Assembly (NCBI GenBank): GCA_036496425.1
Contig: DASXLG010000100.1
Span: forward strand, 1 to 41,237
Origin: Terriglobia bacterium
GTDB lineage: Bacteria; Acidobacteriota; Terriglobia; 20CM-2-55-15
Length of the DNA stretch: 41,237 bases
Direction of reading: 5' to 3'
The notes beneath the pieces were generated by a model. It had not been told where the DNA came from. It did not search any database and saw only the letters and a list, made by a program, of their open reading frames with translations. This document shows positions 1 through 41,237 of this stretch, piece after piece. The position numbers were made by a program, and so were the translations under genes. How positions within the stretch are numbered: the first letter of the stretch is position 1; each line of letters starts with the position of its first letter.

Positions 1-393
1 GAGCCGTTGACAGTACTCCAATAGTTCGATGTGAAATCTGCCCGGGGTCTCGAGGTGTTTGCGAAATGCATCGGTCGTGGTGACAAATGCATGGCCGGGA
101 ACCATTACGACACCACGATACGGAGACGTTTCACTAAGCACCGCGGCCGCGCCGGCCAGGCCTTCTGCGCCGACAGTCCAGACTTCGATACTGCCGCCCG
201 CACCCGTTTCGGCCCAGAAAGAGACTACCGCGTCTTCGGGAAAGTATAGGGAGTGGACGGGCTTGCCCGGCTCGTAGAGAACTGTGTCCCGCGCCAGTTC
301 CAGGCGGTCGAATGTCCTGAGGACTTTTCTCGAGCCGCTGGAGTAGAGGGCGCGCATCACTTGATTTCGCGGACCTTCCAACGCCTTTGCCAC
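1..393 (-). CDS. Crp/Fnr-type regulator, sensor domain (3' end cut by window)
   Basis: Reading the minus strand gives 131 uninterrupted codons running off the left edge, so the DNA-binding half is not visible. The visible part is a cyclic-nucleotide-binding-like beta roll. It has the hallmark VLYEPG (residues 38-43), LYFPEDAVVS, and a GSIEV...VGAEGLAG segment that lines up with the neighbouring regulator at 427-1131, to which it is clearly similar. The GTG at 393 is chosen because it puts VLYEP at nearly the same residue number as in that neighbour (38 versus 37). No Shine-Dalgarno sequence is visible there, and an ATG at 357 is the alternative. It lies 33 nt downstream of its paralogue in the same direction and the same reading frame, so the pair looks like a tandem duplication. 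Family known: transcription factors sensing small molecules or redox state. Ligand and targets are unknown. Confidence 0.8.
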   Translation of the reverse strand, partial: MAKALEGPRNQVMRALYSSGSRKVLRTFDRLELARDTVLYEPGKPVHSLYFPEDAVVSFWAETGAGGSIEVWTVGAEGLAGAAAVLSETSPYRGVVMVPGHAFVTTTDAFRKHLETPGRFHIELLEYCQRL

Positions 394-426
394 GAAACAA
401 ATAAGTGCAGACGGATTGCCAAAAGT

Positions 427-1131
427 CTATTGGACTGTGAGCTGGCGCACGCCGTCTTTCAGAATGTTGTAGCACTCGCAGCACATCTCTCTGAGGCCGT
501 CCGGCTCCAGAATCGTGATCTGCCCACGGGACATCCGGATCAATCCCGCTTTTTGAAGAAGACCGGCGACGCCGGTCACACTGGCCCGGCGTGTGCCTAA
601 CAGACGGGCGATGGTTTCGTGTGTCACGCGCAGCGTGTCCGTTCGCGCCGCGTCCCGCGCGAACATCAGCCACCGGCAGACACGCTCTTGTAAAGGATGA
701 TAGCAATTGCAGAGACTCGACTGCGTCACCTGTATCAGAAAAGTATTGGTGTATTTCAGGAGAAGATTTTGAAAAGCTTTATTGTGGCTGCATTCCTCGC
801 CGTTAATGCGGCCGCATTTCATCCTGAATGCGGCGCCCGGCGTCTGGACAACCGCGCGGTAGGGAGTCACTCCGCCGAGGAGCGCCGGAACTCCGACCAT
901 TCCGTCACGTCCGATCAAGCCAACTTCAACCGTGCTGCCGTCCGGACCCAGTGACAGGATGGATACGAGAGCACTTTCGGGAAAGTACACATATTCAACC
1001 TTTTCATCGGGTTCATAAAGAACCGCCCCCGCGTGAAGCGCTACGGCTTCGAGCGGCGGAAGCGCTTTCCGGTCCGGCAGCAAGTTCAAGAGTGTGTTCT
1101 GCGGTTCATTTAGAGTCGGAGCTTCAATCAT
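427..1131 (-). CDS. Crp/Fnr-family transcriptional regulator
   Basis: This is a 234-residue protein of the usual size for the family. The N-terminal half is a cNMP-binding-like beta roll (VLYEP, YVYFPESALVS, TVEVGLIGRDGMVG). The C-terminal half has a winged helix-turn-helix of the Crp type, with THETIARLLGTRRASVTGVA as recognition segment. Fnr-type cysteine spacing for an iron-sulphur cluster is not obvious, although an SLCNCYHP cluster sits mid-protein. The ATG at 1131 is preferred over an upstream in-frame start at 1176 because an AAAGG motif lies about 9 nt upstream. It is probably co-transcribed with the similar gene at 1-393. A divergent response-regulator gene starts at 1453. Known of the family: binds DNA as a dimer at an inverted repeat and activates or represses transcription. 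Effector and regulon cannot be told from the sequence. Confidence 0.9.
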   Translation of the reverse strand: MIEAPTLNEPQNTLLNLLPDRKALPPLEAVALHAGAVLYEPDEKVEYVYFPESALVSILSLGPDGSTVEVGLIGRDGMVGVPALLGGVTPYRAVVQTPGAAFRMKCGRINGEECSHNKAFQNLLLKYTNTFLIQVTQSSLCNCYHPLQERVCRWLMFARDAARTDTLRVTHETIARLLGTRRASVTGVAGLLQKAGLIRMSRGQITILEPDGLREMCCECYNILKDGVRQLTVQ

Positions 1132-1452
1132 CGAAAGTTTCCTTTCTTGAACTCGATCGGAACCCGGGCGGCCCATCGTTAGTCAGTGCATGCCCGGTAC
1201 CTTCGAGACCTCCAGGTCTAATAATTATTCGCCCTTATGCATCAGCGGTCGTGCAGCCCCAATGGCGGTATATTTCTGTGGAAAAGTTCCCATGCACGGG
1301 CAGAAATCCGCATTCGCGGGAAATCAAAGGGTTTTGTCCTGGTACGGCAGCGTACGGGGAGCCGGCAAAAAGAGCGCAGCGCGCGGTCCCGTACAGATTA
1401 TCTTAGGATTTTGTTTTATAGTTTTGCTTCACGTTCATCCTGAGGAGCCAAA
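1132..1452. promoter_or_regulatory. Divergent intergenic region with a small palindrome
   Basis: About 320 nt without a gene, between the minus-strand Crp/Fnr gene and the plus-strand response regulator, so it must carry both promoters. It contains a perfect inverted repeat at 1206-1219 (AGACCT-CC-AGGTCT) directly followed by a fully palindromic AT-rich stretch at 1220-1229 (AATAATTATT). This could be an operator and -10 area for the Crp/Fnr gene, which would fit autoregulation, but that is inference. A T-rich stretch with TTATAG near 1413-1418 is a possible -10 for the response regulator. No RNA gene was recognised. Confidence 0.35.
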
Positions 1453-1824
1453 TTGCGAATACTGCTGGTTGACGATACGGAAGACGTACGGGAGACCGTT
1501 GGCGCAATGGCGAAATCGCTCGGACACGACGTCATCGCGGTCGACAACGCCATCATTGCGGTTAAGCTCGCCGCCGCCGATCCGCCGGACCTTGTGCTGA
1601 TGGATCTATTCATGCCGGAGGTCGACGGCGCACAAGCCGCCGCAGCGCTCCACAGCATCTCTCCCCTGCGTCACCTGCGGATCGTTCTGATTACTGCTTT
1701 TCCCGAGAAACTGTCTCCTCATGTTCGCGAGGGCTCCTGGGATGGTCTCCTGATCAAACCATTCAACCTTCACGACCTCGAACGTGTCCTAAAGCGCTTC
1801 GACGGCGGGGCTAGCGGTCCTTAG
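1453..1824 (+). CDS. Single-domain response regulator (CheY-like receiver)
   Basis: A 123-residue protein made only of a receiver domain. It has the acidic pair DD at 7-8, the phospho-acceptor D51 in LVLMDLFMPEVDG, the switch T81 in LITA and the conserved K102 in IKPF. There is no output domain, so it must act by protein contact or as a phosphate shuttle. The start is TTG at 1453, supported by GAGGAG at 1442-1447 five bases upstream and by the family start LLVDD. It converges tail to tail with the permease gene ending at 1836 and has no kinase beside it. The partner kinase is unknown; the kinase at 10158-11627 is about 8 kb away and has its own regulator. Confidence 0.88.
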   Translation: MRILLVDDTEDVRETVGAMAKSLGHDVIAVDNAIIAVKLAAADPPDLVLMDLFMPEVDGAQAAAALHSISPLRHLRIVLITAFPEKLSPHVREGSWDGLLIKPFNLHDLERVLKRFDGGASGP

Positions 1825-1835
1825 CCGCAGATCCT

Positions 1836-4301
1836 CTATTCACACCTCAAAGCCGCCATTGGATCGACGCGGATGGCGCGGCGCGCCGGAATATAGCAGG
1901 CCAGCAGCGTCAAACCGAAGAGCAACGAGGCCATCGAGACATAGGTGAGCGCATCGGTCGGACTGACTGCGAAAAGCAATGTCGACAGGATTCGAGTCAG
2001 AGCGGCTGCGCCGAGCAGACCGGCAGCGACGCCGATGGCGGCCAGTTTTCCGCCTTCCCGAAGAACACCAAGAACAATATCGCGAGGCGGGGCGCCGAGC
2101 GCCATGCGAAGGCCGATCTCGTCGATGCGCTGGCTGACAGAATACGAAATCACTCCATAGATGCCGATAACAGACAGCAGCAGAGCGATGAAGCCGAACG
2201 CACCCAGTACGATAAGCGAAAAGCGCCGCGGGGCCAGGGTCGCCGCGATGGCGTCGGTCATGAGTTCTTCGCTATGAAGCGGGCTGTTGCTGTCAAAAGC
2301 AGCGAGCTCGCGCCGAAGTAATGGCAGGAGCGTGGCCGGCGCGGTCTTCGTCCGAATAAGGCAGGCTACCGCGGGAGCGAACAGCGGAATGACGTCATCC
2401 GGCATCTGCGCGACCGGAAAATAATATTCCATGCGCAGCTTGGCCGATGCGTCCGCATCGAGTCCGGCATGCTTCACATGTTCCGCGACGCCGACGATTT
2501 CGATGGGCTTGGGTTCTTTTTCCAACGTTATGAAGATGTGTTTACCGATCGGGTTCTGGCCCGGAAACACCGTATGTGCCAGTTCCTCGTCGATGACCGT
2601 GACCGGCGTGCTCTTTTCCGTGTCCTGCGCAGTAAAACCCCTCCCCCGCAGCACTCTTATCCCCATTGTCTTAAAGTGATCGGCCCCGACGGCATAAAAG
2701 CGTGCGATGTGCATATCTCCCTGCCGCGCAGCTTTCGGTTCGTTTTCGGAACGAAAAGCGATGCTCGTACCGTTGCTGCTCAGGAAGGGAAGACCTCCGA
2801 TCTGAATGCTCACGGACTGCACGCCCGGTACTGCCGCCAGCCTCTCCTGAAGCTCGCGAAACGCCGCCCTGGCTTTTTCCGGAGTCGACGCCCGTTCCTT
2901 TGAAATGCCTGTGTAGAACGTCAGCAGGCCGTCTGGATTCAATCCGGGATTCACATTCCAGACCTTCTCCAGGCTGCGGATCATCAAGCCGGCGCCAACC
3001 AGAAGCACCAGCGTCAGTGCGATTTCAGCAACAATCAATACCCGTTGCGAACGATGCCTGCCTTTGACCGTGCCGCGCCCGCTTTGCTTCAATGTTTCAT
3101 GAAGGCCGAATTCCACGGCCTTAAGGGCCGGGAGGAAACCGAACAACACACCCGCTGCAGCCGATACGGCGAAAGTGAAGAGCAACACGCGATTGTTCAA
3201 TTGAACGTTGGAAAGCGAGGGCAGGGCCGCGGGCAAGACCGCAATTGCGGCTTGCGTTGCCCATGAAGCAAAGGCGACGCCGATGATTCCGCCAGCGATC
3301 GACAGAAGCATGCTTTCAGTCAGCAACTGACGGATGATGCGGCTCCTGCCTGCGCCCAGAGCCATCCGAATTCCAAATTCTTCCGAGCGTTTCATCGACC
3401 GGGCCAGCGCAAGATTCGCAACATTCGTGCAGGCGATGAGCAGCACGAAACCTACTGCTGCAGCCAATGCCAGAAGCGCCGGCCGCACTGAACCGACGAC
3501 CTCATCGAGGAACGGGAAGATCTCGGCATACTCGCCGGCCACCTCGTCCGGATATTGCTCAGCGAGGCTGCTCATAATTGTGTCCATCTCGGCGCGAGCT
3601 TGCGCCAGCGTCACGCCGGGCTTGAGCCGTCCGATGCCCAGTGTGCCGTTTCCTACGCCGTGACTATAGAAGTTGAAGGTCTCGTACTGACCGATGGGCG
3701 TGAAGACGTCGTTGAAGAACGAGTTGAATGCCCGCTCCATTCGAATGGCGGACGGTACGACGCCGATGATCGTGTAATTCAAGCCATTCAAAGTGAGCGT
3801 CTGTCCCAGAACGTTCTTATCGGCGGCGAACCGCCGCTTCCAGAAATCTTCCCCGAGCATAACCACCTGCTGTGCGCCTCGCTGGTCCTCTTTGGATGTG
3901 AAGTTTCGTCCAATCAGCGGCTGGATTCCCAGAACCGGCAGAAAGTTCTGAGAGACCATCATGCCGATCAACTGTTCCGCATCGCCACGGCCGGTGAGCG
4001 TGAACCCGCTATCGCGCATGCCGGCGATGCTTTCGAAGCTCCGGGCCTGGCGGCGCCAATCCAGAAAATTCAGGTAAGGAACGGAGTTTCTATCCGTGCC
4101 GGCTGTCTTCTGATACATGCTGACGAGCCGGTCCGCCTCGGGAAAGGGAACGGGATGCAGAAGGACGCCGTCCACGACCGTATAAATCGCGGTGTTGGCG
4201 CCGATTCCCAGCGCAAGCGTCAGCAATGCCGCACATGTGAAACCGGGCGATCGTCTCAACGTCCGGACGGCATAACGAAGGTCACCCCAGAAACTGTTCA
4301 T
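1836..4301 (-). CDS. ADOP-family ABC transporter permease (duplicated MacB/FtsX-type)
   Basis: This 821-residue protein matches the acidobacterial duplicated orphan permease pattern. A short start (MNSFWGDLRYAVRTLRRSPGF) leads into a first transmembrane helix with the typical TLALGIGANTAIY motif. It is followed by a large periplasmic MacB-like domain, a group of FtsX helices (LLIACTNVANLALAR, R...EFGIRMALGAGR), and a second periplasmic domain plus helix set (RIDEIGLRMALGAPPRDI). It ends with PARRAIRVDPMAALR. No ATP-binding subunit lies next to it, as is usual for orphan permeases. ATG at 4301 is chosen because family members begin at this motif; the reading frame is open to 4379, but that part overlaps an inverted repeat. 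No good Shine-Dalgarno sequence precedes 4301. Substrate is unknown; MacB relatives export peptides, lipids or drugs, or work in envelope remodelling. Confidence 0.92.
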   Translation of the reverse strand: MNSFWGDLRYAVRTLRRSPGFTCAALLTLALGIGANTAIYTVVDGVLLHPVPFPEADRLVSMYQKTAGTDRNSVPYLNFLDWRRQARSFESIAGMRDSGFTLTGRGDAEQLIGMMVSQNFLPVLGIQPLIGRNFTSKEDQRGAQQVVMLGEDFWKRRFAADKNVLGQTLTLNGLNYTIIGVVPSAIRMERAFNSFFNDVFTPIGQYETFNFYSHGVGNGTLGIGRLKPGVTLAQARAEMDTIMSSLAEQYPDEVAGEYAEIFPFLDEVVGSVRPALLALAAAVGFVLLIACTNVANLALARSMKRSEEFGIRMALGAGRSRIIRQLLTESMLLSIAGGIIGVAFASWATQAAIAVLPAALPSLSNVQLNNRVLLFTFAVSAAAGVLFGFLPALKAVEFGLHETLKQSGRGTVKGRHRSQRVLIVAEIALTLVLLVGAGLMIRSLEKVWNVNPGLNPDGLLTFYTGISKERASTPEKARAAFRELQERLAAVPGVQSVSIQIGGLPFLSSNGTSIAFRSENEPKAARQGDMHIARFYAVGADHFKTMGIRVLRGRGFTAQDTEKSTPVTVIDEELAHTVFPGQNPIGKHIFITLEKEPKPIEIVGVAEHVKHAGLDADASAKLRMEYYFPVAQMPDDVIPLFAPAVACLIRTKTAPATLLPLLRRELAAFDSNSPLHSEELMTDAIAATLAPRRFSLIVLGAFGFIALLLSVIGIYGVISYSVSQRIDEIGLRMALGAPPRDIVLGVLREGGKLAAIGVAAGLLGAAALTRILSTLLFAVSPTDALTYVSMASLLFGLTLLACYIPARRAIRVDPMAALRCE

Positions 4302-4335
4302 GGCTTCGGCATAGCGAATCTGCTTCCAAAAAGAC

Positions 4336-4446
4336 GGGAATAGCCGCAAAAGGCATACGAGGGACCACAAACAACCCAAAACGTGAGGTCATTCGTCATG
4401 TTTTGTTGCCTTTGTGTTCTGCTATGTGCCTTTTGTGGCTATTCCC
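4336..4446. repeat. Long imperfect palindrome, possible miniature element
   Basis: Outer arms of 20 nt at 4336-4355 and 4427-4446 are reverse complements with one mismatch. Inside them, further short complementary pieces continue the symmetry, for example CAAAACGTG at 4376-4384 with CATGTTTTG at 4397-4405. The element lies directly upstream of the permease start and overlaps its open upstream frame. No terminal direct repeats or transposase were seen. It could be a MITE-like insertion, a REP-like repeat, or a folded leader of the permease mRNA. Confidence 0.55.
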
Positions 4447-4530
4447 TTTTCCGTTGTGACTGTCCGCTCCCGCGACCGCCCGTCCCATTACCGGACACAA
4501 GTCGATCGTCCCAATCAAAAGTCTTAAGGC

Positions 4531-5382
4531 CTAATTGTCTCCACAATCCACGCGCATGATCCACTGCGGCAGGATCGGCAGCAGTTGTTCGGTCGTATAA
4601 ATAAAGGACCGGCTGCCGGGTAAGTACGTCACGCCTTCCTGCTGTTGCAGAAAGTTGAGCTTGATCTTCTGCTGGTGCTTGAAATCGATGCTGTATTCGA
4701 CCGCATCGATGTAAGTCAGGACCAGCAGGCGGTTGCCGTCGTCGGAGAACGCCATGTCCGTGGGCTTGGCGCCGGGATCCAGCGTCGTCACCGGCGTAAG
4801 GACCTGGGTGGTGAGGTGAGGATCGGCCTTGAACAGCCGCGCAGGACTTTCTTTCACGAGAATGTAGATTGTGCCGTCGGGATGCACGGCGAGGCTTTCG
4901 GCGTCGTGCGGTCCATCGGGGTAGCGAAGCGTCATGCGCTGCCGTGCTTTGACGGTTTGTGGGAAGGTTTCGAACTCGTCGACGACGGCGATCTCAATCG
5001 ATTTCCTGTTTTTATCGTTGTCGCCGATATCCCCCAGGTACAGGCACGAACTGCCACCTCCGGAACACGGGCCCAGGCTGATGGCCTCGACATCGACCGG
5101 GTCGAACCCGGCGATGTTGATCGGACGGGTATCCTTCCCCGCCATGGAGGTGATGAAGAACCGGCCCGTATCTCCTGAATCATTAATGTGATACAGGCGG
5201 CCCGGCACCTTCCTGGAGGCCGCCACGCCACTGGCTTCGTGCAAAACGGACTGCAGCGCGCCGATCCGGGCAGGTTCTTTCCATTGCGTGCATACCTGTC
5301 CATAGATCGCGCTGTCTAACAATAAGGGGAACAAACCCAGGAGAAGCGGGAACCATCGAGAAACTCCTGGATTTCGAGTCAC
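4531..5382 (-). CDS. Secreted beta-propeller-like protein of unknown function
   Basis: A 283-residue protein with a likely signal peptide (arginines, then FPLLLGLFPLLL, cleavage near IYGQ). The mature part has repeating short beta-rich units with loops such as HINDSGD, CLYLGDIGDN, HDAESLAVHPDGTIYI and DMAFSDDGNRLLVLTY, like one-blade repeats of secreted propellers. Two paired cysteines may form disulphides (CSGGGSSC). The GTG at 5382 is chosen because it gives a clean signal peptide and has AGG a few bases upstream. An ATG at 5430 is in frame but would overlap the divergent gene at 5401. I do not recognise a catalytic motif; a calcium- or ligand-binding propeller is possible. It is transcribed divergently from the nucleotidyltransferase with almost no space between them. 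Confidence 0.7.
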   Translation of the reverse strand: MTRNPGVSRWFPLLLGLFPLLLDSAIYGQVCTQWKEPARIGALQSVLHEASGVAASRKVPGRLYHINDSGDTGRFFITSMAGKDTRPINIAGFDPVDVEAISLGPCSGGGSSCLYLGDIGDNDKNRKSIEIAVVDEFETFPQTVKARQRMTLRYPDGPHDAESLAVHPDGTIYILVKESPARLFKADPHLTTQVLTPVTTLDPGAKPTDMAFSDDGNRLLVLTYIDAVEYSIDFKHQQKIKLNFLQQQEGVTYLPGSRSFIYTTEQLLPILPQWIMRVDCGDN

Positions 5383-5388
5383 CTTACC

Positions 5389-5400
5389 TATACTAAAATT
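5389..5400 (+). promoter_or_regulatory. -10 box placed for a leaderless mRNA
   Basis: TATACT at 5389-5394 is followed by six bases and then the ATG of the nucleotidyltransferase at 5401. No Shine-Dalgarno sequence precedes that ATG. A start site at the usual distance from a -10 box would fall on the start codon itself. No clear -35 box was seen. Confidence 0.45.
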
Positions 5401-6150
5401 ATGGCAATAAATTCTGTCACCCCGGCCCATGTCTTCTATGCGGAAGTCCTGAAAATCCTCAAAGACTCAAAGTTTACCTTCATGGTCGCCGGCGGGTTTG
5501 CAGTCAATGCCTATACCGGTCTGCACCGTCCGACCAAGGACATCGACATCTTTGTTAAAGCCGGCGATTACCCCAAAATTCTGAATAAGTTCACCTCACT
5601 CGGCTTCAAAACGCAGGTCTCGGACGAACGCTGGATCGCAAAGATCTTCAAAGGGAAATTGTACGTCGATCTGATATTCGGCTCCTCAAATCTTATCGCG
5701 CCGGTGACGGACGACTGGTTCAAGGATTCGAAAACAGCAAAGTTTTTCAATCACGAAGTCCGGATACCTTCGGTCACGGATCTGATCGTTTCGAAAGTGT
5801 TCATTCAGAACCGCGACCGTTACGACGGCGCGGATGTCGCGCACCTCATATTGATGAAAAACCACGACATCAATTGGGAGCGGCTGCTTTGTTCGTTGGA
5901 ACAATATTGGGAAGTGCTCTTGATCCATCTTTTGAACTTCCGTTTCGTTTACCCCTCCGAGCGCGAAAAAATTCCGATCTGGCTGCTGCGCGAACTGCTC
6001 TCGCGCCTGCAGCACCAGTTCGAACTGCCCACACCCCGGATGAAGGTGTGCCGCGGCCGAATGTTCTCCGTCGCCGACTACACCGTGGACATTGCCGGCC
6101 TGGGATTTGCAGACGTCGTCGGAGGAGAAAATGAGCGCAAAGCCGGATAG
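5401..6150 (+). CDS. Nucleotidyltransferase-fold protein (MNT/AbiEii-like)
   Basis: A 249-residue protein whose N-terminal half carries the minimal nucleotidyltransferase signature. It has GG at 31-32 in VAGGFAVNAYTG, the DxD pair D47/D49 in RPTKDIDIF, and a third acidic residue D90 in KLYVDLIFG. These three aspartates are the metal ligands in the superfamily. The C-terminal half is helical, with no recognised domain. Relatives include stand-alone MNT proteins, AbiEii-type toxins and antibiotic nucleotidyltransferases; which applies here cannot be decided. The gene overlaps the metallophosphoesterase gene by 20 nt, so the two are probably translated together and may work on the same substrate. 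It appears to start leaderless (TATACT six bases upstream). Confidence 0.82.
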   Translation: MAINSVTPAHVFYAEVLKILKDSKFTFMVAGGFAVNAYTGLHRPTKDIDIFVKAGDYPKILNKFTSLGFKTQVSDERWIAKIFKGKLYVDLIFGSSNLIAPVTDDWFKDSKTAKFFNHEVRIPSVTDLIVSKVFIQNRDRYDGADVAHLILMKNHDINWERLLCSLEQYWEVLLIHLLNFRFVYPSEREKIPIWLLRELLSRLQHQFELPTPRMKVCRGRMFSVADYTVDIAGLGFADVVGGENERKAG

Positions 6151-6862
6151 CCTGCGCGTCGCCGCAGTGGGTGATCTGCACGTTCACCAGAACTCGACCG
6201 AAAGTCTGCAACCGCTCTTTGAAAAAATCTCGCACAACGCCGACGTGCTCGCGCTGTGCGGCGATCTGACCCACCTCGGGTTGCGCCAGGAAGCGGAAAA
6301 GCTCGCGCACGATCTGCGGGCGTGCCACATACCGGTCGTTGCGGTGCTTGGAAATCACGATTACCAGAGCGGGCATGCGGAGGAAGTGAAACAGGTTCTA
6401 TGCGACGCCAAAGTGAACGTGCTGGAAGAGAGTGAGACATTCGAGTTCAGAGGCGTCGGATTCGCCGGCGCAAAAGGCTTCGGCGGCGGCTTCGACAAAC
6501 ACATGCTCACGCCTTTTGGAGAAGATGCCATCAAGCACTTTGTCGGCGAAGCCGTCAATGAATCCCTGCGGCTCGAGGTCGCATTGAACAGCCTGCGTAC
6601 CGAGAAAGTCGTCGTCGTCCTGCATTACGCGCCGATCGCGCAGACCGTCGTCGGAGAGCCCCCCGAAATCTTTCCGTTCCTCGGCTCTTCAAGACTGGCG
6701 GAAACCATCGACCATTTCGATGTCAACGCGATCTTCCATGGACACGCGCACCACGGCACCTATCAGGGAAAGACGATGAAGGGCACGCCGGTCTACAACT
6801 GCTGCCTGCAGCTGGTGCAGGGTCTCCAGCCTGAACAGCCGTTCGCATTGGTGGAAGTTTAG
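6131..6862 (+). CDS. Calcineurin-like metallophosphoesterase
   Basis: A 243-residue protein with all five blocks of the calcineurin-like fold: D15-x-H17 (VGDLHVH), G44-D45 (LCGDLTH), G74-N75-H76-D77 (LGNHDYQSG), a later H in VVLHYAP and G-H-x-H in FHGHAHHGT. These residues bind two metal ions, so it should be an active phosphodiesterase or phosphomonoesterase in the cytoplasm; there is no signal peptide. The start at 6131 is fixed by the perfect GGAGGAG at 6121-6127; the frame is open further upstream, but that region codes for the preceding gene. It overlaps the nucleotidyltransferase by 20 nt. Inference: the pair may add and remove a nucleotide or phosphate on one target. Confidence 0.9.
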   Translation: MSAKPDSLRVAAVGDLHVHQNSTESLQPLFEKISHNADVLALCGDLTHLGLRQEAEKLAHDLRACHIPVVAVLGNHDYQSGHAEEVKQVLCDAKVNVLEESETFEFRGVGFAGAKGFGGGFDKHMLTPFGEDAIKHFVGEAVNESLRLEVALNSLRTEKVVVVLHYAPIAQTVVGEPPEIFPFLGSSRLAETIDHFDVNAIFHGHAHHGTYQGKTMKGTPVYNCCLQLVQGLQPEQPFALVEV

Positions 6863-6945
6863 AAAAGGGGAAGACTCGAATCCTTCCAGCCTCCGCAAAA
6901 TGCGTTTGGCTACAGGCATTCCCTCCTGTGTTATCGTCCCCTGAA

Positions 6946-8184
6946 ATGTTTTTGAACCTTGCGCCGTTGAAGAAACATCGGGATTACCGGCTTCTCTACA
7001 CCGGGCAACTGGTCTCGATGTTCGGCAGCATGATCACCTACGTTGCCGTCCCCTACCAGGTTTTCGAATTGACGCACTCCAGCCTCGCCGTCGGGTTGCT
7101 GGGAGCCGCGCAGCTCGTACCTTTGCTGATCTTTGCGCTTTGGGGCGGCGCATACGCCGATGCGATGGACCGCAGAAGACTGCTGATCGCTTCCGAAATA
7201 CTCATGGCCGGCGGGTCGCTCACCTTAGCCATCAACGGAATGTTTGCCCATGCGAGTGTCGCTCTCATCTTTGTGGTGAGCGCGGCCATGTCGGCATGCA
7301 ATGGCTTTCACCGTCCCGCACTCGATGCGATGACGCCGCGCCTGGTGGACCGTGAGGACTTGACGGGCGTTTCGGCTTTGAACTCGTTCCGGTCCTCAAT
7401 CAGCGCGATTGGCGGACCTGCGCTCGGCGGCGTCTGCATGGCGCTTCTTGGATATCCGCTGACATACATGCTCGACGTGCTCAGCTTCCTTATTTCGCTC
7501 GTCGCGCTTGCGGCGATCCGGCGGATGCCGCCGGCGGACGGCGCTTCGCGGCCGGGAATCCGAAGTATTGTCGACGGGCTGAAGTACGCAATGAGCCGTC
7601 CCGAATTGGTTGGAACGTACGCCGTCGACATCGTCGCGATGACGTTCGCCATGCCGATGGCGCTGTTTCCGTCGATGGCCATTGCCTGGGGCGGCGCGAG
7701 CGCGGCGGGCTGGCTGTATTCCGCCATGTCGGTCGGAAGCCTGTTCACAACGCTATTCAGCGGCTGGACCACGAAGGTGACGCGCCACGGCATGGCCGTC
7801 GTCACTGCTGCCGCTACCTGGGCGCTGGCGATTATCGCGCTGGGATTCGCTTCGAGTCTGGCTGCCGCCGTGCTGTGCCTGGCAATGGCGGGAGCGGCGG
7901 ATTCGGTCAGCGCGGTTTTTCGCGGAACAATCTGGAACGAAACGATTCCCGCCGACCTGCGCGGCCGTCTCGCCGGCGTCGAAATGATCAGCTACCTGAG
8001 CGGACCACTTCTCGGCAATGCTCGAGCTGGCTGGGTTGCCTCGATTTCGTCGAACGCGGTCTCGGTTGTGTCGGGAGGCGTGGTCTGCTTCGCAGGAGTC
8101 CTTCTGTGCATCCCGCTTTTGCCGGCATTCTGGAATTATCGTGCGGACCGGACACCGGCAGCCGATATAATCCCGGTCTCATGA
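6946..8184 (+). CDS. MFS transporter, EntS-like exporter subfamily
   Basis: A 412-residue membrane protein with about 12 hydrophobic segments. It starts with the subfamily pattern FLNLAPLKKHRDYRLLYTGQ and YVAVPYQVFELT. The loop-2 motif appears as GGAYADAMDRRRLL, the usual MFS signature between helices 2 and 3. This subfamily (MFS_3) contains the enterobactin exporter EntS and many uncharacterised drug or metabolite exporters; the substrate here is unknown. ATG at 6946 is chosen because relatives start at this motif; an in-frame GTG at 6928 is possible. No Shine-Dalgarno sequence is visible. The stop overlaps the next start as ATGA (8181-8184), so the GAF gene is probably coupled to it. Confidence 0.9.
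   Translation: MFLNLAPLKKHRDYRLLYTGQLVSMFGSMITYVAVPYQVFELTHSSLAVGLLGAAQLVPLLIFALWGGAYADAMDRRRLLIASEILMAGGSLTLAINGMFAHASVALIFVVSAAMSACNGFHRPALDAMTPRLVDREDLTGVSALNSFRSSISAIGGPALGGVCMALLGYPLTYMLDVLSFLISLVALAAIRRMPPADGASRPGIRSIVDGLKYAMSRPELVGTYAVDIVAMTFAMPMALFPSMAIAWGGASAAGWLYSAMSVGSLFTTLFSGWTTKVTRHGMAVVTAAATWALAIIALGFASSLAAAVLCLAMAGAADSVSAVFRGTIWNETIPADLRGRLAGVEMISYLSGPLLGNARAGWVASISSNAVSVVSGGVVCFAGVLLCIPLLPAFWNYRADRTPAADIIPVS
8166..8180 (+). promoter_or_regulatory. Consensus -10 box just before the GAF gene
   Basis: A perfect TATAAT at 8166-8171 lies inside the end of the MFS gene and nine bases before the ATG at 8181. There is no Shine-Dalgarno sequence between them. This suggests an internal promoter that makes a nearly leaderless mRNA for the GAF gene, apart from read-through from the MFS gene. 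Confidence 0.4.
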
Positions 8185-8663
8185 GCAGCCGCGACGAGGC
8201 GCTTCAAACCATCAAACAACTCGCGCCGACTTTGGCGCTCGCGGATTTCACGCGTGTGGTGTTAAAGCTCGTCCGCGATCAGGTCGGCGCGGACCGCGGA
8301 ACGCTTTTTGTGGTGGATCCGGCGCACAGCGAGATCCGTTCGGTTGTGGCGGACAGGGTCATCGGAGAGATTCCGCTGCCGATCGGTTTCGGGATCGCGA
8401 TCGCGGGCGCGGAGACGGGCGAGATCATCGACACCTACAATCCCACTTATGACGACCGTTTCGAAGAAAAATACGAAGCGGCCCTGAAATACGACACCAA
8501 AGACATCTATTGCATGCCTGTCGTCGACGACCGGAAAACGATCGTCGGCGTCCTGGAGCTGTTGAACCGGGCGCGCCCCTTCACCAACGAAGATCACGAA
8601 TTTCTGCGACAGGTCAGCCATGAAATCGCGTCTTGCTTGAGGAACAGTTTCGCTTCCCGCTAG
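8181..8663 (+). CDS. GAF-domain protein
   Basis: A 160-residue protein that is essentially one GAF domain. After a short helical start it shows QVGADRGTLFVVD, GFGIAIAGAETGEIIDTYNP, YDDRF, MPVVDDRKTIVGVLELLNRA and a final FLRQVSHEIA helix. These are the standard GAF strand and helix blocks, close to those in cyclic-nucleotide phosphodiesterases and bacterial sensor proteins. There is no output domain, so it probably binds a small ligand and passes the signal to a partner by contact. It follows the MFS gene with a 4-nt overlap and precedes the two-component pair at 8785-11627, which are possible partners. The ligand is unknown. Confidence 0.88.
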   Translation: MSSRDEALQTIKQLAPTLALADFTRVVLKLVRDQVGADRGTLFVVDPAHSEIRSVVADRVIGEIPLPIGFGIAIAGAETGEIIDTYNPTYDDRFEEKYEAALKYDTKDIYCMPVVDDRKTIVGVLELLNRARPFTNEDHEFLRQVSHEIASCLRNSFASR

Positions 8664-8682
8664 TGTTGCCTTAGGCCTGATT

Positions 8683-8699
8683 CAGCCGCAGAGCGGCTG
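8683..8699. terminator. Hairpin after the GAF gene
   Basis: A perfect 7-bp stem (CAGCCGC / GCGGCTG) with a 3-nt loop sits 20 nt after the GAF stop. No T-run follows, so it may be a weak or factor-aided terminator, or a 3' stabilising structure. Confidence 0.35.
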
Positions 8700-8772
8700 C
8701 GCAAGCCGTGAAAGCATATAAGCCAGGGTTTTGCTCCCTCCGGGAACGCCACAAACCGCAATCGCACGGTTG

Positions 8773-8784
8773 TATAATTATCGG
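8773..8784 (+). promoter_or_regulatory. Consensus -10 box for a leaderless GTG start
   Basis: A perfect TATAAT at 8773-8778 is followed by six bases and then the GTG at 8785, the best start of the NtrC-type regulator. No Shine-Dalgarno sequence is present. The start of transcription should fall at or next to the GTG. Confidence 0.5.
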
Positions 8785-10161
8785 GTGACCGCTCGAAAAC
8801 GAAAAATACTGGTCGTCGATGACGATCCCGGGATTCGTATCTCTCTCAGCGTGTTGCTGCAAAGCTGGGGCTTCGAAGCGCTGCAGGCATCCGATGCTGC
8901 CGAGGCCACGCGCATCGTCGAGAAGCAGGAACCGGATATCGTCATCACGGATCTTGTCATGCCCGAAACTTCCGGTCTCGAGCTGCTGAAAAAGCTCAAG
9001 GCGGGAGATCCTCACCGCCCCGTGCTCCTTATCACCGCTCAAGGCAGCATCGACATTGCTGTTGAAGCGATGAAGCAGGGCGCCCGCGACTTTCTTACCA
9101 AACCGCTGACGGATCTGGCGATGCTGAAAACGCTTCTCGACGATGCCGAACGCGAGCTTGAAATGCGCCGCAAAGCCAGGCGGCTGGCGGCTCGCGCGGA
9201 CGAGGAAGGCGGGCTTGGCGATTTCGTAGGCAACAGCAAAGCCATACGCGAAGTGTTTGAAATGGTCGAAAGCGTGGCCCAGCGCGATGTGTCGGTCATG
9301 ATCACCGGCGAGAGCGGCACAGGTAAAGAGGTCGTCGCCCGGACGATTCACAAAATGAGCCGCCGGGAGAACAAACCTTTTGTGGCGATAAACGCAGCGG
9401 CCATTCCGGAATCGCTCATCGAGAGTGAACTCTTCGGCCACGAACGCGGCGCGTTTACCGGCGCCGTCGCGACCCGGCAAGGCGTGTTTGAACAGGCGAA
9501 CGGCGGGACGCTTCTGATTGACGAAGTCGCCGAAATGCCGATGGCGCTGCAGCCCAAATTGCTTCGCGTCCTCGCGGACGGCCGCGTACGCCGCCTCGGC
9601 GGAACACATGAATTCGAATTCGATGTCCGGGTCCTTGCGGCAACCAACCGGGATCCGATGAAAGCGATCGAAGACGGAAAGCTCCGCGAGGATCTCTACT
9701 ACCGGCTGAATGTTGTTCCGATCATGCTTCCTCCTCTTCGCGCCCGGCCGGACGATATCCCGCTTCTCGTCCAGCACTTCATCACCGAATTCAACGCCAA
9801 ACACCGGCTGGAACTCGAAGGCGTGACCGACGAAGCCATGACGATGCTCAAGGGATACCCGTGGCCGGGAAATGTCCGCGAGCTTCGCAACGTCATCGAA
9901 CGGTCGGTGGTTCTCGCGAAGAGCGATTGGATCGATGAAAAGGACCTGCCGCCCTACGTGCGGAATCCGGCGCTGCGGCCGGAGAAACTGGTCTTTTCCG
10001 TCGGTGAAACCACCGTTGCGGATGCCGAGCGCGAACTCATCCTGAAAACACTCGAAAAGGCCGGCAATAACAAAGCCGAAGCGGCGCGCCAACTCGGTGT
10101 AGACGTCAAAACGATCTACAACAAGCTGAAAGGTTACGGGATCGACGTTACGGATAAATGA
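8785..10161 (+). CDS. Sigma-54-dependent response regulator, NtrC family
   Basis: A 458-residue protein with three domains. The receiver (1-120) has DDD at 12-14, phospho-acceptor D56, T84 and K106. The AAA+ sigma-54 activation domain (about 146-370) has Walker A GESGTGKE (175-182), the sigma-54 contact loop GAFTGA (222-227), Walker B GTLLIDEV and the AATNRD and WPGNVREL motifs. The C-terminus has a Fis-type helix-turn-helix (NNKAEAARQLGVDVKTIYNKL). It should activate sigma-54 promoters after phosphorylation. The GTG at 8785 is chosen because the receiver begins there and a TATAAT lies six bases upstream; the frame is open to 8731. Its stop overlaps the start of the histidine kinase (ATGA), which is therefore its likely partner. 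Confidence 0.95.
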   Translation: MTARKRKILVVDDDPGIRISLSVLLQSWGFEALQASDAAEATRIVEKQEPDIVITDLVMPETSGLELLKKLKAGDPHRPVLLITAQGSIDIAVEAMKQGARDFLTKPLTDLAMLKTLLDDAERELEMRRKARRLAARADEEGGLGDFVGNSKAIREVFEMVESVAQRDVSVMITGESGTGKEVVARTIHKMSRRENKPFVAINAAAIPESLIESELFGHERGAFTGAVATRQGVFEQANGGTLLIDEVAEMPMALQPKLLRVLADGRVRRLGGTHEFEFDVRVLAATNRDPMKAIEDGKLREDLYYRLNVVPIMLPPLRARPDDIPLLVQHFITEFNAKHRLELEGVTDEAMTMLKGYPWPGNVRELRNVIERSVVLAKSDWIDEKDLPPYVRNPALRPEKLVFSVGETTVADAERELILKTLEKAGNNKAEAARQLGVDVKTIYNKLKGYGIDVTDK

Positions 10162-11627
10162 AGGTATCGAGCAAGATCATCGCAGGCTTCCTGATTCTGA
10201 TGCTGCTGGCGGTCGTGCTTCTCGCGAACCAGCTGGGGATCATCCACCAGATGCAGCAGGTGAATCGCGAACTCGCGGACGTGGATCTGAACGCCGCGGC
10301 GACAGCGCTTCACATTGAAAAGAATACGGACATCATCACCGATGATTCGAAAAAATACTTCGCGGTGCTCGATCCGATTTATGGCGACCAGATCGCCGAC
10401 CTCCGAAACGACGTTCTCAAAGATATCGCAACGCTGGAGAAGGCAGCTCACTCCAAAAGCGAACGTGAAGCGACAACCGAACTGCGCGAAGCGCTCGATG
10501 CCTACTGGAATGTCTTCAACCGGCTGAAAAGTCAGAACCAGGTCTCGGATACCGACGAGTTGCCTCCGGACCTGACGATCGCGATGGATCACCTGGGGGC
10601 GGAGGCCGAAGTCGCATTCGAATCCGTGAAAGGTTCGATGAAAGAGCGTGTCGCGGCTGCAGCGGAAACAGGCGCGAAGGCCGAGCGTGTTTCGCGGATT
10701 GCAGGCGCGCTTTCGCTTATCCTCGGTGCGATTGTCGCGGTGCTGTTCGTACGCTCCATCAACGATCCCCTGCGCCGGCTGACCCAGGGTACCCGGGCGA
10801 TTGCGAAAGGGCAGTTCTGGCACCGGCTGCCTGCCGACGGAAACGACGAATTCAGTGAACTGGCCCGCGATTTCAATTCCATGAGCGAACGTCTGGGCGA
10901 TCTCGATCGGATGAAGAAAGATTTCGTCTCGCACGTCTCGCACGATCTGAAAGCGCCGCTCGCATCGATTCGCCAGATCATGCACCTGCTGCTTCAGCAG
11001 ATTCCCGGTCCGCTGAACGATCAGCAGCAGGATCTGATACGCCTCAGTTACAGCAGCGCCGAACGGCTGGCGGCCATGGTGGGGAATCTTCTCGATATCT
11101 CGCGCATGGAAGCGGGCTCGATGGAATACCAGATGTCCGCCAATGATGTCCTGCCGTTAATCCAACTGGTGACAAGCGAATTCGAAATACAGGGGCGCGA
11201 AAAACAGATCCGCCTGCGGCTTGAATGCGATGAAGCCTCGGTGTTCGCCGGCTGCGATCGGGACCGCATCGTTCAGGTGATCGGAAATCTGTACGAGAAC
11301 GCCTTGAAATTTTCACCGGCCGGTTCAGAGATCCTGACGCGCGTGCAGCGCGTGAAGGGCGAGATCGTGATTTCGGTTTCCGATTCCGGCCCTGGCGTTC
11401 CCGATGCCCATAAGGAAAGAATTTTTCACAAGTTCCACCAGGTCCAACAGGGAAAGAAACTGGCGGGCCAGGGGGTGGGACTTGGATTGGCGATCTGTAA
11501 AACGATCGTCGAAGCGCACCATGGTCAGATCTGGGTCGAGGACAATCCGGATGGAGGCAGCGTCTTCTTGTTCGCCATACAACCCGCTGCCGGCGAGGAG
11601 ATTCTCAAATGCAGCCAACCCGCCTGA
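10158..11627 (+). CDS. Membrane sensor histidine kinase with HAMP domain
   Basis: A 489-residue kinase. An N-terminal transmembrane helix (about 7-24) is followed by a periplasmic helical sensor (about 30-178), a second helix (about 181-198) and a HAMP linker (about 199-252). The HisKA domain has phosphorylated H262 in VSHDLKAPL. The ATPase domain carries the N box (NLYENALKFSP), G1 (DSGPGVP) and G2 (GQGVGLGLAI). It sits in the inner membrane and should phosphorylate D56 of the regulator encoded just upstream, with which it overlaps by 4 nt. The stimulus is unknown; the all-helical sensor resembles four-helix-bundle or chemoreceptor-type modules. The 3' end overlaps the lipoprotein gene by 19 nt, tying an envelope protein to this circuit. 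Confidence 0.94.
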   Translation: MKVSSKIIAGFLILMLLAVVLLANQLGIIHQMQQVNRELADVDLNAAATALHIEKNTDIITDDSKKYFAVLDPIYGDQIADLRNDVLKDIATLEKAAHSKSEREATTELREALDAYWNVFNRLKSQNQVSDTDELPPDLTIAMDHLGAEAEVAFESVKGSMKERVAAAAETGAKAERVSRIAGALSLILGAIVAVLFVRSINDPLRRLTQGTRAIAKGQFWHRLPADGNDEFSELARDFNSMSERLGDLDRMKKDFVSHVSHDLKAPLASIRQIMHLLLQQIPGPLNDQQQDLIRLSYSSAERLAAMVGNLLDISRMEAGSMEYQMSANDVLPLIQLVTSEFEIQGREKQIRLRLECDEASVFAGCDRDRIVQVIGNLYENALKFSPAGSEILTRVQRVKGEIVISVSDSGPGVPDAHKERIFHKFHQVQQGKKLAGQGVGLGLAICKTIVEAHHGQIWVEDNPDGGSVFLFAIQPAAGEEILKCSQPA

Positions 11628-12154
11628 TACTCGGTCTGTGCCTGCTTTTTGCCGCGTGCCACAAACACGTTCCGGTGACGGCTCTTCCGCCGGTTGCGCC
11701 ACCCGCTCCAGCGCCCGCACCGGCGGCAGCGCCGCCACCTGCAGCGGTGGCACCACCCGTGGCGGTGGCTCCTCCCGTCTCGCCATTGAATGGCGCGGAT
11801 CGCGCGTTCAATGCGGGCAACTATGATGAATCCGCCCGTGCTTACGAGGACTACCTGCGCGCCAACACCGCGGGAACAGAACGCGATCAAGCCCTGTTTA
11901 AACTTGGACTAAGCTATGCATTGCGCCCGGCCGCCACCGCCGACTGGACCCGGGCGGAGGCCGCCTTTAAAGAACTGGTTGACGCGCATCCTAAAAGCCC
12001 GCTTAAACCGCCGGCGTATTTGATCCTCTCCATGCGTTCGGAACTCGATCAGGCGGCGGCCGATGGCAAACAGCGGGACCTGAAAATCAAACAGCTCACC
12101 ACGGAGCTTGATCGGTTAAAGAAAATCGATGCCGATCGCCGGAAAAAGCCCTGA
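11609..12154 (+). CDS. Outer-membrane lipoprotein with Pro/Ala linker and TPR-like domain
   Basis: A 181-residue protein with a lipoprotein signal (LLFAAC, lipidated cysteine at about residue 17). A Pro/Ala/Val-rich stretch (about 22-60) follows, probably a flexible spacer from the membrane. The C-terminal domain is a helical TPR-like region (FNAGNYDESARAYEDYL, DQALFKLGLSYAL, AEAAFKELVDAHPKSP) resembling BamD/CpoB-type tol-pal-associated proteins, ending in a charged coiled coil. The start at 11609 is supported by GAGGAG at 11594-11599. It overlaps the kinase gene by 19 nt. The likely role is envelope assembly or acting as a sensor accessory; the exact role is unknown. Confidence 0.8.
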   Translation: MQPTRLILGLCLLFAACHKHVPVTALPPVAPPAPAPAPAAAPPPAAVAPPVAVAPPVSPLNGADRAFNAGNYDESARAYEDYLRANTAGTERDQALFKLGLSYALRPAATADWTRAEAAFKELVDAHPKSPLKPPAYLILSMRSELDQAAADGKQRDLKIKQLTTELDRLKKIDADRRKKP

Positions 12155-12228
12155 CCCTGGAAATCTTCCAAGGTCGGAAAAGCGGGAAGTCTCTCGATTT
12201 CTCCGTTTTGTCATTCTCTGCACCACTT

Positions 12229-12257
12229 AAGCGAACGGCAGACCGCTTGCTGTTTTT
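12229..12257 (+). terminator. Possible weak intrinsic terminator
   Basis: A short stem AAGCG / CGCTT (12229-12233 with 12244-12248) is followed by a run of six T at 12252-12257, in the gap between the two lipoprotein genes. The stem is short, so this is a weak call. Another small stem (GCCGG / CCGGC, 12266-12282) lies just upstream of the ribosome-binding site of the OmpA-like gene. Confidence 0.25.
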
Positions 12258-12304
12258 TCTTCCGTGCCGGCTGCGATCCGGCGATTTCGGAGGGAAAATA
12301 AACA

Positions 12305-13039
12305 ATGCATAGACTCTCAATTGTTCTATTGATGTCGGCAACGCTCGCGGCGACGAGCGGCTGCGCTTCGAGAAAATATGTCCGAAGCACGGTCGACAAC
12401 TCTGCGGACACCCTGAATGGCCGGATCGATACCAACGAAGGCGAAATCAAGGAAGTCCGGGACGACGTCGACAAGAAGGTTTCCGGCGTCGATTCAAAGG
12501 TTTCCGCGCTCGATACACGTACCACGGAAGGCATGAGCTCGCTGAAAGGTGACGTCCAGAACTCGGACCAGCACGCCGCCCAGGCTCAAAGCTCCGCGGA
12601 CCGCGCCGCCAACGGCGTTAACTCCCTGGATGAAAAGTTCCAGAATCGGAACCAGTTCGATGTTTCCGATGAAAAGTCGATCCAATTCAAAGTCAACAGC
12701 GCCACCCTCGACAAACAGTACACGGATACTCTTGATGAGATTGCGAATACTCTGATGCAGAGTCCGAATTCCATCCTCGTTCTGGAAGGCCGGACGGATT
12801 CCAGCGGAGCCAAGGACTACAACGTGAAGCTCGGTGAACGCCGCGTCGACGCCGTAAAACGGTATCTGGTCGTCGAAAAAGGCGTGCCGGTCTACAAGAT
12901 TCACGACGTCAGCTTCGGTTCGGAGAAACCCGTTGCCGAAAACAACACGCGGGAAGGCCGCGAGAAAAACCGCGCGGTTGTCATGACGGTGATGATTCCC
13001 AAGGGCTCCGGAGACGTGGCAGCCAGGAACAATAACTAA
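12305..13039 (+). CDS. OmpA/Pal-like lipoprotein with coiled-coil stem
   Basis: A 244-residue protein with a lipoprotein signal (lipobox TSGC, cysteine at residue 20). A long heptad-rich helix follows (about 30-115), resembling Lpp-like stalks. The C-terminal OmpA-like peptidoglycan-binding domain (about 125-235) has IQFKVNSATL, LVLEGRTDSSGAKDYNVKLGERRVDAV, and a closing REGREKNRAVVM. It should anchor the outer membrane to peptidoglycan. The start is fixed by GGAGG at 12289-12293. It may be read from its own promoter, as a 150-nt gap separates it from the preceding lipoprotein. It converges on the minus-strand ADC operon across a long hairpin. Confidence 0.9.
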   Translation: MHRLSIVLLMSATLAATSGCASRKYVRSTVDNSADTLNGRIDTNEGEIKEVRDDVDKKVSGVDSKVSALDTRTTEGMSSLKGDVQNSDQHAAQAQSSADRAANGVNSLDEKFQNRNQFDVSDEKSIQFKVNSATLDKQYTDTLDEIANTLMQSPNSILVLEGRTDSSGAKDYNVKLGERRVDAVKRYLVVEKGVPVYKIHDVSFGSEKPVAENNTREGREKNRAVVMTVMIPKGSGDVAARNNN

Positions 13040-13042
13040 GAA

Positions 13043-13121
13043 ATTGCACCATTGCATCATTCGAAGTTGCTGCATTTCAAATTTAGAACTGCAAAAACTT
13101 CCAATGATGCAATGGTGCAAT
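13043..13121. repeat. 79-nt imperfect hairpin between convergent genes
   Basis: Perfect 19-nt arms (13043-13061 and 13103-13121) are extended inward, after one mismatch, by GAAGTT/AACTTC and TGCA/TGCA. The whole segment can fold on itself almost completely. It starts four bases after the OmpA-like stop and lies between convergent genes. It could serve as a two-way terminator, but its length and low GC relative to its surroundings suggest a mobile palindrome (MITE or REP-like). Confidence 0.65.
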
Positions 13122-13149
13122 AAGCCCTTAAGCCCCCTGCCTCTTCCGG

Positions 13150-16100
13150 CTAAACTGAACCAGCCTGACCGTAGTACCAATCGTCGTCCCAGGAGGCGGC
13201 GGTGGACAGCAGCTCGTCGCGAGAGGCCCCCAGGGAGTCCCGCCTGATGCAGAAATCCGGCTTCTGGTACGCACGCGTGAGTTTTTCAAGCAAAGCCGGG
13301 CGTTGTGCGTCGCAGCGCTTGCGGGCCAATTCCAGCGCATTGATAAAATATCCGACCTGGGATCCTGTCAATCCGCTCAAGAGCCCGGGCTGCGTTGCAT
13401 TTTGTTTGAGAATTTCCAACAATTGCTTGAGGCGCGTGTTTTCAGCCAGTATCTGGCCACCTGAACTTACCTGGGCGAAACCGATTACCGCCAGCTCTGC
13501 GACGGAATCCATCGCTGTGATAAGACGAAGTGCAGCCTCCCCCAGGTTGGCGGGCGACTTCGGCTGAGAACCTTTGTCATCGGCGCCAAAGTGTCCTCGA
13601 CCGCCTGGTAACAGGAACGGCGCTATGCCGTCGTAAGCTTCTTCCAACTCGGCCCGGCACTCGGTGAACATTTTCTGGCTCAGGATCATCAGACCCAATT
13701 CGTCCTGCGGCTTTCCATTTTCGAGGAGAGTTGCTTTATCGCCGTCGCTTAACCTGCCAACCAGCGTTATTTGATCCGCGTGGAGATTCTTCACCGTCTC
13801 CGTCAGCCGATTCAAGTCCTCGGGGCTTAACCGCGTAGCAACGGAACCTGGGCGCTGCGCCAGCAGATTGTTGACGAACAGGTAAAGATCCGCCTCTGCC
13901 GCGGCATTGTTTTTGCCGGAAGGCAGCGCATCCACTATCTTGAGAAGGTCGCTGTAGCCCTTGCGCCAGCGGCAGGCGTCGCCGGAATTGCCCCACTCAC
14001 GAGAAAGAATCGAACCGACGATCATCTGCGGATCGACGTTCTTCAGCGCCTCGCGCGCTGCTGTTTTGCTGATCAGGTTGCCTTTGGTTTGCCGCGCTGA
14101 AGGATCATGCGTCCGGCGCTCGTTGGCCTGGAACATCAGGGCAGCCATACTGCAGCCCCGCAACTGGTTCATATCCGTCTGGGCCCGGCAATCTGCGGTT
14201 ATAGGCGGTTGATCCTCCGAGCCGCTCAGCAACGAATCGAAAGCTTCTTTGGAGAGACTCCACTCGAGAGTGCCAGACCTCGAAAGAAGCCTTTGTGCGA
14301 GCGGCTCCGTCATCGTTGCCCGGATATAAAACGGACGTATGGCTTGCGCGCTGTGCACAATGCCGGCGCCGCTATGCTCGACGGTCGGACCGAGGATTCC
14401 AAGATCTTCCGCAATCTTAAGGCTCGGGAAGTCGTGCAGCCGGACCACCAGCGTCTCTTCGATCTCGCCGATATCGAATACTTCCTTGAGCACGCGAGGC
14501 ACGATCAGAAGTTCCTGATAACAGGCCTTGTCCGGATCGCAGACATCGCGGAACTGCTTCAGCGTGTATAAGGAGAACGGTGTTTGATTTCCCAGAAGTT
14601 CAAGCGCGAGCGCTCTCGCAATCGAACATTCGTCCGGGTTTGCTGCCTGGGTTCGGTTCATTTCGCCGAGTTCCAGGCGCAGAGTTTCGGCCCACGAGCG
14701 GGCCGTATCATGGGAGTCGGCGTTCCCGAGTCCGAACGTCGGGTCGTGGTTGTCGATCTCGATGATTGTCTCGATCCTTGCCTTCTGCCCCGCTCCAAGG
14801 GCCGGCCAGACCTCTGCGTCCACTCGGAGAAAGGTTTGTTTGGAATCGATATCAGACTCGCCTTCCTTCAGCCACACGTTTTCCGGCCGCACAAAATTGG
14901 CAGTGAAGGCATTGATGCCTTGAATCTCGGAACGGGAAATCGCGGCAATGCAATCGTCCACGAAGGTGCCGGCGGGCAAAAGTCCAACCGCGATAACATC
15001 CCAGTCCTCGTTTTCGTCTTTGTTGCCTCCGGGTTTTAAGCGTTCCCACTTCACGGGAATCAAAAAAGACAATTCATATTTGGCCCAGTCACCGACGTTG
15101 TTTGTCTTTGAAAGGACATTCGCGAAACTCGTGGCGGTCAAGTAGACATAAGCAAACTCGCCGCCTATAGGGGCGGGTGGACGCGCCCACACGGACAGGC
15201 GTAACTGTTCTTTCTCACCCGTGTGCTCCCGCACGATGGGCGCCTGCAGCGGCTCGTTGACCAATTTGTCGACAAACGACTGGACCTTGTCCAGGTTCGC
15301 CAGCAGTGGAAGCACCCGGATCGTAGTTCCGGAATATTCGAACGGGCCCGTGATGGCATCCAGCGCCGTCGGCACCGTACTGTTGAAGAGCGGTGGCTCC
15401 AATTTCGAGGCCGGAATGCAGGGATTGAGCGGCGCGCCGGCGCCATCCCGCCAGATGCCGTCGTGTTTACGCCAGGCGAGGTTGATGCCCTGCTCATAAA
15501 TCAGGTTCATGCTCATCCAGAAGGGCAGCACGGGCTTCAACTCCGAAACGTCCGCGTCTTTGGCTCGCCATTGCCGGGAAACTTCCAGGCCCAGTACGCG
15601 CTCGATCGGCAGCGACGACTGTTGATACAAGTTGATCGTGTGACCACCGCTCAGATCGCCAAAGAAGGTCCGTTCCTCTCCAAGGAGACCGCCGCCGAGA
15701 AAACCCGTCATTCGCATCGGCCCGTTCGTCAGCGCCTGATAACAGACTCCGGACACATCATCGGCACGGCGAAACTGCTTGAGGTTGAGAGAGTTTTGAA
15801 TGAATCCTGATCCGGACGGCGCGAAGCCGGGCGCGAGGCGGGCCAGCATCTCCGGGATGGCCGACGGATCCGTCCCCGGATTCAGGGGGTGGATTCTCAT
15901 GGCTTGCGCCAGCCATATTGCGTCGCGGGCAAAGCCATTCATGGCCTCGGCGATATTGGATGCCATCTTCCAAGGCATGATCGGACTGCCCGGGTCGGTC
16001 GGCACACGGAAGTTCGACATCGGTGCATCGCGCTGGACTTCCAGGAAGACGCGTTTTTCCAGGCCCTTGTCGGCATACGCCTCCGGAAACACCTGCGTTT

Positions 16101-16596
16101 CGATGCGCGCGAGCGTGACGGATGAAAGCGCATTATGGGTCCAGGAACTCGGCGTAGCCGTGACCTTCGAGAGGATCTTGGTAAAACCGAAGACGGTACG
16201 GCCCATCGGCACCGAAAAATTGTCGTCCACAAAGATGTACGGCGTAATGACAGCCCAGTCGTGAAACACCCATTTGCCGTGGACGAGCTTGTACCACTCG
16301 ACCGGCACAAGAAACAGAACTTCGACCTGCGCAAACCATCCGGTTTGAGTTACCGGATCGGACAGCTGACCGTAATCGAGCACCATCAGATAAACATAAG
16401 GAACAAACGCGCGGAAGTTTCCCACTTCCAGCGGTACGAGGTTTAAATAGCCATTGCACAACTCCTGCAGAGCGTCGAGATCGGCTCGCAAAGGGAAGAC
16501 GCGTACCGACACTCCGTTGAATGCGAACGGAGGCTTCATCCGTAAGCGATTACTTGTGAACGGCGGCAGGTGCTTGCTGAACTCGCCAGGAGTCAT
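13150..16596 (-). CDS. Giant double acetoacetate-decarboxylase-like protein
   Basis: An 1148-residue protein with two copies of an approximately 400-residue unit followed by a helical tail (about 865-1148). Each unit starts with an ADC-like beta barrel (KPPFAFNGVSVRVFPLRA at 21; ITGPFEYSGTTIRVLPLLA at 415), then LKQFR...CYQ (272-287; 679-693) and RPF/LPFW blocks. In unit 1 the ADC hallmarks are kept: E92 before LFLVP, and GRTVFGFTK with K140 where the Schiff-base lysine of ADC is found. Unit 2 keeps E508 but has SRSEIQGINA instead, with no lysine, so it may be non-catalytic. There is no signal peptide. It is last in the operon, 10 nt after the prenyl synthase stop. A paralogue lies at 32579-35182. 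The chemistry is unknown; ADC relatives decarboxylate, condense or merely bind ketone-type substrates. Confidence 0.75.
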   Translation of the reverse strand: MTPGEFSKHLPPFTSNRLRMKPPFAFNGVSVRVFPLRADLDALQELCNGYLNLVPLEVGNFRAFVPYVYLMVLDYGQLSDPVTQTGWFAQVEVLFLVPVEWYKLVHGKWVFHDWAVITPYIFVDDNFSVPMGRTVFGFTKILSKVTATPSSWTHNALSSVTLARIETQVFPEAYADKGLEKRVFLEVQRDAPMSNFRVPTDPGSPIMPWKMASNIAEAMNGFARDAIWLAQAMRIHPLNPGTDPSAIPEMLARLAPGFAPSGSGFIQNSLNLKQFRRADDVSGVCYQALTNGPMRMTGFLGGGLLGEERTFFGDLSGGHTINLYQQSSLPIERVLGLEVSRQWRAKDADVSELKPVLPFWMSMNLIYEQGINLAWRKHDGIWRDGAGAPLNPCIPASKLEPPLFNSTVPTALDAITGPFEYSGTTIRVLPLLANLDKVQSFVDKLVNEPLQAPIVREHTGEKEQLRLSVWARPPAPIGGEFAYVYLTATSFANVLSKTNNVGDWAKYELSFLIPVKWERLKPGGNKDENEDWDVIAVGLLPAGTFVDDCIAAISRSEIQGINAFTANFVRPENVWLKEGESDIDSKQTFLRVDAEVWPALGAGQKARIETIIEIDNHDPTFGLGNADSHDTARSWAETLRLELGEMNRTQAANPDECSIARALALELLGNQTPFSLYTLKQFRDVCDPDKACYQELLIVPRVLKEVFDIGEIEETLVVRLHDFPSLKIAEDLGILGPTVEHSGAGIVHSAQAIRPFYIRATMTEPLAQRLLSRSGTLEWSLSKEAFDSLLSGSEDQPPITADCRAQTDMNQLRGCSMAALMFQANERRTHDPSARQTKGNLISKTAAREALKNVDPQMIVGSILSREWGNSGDACRWRKGYSDLLKIVDALPSGKNNAAAEADLYLFVNNLLAQRPGSVATRLSPEDLNRLTETVKNLHADQITLVGRLSDGDKATLLENGKPQDELGLMILSQKMFTECRAELEEAYDGIAPFLLPGGRGHFGADDKGSQPKSPANLGEAALRLITAMDSVAELAVIGFAQVSSGGQILAENTRLKQLLEILKQNATQPGLLSGLTGSQVGYFINALELARKRCDAQRPALLEKLTRAYQKPDFCIRRDSLGASRDELLSTAASWDDDWYYGQAGSV

Positions 16597-16606
16597 TCGG
16601 GCCTCG

Positions 16607-17647
16607 TCAATTTCGCTCGATTACCCACGCGGGGAGCGCCTGCAGAAAGCGCTTGTCCCGTGAATCGGGCAGGTTTCCATACACCTCGTTAAACTCGTAT
16701 TGAGCCGCTCCCGCGAGACCATGCGCCAACTGTCTGGCATAGTGCAGAGAACCATATGCTTTCATGCGTTCAAGCACCCACAAGACGTCTTCGTGGGTTC
16801 GGAGATCGCGCGGTTGTGCAAGGATCACATGCAGGCGATCGCGTTCAGGATCCGTGACTCTCGACAAAAGATGAATCAACATGAGCGTGCGCTTGCCTTC
16901 TCGAATGTCGCCGCCGAGTTCCTTGCCGTAGGCGGCCGGGTCGCCCTCGAGATTGAGCAGATCGTCCTGGATCTGAAACGCGGCGCCAAGAAAAAAGCCG
17001 AACCGGATACATCTGTCGGGGTCGATCCATCCCTTTCCTCCGATGAGAGTACCCATCCGGCTGGGGTGAATCGTGGTGAGCCAGCAGGTCTTCTTCAGGA
17101 CCATCAGGAGGTAATCCTGTTCAGCCACGTCGATAATGTTGTCACGTCTCCAGCCGAGTTCGAAAGCCTGACCTTCGGCAGACTCGCGCGCCATGCGCTC
17201 GGTGTCCTCCAGGATGCGGAGCGACAGCTCGGGTCCCAGCAGATGGCGGTTGTCGAGCAGGGGCCGCATTGCGAGCAGCGAAAGAGTGTCTCCCACGTTT
17301 ATCGCAATGGGAACGCCGGCGGATTGGTGCATCGCGGGCTTGCCGCGGCGCTGTTCGCTTTCATCTTCGATGTCGTCATGGATCAACATGGCATTGTGAA
17401 TCAACTCGATCGAGGCAGCCGTGCACAGCGCCAGCTCCGTCGGCGTACCAAAAGCTCGAGCCGTCGCTATGCAGAGACTCGGACGGAATGCACGGCCGCC
17501 GCGACGGGGGTAATCTGCGACCAGATCATAGAGATAACGGCGCGGCTCAACGGCCGGAAGATACTTGAAAAGAATTGTTCGTGTGGCGTCACCGTATTCC
17601 TTCAGGATCGATGACACCAAGCCGCCGCCAGGAGCAGATGCAGTCAT
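16607..17647 (-). CDS. Trans-polyprenyl diphosphate synthase
   Basis: A 346-residue, all-helical enzyme with both aspartate-rich motifs of trans-isoprenyl diphosphate synthases: DDIED at 91-95 (first motif) and DDLLN at 228-232 in FQIQDDLLNLEGD (second). It also has GGRAFRPSL near 50-58 and KKTCWLT near 185, all standard for the family. It condenses isopentenyl diphosphate with allylic diphosphates. The residues before the first motif are small or moderate (Ala at -5, Met at -4), which in the family is compatible with a C20 or longer product; this is inference. It lies 11 nt after the small-protein gene and 10 nt before the double-ADC gene, so it belongs to the same transcript and probably supplies the prenyl substrate for the cluster. 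Confidence 0.92.
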   Translation of the reverse strand: MTASAPGGGLVSSILKEYGDATRTILFKYLPAVEPRRYLYDLVADYPRRGGRAFRPSLCIATARAFGTPTELALCTAASIELIHNAMLIHDDIEDESEQRRGKPAMHQSAGVPIAINVGDTLSLLAMRPLLDNRHLLGPELSLRILEDTERMARESAEGQAFELGWRRDNIIDVAEQDYLLMVLKKTCWLTTIHPSRMGTLIGGKGWIDPDRCIRFGFFLGAAFQIQDDLLNLEGDPAAYGKELGGDIREGKRTLMLIHLLSRVTDPERDRLHVILAQPRDLRTHEDVLWVLERMKAYGSLHYARQLAHGLAGAAQYEFNEVYGNLPDSRDKRFLQALPAWVIERN

Positions 17648-17658
17648 CAGAAGCCCGC

Positions 17659-18387
17659 TCAGTCTCCGCGCGATTCGTGGATGACGACCGTCAGGTCCCC
17701 GACGGTACGGCGGTCCCCGATACTTCGAATGGACCCGTAGTAGCAGCCCGCAGGCTGGCCACTATCGATCTTCACAGTGACAACAACGCGGCCTGGCGTC
17801 CGGCTGATCGAAACAGCGTCTCCGGAAAGCGGCTCCGGGGCGCCTTGACGAAAAAGCGGATCGACCATAATTTCAGAATGATCCGCTCCCGGCCCCAGGT
17901 TCGCGATAACCTCGGCAGGCCGCGTCGATAACAATTGGATGGCGACCGCCGGTGTTGTCTGTGCCTGCGCGGAAGCCGCTCCAGCCGGATTCCAGGCTTG
18001 CTGCGGCCAGCCCCCTGGAACGAAAGAAGACCACGCGTCCATCCACGTGCGCATCGCCATCAGCCATTGCTCGGTGAAAGGCGGCATGGCGCCCCAGGGG
18101 TTTTGCCAGCCGTAATTGTTCGCTCGTTTGTCGTTCATCGGACCTCGCCTGTCTTGGTAACTATTATTGTTGTTTGCCGCCTGGTACCCACGGCGCAAAT
18201 ACTCCTCGATGACCTCGTATGCGGTTCGGACACCGTTTTCCAGCGCGCCATCGGCCGGCGTCCCGGATTTCGGCTGCTCGCGCGATTCTTCCGGCGCAGA
18301 CGGCCTCAAAAACGCCGAGAGCGGATTGCGAATGGGACCGCTCCGCACAGGAGGCACGCGTCTCTGCCTTGAATGCGGCTTACTCAT
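17659..18387 (-). CDS. Small unrecognised cluster protein, paralogue of the one at 35219-35938
   Basis: A 242-residue protein with no family I can name. The first part is basic and disordered. A helix ENGVRTAYEVIEEYLRRG follows, then Asn-rich and Trp-rich segments with an amphipathic helix (EQWLMAMRTWMDAWSSFVPGGW), and a C-terminal beta-rich domain (RPAEVIANLGPGAD to VGDLTVVI). The helix and the beta domain both align with the protein at 35219-35938. The start at 18387 has an AGGA-type site; the longer TTG frame to 18411 is unlikely. A second in-frame ATG at 18138 has a better site (GAGGT) and would make the protein begin like its paralogue. Phasin-like surface binding to a lipid or polymer granule is only a guess, based on the tryptophan-rich helix. 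Confidence 0.65.
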   Translation of the reverse strand: MSKPHSRQRRVPPVRSGPIRNPLSAFLRPSAPEESREQPKSGTPADGALENGVRTAYEVIEEYLRRGYQAANNNNSYQDRRGPMNDKRANNYGWQNPWGAMPPFTEQWLMAMRTWMDAWSSFVPGGWPQQAWNPAGAASAQAQTTPAVAIQLLSTRPAEVIANLGPGADHSEIMVDPLFRQGAPEPLSGDAVSISRTPGRVVVTVKIDSGQPAGCYYGSIRSIGDRRTVGDLTVVIHESRGD

Positions 18388-18457
18388 CCATCCTGCCTGT
18401 TGACGGGACAACCCAGCGTGTCATGTGTGGAGGGGCATAATACCACCGCCGGGTCAT

Positions 18458-21400
18458 TCACACACCACTCTTCAGCGCTTCGAGCATGATTTTTGCTTCA
18501 CGGAGATCGGGAGTGTCGAAGCCTTCCTGAAACGCATCGTAGGCCTTTGCCAATTTGTCACACTCCTCAGACGATGAGCCCACCTCCCGCCGGAGCCGGC
18601 ACAGACTCACAAGCGAACGTAACTCCAGCATTCGGGCCTCCTGGCTGCCGGCGCGGTCGATGGCCTGGCGGATTGAGGCCTCCGCTGCGGCCAGCAGGGC
18701 ACCCTTTTCAGGAACAGCCGCACTCGCTTGTGCAAAAAGAAATTCACCTTTCAGGCGGTAGAGCTCCGGCTCGAACAGTCCCTCACCATTCCCGGCAGCA
18801 AACTTCATGGCCGTGTCGAGTGTATTGAACGCATCATTCCACTGCCCCGCCTTCCACTCCGCACCGGCGAGGACGCAATAGAGCCAGTTCAATTGGATGC
18901 CGTTTCCGGCCGCACGATAACGGCGGATCGCGTCGCGTATCTGCACCATACCCTGAGCAGGTTCTCCCAACTCGGACAATGCCCAACCGCGGTATATCGT
19001 GATCATCGGCTCATAAAACCCAAGACGCTCCTCATGCACGACTCGGAGCGCCTCTTCAGCGCACGCGAACGTACGGTTCACATCGCCTTGCAGATAGTAG
19101 ATCGCGGTTCTGTCCGTCAAAGAAAAGCCAATGGAAGGCGGATGGCCGATTTCGCGCGCGAGTGCCACGCCACGTTCTCCGGCAGCTTTCGACCGTTCAG
19201 GAAAACCAAGCATCCAGAGCGCAGTTTTCTGATAGGACAGCAATCCGACACCCGAAGACAGGCCCATCATCCGCACGATGATTTGCTCGCGCTCCATATC
19301 GAGCATCGCCAGCCCCTCGTTCGCATACTTGTCGGCAAGCCGGAAATCGCCGTGGTAACAGTAGACGGCCGAATAATCCTGCAAAGCCATCGTCAGCAGG
19401 AGAGGGTTGCCGCTGGCTTGCGCCATCTCGAAAACCTGCGAGGCGAGCTCAATCGAGGAAGTGACGCGTCCGGCGACAAAGTGATAACCAAAGGTGCCGG
19501 TCGCGACCGTGAACCGGTGTGGCGTATCGCCAACGATATCCACCAGCTTTGCGGCTCGCCGGTACACCAGATCGAGATTGACGGATGCCCAGCTCTCAGC
19601 AGCGATCAATGCAGGAATCAAAAGGACCAGGAACTCCAGCTCCTGACGAGGGCGTTCGGCTTCAGGTAACTGGCCCACCAGCTCAAGCCCGCGCTTCAGA
19701 TGCGTGATGGCTTCGTGGTTCGCCGCACGGCTCACAGAGAGTTGGCCGGCCTGCAACCAGAATTTCACGGCATCCTGCGTTTGTCCTGCCGCGGTGAAAT
19801 GTTCCGCTACGAGTTCAGGGTGCTGTTCGGCGGTTTCAGAGAAGCTGCTCAGCAGCGCTTTGGCAATGCGCTCATGCAGAGCGCGGCGAGACTTTCTCAG
19901 CAACGACTGGTACGCGGCATCGCGGACGAGAGCGTGCTTGAATAAATAGATCTCTTCGAGGGCGTTACTGTCGCGATAAATCAGTTCCGCCCGGGCCAGC
20001 CGGTCGAGGCCACTCCTTAACTCAAGCTCATCGGTCTCGGCAACGCGGCTCAGCAATGCAAAGCTGAATTCCCGGCCGATGGTTGCCGCAAGTTGAGCAA
20101 GGCCTTTCGCCGGACCCAGCCGGTCCAGGCGGGCGCTGAGCGAAGCCTGCACGGTCGATGGAATCAAGCCCGGAGGCAGCGGCCCCGACAGCTCGAAGCG
20201 GTCGGCCCGCTCGACCAGCACGCCCAATTCGAGCACCGCCTTCGTGACTTCCTCCACAAACAGCGGGACGCCTTCGGTGCGCGCAACGATCTGACTCAAC
20301 ACTTCCTGGGGTATCGATTTGCCGTGCGCTACCCGTACCGCCATCGAAGTTGTATCTGCAGGAGCGAGGCGGCTGAGCGCCAGCGATGAAACCCGGCCGT
20401 TCACCGGCCATGGTGCTGCGAAATCGGGCCGGAACGTGAGGACGACCAGCAGCGGCGACGCCGCAAACTCTCCGATCACGGACGTCAGCCACTCCAGGGT
20501 TGTCGGGTCCACCCAGTGCAGATCTTCGATAATCCAAACGGCCGCCCCTTGCCGGGTCACGGCAAACAACCACGCCGACAGTGTTTGCAGGGTCCGTTCG
20601 CGTTTCTTCTGCGGCGAATAGTTGAGCAGCAGGTCTGCTTCGCTGCCCGGGATCCTCAGCAGTTCCGCCATCAGCGCAAACGCCTCGGCTGAGAGGATGC
20701 CGCGTTGCCCAAGGTAGGCCTCCAACGTCGCGCGTTTGCCGGCGTAGGTTGTCTCGCGGGTAAACCCGAGAGCCCGCTCGATCGAACCGATGATGGGAAA
20801 CAAAGGAGTATTTTGTGCGTATGGAGTGCAGAAGCATTCCAGAACGGTTGCGGACTGGCGCTGGACCTCCTCGCGAAGCGAATCGACAATTCTGGACTTG
20901 CCGATACCGGCTTCACCCTGCACAAGTACGGCATGCCCACCCGAAGTCGAAACGGTGTTCCAGCGGCTTTTGATTGTAGTGAATTCTTCGTCACGCCCCG
21001 TAAGCGGGGTCAAGCCGCTGCGCCGTTCGACGTCGAGACGGCTTGCGGCGCCGGTCTCTCTCAGGACCCGGTGCAACGTGACCGTTTCGGAGAGTCCCCT
21101 GATGTCATGTGCACCGCGGTGGATAAAATCAAAATATCCCCGGACGATACGATATGTATCGTCGCTGACCAGCACCGTGCCCGGCTCTGCGATGTTCTGA
21201 ATTCGCGCTGCCAGATTCGGCGTTTTGCCGACCGCAAGCTGCTCGCGCCGGTCGGCGCCTCCAACTTCACCGACCACGACGGGGCCGGTATGGATTCCCT
21301 GGCGGATATTGAGTGAGATGCCGCGCTCGCTACGCAGCCGGCCGGCAACCGGCACCAGATCCTGGATGATCTCCAATGCAGCTCGAACAGCGCGGCGGGC

Positions 21401-21709
21401 ATCGTCTTCGTGCGCGGCGGGATAGCCGAAATAGGCAAGCACTCCATCACCCAGGTACTGAGCGATGTATCCATCGTGCCTCCGGATCGCAACCTCGCAG
21501 ATCGATTGGTACATACTCGTCACTTCGCGCAGATCTTCCGGTTCGAGAGACTCTGCAAGGGAGGTCGATCCGACGAGGTCGCAAAAGAGAACGGTCAACT
21601 GTCGAAGTTCGGCTTCGGTCTCTGCAGAAGCCGGACGCAACGGTGTCCCGCAATGCCCGCAGAACTTTGTCCCACCGGGATTTTCTCCGCCGCAATTTCC
21701 ACAGCGCAT
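18458..21709 (-). CDS. Class III nucleotide cyclase fused to AAA ATPase and TPR domains
   Basis: A 1083-residue cytoplasmic protein. It starts with a zinc ribbon (CGNCG...CGHCG, 3-21). A class III cyclase domain follows (about 36-215), with metal-binding D44 (FCDLVGST) and D88 (YLGDGVLAYFG) and the transition-state pair N165/R169. Then comes a STAND-type ATPase with Walker A GEAGIGKS (265-272) and a WIIEDLHWVD Walker B region, and a long TPR-like helical tail. The N-terminal part should make cAMP or cGMP; the rest senses a ligand or partner. ATG at 21709 is chosen over 21739 because GGAGAG lies 7 nt upstream. It sits inside the lipid cluster between the glycine-rich ADC gene and the small-protein gene, so it may control that pathway. 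Confidence 0.9.
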   Translation of the reverse strand: MRCGNCGGENPGGTKFCGHCGTPLRPASAETEAELRQLTVLFCDLVGSTSLAESLEPEDLREVTSMYQSICEVAIRRHDGYIAQYLGDGVLAYFGYPAAHEDDARRAVRAALEIIQDLVPVAGRLRSERGISLNIRQGIHTGPVVVGEVGGADRREQLAVGKTPNLAARIQNIAEPGTVLVSDDTYRIVRGYFDFIHRGAHDIRGLSETVTLHRVLRETGAASRLDVERRSGLTPLTGRDEEFTTIKSRWNTVSTSGGHAVLVQGEAGIGKSRIVDSLREEVQRQSATVLECFCTPYAQNTPLFPIIGSIERALGFTRETTYAGKRATLEAYLGQRGILSAEAFALMAELLRIPGSEADLLLNYSPQKKRERTLQTLSAWLFAVTRQGAAVWIIEDLHWVDPTTLEWLTSVIGEFAASPLLVVLTFRPDFAAPWPVNGRVSSLALSRLAPADTTSMAVRVAHGKSIPQEVLSQIVARTEGVPLFVEEVTKAVLELGVLVERADRFELSGPLPPGLIPSTVQASLSARLDRLGPAKGLAQLAATIGREFSFALLSRVAETDELELRSGLDRLARAELIYRDSNALEEIYLFKHALVRDAAYQSLLRKSRRALHERIAKALLSSFSETAEQHPELVAEHFTAAGQTQDAVKFWLQAGQLSVSRAANHEAITHLKRGLELVGQLPEAERPRQELEFLVLLIPALIAAESWASVNLDLVYRRAAKLVDIVGDTPHRFTVATGTFGYHFVAGRVTSSIELASQVFEMAQASGNPLLLTMALQDYSAVYCYHGDFRLADKYANEGLAMLDMEREQIIVRMMGLSSGVGLLSYQKTALWMLGFPERSKAAGERGVALAREIGHPPSIGFSLTDRTAIYYLQGDVNRTFACAEEALRVVHEERLGFYEPMITIYRGWALSELGEPAQGMVQIRDAIRRYRAAGNGIQLNWLYCVLAGAEWKAGQWNDAFNTLDTAMKFAAGNGEGLFEPELYRLKGEFLFAQASAAVPEKGALLAAAEASIRQAIDRAGSQEARMLELRSLVSLCRLRREVGSSSEECDKLAKAYDAFQEGFDTPDLREAKIMLEALKSGV

Positions 21710-21745
21710 ACCGACTCTCCGTCTGCCCAAAGCGGACACACGACG

Positions 21746-22792
21746 TTATTCGGCCAAGGCACGGGGATAACTAAGTGTTACGGGCAGTCCCGTGATAATG
21801 AACGCACCCCAGGGTTCGGTATCTCCTATTGGGCTGATATCCGAAACTGCACCGCTCAATCCCGGGATGAACGCATCACCTGATTCCAGCCGTACCGATG
21901 CCGGCGTCAATCGCATCGTCTGCTCCTCAAACGCGCGATCGAGGAACGATACCACGAGTCGATCTGCATACCGCAGGCCAAGCAAAGGATGAGACTGAGC
22001 AGTTATGACATGCGTTGCGGCGGAATACACGGCGGAGGCCGGCATTGGCGGAGCTGCGCGGCTGATGATCCGGAGCGGCGGGCCCGTCGAGCCCGTCATC
22101 ACTTCAAGCGCGCCGTCTTCCGTCCAGGTACCGGAAGCGCGCGATTTCCTGTATCCCCACCCGACAAGCCATTCGCCGAGCAGTGATGCCGCACTATCGG
22201 TGTATGCGGCGAGGACCAGGGTAAAATCGCGGGCTCGCCCAGCTTGCTCATAACAGCAAGGAACCGTCACGATGATCTCATTGTAGGTCCCGACCATGCG
22301 CGAATTATTCTCGCTGGTCTTGCGGCCCATCGCAGCCGCCCAATGTGCGCCGCGAACAGCGCCCTCGGCCGCCATCAGGCCTGCTCCGGCAACGGACCCG
22401 GCCACTGCGCCAGCTGCGGCGCCCCACCACCAGCCTAACGGGCCAAGACCGATTCCCAGGGTCCCGCCGGCGGCCGCTCCCGCGGCGCCGCCAAGTCCTG
22501 CTCCCAACACCGCACCTGCGCTGCCGCCGACTCCGAGTCCGGCGGAACTGCCTGCGATCTCCCATAAGTCATGTGCGTCGAGTCCGCCCACCTGAATCAA
22601 ACCGTTTTGAACGCGCCAGATTTCCAGAATGATGGGATGGCGGCCTTGCGGGACCTGCGGAAGGCGGGGCAACGAGAGCGGAGGGCTCTGTGGCAGGCAC
22701 TGCTGAAGCTGATGAGAATCGACCAGCAGAGGACAGACCAGCGAATCCAGCCGGGCAGTACTGTAAGTCGGAGGCCGCGGAAGCGCTGTCAC
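21746..22792 (-). CDS. ADC-like protein with a glycine-rich hydrophobic insert
   Basis: A 348-residue protein. The C-terminal part has ADC-family features: E172 in GTYNEIIVTVP, a YTDS strand and GEWLVGWGYRK with K216 in the position of the ADC Schiff-base lysine (the usual PKK reads RKS). Between the first strands and this core lies a 65-residue stretch (about 80-145) made almost only of Gly, Ala, Leu and Val with GxxxG repeats (GLGVGGSAGAVLGAGLGG and onward), like a glycine-zipper membrane hairpin. Such an insert is unusual and suggests membrane or lipid-surface attachment. The start is GTG at 22792, overlapping the stop of the upstream reductase-like gene by 4 nt (GTGA), so the two are translationally coupled. 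Substrate is unknown. Confidence 0.7.
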   Translation of the reverse strand: MTALPRPPTYSTARLDSLVCPLLVDSHQLQQCLPQSPPLSLPRLPQVPQGRHPIILEIWRVQNGLIQVGGLDAHDLWEIAGSSAGLGVGGSAGAVLGAGLGGAAGAAAGGTLGIGLGPLGWWWGAAAGAVAGSVAGAGLMAAEGAVRGAHWAAAMGRKTSENNSRMVGTYNEIIVTVPCCYEQAGRARDFTLVLAAYTDSAASLLGEWLVGWGYRKSRASGTWTEDGALEVMTGSTGPPLRIISRAAPPMPASAVYSAATHVITAQSHPLLGLRYADRLVVSFLDRAFEEQTMRLTPASVRLESGDAFIPGLSGAVSDISPIGDTEPWGAFIITGLPVTLSYPRALAE

Positions 22793-23838
22793 AGGTCTTC
22801 GCGCATCGCGCCGTCGAATGACAGTGCGAAATCCGGTCCGTAGATCCTGGAGGGCGTGTGAAAACCCGGTTTCAATTCACCAGCCAAGCATCTTTCGGCA
22901 ATCGCGACTGCGCTCAGCGCGGTAAACCAATACACGTCACCGGTCTGCAACCGCGATCTCGCCGATCCTCCGCAGCCGTCGAACGCTTCGACGACCAGCG
23001 CGCCCCAGCCCTGATTTCTCTCAGGAGGCGAAGGATCAGGGGCAAGCCAATCCAATTGCGCCTTAATCAGACCTTGGATTGCCGGCGTGGAAATCAGCCA
23101 ACCCCAATACTGATTGGCCGTGATCGCAGACCATATCGGGAGGGTTGCGCACAGGTAAGTCTCGACGTCCGGAATGCCTGTACTGAAGTAAGCCGAGGAG
23201 ACGTCGGCGAGACTTACCGCGAGACTCATCTGGGGGCCCTGACCATAATCGAACTGGTGTACGAGAGAACCCGCAGCGACGCGCGCCAGAATGCCCCGGC
23301 GTCGAACGAGTACTCCCTGGCCATTCATCCCGATGCAGGTTTTCAACGAACCGCGCGAGGATGGCTGAGATTTATGGAATCCCAGCTTCAACGCAGTCGC
23401 GCCGGGCAGGCGGCGCGCCACGTGCGCCGCCAGGCAATCGGACGCAACGACTTCAAAGCCGACCGCCGGCATCAACATCACGCCGCGGCGCGCGGCTGTA
23501 TCGTCGTGTGCCGCCGCCTGTTCGATGACTTCAGGTTCTCCTGTAATGTCGAGATAGTGCGTCCCTGTGGAAAGACAAGCATCTATCAGAGCCGATGCCG
23601 TGGTCGAAAAAGGACCTGCAGCGTTGAGCAGGACAGGAGCGGAGGCGGTCATCGCACGAAGACTAGCCGGCTCGTCCACCCGTGCGATCTTCCATTCGAG
23701 ATCGTTCGACGACGCCATGAATTCCACAGCCTGCCGATCCCGGCCGGCGATCAAGGGCCTCAATCCCCGGGCGAGCGCCCTTCGCACGATCAATTGACCG
23801 GAATACCCGGTGGCGCCGTAAATCGCAAGAGTGGACAT
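22789..23838 (-). CDS. Saccharopine-dehydrogenase/trans-acting-enoyl-reductase-like protein
   Basis: A 349-residue NAD(P)-binding protein. The Rossmann start is canonical (LAIYGATGYSGQLIVRRAL, then IAGRD), followed by VLLNAAGPFSTTASALIDACLSTGTHYLDITGE, the characteristic block of the saccharopine-dehydrogenase-like/TER group. It is somewhat shorter than mycobacterial trans-acting enoyl reductases, which work on polyketide-type lipids. Residues after about 170 are less conserved. It starts 12 nt after the receptor gene and overlaps the next gene by 4 nt, so it is a core cluster member. Likely role: reduction of a C=C or C=N bond in a lipid or related intermediate, using NADPH (inferred from the family). 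Confidence 0.85.
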   Translation of the reverse strand: MSTLAIYGATGYSGQLIVRRALARGLRPLIAGRDRQAVEFMASSNDLEWKIARVDEPASLRAMTASAPVLLNAAGPFSTTASALIDACLSTGTHYLDITGEPEVIEQAAAHDDTAARRGVMLMPAVGFEVVASDCLAAHVARRLPGATALKLGFHKSQPSSRGSLKTCIGMNGQGVLVRRRGILARVAAGSLVHQFDYGQGPQMSLAVSLADVSSAYFSTGIPDVETYLCATLPIWSAITANQYWGWLISTPAIQGLIKAQLDWLAPDPSPPERNQGWGALVVEAFDGCGGSARSRLQTGDVYWFTALSAVAIAERCLAGELKPGFHTPSRIYGPDFALSFDGAMREDL

Positions 23839-23850
23839 CTTCTGCCCGGC

Positions 23851-26800
23851 TCAGAATCCCAACCGCAAAGCGAAGCTGATGTACCGCGCAGGATAAGCGG
23901 ACGCAAACGCAAGCGGTTGGCTGAGCTGTGAGATGGAAGTTGGAGCAAAGCCTGTGGCAGTGTATGGACCGTTCAGCAGATTTCCACCATTCGGAAGAGT
24001 GAAATTGGGATCAGCCGGAACGATGTTGTTGACCGCAGCAAAGTTCGTCCGGTTGAGCAGATTCTGAAATTGCGCGATGAGTTCCAACTTCCGTCCCCTT
24101 TCTCCATTGAAGTACAGGGATTTCGCAACTCTCAAGTCAACAGTCTTGTAGGAATCGCCTCGCCCCTCATTCCGGGGTTCATTCCATGGCCGCGCTTCGC
24201 TGGTATGTCCGATCGTCCCGTTGCCCGACAAGCCTCCCAGACCGGGTGCCAGAAGAGTGAATGGAACTCCGGACCTCAGGACAACGATCGGCGAAATAGA
24301 AATGCCGGCCAGAACCTTGGATTGAGAGGGAGTCATGTAGACCGCGTTTGCGACGAAATTGTGCGTCACGTTAAAATCCGAAACAGACCAGTCTCTCCTC
24401 AACTGGTCGGGACGAAACGGGACGCTCAGATTACTGAAATCGCTTGTATTGTCTTCTGCGCGGCTGAGCGTGTAATTGGCGTTGAACTGCAAACCATGGC
24501 TGAAGCGTTTGCTCAATGAAGACGTGAGTCCGTGGTACACGCCGCTGCCGACAGGCGACCAGACGTCGTTGACGAAAACCAGCGAATTCGGCACACCGGC
24601 TGTTGTTCCAGGCTGGGGACCATAGCATGGCCCAACGAACGGATCGATCACCGCCGTGAATTGCGCAGGGTTCACGAAGTTACACGGAGCTTCCTGGTAA
24701 TTGCCGGCGGTTACCTGCTGGATGTGAACGCTTCGATAGTAGCTGTATCCGAGCTCGATCGACAGGTTCGGAGCGATTTCGCGCGCGATGCTTGTGCTCG
24801 CCTGGACGGTGTATTGCGGTTTGAAACCCGGATCCAATGTTGAAAACACGCTTCCAAATGCCGTCGGACCCGGAGGGTTTATCGCCCAGCCTATGGACGC
24901 GAGGTCGGCGGGACTGAGTGCGGGATTCGGATCAGGCCCTGTCGCTTTTGACCTGGCGACCGCCCAGGCAGCGAAGATGGAAGGAAACGGCGGCGACGGG
25001 AGGCTGGCCGATAATGCGCCCTGGTTGATATATTTCCCGCTGGTGCCAAGGGTATTCACGTAGAAGGGCACCATGAAGAGAACCGGAGCAACGAACAGCC
25101 CCCCACCCGCGCGGACGACGGTTTTTCCTGTGCCCGCCGGATCCCATGCAAGGCCTGCACGCGGCGAAACATAGACGCTGTGCGGCACCGGCGCAGGCGC
25201 GGCGTCGTAGTCCAGCCGCGCTCCGTAGTTAAATGTCAGCTTTGGAGAAATTTTCCACGTGTCCTGCGCGTAAACGCCGAGATGGTGGTCCCAGCCTTTC
25301 CATTGAGTATTCGAAGAGGGACTGGCCTGAATCAAAGAGAGCGGTGTGCCGGCAAGGAAGGACTGCACCGCCGTCAAATTCGTCGATGATGGCCCGCCCG
25401 CTGGATAACCCTGGCTCAGGTTGAAAGCGGCGAGATTTGCCTGCACCGCCTGAGGCAAAAGCGCAATCAGGGGGATAGCACCATCCGCGAAACTCCACTG
25501 GCCGCCAAACCAGACGTTTTCGGAAACGTTGTAATGGTCGGGCTGATATGAGCCGCCAAATTTAAAGCTGTGGGCCTTGCGCAGCAAAACAGCATTGTCG
25601 TCGAATTGAAACCGCTTCACGTTCGCACCGTACGGCAATGAAAACGGATTCCCCAGAACAATCGAATTCGCGGTCAGAAGGTCGATTTCCGCCCGCTCCG
25701 GATAGGGAGTGCCGGCTGTGGCAAGATCTTGCGGCACGGCTTGCACGCGAAGAACGTTGACGAACTTCGGACTGAAAGAGTGGGTCCAGGCGGACGTCAC
25801 CGTATAGTCCGTTCGCAGATCGAACGTGGAGGTCGGCGGCTGCGGAACCACGCTATCCGTCTCGTGCATCAATGAAAAACGCGCCATGATGCTGTCACGG
25901 ACAGACGGCTGATAATCGACCCGGGAAACCCAATTGTTGTAGCGGCCTCGCGGCGTGTTGAATCCGGGCGTACCGCGAACCGCAGCAAGTGTCGAGATAA
26001 TTCCGTCAAATGTCCCCTGGTTTGGAAGAACAAGAGCGCTCAGGATCGGGTCTGCGAGCGGCGCCCCTAACACGGGTGAGGCGAGAAGAGTAGCGCCCAA
26101 GGGCGCTGCCGCGGTGCCGGAATTCGCCAACTGGGTCAAATAACAAAGCTGGCTGACCTGTGCGGGCTGCCCGGGACACTTGCCGCCACTGTAACCATTG
26201 GTTTGAGCGCTTACAGACTGAAACTCCGCTGTGCCTGAGTAATTCTGCGAAGTCGCCGAATCGAGCTTCTGATTTTCGTAGGCGGTGAAAAAGAACAGCT
26301 TGTCGTGCCTGATGGGTCCGCCAAGCGTGAAGCCGGAAATAGCGCTTTGTTCGAAAAGGTTCGAACCGGGATTGATCAGCCGGTTGAAATAGTTAACGGA
26401 ATCGGTATTTCTGTTGTGGAAGTAGGAGTAAACGCTGCCGTGCAGTGTGTTTGTCCCGCTCCGCGTCACGACATTGATGGCCGTGCCCACCGTATTTCCG
26501 AATTCCGCCGCGAAAGAACTTCGGTTTACCTGAAACTCCTGCACTGAATCCAAGGGCACGTTGCGCACTCGCGGCGCACCCGAGCCGTAATCGTTCTCGC
26601 CGCCATCAATCGTAATCAGGTTGTTACGACCGTTGCTGCCGCCTATGGAGAATCCGGAAGCGAGATATCCGGTACCGACGCTGGGATCCTGTATTGAAGG
26701 CGTATTCGAACTTGCCACGCCCGGAACGGTATAAATAAGGTCCGTGAAGCGGCGGTCGATATTTGGAAGATTCTCGACTTGAAGCTGGTTGACGGTGTTT

Positions 26801-27207
26801 GCCTGCTGTGTTTGCTCAACTTCGATCAGAGGCGCCTGATCCCTAACCTCGACCTCCTGATCGAGCACGCCAAGGACAAGATGGACGTTATATGAAACAG
26901 GTTCGCCCACCGTGAGCACAACGTTATCCGCAACCGCTCTGCTGAAACCCGCGGCTTGTACGGTGACGCGATAGGTGCCCGGAGCGAGCGCCGGCACCTG
27001 ATAATAGCCGGCCTCTTCCGACAGCGCGGTCCTGACCAGACCCGTAGACGTATTGGTCACGGTAACGGCCGCGCCCGGAACCACTGCGCCATTCGGATCG
27101 AGGATGCTTCCTTTCAGTACGGCGCTGTCATAACTCACCTGGGCATAGCTCAGGACCGAAACAAACAGGACGATGCCGGAAAGCATCGCGGCCCTATGGA
27201 TGGTCAT
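23851..27207 (-). CDS. TonB-dependent receptor with carboxypeptidase-regulatory N-domain
   Basis: An 1118-residue outer-membrane protein of the acidobacterial Oar-like type. A signal peptide (cut near SYAQ) is followed by a carboxypeptidase-regulatory-like Ig fold (KGSILDPNGAVVPGAAVTV to GTYRVTVQAAGF). A plug domain (VENLPNIDRRFTDLIYTVPGV, GGSNGRNNLITIDGG, FAAEFGNTVGTAINVVTRSGTN) and a long beta-barrel follow, ending in ...YISFALRLGF with the terminal Phe required for barrel assembly. ATG at 27207 is chosen over the open frame to 27321 because it yields the signal peptide and has AGGAG 10 nt upstream. It overlaps the flavoprotein gene by 14 nt. It should take up or export a large ligand; its place inside the lipid cluster suggests the cluster substrate or product crosses the outer membrane here. 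Confidence 0.93.
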   Translation of the reverse strand: MTIHRAAMLSGIVLFVSVLSYAQVSYDSAVLKGSILDPNGAVVPGAAVTVTNTSTGLVRTALSEEAGYYQVPALAPGTYRVTVQAAGFSRAVADNVVLTVGEPVSYNVHLVLGVLDQEVEVRDQAPLIEVEQTQQANTVNQLQVENLPNIDRRFTDLIYTVPGVASSNTPSIQDPSVGTGYLASGFSIGGSNGRNNLITIDGGENDYGSGAPRVRNVPLDSVQEFQVNRSSFAAEFGNTVGTAINVVTRSGTNTLHGSVYSYFHNRNTDSVNYFNRLINPGSNLFEQSAISGFTLGGPIRHDKLFFFTAYENQKLDSATSQNYSGTAEFQSVSAQTNGYSGGKCPGQPAQVSQLCYLTQLANSGTAAAPLGATLLASPVLGAPLADPILSALVLPNQGTFDGIISTLAAVRGTPGFNTPRGRYNNWVSRVDYQPSVRDSIMARFSLMHETDSVVPQPPTSTFDLRTDYTVTSAWTHSFSPKFVNVLRVQAVPQDLATAGTPYPERAEIDLLTANSIVLGNPFSLPYGANVKRFQFDDNAVLLRKAHSFKFGGSYQPDHYNVSENVWFGGQWSFADGAIPLIALLPQAVQANLAAFNLSQGYPAGGPSSTNLTAVQSFLAGTPLSLIQASPSSNTQWKGWDHHLGVYAQDTWKISPKLTFNYGARLDYDAAPAPVPHSVYVSPRAGLAWDPAGTGKTVVRAGGGLFVAPVLFMVPFYVNTLGTSGKYINQGALSASLPSPPFPSIFAAWAVARSKATGPDPNPALSPADLASIGWAINPPGPTAFGSVFSTLDPGFKPQYTVQASTSIAREIAPNLSIELGYSYYRSVHIQQVTAGNYQEAPCNFVNPAQFTAVIDPFVGPCYGPQPGTTAGVPNSLVFVNDVWSPVGSGVYHGLTSSLSKRFSHGLQFNANYTLSRAEDNTSDFSNLSVPFRPDQLRRDWSVSDFNVTHNFVANAVYMTPSQSKVLAGISISPIVVLRSGVPFTLLAPGLGGLSGNGTIGHTSEARPWNEPRNEGRGDSYKTVDLRVAKSLYFNGERGRKLELIAQFQNLLNRTNFAAVNNIVPADPNFTLPNGGNLLNGPYTATGFAPTSISQLSQPLAFASAYPARYISFALRLGF

Positions 27208-29344
27208 AACCGATGATCTCCTTGAGCAATGGCTTTTGAGAAATCGCGTGTGCTGCCAGAAGACCGGAAATGACGGCGGATTCGATACAGCCGGAGTCGA
27301 GTCCCGTCGCCGTCCAATCACCGGCTATCGTCAGATTGTCAAAGGCCATATCCAGGGGAGACACGCGGTAAACAATGCTGCCGGGCAGCGATTGTACATA
27401 ACGATCCGTCGGATTGACGTTCGCTTTCCAGAATTGCGAATCGAAGCGGCATTGGGATGCTTCTGCGCTCGATTGATCTTCGCCTGCCAGTAAATCCCAG
27501 CGAAACGCTCCATCTCCGCCGGCTGCCCGGGGCCACAGCGCACGGACATCGTTGTTCAGGAAACGAATGGCATTGTTGCGGACGGTTTCGTCTTGCTGCA
27601 GGCAAAAGTCCTGGGTGACGCTGGAGGAATCCGGAGCCAGGTCGGGCAGCACGCTGCAGAAGTATGCAATGGACTTGACCGCGATGCGCCAGCTTTCCTC
27701 CGGGATGAGATGGCTCATGTCCGCCCAGGTATCGAATGGATGGACAAAGCCCGACACATTCGTTTCGCTGCCTTTCCACCCAAGCTCGCTCGAATCCTTC
27801 TGCATCCAGAGCTGAAACGCCTGCGTCGGCACGGTCTTGACTTCGCGAACCATATCGCGCCAGCGTGGCTCGCGCTCGATGAGTTCAGCAGCCACGCCGG
27901 GCAGAGCCCCAATACCCAAGCCGAGGATAACGAAATCGAAATCGCGTGCAACCGACAACCTCTTGTTGCCCGCACGGCCCTTTTCCCAGATCGCCTCAAA
28001 GGAGCGGCCGTCGCGGGCAAGCGAACGGCCGCCGACCAGTTGAGCGTAATCGGGTTGAATGGGCCAGCTTGGGAGGTTGTGAATATCCACCAGGGGTTGA
28101 TATTCACCGCCGCCCTTGATACGGGCCTGCACATCAAAATCGAGTGTCTTCACGAAAGGAGTCTCGCCGGGTTCGCTGGGACCAAGTCCTATATGCGTCA
28201 GCCGATGGAAGAACTCAAAGCGCACACCTCTTTGCTTCAGCACCTGGTAGAGCGGCGCGAAAACGACATCGCCCATACCCGCACTCATGCGCCAGAAGAG
28301 CGAACCGCGGTATGTGAAGAACATCCGCATTGCTCCGCGCAAGGCTACGCCCGCCGCCAGGCGCGGACGATGGACATCGCCGTCTTCGTATGCGAAAACC
28401 AGGTCGTAAATCCCCCGCATGAATCCCGAATCAAGTGACGGCTCGGACGCGCCGTTCATCCGGAGCCACTCTCGCCAGTCGTAATCGTTGATCGCGTCGA
28501 AACCGCGCGGATCGACAGCCAGTCCACAACGGATCGAACCGCGAACGATAGCGAGAATGAGATCGATGACTTCCCAGACCCGGCGCAGTTCGGGACTCGC
28601 CTCGACCATGGAAGCAAGCTGGCGCCGGGCCGCGACCGCCAACTGTTCGATGATCTGCATCGGCGCGGAGACGGCATCTCCAAAGAAGCGCGGGAAAAGA
28701 GTATCGATCGCTTCGCGCAGGAAATCGCTTGCCTCAATGAGAGCGGCGGCCGTCGCGAGCTGGGAATACCGCAGCATTGTCGCAACGCCAGGTGTGGTTC
28801 CGCCGCCGCTGTTGGGGCGTGGTCCGGAGCCGGTATCTTCCGTTCCCTGTTCGGAAGATTCCATCGCGGCTGCCGACCGCAGCAACTCACCGATCAGCAT
28901 CACGGATTGGCGCAGGTAAGCAGCGACAGTAAACGGGTCACCCGTCGCCGGGTCACCAGGCTCACCCTGACCCGGTGGAAAATGCGCCAGCCAGAACGCC
29001 CATCCATCCCCCGTCCGGTTTGCAACGCCAACGTTGGGGGCCGGCTTGAAGGCATCCCGCCAATCCGCAAAACGGCAATTCGGAAACGCCTGCCGCCGCT
29101 CGGCGTAGCATTCGCGCATCAACCGGAAGGCATTCTCGTAGAAGCCCATCCACAAATGAAGACCGTGTTCCTCCACGCGATCCGCGACGCCGCGCCCGGA
29201 AGCGCCTTTTCCGCCAAGACGCCATCCCATTTGATAAACCGTGACCTCATATTGACCGTCATGTTCGGGACGTGTGAGTTCGAAGGCCGCCGTCAGAGCG
29301 GCACAACCGCCGCCAATCACGGCTACACGAATGGGTGTTTTCAT
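27194..29344 (-). CDS. CrtI/phytoene-desaturase-like FAD-dependent oxidoreductase
   Basis: A 716-residue flavoprotein, first gene of the operon. It has an N-terminal FAD-binding Rossmann motif (VAVIGGGCAALTAAFEL, 8-23), then YQMGWRLGGKGASG and EEHGLHLWMGFYENAFRLM, the FAD-contact blocks of the phytoene-desaturase/amine-oxidase group. The C-terminal signature NLTIAGDWTATGLDSGCIESAVISGLLAA closes the FAD site. It is longer than CrtI-type enzymes (about 500) because of helical inserts in the middle, one of them low-complexity (near residue 165). Known relatives desaturate or oxidise isoprenoids. With the prenyl synthase in the same operon, an isoprenoid substrate is plausible but unproven. No good Shine-Dalgarno sequence precedes ATG 29344; TACAAT lies nine bases upstream. 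Confidence 0.85.
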   Translation of the reverse strand: MKTPIRVAVIGGGCAALTAAFELTRPEHDGQYEVTVYQMGWRLGGKGASGRGVADRVEEHGLHLWMGFYENAFRLMRECYAERRQAFPNCRFADWRDAFKPAPNVGVANRTGDGWAFWLAHFPPGQGEPGDPATGDPFTVAAYLRQSVMLIGELLRSAAAMESSEQGTEDTGSGPRPNSGGGTTPGVATMLRYSQLATAAALIEASDFLREAIDTLFPRFFGDAVSAPMQIIEQLAVAARRQLASMVEASPELRRVWEVIDLILAIVRGSIRCGLAVDPRGFDAINDYDWREWLRMNGASEPSLDSGFMRGIYDLVFAYEDGDVHRPRLAAGVALRGAMRMFFTYRGSLFWRMSAGMGDVVFAPLYQVLKQRGVRFEFFHRLTHIGLGPSEPGETPFVKTLDFDVQARIKGGGEYQPLVDIHNLPSWPIQPDYAQLVGGRSLARDGRSFEAIWEKGRAGNKRLSVARDFDFVILGLGIGALPGVAAELIEREPRWRDMVREVKTVPTQAFQLWMQKDSSELGWKGSETNVSGFVHPFDTWADMSHLIPEESWRIAVKSIAYFCSVLPDLAPDSSSVTQDFCLQQDETVRNNAIRFLNNDVRALWPRAAGGDGAFRWDLLAGEDQSSAEASQCRFDSQFWKANVNPTDRYVQSLPGSIVYRVSPLDMAFDNLTIAGDWTATGLDSGCIESAVISGLLAAHAISQKPLLKEIIGYDHP

Positions 29345-29432
29345 CGGCGGGCCATTGTACTGAAGCAAGCCTTTATAAGTCTACCGATTGAAAAGGTATT
29401 GAAAGCGAGGTAGGGCTAGGAGAGCATACGAC
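29345..29432. promoter_or_regulatory. Divergent promoter region between cluster operon and kinase
   Basis: Only 88 nt separate the two divergent starts, so both promoters share this space. On the minus strand TACAAT (29359-29354) lies nine bases before ATG 29344, a possible -10 for the whole 16-kb operon. On the plus strand GGAGAG is the ribosome-binding site for the kinase GTG at 29433. Shared space makes coordinated control of kinase and operon possible. Confidence 0.4.
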
Positions 29433-31700
29433 GTGCACGTCGGACAGGTCGTTTCCCATTACCGCGTTTTGCAGAAAGTCGGCGAGGGCGGCCTCGGAGA
29501 AGTCTTCCTCGCCCAGGACCTGATCCTCAATCGCCGGGTGGCGCTCAAAGTGCTCGCCACCAAGCAACCCGACGCGCGAAAACAGATACTCGAAGAGGCG
29601 CGGTCCGCCGCGTCCATCGATCATCCCCACGCCTGCAAAATCTATGAAACCGGTGACTGCGAGGGCGCGCCTTTCATCGTGATGGAGTTTCTCGAGGGTG
29701 AAACTCTTTCACAACGCCTGGAATCCGGTCCCCTACCGCTGAAGGAAGCCGTGACGATAGCAATCGAGATTACCGAGGCGCTTGCGGAAGCTCACGAAAA
29801 GCAGATCATTCACTGCGATCTAAAACCCACCAACATCATGATCACACTCAGCGGCCACGCGAAGCTGATGGACTTCGGTCTGGCCAGAATGCTTAAACAG
29901 AGCCCCCCGTCTGGTGACGATTCGACACATCAGGATGAGGTGTCGAAACCCGGCATCGCCGGAACTCCGGCATATATGGCACCAGAACAGATTCGCGGTG
30001 AAAAACTCGATGCCCGCTCCGACATATTTTCGCTTGGAATCGTTTTATATGAGATGCTCGCCGGCGTACATCCCTTTCGGCGAACTACACACGCGGCAAC
30101 AATGGCAGCAATTCTTCATGAAGATGCGGTTCCTCTGAACCAGGCTGCTCCTGCAATTCCCGAATCCCTTTCACGGGTTATCGAGCGAAGTCTTGTCAAA
30201 TCTCCTGCCGGAAGGTACGCGTCGGCACGTGATTTATGGGCGGCATTGACCGGGCTGCGCAGCGACGATGCCGCACGGCTACAGGCTGCTTCACCGTCGG
30301 CCGCAATCGCCATTCTGCCCTTCTCGGACCTGAGTCCAGCGCACGACCAGGAATATTTCTGCGACGGGCTGGCCGAAGAACTGATCTCGGCGATCGGTCA
30401 GTCGAGCCCAATCCGCGTTGCCTCACGGACGGCATCGTTTCGATACAAGGGAGCCACTCTCGATCTGCGGGAGATCGGACGTACCCTGAATGTGACGTCT
30501 ATCCTGGAAGGAAGCGTTCGAAAGGCGGGAGACCGGCTGCGCATCGTCGTCAAGCTGGTCGACATTGAAACCGGTTATCCGATATGGTCCGAACGCTACG
30601 ATCGGTTACTGAACGACATTTTCGAAATCCAGGATGAAATCGCCCGCTCGATTGCCGGGAAGCTGCAAGGAACATTCGCTGCGTCGATGACTGCGCCGGC
30701 CGCTCCGACTCCGCCTCGCAACGTCCGGGCCTACGAGTCCTATCTGAAAGGCCGGTACTTCTGGAATAAGCGCACAGAGGATGACCTGCGCCGGAGCGCG
30801 GAGTATTTCGAGAGCGCGATCGCCGAGGATGCCAATGAAGCCGTTGCGCATGCCGGGCTGGCTGATGTTTACGTGACGCTCAGTCTGTACGGCGCCGTAC
30901 GGCCTCTCGACTTTTTGCCGCTTGCGAGAAACTCCGCAGACCGCGCACTTGAACTGAAACCCGATCTGCCCGAAGCATTGACCTCACGAGCCTGCCTGAG
31001 AGCCGTCTTCGACTGGGATTGGAATTCCGCCGCCAGAGAGTTCGAAACTGCGATTCGCTTAAACCCGAATTACGCCCAGGCCCGTCAATGGTACGCGATG
31101 AATTGTCTGTCTCCCCTGGGCGCATTTACGCGAGCCAGAGAGGAGCTGAAGATAGCGTCCGAGACCGATCCCGTATCTCTGGCGATCGCATCTTCCGTTG
31201 GCGTACTGGCTTTTTTTGAGCGTGACTACGAACGGGCGATCGCGGACTTTCGCGCGGTACTGCAGATGGATGAAGCATTCTACCTGGCACATTACTTTCT
31301 CGGCCAGATCTATGCGGCACAAGGTCTATATCCCGACGCACTCGGCGAACTGGAACGCGCGGTCGCAATCAGCCGGGGATCGTCGGAAAGTATCTCTGCG
31401 CTCGGATACGCTCAAGCCAGAGCTGGACAGACGGACAATGCCCGCCGTCAGCTTCAAGAACTGTCACAGCGAAAAACCGGGAGATACGTTTCGCCGGTAT
31501 TGGTGGCTCAGGTCAATACCGGCCTGAAAGAATATGACGACGCCATGACGAACATCGAAGAAGCGTTCCAGGCGCGGTCCACCGATCTCGTCTGGTTGAA
31601 ATTGCGGCCGGCCTTCGATGCTGTCCGCTCGAACGATCGCGTGACTCGCCTTCTCACAAGCCTTGGGTTAGGGAGTTCTCTGTCCAGCCGTCTTGTCTGA
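29433..31700 (+). CDS. Ser/Thr protein kinase with TolB-N-like and TPR domains
   Basis: A 755-residue protein. The kinase domain (about 10-270) has the glycine loop GEGGLGEV, K39 in VALKV, HCD at 127-129 with LKPTN, DFG at 147-149 and APE at 183-185. The arginine of the usual HRD motif is replaced by Cys, so it is a non-RD kinase. The next part (about 287-410) is the TolB-N-like module seen with cyclases and CadC-like proteins (AILPFSDLSPAHDQEYFCDGLAEEL, SVRKAGDRLRIVVKLVD). TPR repeats then run to the C-terminus. No transmembrane helix was seen. Start GTG at 29433 with GGAGAG 8 nt upstream. Its 3' end overlaps the convergent gene at 31668 by 33 nt. Located between the two ADC modules, it is a candidate regulator of both. 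Confidence 0.93.
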   Translation: MHVGQVVSHYRVLQKVGEGGLGEVFLAQDLILNRRVALKVLATKQPDARKQILEEARSAASIDHPHACKIYETGDCEGAPFIVMEFLEGETLSQRLESGPLPLKEAVTIAIEITEALAEAHEKQIIHCDLKPTNIMITLSGHAKLMDFGLARMLKQSPPSGDDSTHQDEVSKPGIAGTPAYMAPEQIRGEKLDARSDIFSLGIVLYEMLAGVHPFRRTTHAATMAAILHEDAVPLNQAAPAIPESLSRVIERSLVKSPAGRYASARDLWAALTGLRSDDAARLQAASPSAAIAILPFSDLSPAHDQEYFCDGLAEELISAIGQSSPIRVASRTASFRYKGATLDLREIGRTLNVTSILEGSVRKAGDRLRIVVKLVDIETGYPIWSERYDRLLNDIFEIQDEIARSIAGKLQGTFAASMTAPAAPTPPRNVRAYESYLKGRYFWNKRTEDDLRRSAEYFESAIAEDANEAVAHAGLADVYVTLSLYGAVRPLDFLPLARNSADRALELKPDLPEALTSRACLRAVFDWDWNSAAREFETAIRLNPNYAQARQWYAMNCLSPLGAFTRAREELKIASETDPVSLAIASSVGVLAFFERDYERAIADFRAVLQMDEAFYLAHYFLGQIYAAQGLYPDALGELERAVAISRGSSESISALGYAQARAGQTDNARRQLQELSQRKTGRYVSPVLVAQVNTGLKEYDDAMTNIEEAFQARSTDLVWLKLRPAFDAVRSNDRVTRLLTSLGLGSSLSSRLV

Positions 31701-32600
31701 ACGCATCAATTGCTGCAGCTCAGCCGGTGTCTTGATGGACGGTGTCGGGCCCGGCTCACAGGTTTGCCAATGCCCGGGGCCGTATATTCCGCAGGGCGGC
31801 AAAATGACACATTGATGCTTTCCGTCGACGCAGCCGCAGTAGATGACGTGGTCCGGTTTCTGAGCATCCCGGGCAAGTACATTCAATAGAGCTTCGCGCT
31901 GCATGATGTAGCGTTCGCGGACCAGATTGACACCGTCTGCGACAAGGTTTGGGCTCATCGCGACAGGTTGTATTGCCGAAATCGGGCGGCCGAACAGCTC
32001 CTTGAACGAGCCAAAAAATGCGCGATCATCCAGTTCCTCGTTCTGAAGAATCATGATTGCCTTAGAAAGATTTTCCGCGACTTTTTTCAGCAGGCTATGG
32101 TTGACATGCGGCGAATGAGGCAGACAACCGTCCAGCGGTGTCGGATCTCCTTCAATTTTCATGATACTGATAGACGCAAAGTCAGCTGGTAGAGCTTTCA
32201 GGCTTTTGGTGATGTCTTCAAAATTGTCAGGTTGGAATTGCGGACTTCGTAACGCCAACCAGTCTGTTTCAACCTTCTGCCGGTCAACTCCCAGTGGCAG
32301 AAGCTTCTCCATAAGGGACGGCAGTCGAGACAGGGGCGAACATTCAAGCACAGCGGTCGTTTCGAGATCGTGAACAAGTGTGTCGATCAATGCCCTCAGG
32401 ATGTCAGGAGTCATATTCCCCGACTCCAGCTGCGAGGTTGCGGCGAGAGCCGGGTCCCATTTCAACAGTTGACCGGCGATATATTGCAATTCGTTGACAA
32501 CATACTGATCCGGGGGGATGTCGGCCGTAGCTCTGCGTATCCCGCGATCGAGTTCTGCACGGCGGGTTAACCAGCGATTCACGAGTTCGGGCTCCTCCAT
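31668..32600 (-). CDS. Cluster protein matching the C-terminal tail of the 1148-residue ADC protein
   Basis: A 310-residue, mostly helical protein of no named family. It starts where the 867-residue ADC protein ends, and in the paralogue at 13150-16596 the corresponding helical tail is fused in one frame. A tail segment there (YLFVNNLLAQRPGSVATRL) resembles LQYIAGQLLKWDPALAATSQ here. The ATG at 32600 lies inside the upstream coding sequence (22-nt overlap) and has no Shine-Dalgarno sequence, so translation must be coupled to the upstream gene, or a frameshift joins the two. A Cys/His cluster near the end (C255, C257, H262, C264, C270, C281) could bind metal. It was probably created by fission or frameshift of a fused ancestor. 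Confidence 0.7.
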   Translation of the reverse strand: MEEPELVNRWLTRRAELDRGIRRATADIPPDQYVVNELQYIAGQLLKWDPALAATSQLESGNMTPDILRALIDTLVHDLETTAVLECSPLSRLPSLMEKLLPLGVDRQKVETDWLALRSPQFQPDNFEDITKSLKALPADFASISIMKIEGDPTPLDGCLPHSPHVNHSLLKKVAENLSKAIMILQNEELDDRAFFGSFKELFGRPISAIQPVAMSPNLVADGVNLVRERYIMQREALLNVLARDAQKPDHVIYCGCVDGKHQCVILPPCGIYGPGHWQTCEPGPTPSIKTPAELQQLMRSDKTAGQRTP

Positions 32601-35182
32601 TCCCGGGACAACAATGTCTCAATAATGAGCTCAGGTCCGAACAGGTTCAGCACGTTTTGTACGTCAGCGCCGACCAGCGGTGTCTTGGCTGTTGTCATCT
32701 GCCAGCGGTTAACGGCTGCGTCGAGCTTTCGAGGATCCCCGGCATCGACCATCTTTGCCGCCTCCGCACCGATTTGCAGTGGTGCCGCGCTGAACTCTGC
32801 AGGAGTGGGTATGGTTGTGAGCGGAATCCATTGGCTCGGTGCACGGTAGACCAGCGGCTGCCCCAGTTTCTCATCGACATTCGCGGCGAACCAGAATGGG
32901 CGGACAGGACGTATCTCATATAAGATTCCGGAACCGTCGCCTTCCAAGCGCCGATGTTCGAGCCCGAGCAGGCTGACGATCGGCAGCGTCGGGAATTCAT
33001 AGATCAGCAGGCGCAAAGGATCTTCAATCTCCTGCACGGTAGGTGTGACGGGAAAACTACGATCCGTTTGAACAATGGATTGATAACAGGCGAGGTCTGG
33101 GTCGGCAACGTCGCGGAACTGCTTCAACGTGAAAAGCGAAATGGGGGCTTGCTGGCACATGATATCCAGCGCAAGTGCCAGCCCGTCATTCAGCTCGTCG
33201 ACTTTGCACTTGGCAAGTTTGCATTTTCGCTCCAGTTCCTTTTTAAAGGTCTCACACCAGAAATAATCGTTGGATGCGTTCGAATCCGACCACGGAGCCT
33301 TGCCGCTATGGATTTCGAGGATGGTCTCTGAAGCGGATTTCTGGCCTTCGTCGACGGCGGGAAGCACTTCTGTCTCCATGCGAAGTAACAGCCGATCGGC
33401 ATCGGGATACACGCCTGTCGATGTCATCCAGGTGTTGCGCTGCGCGTAAGGCAGTTCGAATTGCGCGAGAGTCGTTGGAATCCCGGAAACCTCGGAACGT
33501 GATACCGCTGCGGTGCTACTGTCCATAAAGGTAAAAACCGGTAGCAGTCCCGCGCAATATGTGTACCAACTTCCATTGTCGTGGTATTGCAGCCGCACGG
33601 GAACAAAGATCGCCACTTCGAATTTGGTCCAATCGCCGATGTCATTAGTCTCGGACTGAACAGCGCCAACGCTGATTGCTGCCAGATAAACGTAGGCATA
33701 TGGATTTTCAGGATTTTCTGGCTGTTCTGTCTCTTTGCATGGCCCCGGCCCCACGTCCGGCTTGGAATCGGCGTCGGCCCACAAGGCGAAGCGCATTTTG
33801 GAACCGAACATCGGCGTGTTCAGATATTCGCAAATGAAACTGTTGAGACGGCTTCGATGCGCCAGAAGCGGCAGGGCACGCACGACGACATCGGAAAAAT
33901 GAAACGGACCGACGAGCGTCTCGTTGCCTCCGGCCAGCGTTGTGTTGAATGGAGGGGCCTCGTCCCTCGGCGATTCTCCGGGGAACTGGTTCCCTTGATC
34001 GTCATTCCAGGTATAACTTCGCGCCCTCCACGCCAGGTTCGTCCCGGGTTTGTATTGCATGTCGCCCTGATACCAGAACGGCAGTACCGGTTTCAGCACG
34101 AACAGATCCGCCTCTCCCTTCACTCGGGCGGGAATCCGCTCGTCCACCTGGAGTCCAAGCGTCTCGACGATCGGCAGCATGGGCCAGTCGTACAGTTTGA
34201 CCGAATAACCGCCGCTCAAATCGCCAAACATCATTAACTCCTCGCCCAATCGGCCTCCGGCCGTGATGGACGTGATCTCGATCGGCGCATTGGTGACGGC
34301 TTGAAAGGCGCAACAATCCGGGCTTTCCGACAGCCGGAATTGTTTCAGATTAAGCGTATTCAGCGTGAAGTTTGGACGCAGCGGAAATAACGAACCTGCC
34401 ATGGCGCCAAACATCGAAAGATAATTGTCGCCGCTGGTTGCCTGATGCATCGGGACCACGCCAAATCCGCGGAGCAGTTGAACGATATCCATGCTCATTC
34501 CGGCCATCCCGTTGGCGAGGTTTGCCGCTATCGTCCAGGGATTCAAAGGATTTTGCACGTTGAACGGAAAGCGCAGATTCGCGGCGGGACGTTCGTGTTC
34601 GACCGAAAGGAAGACTTCAGTTTGTGGAGATTGTCCGGTAAAGAACTGGGGAAAGAGCGACGCAGTCATTGTGAGTTCACAGATCGGACCCTGCGGATTT
34701 CCGACCCATGTGCTGGCTGTGGGCGTCGACTTCGCCGGAGATTTTGGCCAGCCGTACACCAGACGTCCCAGGCCAAGCGCGAAGTCATCATCGACGTAAA
34801 TAAAAGGAGTGATCGAGGCATAATCGTAAAAGACCAACCGCCCGTTGATCCGCCGATACCACTGCAGTGGGACGAAAAACGCAACCTCGCGTTCCGCTAT
34901 CCAGCCGACGTTGGCGACATCCACGGACATCGAGCCATAGTCATTTATGAGCAGGAGCACATAGGGGAAAGGCGCCCGAAAATATCCGACTTCCGGCGGC
35001 AAAATGTTCAAGTAGAGGTCGCAAAAATGCTGTAGCGCATTGAGACTCGCCCGGAGAGGAAATACAAGCGAGGTTACGCCGCCGAAGTAAAACGGCGGCT
35101 TAAGTGTTGTCGACACCGTTTTCCAGGGCGGCCACTTGGCCTCGCTGAACGGGGGTAGCGCCCCGTCATTATCAAATGTCAT
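32579..35182 (-). CDS. Second double acetoacetate-decarboxylase-like protein
   Basis: An 867-residue paralogue of the protein at 13150-16596, collinear with its first 870 residues. Unit 1 begins KPPFYFGGVTSLVFPLRA (28) and keeps E99 (EREVAFFVP) and GRLVYGWPK with K147 at the ADC lysine site. Unit 2 begins LVGPFHFSDVVVRALPLLA (423), keeps E522, but has SRSEVSGIPT with Thr where the lysine should be. Both units contain LKQFR...C(A/Y)(F/Y)Q (278; second about 700) and LPFW/RPFW. The same pattern of one intact and one lysine-less unit in both paralogues suggests the difference is functional. It is 36 nt downstream of the small-protein gene and overlaps the tail gene by 22 nt. No signal peptide. 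Confidence 0.75.
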   Translation of the reverse strand: MTFDNDGALPPFSEAKWPPWKTVSTTLKPPFYFGGVTSLVFPLRASLNALQHFCDLYLNILPPEVGYFRAPFPYVLLLINDYGSMSVDVANVGWIAEREVAFFVPLQWYRRINGRLVFYDYASITPFIYVDDDFALGLGRLVYGWPKSPAKSTPTASTWVGNPQGPICELTMTASLFPQFFTGQSPQTEVFLSVEHERPAANLRFPFNVQNPLNPWTIAANLANGMAGMSMDIVQLLRGFGVVPMHQATSGDNYLSMFGAMAGSLFPLRPNFTLNTLNLKQFRLSESPDCCAFQAVTNAPIEITSITAGGRLGEELMMFGDLSGGYSVKLYDWPMLPIVETLGLQVDERIPARVKGEADLFVLKPVLPFWYQGDMQYKPGTNLAWRARSYTWNDDQGNQFPGESPRDEAPPFNTTLAGGNETLVGPFHFSDVVVRALPLLAHRSRLNSFICEYLNTPMFGSKMRFALWADADSKPDVGPGPCKETEQPENPENPYAYVYLAAISVGAVQSETNDIGDWTKFEVAIFVPVRLQYHDNGSWYTYCAGLLPVFTFMDSSTAAVSRSEVSGIPTTLAQFELPYAQRNTWMTSTGVYPDADRLLLRMETEVLPAVDEGQKSASETILEIHSGKAPWSDSNASNDYFWCETFKKELERKCKLAKCKVDELNDGLALALDIMCQQAPISLFTLKQFRDVADPDLACYQSIVQTDRSFPVTPTVQEIEDPLRLLIYEFPTLPIVSLLGLEHRRLEGDGSGILYEIRPVRPFWFAANVDEKLGQPLVYRAPSQWIPLTTIPTPAEFSAAPLQIGAEAAKMVDAGDPRKLDAAVNRWQMTTAKTPLVGADVQNVLNLFGPELIIETLLSREWRSPNS

Positions 35183-35218
35183 GATATCGCTTCGAATTCA
35201 GGAAGGCAGGTCACAACC

Positions 35219-35938
35219 TCAGGAGGTCGATTCGGTCTCTTTGAAGGCCTTATGTAGCTTTTCTATAAGGGACTGTGCGTGACCGTACTTTTTGGGGTCC
35301 CTTTGAGCCGACTTCTGCAGCTCTCCAAAAATTAAATTCCTGCGGTCTTTGTCTTTAGCCATCATTTGCAGCAAGTCCAGGATAAACTCCGCCGTTTCCT
35401 CATCACGCATTTCCGGCCTTGATTCGACCGTGACCGCTACATCCTTGGTGAGAACCCTGACGGTTAGTCTTCCCCTTTTTCTATCGCAATTGTCGAAGAT
35501 ATCGCCGTTATATGTGCCGGTTTTCTGATTAGGCGCCGGCTTTATCTTTACTTTGATCTGTCCATGATGATTCTCGATCTCGGCGTCTAACGTGGTCCCG
35601 AGTTCGTCCCCCAATTTCAGCTTACCCACCCTGAGGTTCGCGTGTCTGGCATCCGGGTCCAGATGTACTCGTACGATTTCCGACGGCCCTTCGAGTGCGA
35701 AACTCATCCAGGACGAATCATGGCACCAGTCATGGCACGGATCACAGGAAGAGTCGGGACACCCTGCACCGTAGTTATATGATGGTGACCATGATGGCGA
35801 AGCGTTAGGAATCGACAGATTGGGGACGAAAGCCATCAGGCTATCGAACCAAAGCCTTCCCAAATGGACCAAAGGATTCGATGGCCAAGTTCCGGTATAT
35901 CCAGCTCCCGAGCCGCAAGACGACCGATAATTACCCAT
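35219..35938 (-). CDS. Small cluster protein with Cys/His cluster, paralogue of 17659-18387
   Basis: A 239-residue protein, first gene of the second module. A hydrophobic/aromatic helix (PLVHLGRLWFDSLMAFVPN) aligns with the Trp-rich helix of the protein at 17659-18387. A beta-rich domain (GPSEIVRVHLDPDARHANL to RGRLTVRVL) aligns with that protein's C-terminal domain, including the TGTYNGDI / AGCYYGSI turn. Two parts differ: a cysteine- and histidine-rich loop (C60, C65, C68, H69, C72, H73) that could bind zinc or iron, and an added basic helical tail (about 175-239). ATG 35938 has GGAGG a few bases upstream, so the start is firm. No family name can be given; the consistent pairing with double-ADC proteins indicates a shared job. 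Confidence 0.7.
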   Translation of the reverse strand: MGNYRSSCGSGAGYTGTWPSNPLVHLGRLWFDSLMAFVPNLSIPNASPSWSPSYNYGAGCPDSSCDPCHDWCHDSSWMSFALEGPSEIVRVHLDPDARHANLRVGKLKLGDELGTTLDAEIENHHGQIKVKIKPAPNQKTGTYNGDIFDNCDRKRGRLTVRVLTKDVAVTVESRPEMRDEETAEFILDLLQMMAKDKDRRNLIFGELQKSAQRDPKKYGHAQSLIEKLHKAFKETESTS

Positions 35939-36041
35939 GGTTTTCCTCCGTTGGGGCCTAGTCTAGCATCAATCTGCAATACCTAGCGGGCTAATTCAGC
36001 CCCGCCGCCGGCTAGCAAAACTAAAGGCTCTCGAAGTCTCG

Positions 36042-36953
36042 TCAAATCCGCCGCAGAATTTCCAGTACGTCCGAAATCGATTGCCATCGTTCTTCCGGCT
36101 GGCGCGCGAGGGATCTGGCGATGACGTCCTGCAAGGCCGGCGGCGCGGCTCCCGCAGTCATCTCGCGCGCAAGCAAGCCGAAGGCGAAGATGTCGGTGCG
36201 CGCGTCGGTGGGGCGGCCTTCCGTCTGCTCGGGCGCCAGGTAGGCCGGCGTTCCTGCTCCCGACATCCCGAAGTCGAGAACCTTTACCCCGCTTCGCGTC
36301 AGCATGATGTTCTGCGGCTTCAGATCGTGATGAACGATCGCTTGTTGATGAGCGTGTTCGAGCGCTTCGGCGATCTGAATCAGGTAACGGAGCGCGTCGG
36401 TTAGCGGCAGCGGTCCCTGTGCGAGACGATCCGAGAGCGCCTCTCCGACGAGATATTCGAAGACCAGGTAGTGCGTATCCCCGTCGTTGCCGGCATCGTG
36501 CAGGATGCAAATGTGTGGATGACTCATGGCCGCGATCGCGCGGGCTTCCTCCTGGAAGCGGCGGAATCGTTCGGGATCGCCGGCGAGATATGCGGGCAGG
36601 ATCTTGACCGCGACGAGCCGGTTAAGATGGGGATCGACGGAGCAATAGACATCGCCCATGCCCCCACGCCCCGCGAGACCGAGGAGCTGATACCGGCCGA
36701 GCATGCGGCCGGTCAGCAATCCGGCGCCTTCAGCGGCGAGAGATTCGGCCGCAAAGCGCATCGCAGGCTTGTCGAGAAATGTTTCCGCCTCACTGTCGCA
36801 TGCCAACAGCGATTCGACTTCCGAGCGCACGGACTCGTTGCCGGCGCAGGCACGGTCGAGAAACGCCTTGCGTTCTGCCGGCGGCAGCGGCGACGTCTGG
36901 CTATAAATTGTCTGAATCCGCTGCAGGCGTTCCTGTTCCACCTTTGACTCCAT
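36042..36953 (-). CDS. Minimal Ser/Thr protein kinase, short activation loop
   Basis: A 303-residue protein. A helical N-terminus (1-85) of the type found in acidobacterial kinases that follow ECF sigma genes (ERLQRIQTIYSQTSPLPPAERKAFLDRACAG) precedes the kinase domain (about 88-300). The latter has GRGGMGDV, K117, HHD at 208-210 (non-RD), DFG at 227-229 and APE at 240-242. Only 10 residues separate DFG from APE, far shorter than usual, and the C-lobe is also compact. There is no TPR or WD tail. ATG 36953 is chosen; the frame is open to 37226, but the extension is a shadow of the sigma gene. Activity is doubtful, because the substrate-binding activation segment is nearly absent. Confidence 0.85.
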   Translation of the reverse strand: MESKVEQERLQRIQTIYSQTSPLPPAERKAFLDRACAGNESVRSEVESLLACDSEAETFLDKPAMRFAAESLAAEGAGLLTGRMLGRYQLLGLAGRGGMGDVYCSVDPHLNRLVAVKILPAYLAGDPERFRRFQEEARAIAAMSHPHICILHDAGNDGDTHYLVFEYLVGEALSDRLAQGPLPLTDALRYLIQIAEALEHAHQQAIVHHDLKPQNIMLTRSGVKVLDFGMSGAGTPAYLAPEQTEGRPTDARTDIFAFGLLAREMTAGAAPPALQDVIARSLARQPEERWQSISDVLEILRRI

Positions 36954-37524
36954 GCCCAAGTTCCCGAAGCAGCCAGGCCTTCGCGAAATTCCAGTGACGG
37001 CTGACGGTAACCGGCGAGACGCCCAGGGCTTCGGCCGTTTCTTCCACGCTGAAACCTCCGAAGTAGCGCAACTCGACCACGCGCGCCAGCTGCGGATCGG
37101 CGGCTGCCAGGCGCTAGAGCGCCAGGTCGACCTCCAACAACAAGCCCAGACGATCATCGACCGCCGCATACGTGATCTCCGCTTCCTCGAACGCGACGGC
37201 GTGTGCGCCTCCGCCACGCTTGGCATAGCAACGCGAACGGGCGTAATCGACCAGAATCCTTCGCATCAACTGAGCGGAAACGCCGAAGAAATGGCCGCGG
37301 TTCTGCCATTGCACGTTTTTCCAGTCCATCAGCCGGAGGTAGGCTTCGTTTACCAGCGCCGTTGCCTGCAAGGTGTGACCGGGACGCTCGCGCCCCATAT
37401 ATCCGCCGGCCAATCGATACAATTCCCGGTAAACAACAGGAGTCAGCTGCTCCAGCGCGCTTTCGTCACCCTCGCTCCACGCCCGCAGCAGCTTCGTCAG
37501 TTCGCCGGACGATATCTCTGCCAT
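36901..37524 (-). pseudogene. ECF sigma factor interrupted by an in-frame amber codon
   Basis: The first 136 codons encode sigma region 2 and the linker (LTPVVYRELYRLAGGYM, ALVNEAYLRLMDW, MRRILVDYARSR), of the ECF type common in acidobacteria. A TAG at 37114-37116 stops translation inside ...VDLAL-stop-RLAAADPQLARVVELRYFGG. The same frame then continues intact through all of region 4 (FSVEETAEALGVSPVTVSRHWNFAKAWLLREL) to TAG at 36901. The stop sits where relatives often have a Glu codon, so one GAG-to-TAG change would explain it. A -10-like TACAGT lies six bases before ATG 37524. Either the gene is dead, the codon is read through, or it is a sequencing error. It overlaps the downstream kinase by 53 nt. 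Confidence 0.85.
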
Positions 37525-37530
37525 GCGTCT

Positions 37531-37536
37531 ACTGTA
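37531..37536 (-). promoter_or_regulatory. -10-like box of the ECF sigma gene
   Basis: On the minus strand TACAGT lies exactly six bases before ATG 37524. The spacing is the same as for the genes at 5401 and 8785 and suggests a leaderless mRNA. A GGGAGGG motif further upstream is too far away to act as a ribosome-binding site. Confidence 0.35.
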
Positions 37537-37654
37537 TCCCTCCCGTCAACTTCACGGACTCCCGAAAATTTCCGAATGGGTGATAGCCGCCCGGCCGGAT
37601 TCCCGCCTTACTTGATAGAAGCGAATTTTTGACGTTCAACAAAAGGAGTTCACC

Positions 37655-38083
37655 ATGAAATCGAAACAAATAAAGGCGGCCATCACAGCCGCTCTTTTGC
37701 TTGGAACTGTGATCGTGTTTTCCAGTAATACTGCTCTGGCTCAACAGACGCTGACGCTGAGGGCCAACATCCCGTTCGATTTTTATGCGGGACAGAAACT
37801 GATGCCTGCAGGTGCTTATCGGGTGCAAACTATCGGCCCGAACGTTATCCGGCTGACCCACGTCGATTCGTTCACGACCGTGGCGTTCTTGGTCCTGGGG
37901 GCGCCCGACTCGAAAGATGCCTCGCCAAGGATCGTCTTCAAGGCGTACGGCGGCGGCGACAAGTACCTCTCGGAGCTGTGGTGGGGACAGAAGGGCTCGA
38001 TCGAGTTGCCTTCCCCGAGAGAACGCGAGCTGGCACTGGCATCTTCTCAGATCCGTGTATCCCTCAGTGCAGCGGGCCGTTAG
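37655..38083 (+). CDS. Small secreted protein of an acidobacterial type, function unknown
   Basis: A 142-residue protein with a clear signal peptide (basic start, AAITAALLLGTVIVF, cleavage near ALAQ). The mature part begins TLRANIPFDFYAGQKLMPAGAYRV, a pattern I associate with small exported proteins of this phylum, and is predicted to be beta-rich. It probably resides in the periplasm or outer membrane. The start is fixed by AGGAG about 8 nt upstream. It stands alone, divergent from the ECF sigma/kinase pair and convergent with the TolC gene across the palindrome at 38110-38153. No catalytic motif was seen. Confidence 0.8.
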   Translation: MKSKQIKAAITAALLLGTVIVFSSNTALAQQTLTLRANIPFDFYAGQKLMPAGAYRVQTIGPNVIRLTHVDSFTTVAFLVLGAPDSKDASPRIVFKAYGGGDKYLSELWWGQKGSIELPSPRERELALASSQIRVSLSAAGR

Positions 38084-38109
38084 GCACGGGATTTCTCAGC
38101 TGTGGCGCG

Positions 38110-38153
38110 CCCAACATGTAGTCGCGGGCTTTAGCCCGCGACTACATGTTGGG
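38110..38153. repeat. Perfect 21-bp palindrome, REP-like, possible two-way terminator
   Basis: Arms 38110-38130 and 38133-38153 are perfect reverse complements with a TT loop. The centre reads GCGGGCTTTAGCCCGC, a motif I recognise as common in interspersed palindromic repeats of many soil bacteria. It lies 27 nt after the secreted-protein stop and 12 nt before the TolC stop, between convergent genes, so it could end transcription from both sides. No T-run follows on either strand. Confidence 0.75.
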
Positions 38154-38164
38154 ATCCGAACCCC

Positions 38165-39874
38165 TCACTTCGCTGACGTACTCGATTGCGTTTTCTGAAC
38201 GACGTTGCCCAGCGTCCGGTCGAATTCGATATTGTTCTTCTTCAGTGTCATGCCCATCGACCGATCCAGCTCCACCAGCGCTTCGGTAAAGTTCACAAGC
38301 GTCTGCGCCTCGTTGGTCTGAGCCAGCGCAAGGAAGTTCTGATCGTTGATGATGAACTGAATCGTGGATGTCCCGAGATCGAACTTGGCCTGCTCGGCCT
38401 CCAAAGTATCCTGGGCAAGCTCGCGCGCGGTCTTCGCTGTGTCGATCCGCGCTTTATACATTTCGACAGCCATCAGGGAATTACGAACATCGAGGGCAAT
38501 AGCCTGGACCGTGCTGTCCATCTGGTTGCGCGACATGCGCTGATCATTGAGCGCCTTCCCGTAAGCGGCGTTTGCGGCCTTGTTGTCGATCGGTATGACG
38601 ACGGAGATGCCGCCCGAAAACCCAGTGTAGCCGTACGAGAACAACTGCCCCAGGGAACTGAAGGGGCCGCCCGGCACAGGAACAATGAAAGCAGGACTGT
38701 TGAGCAGAAAACCCCGGCGCTGCGCGCCTCCGACGCCATTCTGGTCGAATGACGCCGTTAAATCGATGACCGGCTTTCTCTGGTTGTTCGTGTACGTGAT
38801 TTCGATGTCTTTATTCTTCAGGTCCAATTGCGCCTGGCGGAGTTCCGGCCGGTTCTCCAGGGCGATCCGGACCGCTTCTTCGAGCGTCGGAATCTGAGCG
38901 GCTTCCGGCCGGACCGGCAGATCCTGGGCTTTCAGTTTCATCAGAAACATCGACGGGTCTTTCTCGCTCGACACCAGCGTCTTCAACTGATCTTCCGCGG
39001 TCGTCACGGCGTATCTGGCCTGGACGAGCTGATCGTTGACCGTCGCCACCTGTGCTTTGGTAGGAATGAGATCGACCTGGGCCAGCGTACCAATTTCCAC
39101 CTTTTGCCGGTTCTGGTCGAGCAGCGTTTGCGCCCGGGTGAGCGATTGCTGCGTCAAATCCAGGTTATCGCCCGCGAAAACAAGATTCCAATACGATTTC
39201 TGAGCCTGAACGATCAGGCTGGTGAGCTGGAGCTCGAACGCCGCCTCGGAACTCTTCTCCGTATTCTGCCCTTCCAGCACTTGGCGCAAATTCACAACCC
39301 GGCCGCGGTTTTGCAGAAGATGCTGGCCGACAGTGTAGGTCGCGCGACTCGTATAGGACGGATTGAAGATGGTGCTGCTGCTGTTCGTCAACAGGCGGAC
39401 CATATTCAAGTCGACGCTGACGCTCGTACCCGAGGGAAGTAACTGCGAGACGTTGGCGTCGAGCAGTCCCGTGTTTGTAATTTGCGACATCGCGCCGTAG
39501 AACTGTGACGAACTCAAGGCAACATCCCGCGAAACATTGCTCGTGAGCCTCAGCGACGGCAACAACGCCTGCCAGAAGACGAGAGACTGGTAGTACAAGG
39601 ACCGGGGAGCCATGCGGTCAGCGCGGATATTGAGGTTATTGTCGAGCATCATATTGACGACGTCGTTCATCGTGACCGGCAACTCGCCGGTCCGAAGCAA
39701 CTGCCCCAACTGCCCGCCCGGCGAACTCGCAGCGGCGGGTGCCCCAACTGGTGATGGATCAGGGTGGGCATCATAACGATGCAGAAACTTATCCACCCAG
39801 TTCTCCGATGCCATGCCCGGTTTGGCAACCATCGTGATGAGTAGCAGAGCGATGAATGTCCTGGTGAGCTTCAT
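38165..39874 (-). CDS. TolC-family outer-membrane efflux protein
   Basis: A 569-residue protein with a signal peptide (cut near GMAS). It has the double-repeat structure of outer-membrane factors: two long coiled-coil helical regions (around ASEAAFELQLTSLIVQAQ and VAQARY-like segments in the first half; ENRPELRQAQLDLKNKDIEIT, QAIALDVRNSLMAVEMYKARI and AQDTLEAEQAKFDLGTSTI in the second) with beta-strand pairs between. It should form the trimeric exit duct of a tripartite pump or a type I secretion system. No inner-membrane or periplasmic adaptor genes lie beside it, so partners must be elsewhere. ATG 39874 has GGAG 8 nt upstream. The N-terminal stretch before the first helix (25-60) is Pro/Ala-rich. 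Confidence 0.93.
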   Translation of the reverse strand: MKLTRTFIALLLITMVAKPGMASENWVDKFLHRYDAHPDPSPVGAPAAASSPGGQLGQLLRTGELPVTMNDVVNMMLDNNLNIRADRMAPRSLYYQSLVFWQALLPSLRLTSNVSRDVALSSSQFYGAMSQITNTGLLDANVSQLLPSGTSVSVDLNMVRLLTNSSSTIFNPSYTSRATYTVGQHLLQNRGRVVNLRQVLEGQNTEKSSEAAFELQLTSLIVQAQKSYWNLVFAGDNLDLTQQSLTRAQTLLDQNRQKVEIGTLAQVDLIPTKAQVATVNDQLVQARYAVTTAEDQLKTLVSSEKDPSMFLMKLKAQDLPVRPEAAQIPTLEEAVRIALENRPELRQAQLDLKNKDIEITYTNNQRKPVIDLTASFDQNGVGGAQRRGFLLNSPAFIVPVPGGPFSSLGQLFSYGYTGFSGGISVVIPIDNKAANAAYGKALNDQRMSRNQMDSTVQAIALDVRNSLMAVEMYKARIDTAKTARELAQDTLEAEQAKFDLGTSTIQFIINDQNFLALAQTNEAQTLVNFTEALVELDRSMGMTLKKNNIEFDRTLGNVVQKTQSSTSAK

Positions 39875-39976
39875 TCGTAAACTCCAATGAATGAGATGCC
39901 GGAACTCCTGACTTCTTCTGTCACAAGTACTTATGAGTGTTTAGCTGAGGCGGAAGGCCGTCCGGAGGAGCCCAAA

Positions 39977-39993
39977 GCTGTATAAGATACAGC
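39977..39993 (+). promoter_or_regulatory. Small perfect inverted repeat over a -10-like TATAAG
   Basis: GCTGTAT (39977-39983) and ATACAGC (39987-39993) are perfect reverse complements with a 3-nt centre. TATAAG in the middle resembles a -10 box, about 93 nt before the VWFA gene. An operator overlapping the promoter is plausible. The TolC gene is divergent from the same gap. Confidence 0.35.
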
Positions 39994-40007
39994 AATCCTG
40001 AAGTCCT

Positions 40008-40031
40008 GGGAGGAGAAATTGCTATCCTCCC
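40008..40031 (+). promoter_or_regulatory. Hairpin in the likely 5' leader of the VWFA gene
   Basis: GGGAGGA (40008-40014) pairs with TCCTCCC (40025-40031) across a 10-nt loop. If transcription starts near 39990, this stem is in the leader. It hides a ribosome-binding-like GGAGGAG and could affect translation or RNA stability. Confidence 0.3.
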
Positions 40032-40085
40032 GGCAACTTAGCAGTCAAAATGCCTACGCTTCACGCTGTTCGGAGGTCCAAATAA

Positions 40086-41186
40086 ATGACCCGCATTGGT
40101 CTGATCCTTCTGATTGCCGCACTTCTGACGATTCCTATAATCGCGGCCCAATTGAAGGTGGATGTCGCTCTTGTCAACGTGGTTGCAACGATCACCGACG
40201 AGACCGGACACTATATTCCGGACCTTACTGAAGACGATCTGATTGTCGAAGAGGACGGCCAGCCGCAGACAATCGCGCATCTGAGTCAATCCAGCGACCT
40301 CCCGGTGAGCATGGGTATTCTCCTGGATACCAGCGGAAGCATGCTCCGGAAGATCGGCACGGCAACGAGCGCGGTCGAGAAGTTCATTCGCACCGTACAC
40401 CGGCAGGACGACATCTTCTTGATGACGTTCGCCGACACCCCCGTACTGCGCCAGGACTTCACCGACAATCGCGAAAGGCTTGCTTCGGCGTTGCGCCGCG
40501 TAAATGTCGGTGGTGGAACGTCGCTCTACGACGCATTGTATGAAAGCCTGCGTAAAGTTAAAAGCGGCGCCCACGAGAAGAGAGCCATTCTGCTCCTCAC
40601 GGACGGCGAAGACACAGCCAGCGCACGAACATTCGAATACGCCGAGCAAAGCGTCAAGGAATCCGAAATTCTGGTCTATTGCCTGGGAATTTCTCCGAGC
40701 GGCGGGGTGTTGAGCGAGGGAAATCCGAATCCATATCCCGGCGGTCCGACTTACCCCGGAGGCGGCCGGCGGGGTCCGACAAACGGGCCCAGCATCAATC
40801 TTCCAATTCCGGGCATTCCAGGCATCCCGGGTATCCCAGGTACGGGTTATCCCGGCAGGTTCCCTGCACTTCCAGCCCAGCAGTATCCAAGGGGCCCGCG
40901 GGTTTCACGGGGCGACGAGGACACGGTCGATATGGGCGTCCTGGACGCCTTTGCCGATTCGAGCGGCGGAAAGGCGTGGCTTCTTTCCGGCAACTGGATG
41001 GACAATCGAGGGCTGGAGATCGAGAACATTCTGGATGAAATCGCAAACGAATTGCGGAACCAGTACAGCATCGGGTATTACCCGAATCATCCTTTGAACG
41101 ACGGCAAGTGGCACCACATCGAAATCCGGGCAAAGAATAATCGGTATCGTGTTCGCGCGCGTAAAGAGTATTTCGGCCAGAAGTAA
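40086..41186 (+). CDS. Secreted VWFA-related protein (acidobacterial type)
   Basis: A 366-residue protein with an N-terminal signal peptide (LILLIAALLTIPIIAAQ). A short beta domain (VVATITDETGHYIPDLTEDDLIVEEDGQPQ) precedes a von Willebrand A domain with an intact metal-ion-dependent adhesion site: DTSGS at 81-85, T145 in GGGTSLYDA and D173 in TDGEDT. An insert at about 205-275 is rich in Pro and Gly, with four IPG triplets in a row (241-252). The C-terminal part (SSGGKAWLL, EIANELRNQYSIGYYP, WHHIEIRAKNNRYRVRARKEYF) is the standard end of the acidobacterial VWFA-related family. It acts outside the cytoplasm, probably in protein binding. ATG 40086 has GGAGG about 9 nt upstream. Confidence 0.94.
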   Translation: MTRIGLILLIAALLTIPIIAAQLKVDVALVNVVATITDETGHYIPDLTEDDLIVEEDGQPQTIAHLSQSSDLPVSMGILLDTSGSMLRKIGTATSAVEKFIRTVHRQDDIFLMTFADTPVLRQDFTDNRERLASALRRVNVGGGTSLYDALYESLRKVKSGAHEKRAILLLTDGEDTASARTFEYAEQSVKESEILVYCLGISPSGGVLSEGNPNPYPGGPTYPGGGRRGPTNGPSINLPIPGIPGIPGIPGTGYPGRFPALPAQQYPRGPRVSRGDEDTVDMGVLDAFADSSGGKAWLLSGNWMDNRGLEIENILDEIANELRNQYSIGYYPNHPLNDGKWHHIEIRAKNNRYRVRARKEYFGQK

Positions 41187-41218
41187 TTTCATAAACATTC
41201 CTCGTGAGCGACCCTCTG

Positions 41219-41237
41219 CCGGCCGCTTCGCGGCCGG
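41219..41237. terminator. Hairpin after the VWFA gene, at the window edge
   Basis: CCGGCCGC (41219-41226) and GCGGCCGG (41230-41237) form a perfect 8-bp stem with a TTC loop, about 32 nt after the VWFA stop. The window ends at the last paired base, so a following T-run cannot be checked. Confidence 0.45.

Follow-up and report, generated by a model that had tools for sequence, protein, structure and literature searches.

What is the function of an operon that places a flavoprotein beside acetoacetate decarboxylase (ADC)-like proteins, a prenyl diphosphate synthase, a cyclase protein and an outer-membrane receptor? The question is raised by a 41,237-nt stretch of DNA from the Terriglobia bacterium assembly GCA_036496425.1 (contig DASXLG010000100.1, forward strand, positions 1 to 41,237), referred to here as the window. 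The operon appears to belong to a widespread small-molecule or lipid pathway overlooked so far, because its core genes stay together, mostly in the same order, in at least seven phyla. A literature search that covered few subscription journals returned no description of this gene set, in line with the first-pass annotation of the window, which knew of no described pathway; nor did the search yield a described chemistry for the pairing of a flavoprotein with an ADC-fold protein.

Eight tightly packed genes on the minus strand

ORF analysis of the window identifies eight minus-strand ORFs between 13150 and 29344, in the order H-G-F-E-D-C-B-A, with overlaps of 4 to 14 nt and gaps of 6 to 70 nt. 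Domains were assigned with Pfam and NCBIfam models, and start codons were corrected before junctions were measured. H (27194..29344) is a FAD amine-oxidase-fold flavoprotein of ~716 aa (Pfam NAD_binding_8/Amino_oxidase) and the defining gene of the cluster. Its stop at 27194 overlaps the ATG of G at 27207 by 14 nt, and an AAGGAG lies 5' of the G start. G (23851..27207) is a TonB-dependent, Oar-like outer-membrane receptor with OMP_b-brl_4 (PF25183), CarboxypepD_reg (PF13620) and Plug domains. A 12-nt gap separates G from F (22789..23838), an NAD(P) oxidoreductase of the Sacchrp_dh_NADP type (PF03435), and F overlaps E (21746..22792) by 4 nt. E is an ADC-like protein of one domain that contains a glycine-zipper insertion, and its Pfam ADC match is very weak. 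After 6 nt follows D (18458..21739), which combines a zinc ribbon, a class III nucleotide cyclase, an AAA/STAND ATPase and TPR repeats (Guanylate_cyc, AAA_16, TPR). The widest gap, 70 nt, precedes the ATG of C at 18387 (17659..18387). B (16607..17647), a polyprenyl diphosphate synthase of the GGPP-synthase type (PF00348 polyprenyl_synt, 2.6e-54), is 11 nt from C, and A (13150..16596), a double-ADC protein with a helical C-terminal extension, is 10 nt from B. The tightly packed eight-gene operon of the first-pass annotation is thus borne out by the ORFs and the corrected junctions. Scans for sigma-70 promoters and terminators gave sites no more common than in shuffled sequences, including the site 5' of H, and no promoter is therefore proposed.

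The cluster recurs in seven phyla

When 84,980 species genomes were scanned with an alignment of flavoprotein H as query, 64 core loci emerged, distributed over seven named phyla. H, C and B are present together in 60 of the 64. The order H-C-B on one strand is kept in 56, and an ADC gene comes next in 36. The first-pass annotation had treated the genes as one operon and had proposed a search for co-occurrence of the flavoprotein, the prenyl synthase and the ADC protein; the 64 loci show that they form one conserved unit, and the prospect that no related genome keeps the genes together is clearly contradicted. Because it recurs across seven phyla, the association is not due to chance. The carriers include cyanobacteria as well as cultured myxobacteria, sphingomonads, roseobacters and Variovorax; Novosphingobium, Sulfitobacter and Variovorax are carriers open to genetic work in the laboratory.

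An independent search of 284 Myxococcota with C alone gave four new strong myxobacterial matches, each with H on its upstream and B on its downstream side, and C is confined to the cluster in 22/22 genomes. Flanking genes share no family in more than 3 of 77 cases, and the conserved set is therefore closed; recurrent P450, terpene cyclase and transporter genes were looked for in the flanks and none were found. Pairwise protein distances are correlated (Mantel 0.47 for H-B, 0.90 for H-F, 0.44 for H-A and 0.55 for B-A, with 0/500 permutations as high), more weakly so for H-D (rho 0.28, 4/500 permutations as high). This closed set of about six genes across seven phyla points to a real pathway, and the many cultured carriers open a direct way to its product through gene deletion and metabolomics.

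About 14 loci, mostly of the F type, have no ADC gene within the locus DNA examined, so the ADC step may occur elsewhere or be dispensable. A search of 100 relatives with A retrieved it from G000 only, so that A is patchy inside its own phylum, and a genome scan with the two double-ADC proteins as queries, which used overly specific peptide patterns, returned no relative. One recurring component, c12, was considered as a second ADC family and dropped as a core member because it is largely antisense to X10, the alternative reductase described below; a real extra ADC gene seemingly occurs among its members in L044, L045 and L048 only. Recurring ORF groups 2, 3, 8, 9, 11 and 13 were judged to be shadow ORFs. 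The operon of the window departs by rearrangement from the usual gene order H-C-B-A.

H is a distinct flavoprotein that is fused to ADC domains in some loci

H carries the signature GWRLGGKGASGR...EEHGLH. The best NCBIfam model is HpnE (TIGR03467) with 68.3 bits against a cutoff of 283 (8e-19), followed by carotene desaturases, and the best PDB match of the H profile is a phytoene desaturase. H was earlier described as a CrtI-like flavoprotein; its best model is HpnE rather than CrtI, with a score below cutoff. H shares the FAD-binding flavin amine-oxidase superfamily and an isoprenoid context with HpnE and CrtI-CrtISO, but it lies far under the family cutoff and has ~716 aa, a large insertion and a signature of its own. 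Unlike those enzymes, H is partnered with ADC proteins and lacks an accompanying squalene or phytoene synthase. The squalene-forming HpnC and HpnD do not recur in the 64 core loci or their flanks.

ADC-H fusions occur in L113, L117, L121 and L123, the reverse H-ADC order is found in L122, and a Qingshengfaniella plasmid encodes H with an ADC-like extension; Rhodopirellula is among the sources of a natural fusion. These fusions suggest sequential catalysis. The flavoprotein-ADC pair also exists without any prenyl synthase (L100-L123 and plasmids), so an isoprenoid substrate is not a general requirement for H.

The double-ADC protein keeps the Schiff-base lysine in its first domain

A consists of domain 1 (residues ~16-382, with Lys140), domain 2 (~401-780), which has lost the lysine, and a helical extension (781-1148). 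The Pfam ADC match of A is below cutoff by sequence, and the ADC fold is confirmed by the predicted structure. Every significant Foldseek match of the model is an ADC. By AF2 and VIA-align, domain 1 scores Z 18.2 to the ADC 3c8w and domain 2 scores Z 15-16, at about 15.7, to 6eej, 5upb and MppR. The Schiff-base lysine of the GRxVYGWPK motif is kept in 29/29 first domains and absent from 29/29 second domains. In a weak HMM alignment (E 0.02), the domain 1 lysine falls on the PK motif of 4zbo. Classical ADC has two adjacent lysines (PKK), the second of which gives way to another residue in the double-ADC family. The helical tail resembles vinculin-type bundles at Z ~10, which is within the range of generic helical bundles.

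A has the fold (Z 15-18) and, in domain 1, the Schiff-base lysine position of ADC superfamily members such as MppR and the ADC-like aldolase-dehydratases Swit_4259 and the Streptomyces bingchenggensis enzyme. In contrast to them it has two domains per chain, 11-17% identity, a lysine-less domain 2 and a helical extension, and is co-encoded with a flavoprotein and a prenyl synthase. E retains a lysine in GYRK. A clear E orthologue is found only in L054, where it adjoins F (E 4e-50, GYQK aligned), and E is possibly local.

B is a cluster-specific prenyl synthase and C is a new family

B scores 184.5 bits to PF00348 against a cutoff of 27, its best PDB match is 1wmw (2e-56), and it is present in 61/64 core loci. 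The first Asp-rich motif (FARM) of B is DDIED, with a small residue at -5. Among 54 members of the B family, nearly all have DDxxD as the first motif, most have DDxxN as the second, and 53 have A, S or G five residues before the first. This small residue predicts a synthase of the C20-or-longer type. Such a dedicated long-chain synthase supports the polyprenyl-type precursor put forward earlier. B is homologous over its full length, both aspartate-rich motif regions included, to bacterial GGPP synthases such as that of Thermus thermophilus (1wmw), but unlike the general enzymes it belongs to a separate cluster-bound subfamily with 44-79% internal identity; identity to the other synthases of the same genome is only 29-35%. 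A link to the family 2 encapsulin polyprenyl-transferase cargo (NF041169) was rejected, because B scores 160 bits against a cutoff of 450 and no shell gene was seen.

C is a new protein family without a database match in Pfam or NCBIfam, and is found in 61/64 core loci. It has an RxxRPxPxRxxPxR motif at the N-terminus, helices, and at the C-terminus an Ig-like beta-sandwich that is modeled by AF2 at pLDDT ~92-97. Foldseek and VIA searches with the C model returned nothing above Z 4.9, with an Ig-like arrangement only.

Reductase, regulator and receptor

F alone is present in 31 core loci, X10 alone in 20 and both in one. This exclusion has a Fisher p of 4e-7, uncorrected for phylogeny, and seven switches map on the H tree. 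X10, an unrelated SDR/epimerase, is predicted to replace F functionally in about a third of loci. F shares the Sacchrp_dh_NADP Rossmann domain with trans-acting enoyl reductases and saccharopine-dehydrogenase-like proteins, but unlike the trans-acting enoyl reductases it has no NCBIfam match, no polyketide synthase is present, and the SDR takes its place in 20 loci. The former reading of F as an enoyl reductase is weak for a generic Sacchrp_dh-type protein that gives way to an SDR so often.

A D homologue occurs in 41/64 core loci, and D is the sole full-length copy in the source genome. D shares the order of cyclase, STAND ATPase and TPR with TOMM_kin_cyc-like regulators, but its score to TIGR03903 is 627 bits against a cutoff of 705.75, matching from profile position 278. 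Pfam finds no Pkinase domain in D, and unlike those regulators D is attached to the H cluster with no TOMM peptide cluster. The embedded cyclase-STAND protein supports the earlier suggestion that the pathway has its own control. The companion suggestion of its own transport is not supported, as the TonB/Oar receptor is absent from nearly all loci; G-like genes lie near H only in three acidobacterial loci (L041, L045 and L107). G is probably a local acidobacterial passenger outside the conserved cluster.

A proposed pathway and its alternatives

We favor, with a probability of about 60%, the reading that the operon represents one copy of an undescribed, widespread metabolic cluster of H, C, B and ADC with F or X10 and D, which would operate as follows. 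B, as its family and sequence determinants suggest, would make a dedicated isoprenoid diphosphate of C20 or longer, and H would carry out flavin redox chemistry on the chain or a derivative. The invariant lysine of the N-terminal ADC domain would form a Schiff base with a carbonyl intermediate, which would then be decarboxylated, or joined or cleaved in aldol fashion. The lysine-less second domain may be structural or bind substrate, and F or X10 may reduce the product. The fusions in both orders are indirect evidence that H and the ADC protein share an intermediate or form one complex. C, which always adjoins H and B, may organize the enzymes or dock them to membrane or lipid, and D may gate expression or activity. 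The further proposal is tentative and given somewhat less than even odds: metabolites or lipids of a so far undescribed class, derived from isoprenoids and made in at least seven phyla, with a dedicated prenyl synthase, a flavoprotein-ADC Schiff-base step on a polyprenyl intermediate and C as scaffold.

The same enzymes might instead import and degrade terpenoid or prenyl compounds from outside the cell; G would then serve for uptake, and ADC would free CO2 or a ketone. The 14-nt overlap that ties G into the operon, the true decarboxylases of the ADC family and the Baeyer-Villiger-type and esterase-like genes that adjoin sphingomonad loci fit catabolism. We consider it doubtful, because prenyl diphosphate formation by the nearly universal B is anabolic, acyl-CoA enzymes do not recur in the flanks and G is not conserved. 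H might also be of the HpnE/CrtI type and work, with B as the supplier of FPP or GGPP, in a side route of known carotenoid, squalene or hopanoid synthesis, which would explain the HpnE, carotene desaturase and phytoene desaturase matches of H. This is unlikely given the large shortfall of H from the HpnE cutoff and the finding that HpnC/D, CrtB or a cyclase recur nowhere in the 64 loci; moreover, we know of no carotenoid, squalene or hopanoid pathway with ADC proteins or C.

The ADC proteins and C could also serve for binding or storage in a lipid body or membrane domain rather than as pathway enzymes, and H and B would then make the stored prenyl lipid. C, a helical and beta-sandwich protein, has no obvious active site, and the second ADC domain lacks its lysine. 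An ADC-family protein and a protein annotated as FAD-dependent oxidoreductase, both candidate relatives of the cluster proteins, were found in the prenyl-lipid-rich cyanoglobules of Anabaena (PMC12923008). The lysine invariant in first domains and the sequential catalysis suggested by the fusions make a storage role quite improbable. That the genes are mere contig neighbors of unrelated function is barely credible: annotation is mixed and G and possibly E are local, but the order kept in seven phyla, the retrieval with C alone, the correlated distances and the fusions all speak against it. It may hold for G only; H, C, B, ADC, F and D are a set conserved in distant genomes.

A second partial set in the window

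A second partial set, L-K-J, lies on the same strand at 31668-35938 and was overlooked by the first-pass annotation. In the preferred pathway, this partial C and double-ADC set may supply the strain with a variant step or an additional one. The first gene, L (35219..35938), encodes a second C-family protein (BLASTP 2e-6 to C; 88 bits to the C-family HMM). K (32579..35182) is a second double-ADC protein and a paralogue of A, with 36% identity over 884 aa; it keeps Lys147 in domain 1 and narrowly passes the Pfam ADC cutoff with 30.5 bits. J (31668..32600), an uncharacterized protein whose gene overlaps K by 22 nt, weakly matches the tail of A (E 7e-4 and 1e-3) and may be the C-terminal extension of K, split off as a separate protein.

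Conservation of the gene cluster

The source assembly is 6.16 Mb in 407 contigs and 95% complete, and the window spans contig C100 in full. The first-pass annotation described eight minus-strand genes in close succession at 13150-29344, and all of these ORFs are present as described, joined by two overlaps (14 and 4 nt) and five gaps (12, 6, 70, 11, and 10 nt). Domain searches identified them, from 5' to 3' on the minus strand, as a flavoprotein (H), a TonB/Oar-type receptor (G), a saccharopine-dehydrogenase-like reductase (F), a weak acetoacetate decarboxylase (ADC) match with a glycine-rich insert (E), a cyclase-AAA-TPR protein (D), a protein that matched no family (C), a polyprenyl synthase (B), and a double ADC (A).

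An alignment of 13 flavoproteins was used to scan 84,980 species genomes for H. Hundreds of relatives were found, and the best 80 loci were retained with up to 10 kb per side. The 64 H-containing loci of the conserved cluster (core loci) are distributed among Pseudomonadota (34), Myxococcota (16), Acidobacteriota (4), Cyanobacteriota (3), Gemmatimonadota (2), Binatota (2), Planctomycetota (1), and unnamed phyla (2). B and C are each present in 61/64 core loci, F or the SDR that alternates with it (X10) in 52, an ADC gene in about 48-50, and D in 41; several absences arise because contigs end early. H, C, and B occur together in 60 core loci, and an ADC gene directly follows H-C-B in 36. H, C, and B keep the order H-C-B on a single strand at 56/64 core loci, which span seven named phyla. 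No family was shared by more than 3 of 77 flanking genes, and the conserved set is therefore closed. The analysis as a whole thus shows a gene cluster that is conserved and closed, whose proteins have probable catalytic residues and in some loci are fused. H homologues on plasmids (Azospirillum, Catenovulum, Qingshengfaniella, and Rufibacter) adjoin ADC-family genes and/or cyclase/AAA regulators.

G was proposed as a cluster member and lies within the operon behind a good ribosome-binding site, but it falls outside the conserved set of core loci. Oar-like receptors are common in Acidobacteria, and G is treated as a passenger.

Because the core loci had been selected by H, a C-family profile was searched against 284 Myxococcota genomes. 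Four of the five strong matches were in genomes new to the analysis, and in all four H comes immediately before C and B immediately after it, although B in G690 matches only in part. Weak C matches (E above 1e-5) in these 284 genomes had no H/B neighbors. C is confined to the cluster locus in 22/22 carrier genomes, with coordinates that fit the cluster; where a carrier shows two C places, these are the two halves of a single gene or reflect an extra copy inside the same cluster. The H-B, H-F, H-A, and B-A distance correlations exceed all 500 permutations with shared species history left in, and the D-H link is looser than those of B, F, or A. The H tree groups the window with two Acidobacteriaceae and next with Gemmatimonadota and Myxococcota. 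Phyla are intermixed in this tree, and horizontal spread of the cluster between phyla is likely but unproven.

F and X10 alternate

Core loci carry F only (31), X10 only (20), both (1), or neither (12, mostly short contigs), an alternation with a Fisher p of 4e-7, uncorrected for phylogeny. At least seven switches between F and X10 map to the H tree; the window carries F and its nearest relatives carry X10. By this alternation and the repeated switches, these two unrelated NAD(P)-dependent reductases seem to fill a single role.

ADC proteins and the flavoprotein

An ADC fold is predicted for each half of A. In the predicted structure, domain 1 (about 16-382) matches 3c8w (Z 18.2, rmsd 2.9, 213 aligned) and domain 2 (about 401-780) matches ADC-like aldolase-dehydratases and MppR (Z 15-16). 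The motif GRxVYGWPK holds the Schiff-base lysine (Lys140 in A, Lys147 in its paralogue K). This lysine is present in 29/29 first domains and absent from 29/29 second domains, a clear split between a probable catalytic first half and a non-catalytic second half. Single ADCs beside flavoproteins in the wider family mostly keep this lysine, and E and its one clear orthologue (L054) carry a lysine in the corresponding alignment position. E (21746-22792) carries a long glycine-zipper, membrane-like insertion within its ADC-type domain.

Fusions of about 1060-1090 residues place ADC before H in four loci (L113:7838-11107; L117, L121, and L123:9002-12187) and H before ADC in one (L122:9974-13165), and none has a prenyl synthase nearby. 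The Qingshengfaniella flavoprotein has an ADC-like extension at its C-terminus. Fusions in both orders and this extension are strong evidence that the flavoprotein and ADC function jointly. In sphingomonad loci L081, L089, L091, L092, and L094, two separate single-domain ADC genes replace the double ADC, and conserved genes for a Baeyer-Villiger-type monooxygenase and a beta-lactamase/esterase-like protein come next.

HpnE is the closest model for H, although H scores far below the HpnE cutoff. Azospirillum brasilense plasmid p3 (L005:14953-21642) encodes two divergent flavoproteins; one shares a 4-nt overlap with an ADC gene, and right after the other comes an outer-membrane protein transport (FadL-type) gene. 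H-like flavoproteins occur as tandem pairs in two other genomes of the window's phylum (L037:10946-15303, adjoining a large AAA/TPR gene, and L039:11970-18285).

B, C, D, and the proposed pathway

B is a full polyprenyl synthase whose closest solved structure is Thermus GGPP synthase. In 53/54 B-family members, the position five residues ahead of the first aspartate motif holds a small residue, which in prenyl synthases marks products of C20 or longer. B is not the housekeeping enzyme because two other prenyl synthases of the genome are only 29-35% identical to it. C is a new family whose basic N-terminus carries an RxxRPxPxRxxPxR motif; two helices follow, and the C-terminal beta-sandwich is confidently predicted; structure searches with the predicted model gave no match above Z 4.9. 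Inspection of D shows the metal aspartates and Asn/Arg of a cyclase; the protein also has a STAND ATPase and TPRs and is the sole full-length protein of its kind in the source genome.

We infer the reaction sequence of the cluster and the roles assigned to C and D, and H and the ADC proteins would act on an isoprenoid. No ADC gene is visible in about 14 loci, mostly F-type, and some H-ADC pairs lack B; flavoprotein-ADC chemistry may therefore be broader, with the isoprenoid part as one of its branches. Anabaena cyanoglobules are reported to contain an ADC-family protein and an FAD-dependent oxidoreductase (PMC12923008), and by analogy with this one report prenyl-lipid droplets are a possible cellular context.

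A second, partial gene set

A second, partial set (L-K-J), missed by the first-pass annotation, lies at 31668-35938 on the operon strand, 2-7 kb upstream of the operon. L is a paralogue of C, K is a paralogue of A (36% over 884 residues), and J, whose gene overlaps that of K, shows a weak match to A's C-terminal extension. Between the operon and this set stands a divergent Ser/Thr kinase gene (29433-31700). In another kinase ORF (36042-37226), the first hundred N-terminal residues appear to be out of frame with an upstream gene that overlaps them and is sigma-factor-like in another frame; the true start is probably near the internal MESKVEQERL.

Follow-up and report, generated by a model that had tools for sequence, protein, structure and literature searches.

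The question raised by this locus is whether a small protein and a double-ADC protein encoded beside each other form a functional unit separate from the prenyl synthase that is found with them. The window, i.e., the whole stretch of 41,237 nucleotides that was analysed, corresponds to contig C100 of a Terriglobia genome (6.16 Mb in 407 contigs, 95.4% complete, 4.2% contamination), and the original prediction was that the order small protein, double-ADC protein, helical tail is repeated in it, with the synthase in one copy only.

Paralogy of the two copies

The genes and codons concerned are the following.

13150..16596, minus strand: copy 1 double-ADC protein, tail fused (1148 aa; domain 1 with Lys140, domain 2 with Ala563 at the corresponding position)
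16607..17647, minus strand: polyprenyl (geranylgeranyl-type) diphosphate synthase, copy 1 only
17659..18411, minus strand: copy 1 small protein (250 aa if started at TTG; an ATG lies at 18387)
31668..32600, minus strand: tail ORF of copy 2, separate (310 aa; Cys-rich C-terminus)
32579..35182, minus strand: copy 2 double-ADC protein (867 aa; Lys147 in domain 1, Thr570 in domain 2)
33473..33475, minus strand: Thr570 codon, copy 2 domain 2, lysine position lost
34742..34744, minus strand: Lys147 codon, copy 2 domain 1, aligned to the ADC-motif lysine
35219..35938, minus strand: small protein, copy 2 (239 aa)

The three minus-strand ORFs of copy 2 were found where they had been predicted, each open along its full length, and copy 2 contains no prenyl synthase, as had been claimed. 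The small gene of copy 2 has a good ribosome-binding site (GGAGG) and lies 36 bp from the double-ADC gene, which in turn overlaps the tail ORF by 22 bp. In copy 1 the small gene, the synthase and the large gene are separated by 10–11 bp, and the large protein carries the tail as a fused part, where copy 2 has an overlapping ORF of its own for it.

Pairwise alignment agreed with the predicted paralogy for two of the three members. Across 884 aligned residues the large proteins are 35.6% identical (E 0), and across 138 residues the small proteins are 27.5% identical (E 2e-6); the global score of the latter, 70, was reached by none of 1000 shuffles (mean 9.9, maximum 34), and the beta segment by itself also scored above all 1000. 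This divergence rules out an assembly duplicate as the origin of the second copy. The helical tail did not hold up as a conserved third member of the repeat. A single local match of 32 residues was found between the tails (E 7e-4), with a score exceeded by none of 500 shuffles, 224 of which produced any hit, while in a whole-length comparison 450 of 1000 shuffles scored as high and no global similarity was found, so homology of the tails was dropped.

In the small protein of copy 2, an N-terminal W/F-rich helix segment is followed by a Cys-rich linker, a beta segment and a helical C-terminus. Its structure model was weak (pLDDT 44.7), and a PDB sequence search with this protein gave no match.

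Both halves of each large protein are, by their sequences, like acetoacetate decarboxylase (ADC). In the protein search PF06314 (ADC) matched domain 1 of both: copy 2 scored 30.5 bits and so passed the Pfam gathering score of 29.8 bits, and copy 1 with 18.6 bits fell short of it; in the genome-wide search both Pfam ADC matches fell in the window, neither above the cut-off in that search. For domain 2 Pfam gave no separate match, but the domain aligns to domain 1 and to single ADC proteins. A PDB sequence search with the copy 2 large protein gave no match, and as the AlphaFold2 model of the ADC-ADC protein, built from a two-row alignment, was too weak (pLDDT 30.6), the fold assignment rests on sequence. 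In a small tree of 13 ADC domains with long branches, the two first halves clustered (97/97), as did the two second halves (100/100) and all four halves of the large proteins (98/99); between the copies the first halves are 41% and the second halves 35% identical. Since first halves group with first and second with second, the two-domain protein is older than the cassette duplication, i.e., the sequences place the origin of the ADC-ADC protein before the cassette was doubled. The simplest reading of that origin would be an internal duplication.

The motif lysine is kept in the first halves (K140 in copy 1, K147 in copy 2) and is missing from the second halves (A563 and T570). An ADC-domain profile aligned weakly (E 0.71) with PDB entry 4zbo at residues 98–129, which include the GFPKK motif, and K140 and K147 align to the lysine of this motif. 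We take the lysine at this position to be the catalytic Schiff-base residue of ADC domains, and the second half of each large protein appears to have lost it.

The arrangement is rare in the genome sets searched, which overlap. With the copy 2 large protein as query the two-domain ADC protein was found in its own genome only, both among 297 genomes of the phylum and among 11 of the family. A profile of both large proteins matched 3 of 396 genomes, the two others having single ADC proteins, and all four domain matches of an ADC domain profile in 349 genomes of the class fell in the genome studied here. Scans of genome contigs and viral contigs for the two-domain ADC protein gave pattern matches, none confirmed as a relative. 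No small protein was found in the other genomes or plasmids searched, two weak profile matches set aside (E 0.004, in genomes G046 and G262); these are probably due to chance, as they aligned the helix segment or the N-terminus and not the beta segment. As neither the two-domain ADC protein nor the small protein was found in any other genome searched, the case for their pairing comes from the two copies of this single genome. No account of this gene set was found in the literature within the terms and library searched.

The island and the recurrence of its genes

Both copies lie in a region that is missing from related genomes, together with the genes listed below.

13040..38164, no strand: genomic island of about 25 kb, which four congeners lack at the site flanked by the OmpA-like and TolC-like genes
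18458..21739, minus strand: class III cyclase, AAA ATPase and TPR regulator
21746..22792, minus strand: third ADC-like protein, single, type A clade, with Gly/Ala-rich N-terminus
22789..23838, minus strand: saccharopine-dehydrogenase-like NAD(P)-binding protein
23851..27210, minus strand: outer-membrane TonB-receptor-like protein, Oar type
27194..29368, minus strand: HpnE/carotenoid-desaturase-like FAD oxidoreductase
29433..31700, plus strand: Ser/Thr kinase and TPR protein, divergent from the FAD gene
36042..37226, minus strand: Ser/Thr kinase that lies upstream of copy 2 and probably starts near 36950
37117..37524, minus strand: ECF sigma factor, its reading frame broken by a stop

A histidine kinase gene (10158–11627) and a TolC-like gene (38165–39874) are 26.5 kb apart in the window. 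In four of five congeners (G298, G299, G300 and G301) the same pair is found on one contig at a distance of 1.6–2.1 kb, with a homologue of the OmpA-like gene (12305–13039) adjoining TolC; the fifth (G297) is uninformative as its contig stops after the histidine kinase region. The proximity of the flanking genes in four congeners makes 13040–38164 extra in this genome, and it is more likely that the island was gained here than that it was lost four times. By its position in this comparison, a single island, presumably acquired, holds both cassettes and the FAD oxidoreductase. The flanks on both sides are genus-like, which argues against a contaminant contig. The GC content is 58.0% in the island and 57.5% in the flanks. 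Signs of mobility were sought: no tRNA was found, Rfam gave no match, a word search between the island ends gave no shared word of 10–30 bases, and no integrase was seen among the genes read.

From 29368 to 13150 the minus-strand genes run in the order FAD oxidoreductase, Oar-type receptor, saccharopine-dehydrogenase-like protein, ADC-like protein, cyclase-ATPase-TPR regulator, small protein, synthase and large protein, tightly packed with gaps of −17 to 12 bp except for 70 bp before the small gene of copy 1, counted from its ATG. Copy 2 is by layout a separate unit behind the kinase and ECF sigma genes; the in-frame stop of the latter could be an assembly error. The synthase passes the gathering score of the polyprenyl synthetase family PF00348 (184.5 bits against 27) and aligns with a solved geranylgeranyl synthase (1wmw), its aspartate-rich motifs DDIED and DDLLN being opposite DDIED and DDVLN.

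Of 297 genomes from the phylum, 5 (its own included) encode relatives of the FAD protein, as do 11 plasmid records from four genera; the gene is absent from the 10 other genomes of the family. Ten loci were compared, namely the window, five from Acidobacteriota (L018, L019, L020, L021 and L028) and four plasmid loci (L003–L006), the latter from 4 of the 11 records, one per genus. Nine of the ten have an ADC gene or domain (L006 has none), or in 8 of 9 when the locus of genome G356, which entered the set through its ADC and not its FAD protein, is left out; L005 encodes the ADC and the FAD protein as one fusion. Nine loci likewise have a homologue of the regulator, of the kinase or the cyclase-ATPase-TPR kind, the exception being L003. 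The ADC proteins form two clades and the window holds both.

Homologues of the small protein, the synthase and the saccharopine-dehydrogenase-like protein were found in none of the nine other loci. The prenyl synthase and the saccharopine-dehydrogenase-like gene may therefore not belong to the same pathway. The predicted separation of the small and double-ADC proteins from the synthase fits copy 2, and the nine loci with related ADC and/or FAD genes have no synthase homologue. That the pair is also a functional unit is plausible, as an inference from two cases in one genome.

Possible roles and related systems

These genes are likely to serve the modification, under regulation, of an isoprenoid or lipid, one ADC half being catalytic and the other not. 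The product made or remodelled by the island would be an isoprenoid or similar lipid, the chain of which would be provided by the prenyl synthase and oxidised or isomerised by the FAD enzyme. The first ADC half would then form an imine with a carbonyl intermediate for decarboxylation, isomerisation or aldol-type chemistry, while the second half would be a fixed, non-catalytic partner shaping the dimer, and the small protein would be dedicated to the ADC-ADC protein as its binding or scaffold partner. As isoforms, the two cassettes may differ in substrates or expression, and copy 2 may respond to the adjoining ECF sigma/kinase pair. The sequences show the duplicated cassette, the greater age of the two-domain ADC protein, the loss of the lysine from domain 2 in both copies, the island of about 25 kb and the linkage of FAD, ADC and regulator genes. 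For the explanation as a whole, in which the acquired island works on an isoprenoid or similar lipid and the two cassettes are isoforms, we consider the chances to be evenly balanced.

Alternatively, both ADC-ADC proteins and both small proteins could be subunits of one hetero-complex and not isozymes. Canonical ADCs are oligomers, which is in line with such a complex, as is the retention of both copies with open frames on one island. The copies are however placed by layout in different transcription units, and the synthase and the fused tail are found in copy 1 only, so that we regard a single complex as unlikely. Decay of copy 2 would explain a tail that has split off as a separate ORF without global similarity, having diverged past recognition, as well as the in-frame stop that breaks the adjoining ECF sigma gene. 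On the other hand no stop interrupts any of the three ORFs of copy 2, domain 1 retains its lysine motif, a strong ribosome-binding site precedes the small gene, and the assembly could be the source of the stop in the sigma gene; that copy 2 is a decaying remnant is accordingly quite improbable.

The island could also be a signalling or defence module, in which the cyclase/kinase ATPases are central and the oxidoreductase and ADC proteins are effectors or makers of small molecules. Proteins combining a cyclase or kinase with ATPase and TPR parts are repeatedly found beside the FAD gene, and the set is patchy and carried on an island, both of which would suit such a module. But the PADLOC matches were to generic cyclase and kinase domains only, the FAD, ADC and small proteins had no PADLOC match, and the outer-membrane receptor and the prenyl synthase fit metabolism better, so we hold a defence or signalling function to be very improbable.

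Returning to the isoprenoid or lipid reading, it is tempting to extend it to the recurrent set as a whole. The FAD oxidoreductase (HpnE-like), the ADC-fold enzyme and the kinase- or cyclase-gated ATPase-TPR protein could together be an unrecognised, horizontally moving, signal-controlled system that modifies isoprenoids or lipids in Acidobacteriota, Pseudomonadota and perhaps Bacteroidota, the ADC part of which would here have become an obligate pair of enzyme and pseudo-enzyme with a small partner, in a duplicated cassette. This extension is tentative and we rather doubt it. A natural protein in which an ADC half with the lysine is joined to one without it, and which is kept through a later duplication, would be a clean case for studying the retention of a dead half. 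The recurrent set, with its one natural fusion, also offers a testable partner and pathway for ADC proteins that are annotated by name only. Roles beyond decarboxylation have precedent among ADC-fold proteins, e.g., the ADC-like homologue MppR, which is reported to use an active-site lysine in the cyclisation of a keto acid (PMC10367076).

Known systems resemble parts of this island. Similarity to the ADC superfamily (PF06314; PDB 4zbo/4zbt) lies in the domain 1 match and in a glycine-lysine motif that aligns with GFPKK of 4zbo, but here two domains are fused, the second without the lysine, a tail and a small partner protein are added, and there is no canonical acetone operon. PDB sequence searches with a type A ADC profile and with the FAD protein gave no match. 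The best curated match of the FAD protein is to HpnE hydroxysqualene dehydroxylase and carotene desaturases, although it is much longer and its 68.3 bits against HpnE (TIGR03467) are under the equivalog cut-off of 283. The regulator has the cyclase, ATPase, TPR order of the TOMM system kinase/cyclase fusion (TIGR03903), but lacks the kinase domain, its match beginning at profile position 278, and scores under the cut-off (627 against 705.75 bits); no TOMM genes were seen among the window genes examined. On plasmids of Azospirillum and Catenovulum, homologous ADC and FAD/NAD(P)-binding oxidoreductase genes lie side by side, with one ADC domain and without the small protein or the prenyl synthase. 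In Qingshengfaniella alkalisoli (WP_240804486.1) the ADC domain is single and of the other clade (type A), and it is joined to the FAD oxidoreductase and followed by a cyclase-ATPase-TPR gene.

Borders of the island

The segment 13040-38164 constitutes an island of about 25 kb that is flanked by OmpA-like and TolC-like genes, and in four congeners these two genes adjoin each other. Neither a tRNA nor a repeat was found at the ends of the island, and the genes that were read included no integrase.

Reading frames in and beside copy 2

In the second small-protein and double-ADC (acetoacetate-decarboxylase-like) cassette, copy 2, the tail is a separate ORF (31668-32600, minus strand) that starts within the end of the ADC gene (overlap 32579-32600) in a different frame, at about the same place where copy 1 runs on as a fused tail. 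For the neighboring ECF sigma factor (37117-37524 and onward, minus strand) the in-frame reading continues beyond a stop codon, which means that the gene is disrupted or that the assembly is wrong at this point.

FAD oxidoreductase and ADC genes at other loci

On a Qingshengfaniella plasmid (L005:11989-14895), the FAD oxidoreductase and an ADC domain are naturally fused, and this gene is followed by cyclase-ATPase-TPR and Crp/Fnr genes. At the Azospirillum plasmid locus the FAD and ADC genes are separated by a gene for outer membrane protein transport (L004:13976-15355), whose position between them hints at a lipid-like substrate. In another Acidobacteriota genome (L019:12270-18825), three FAD oxidoreductase homologues lie in tandem, preceded by two genes, one for an ADC protein and one for a kinase-ATPase-TPR protein; an internal stop was reported in one of this genome's matches.
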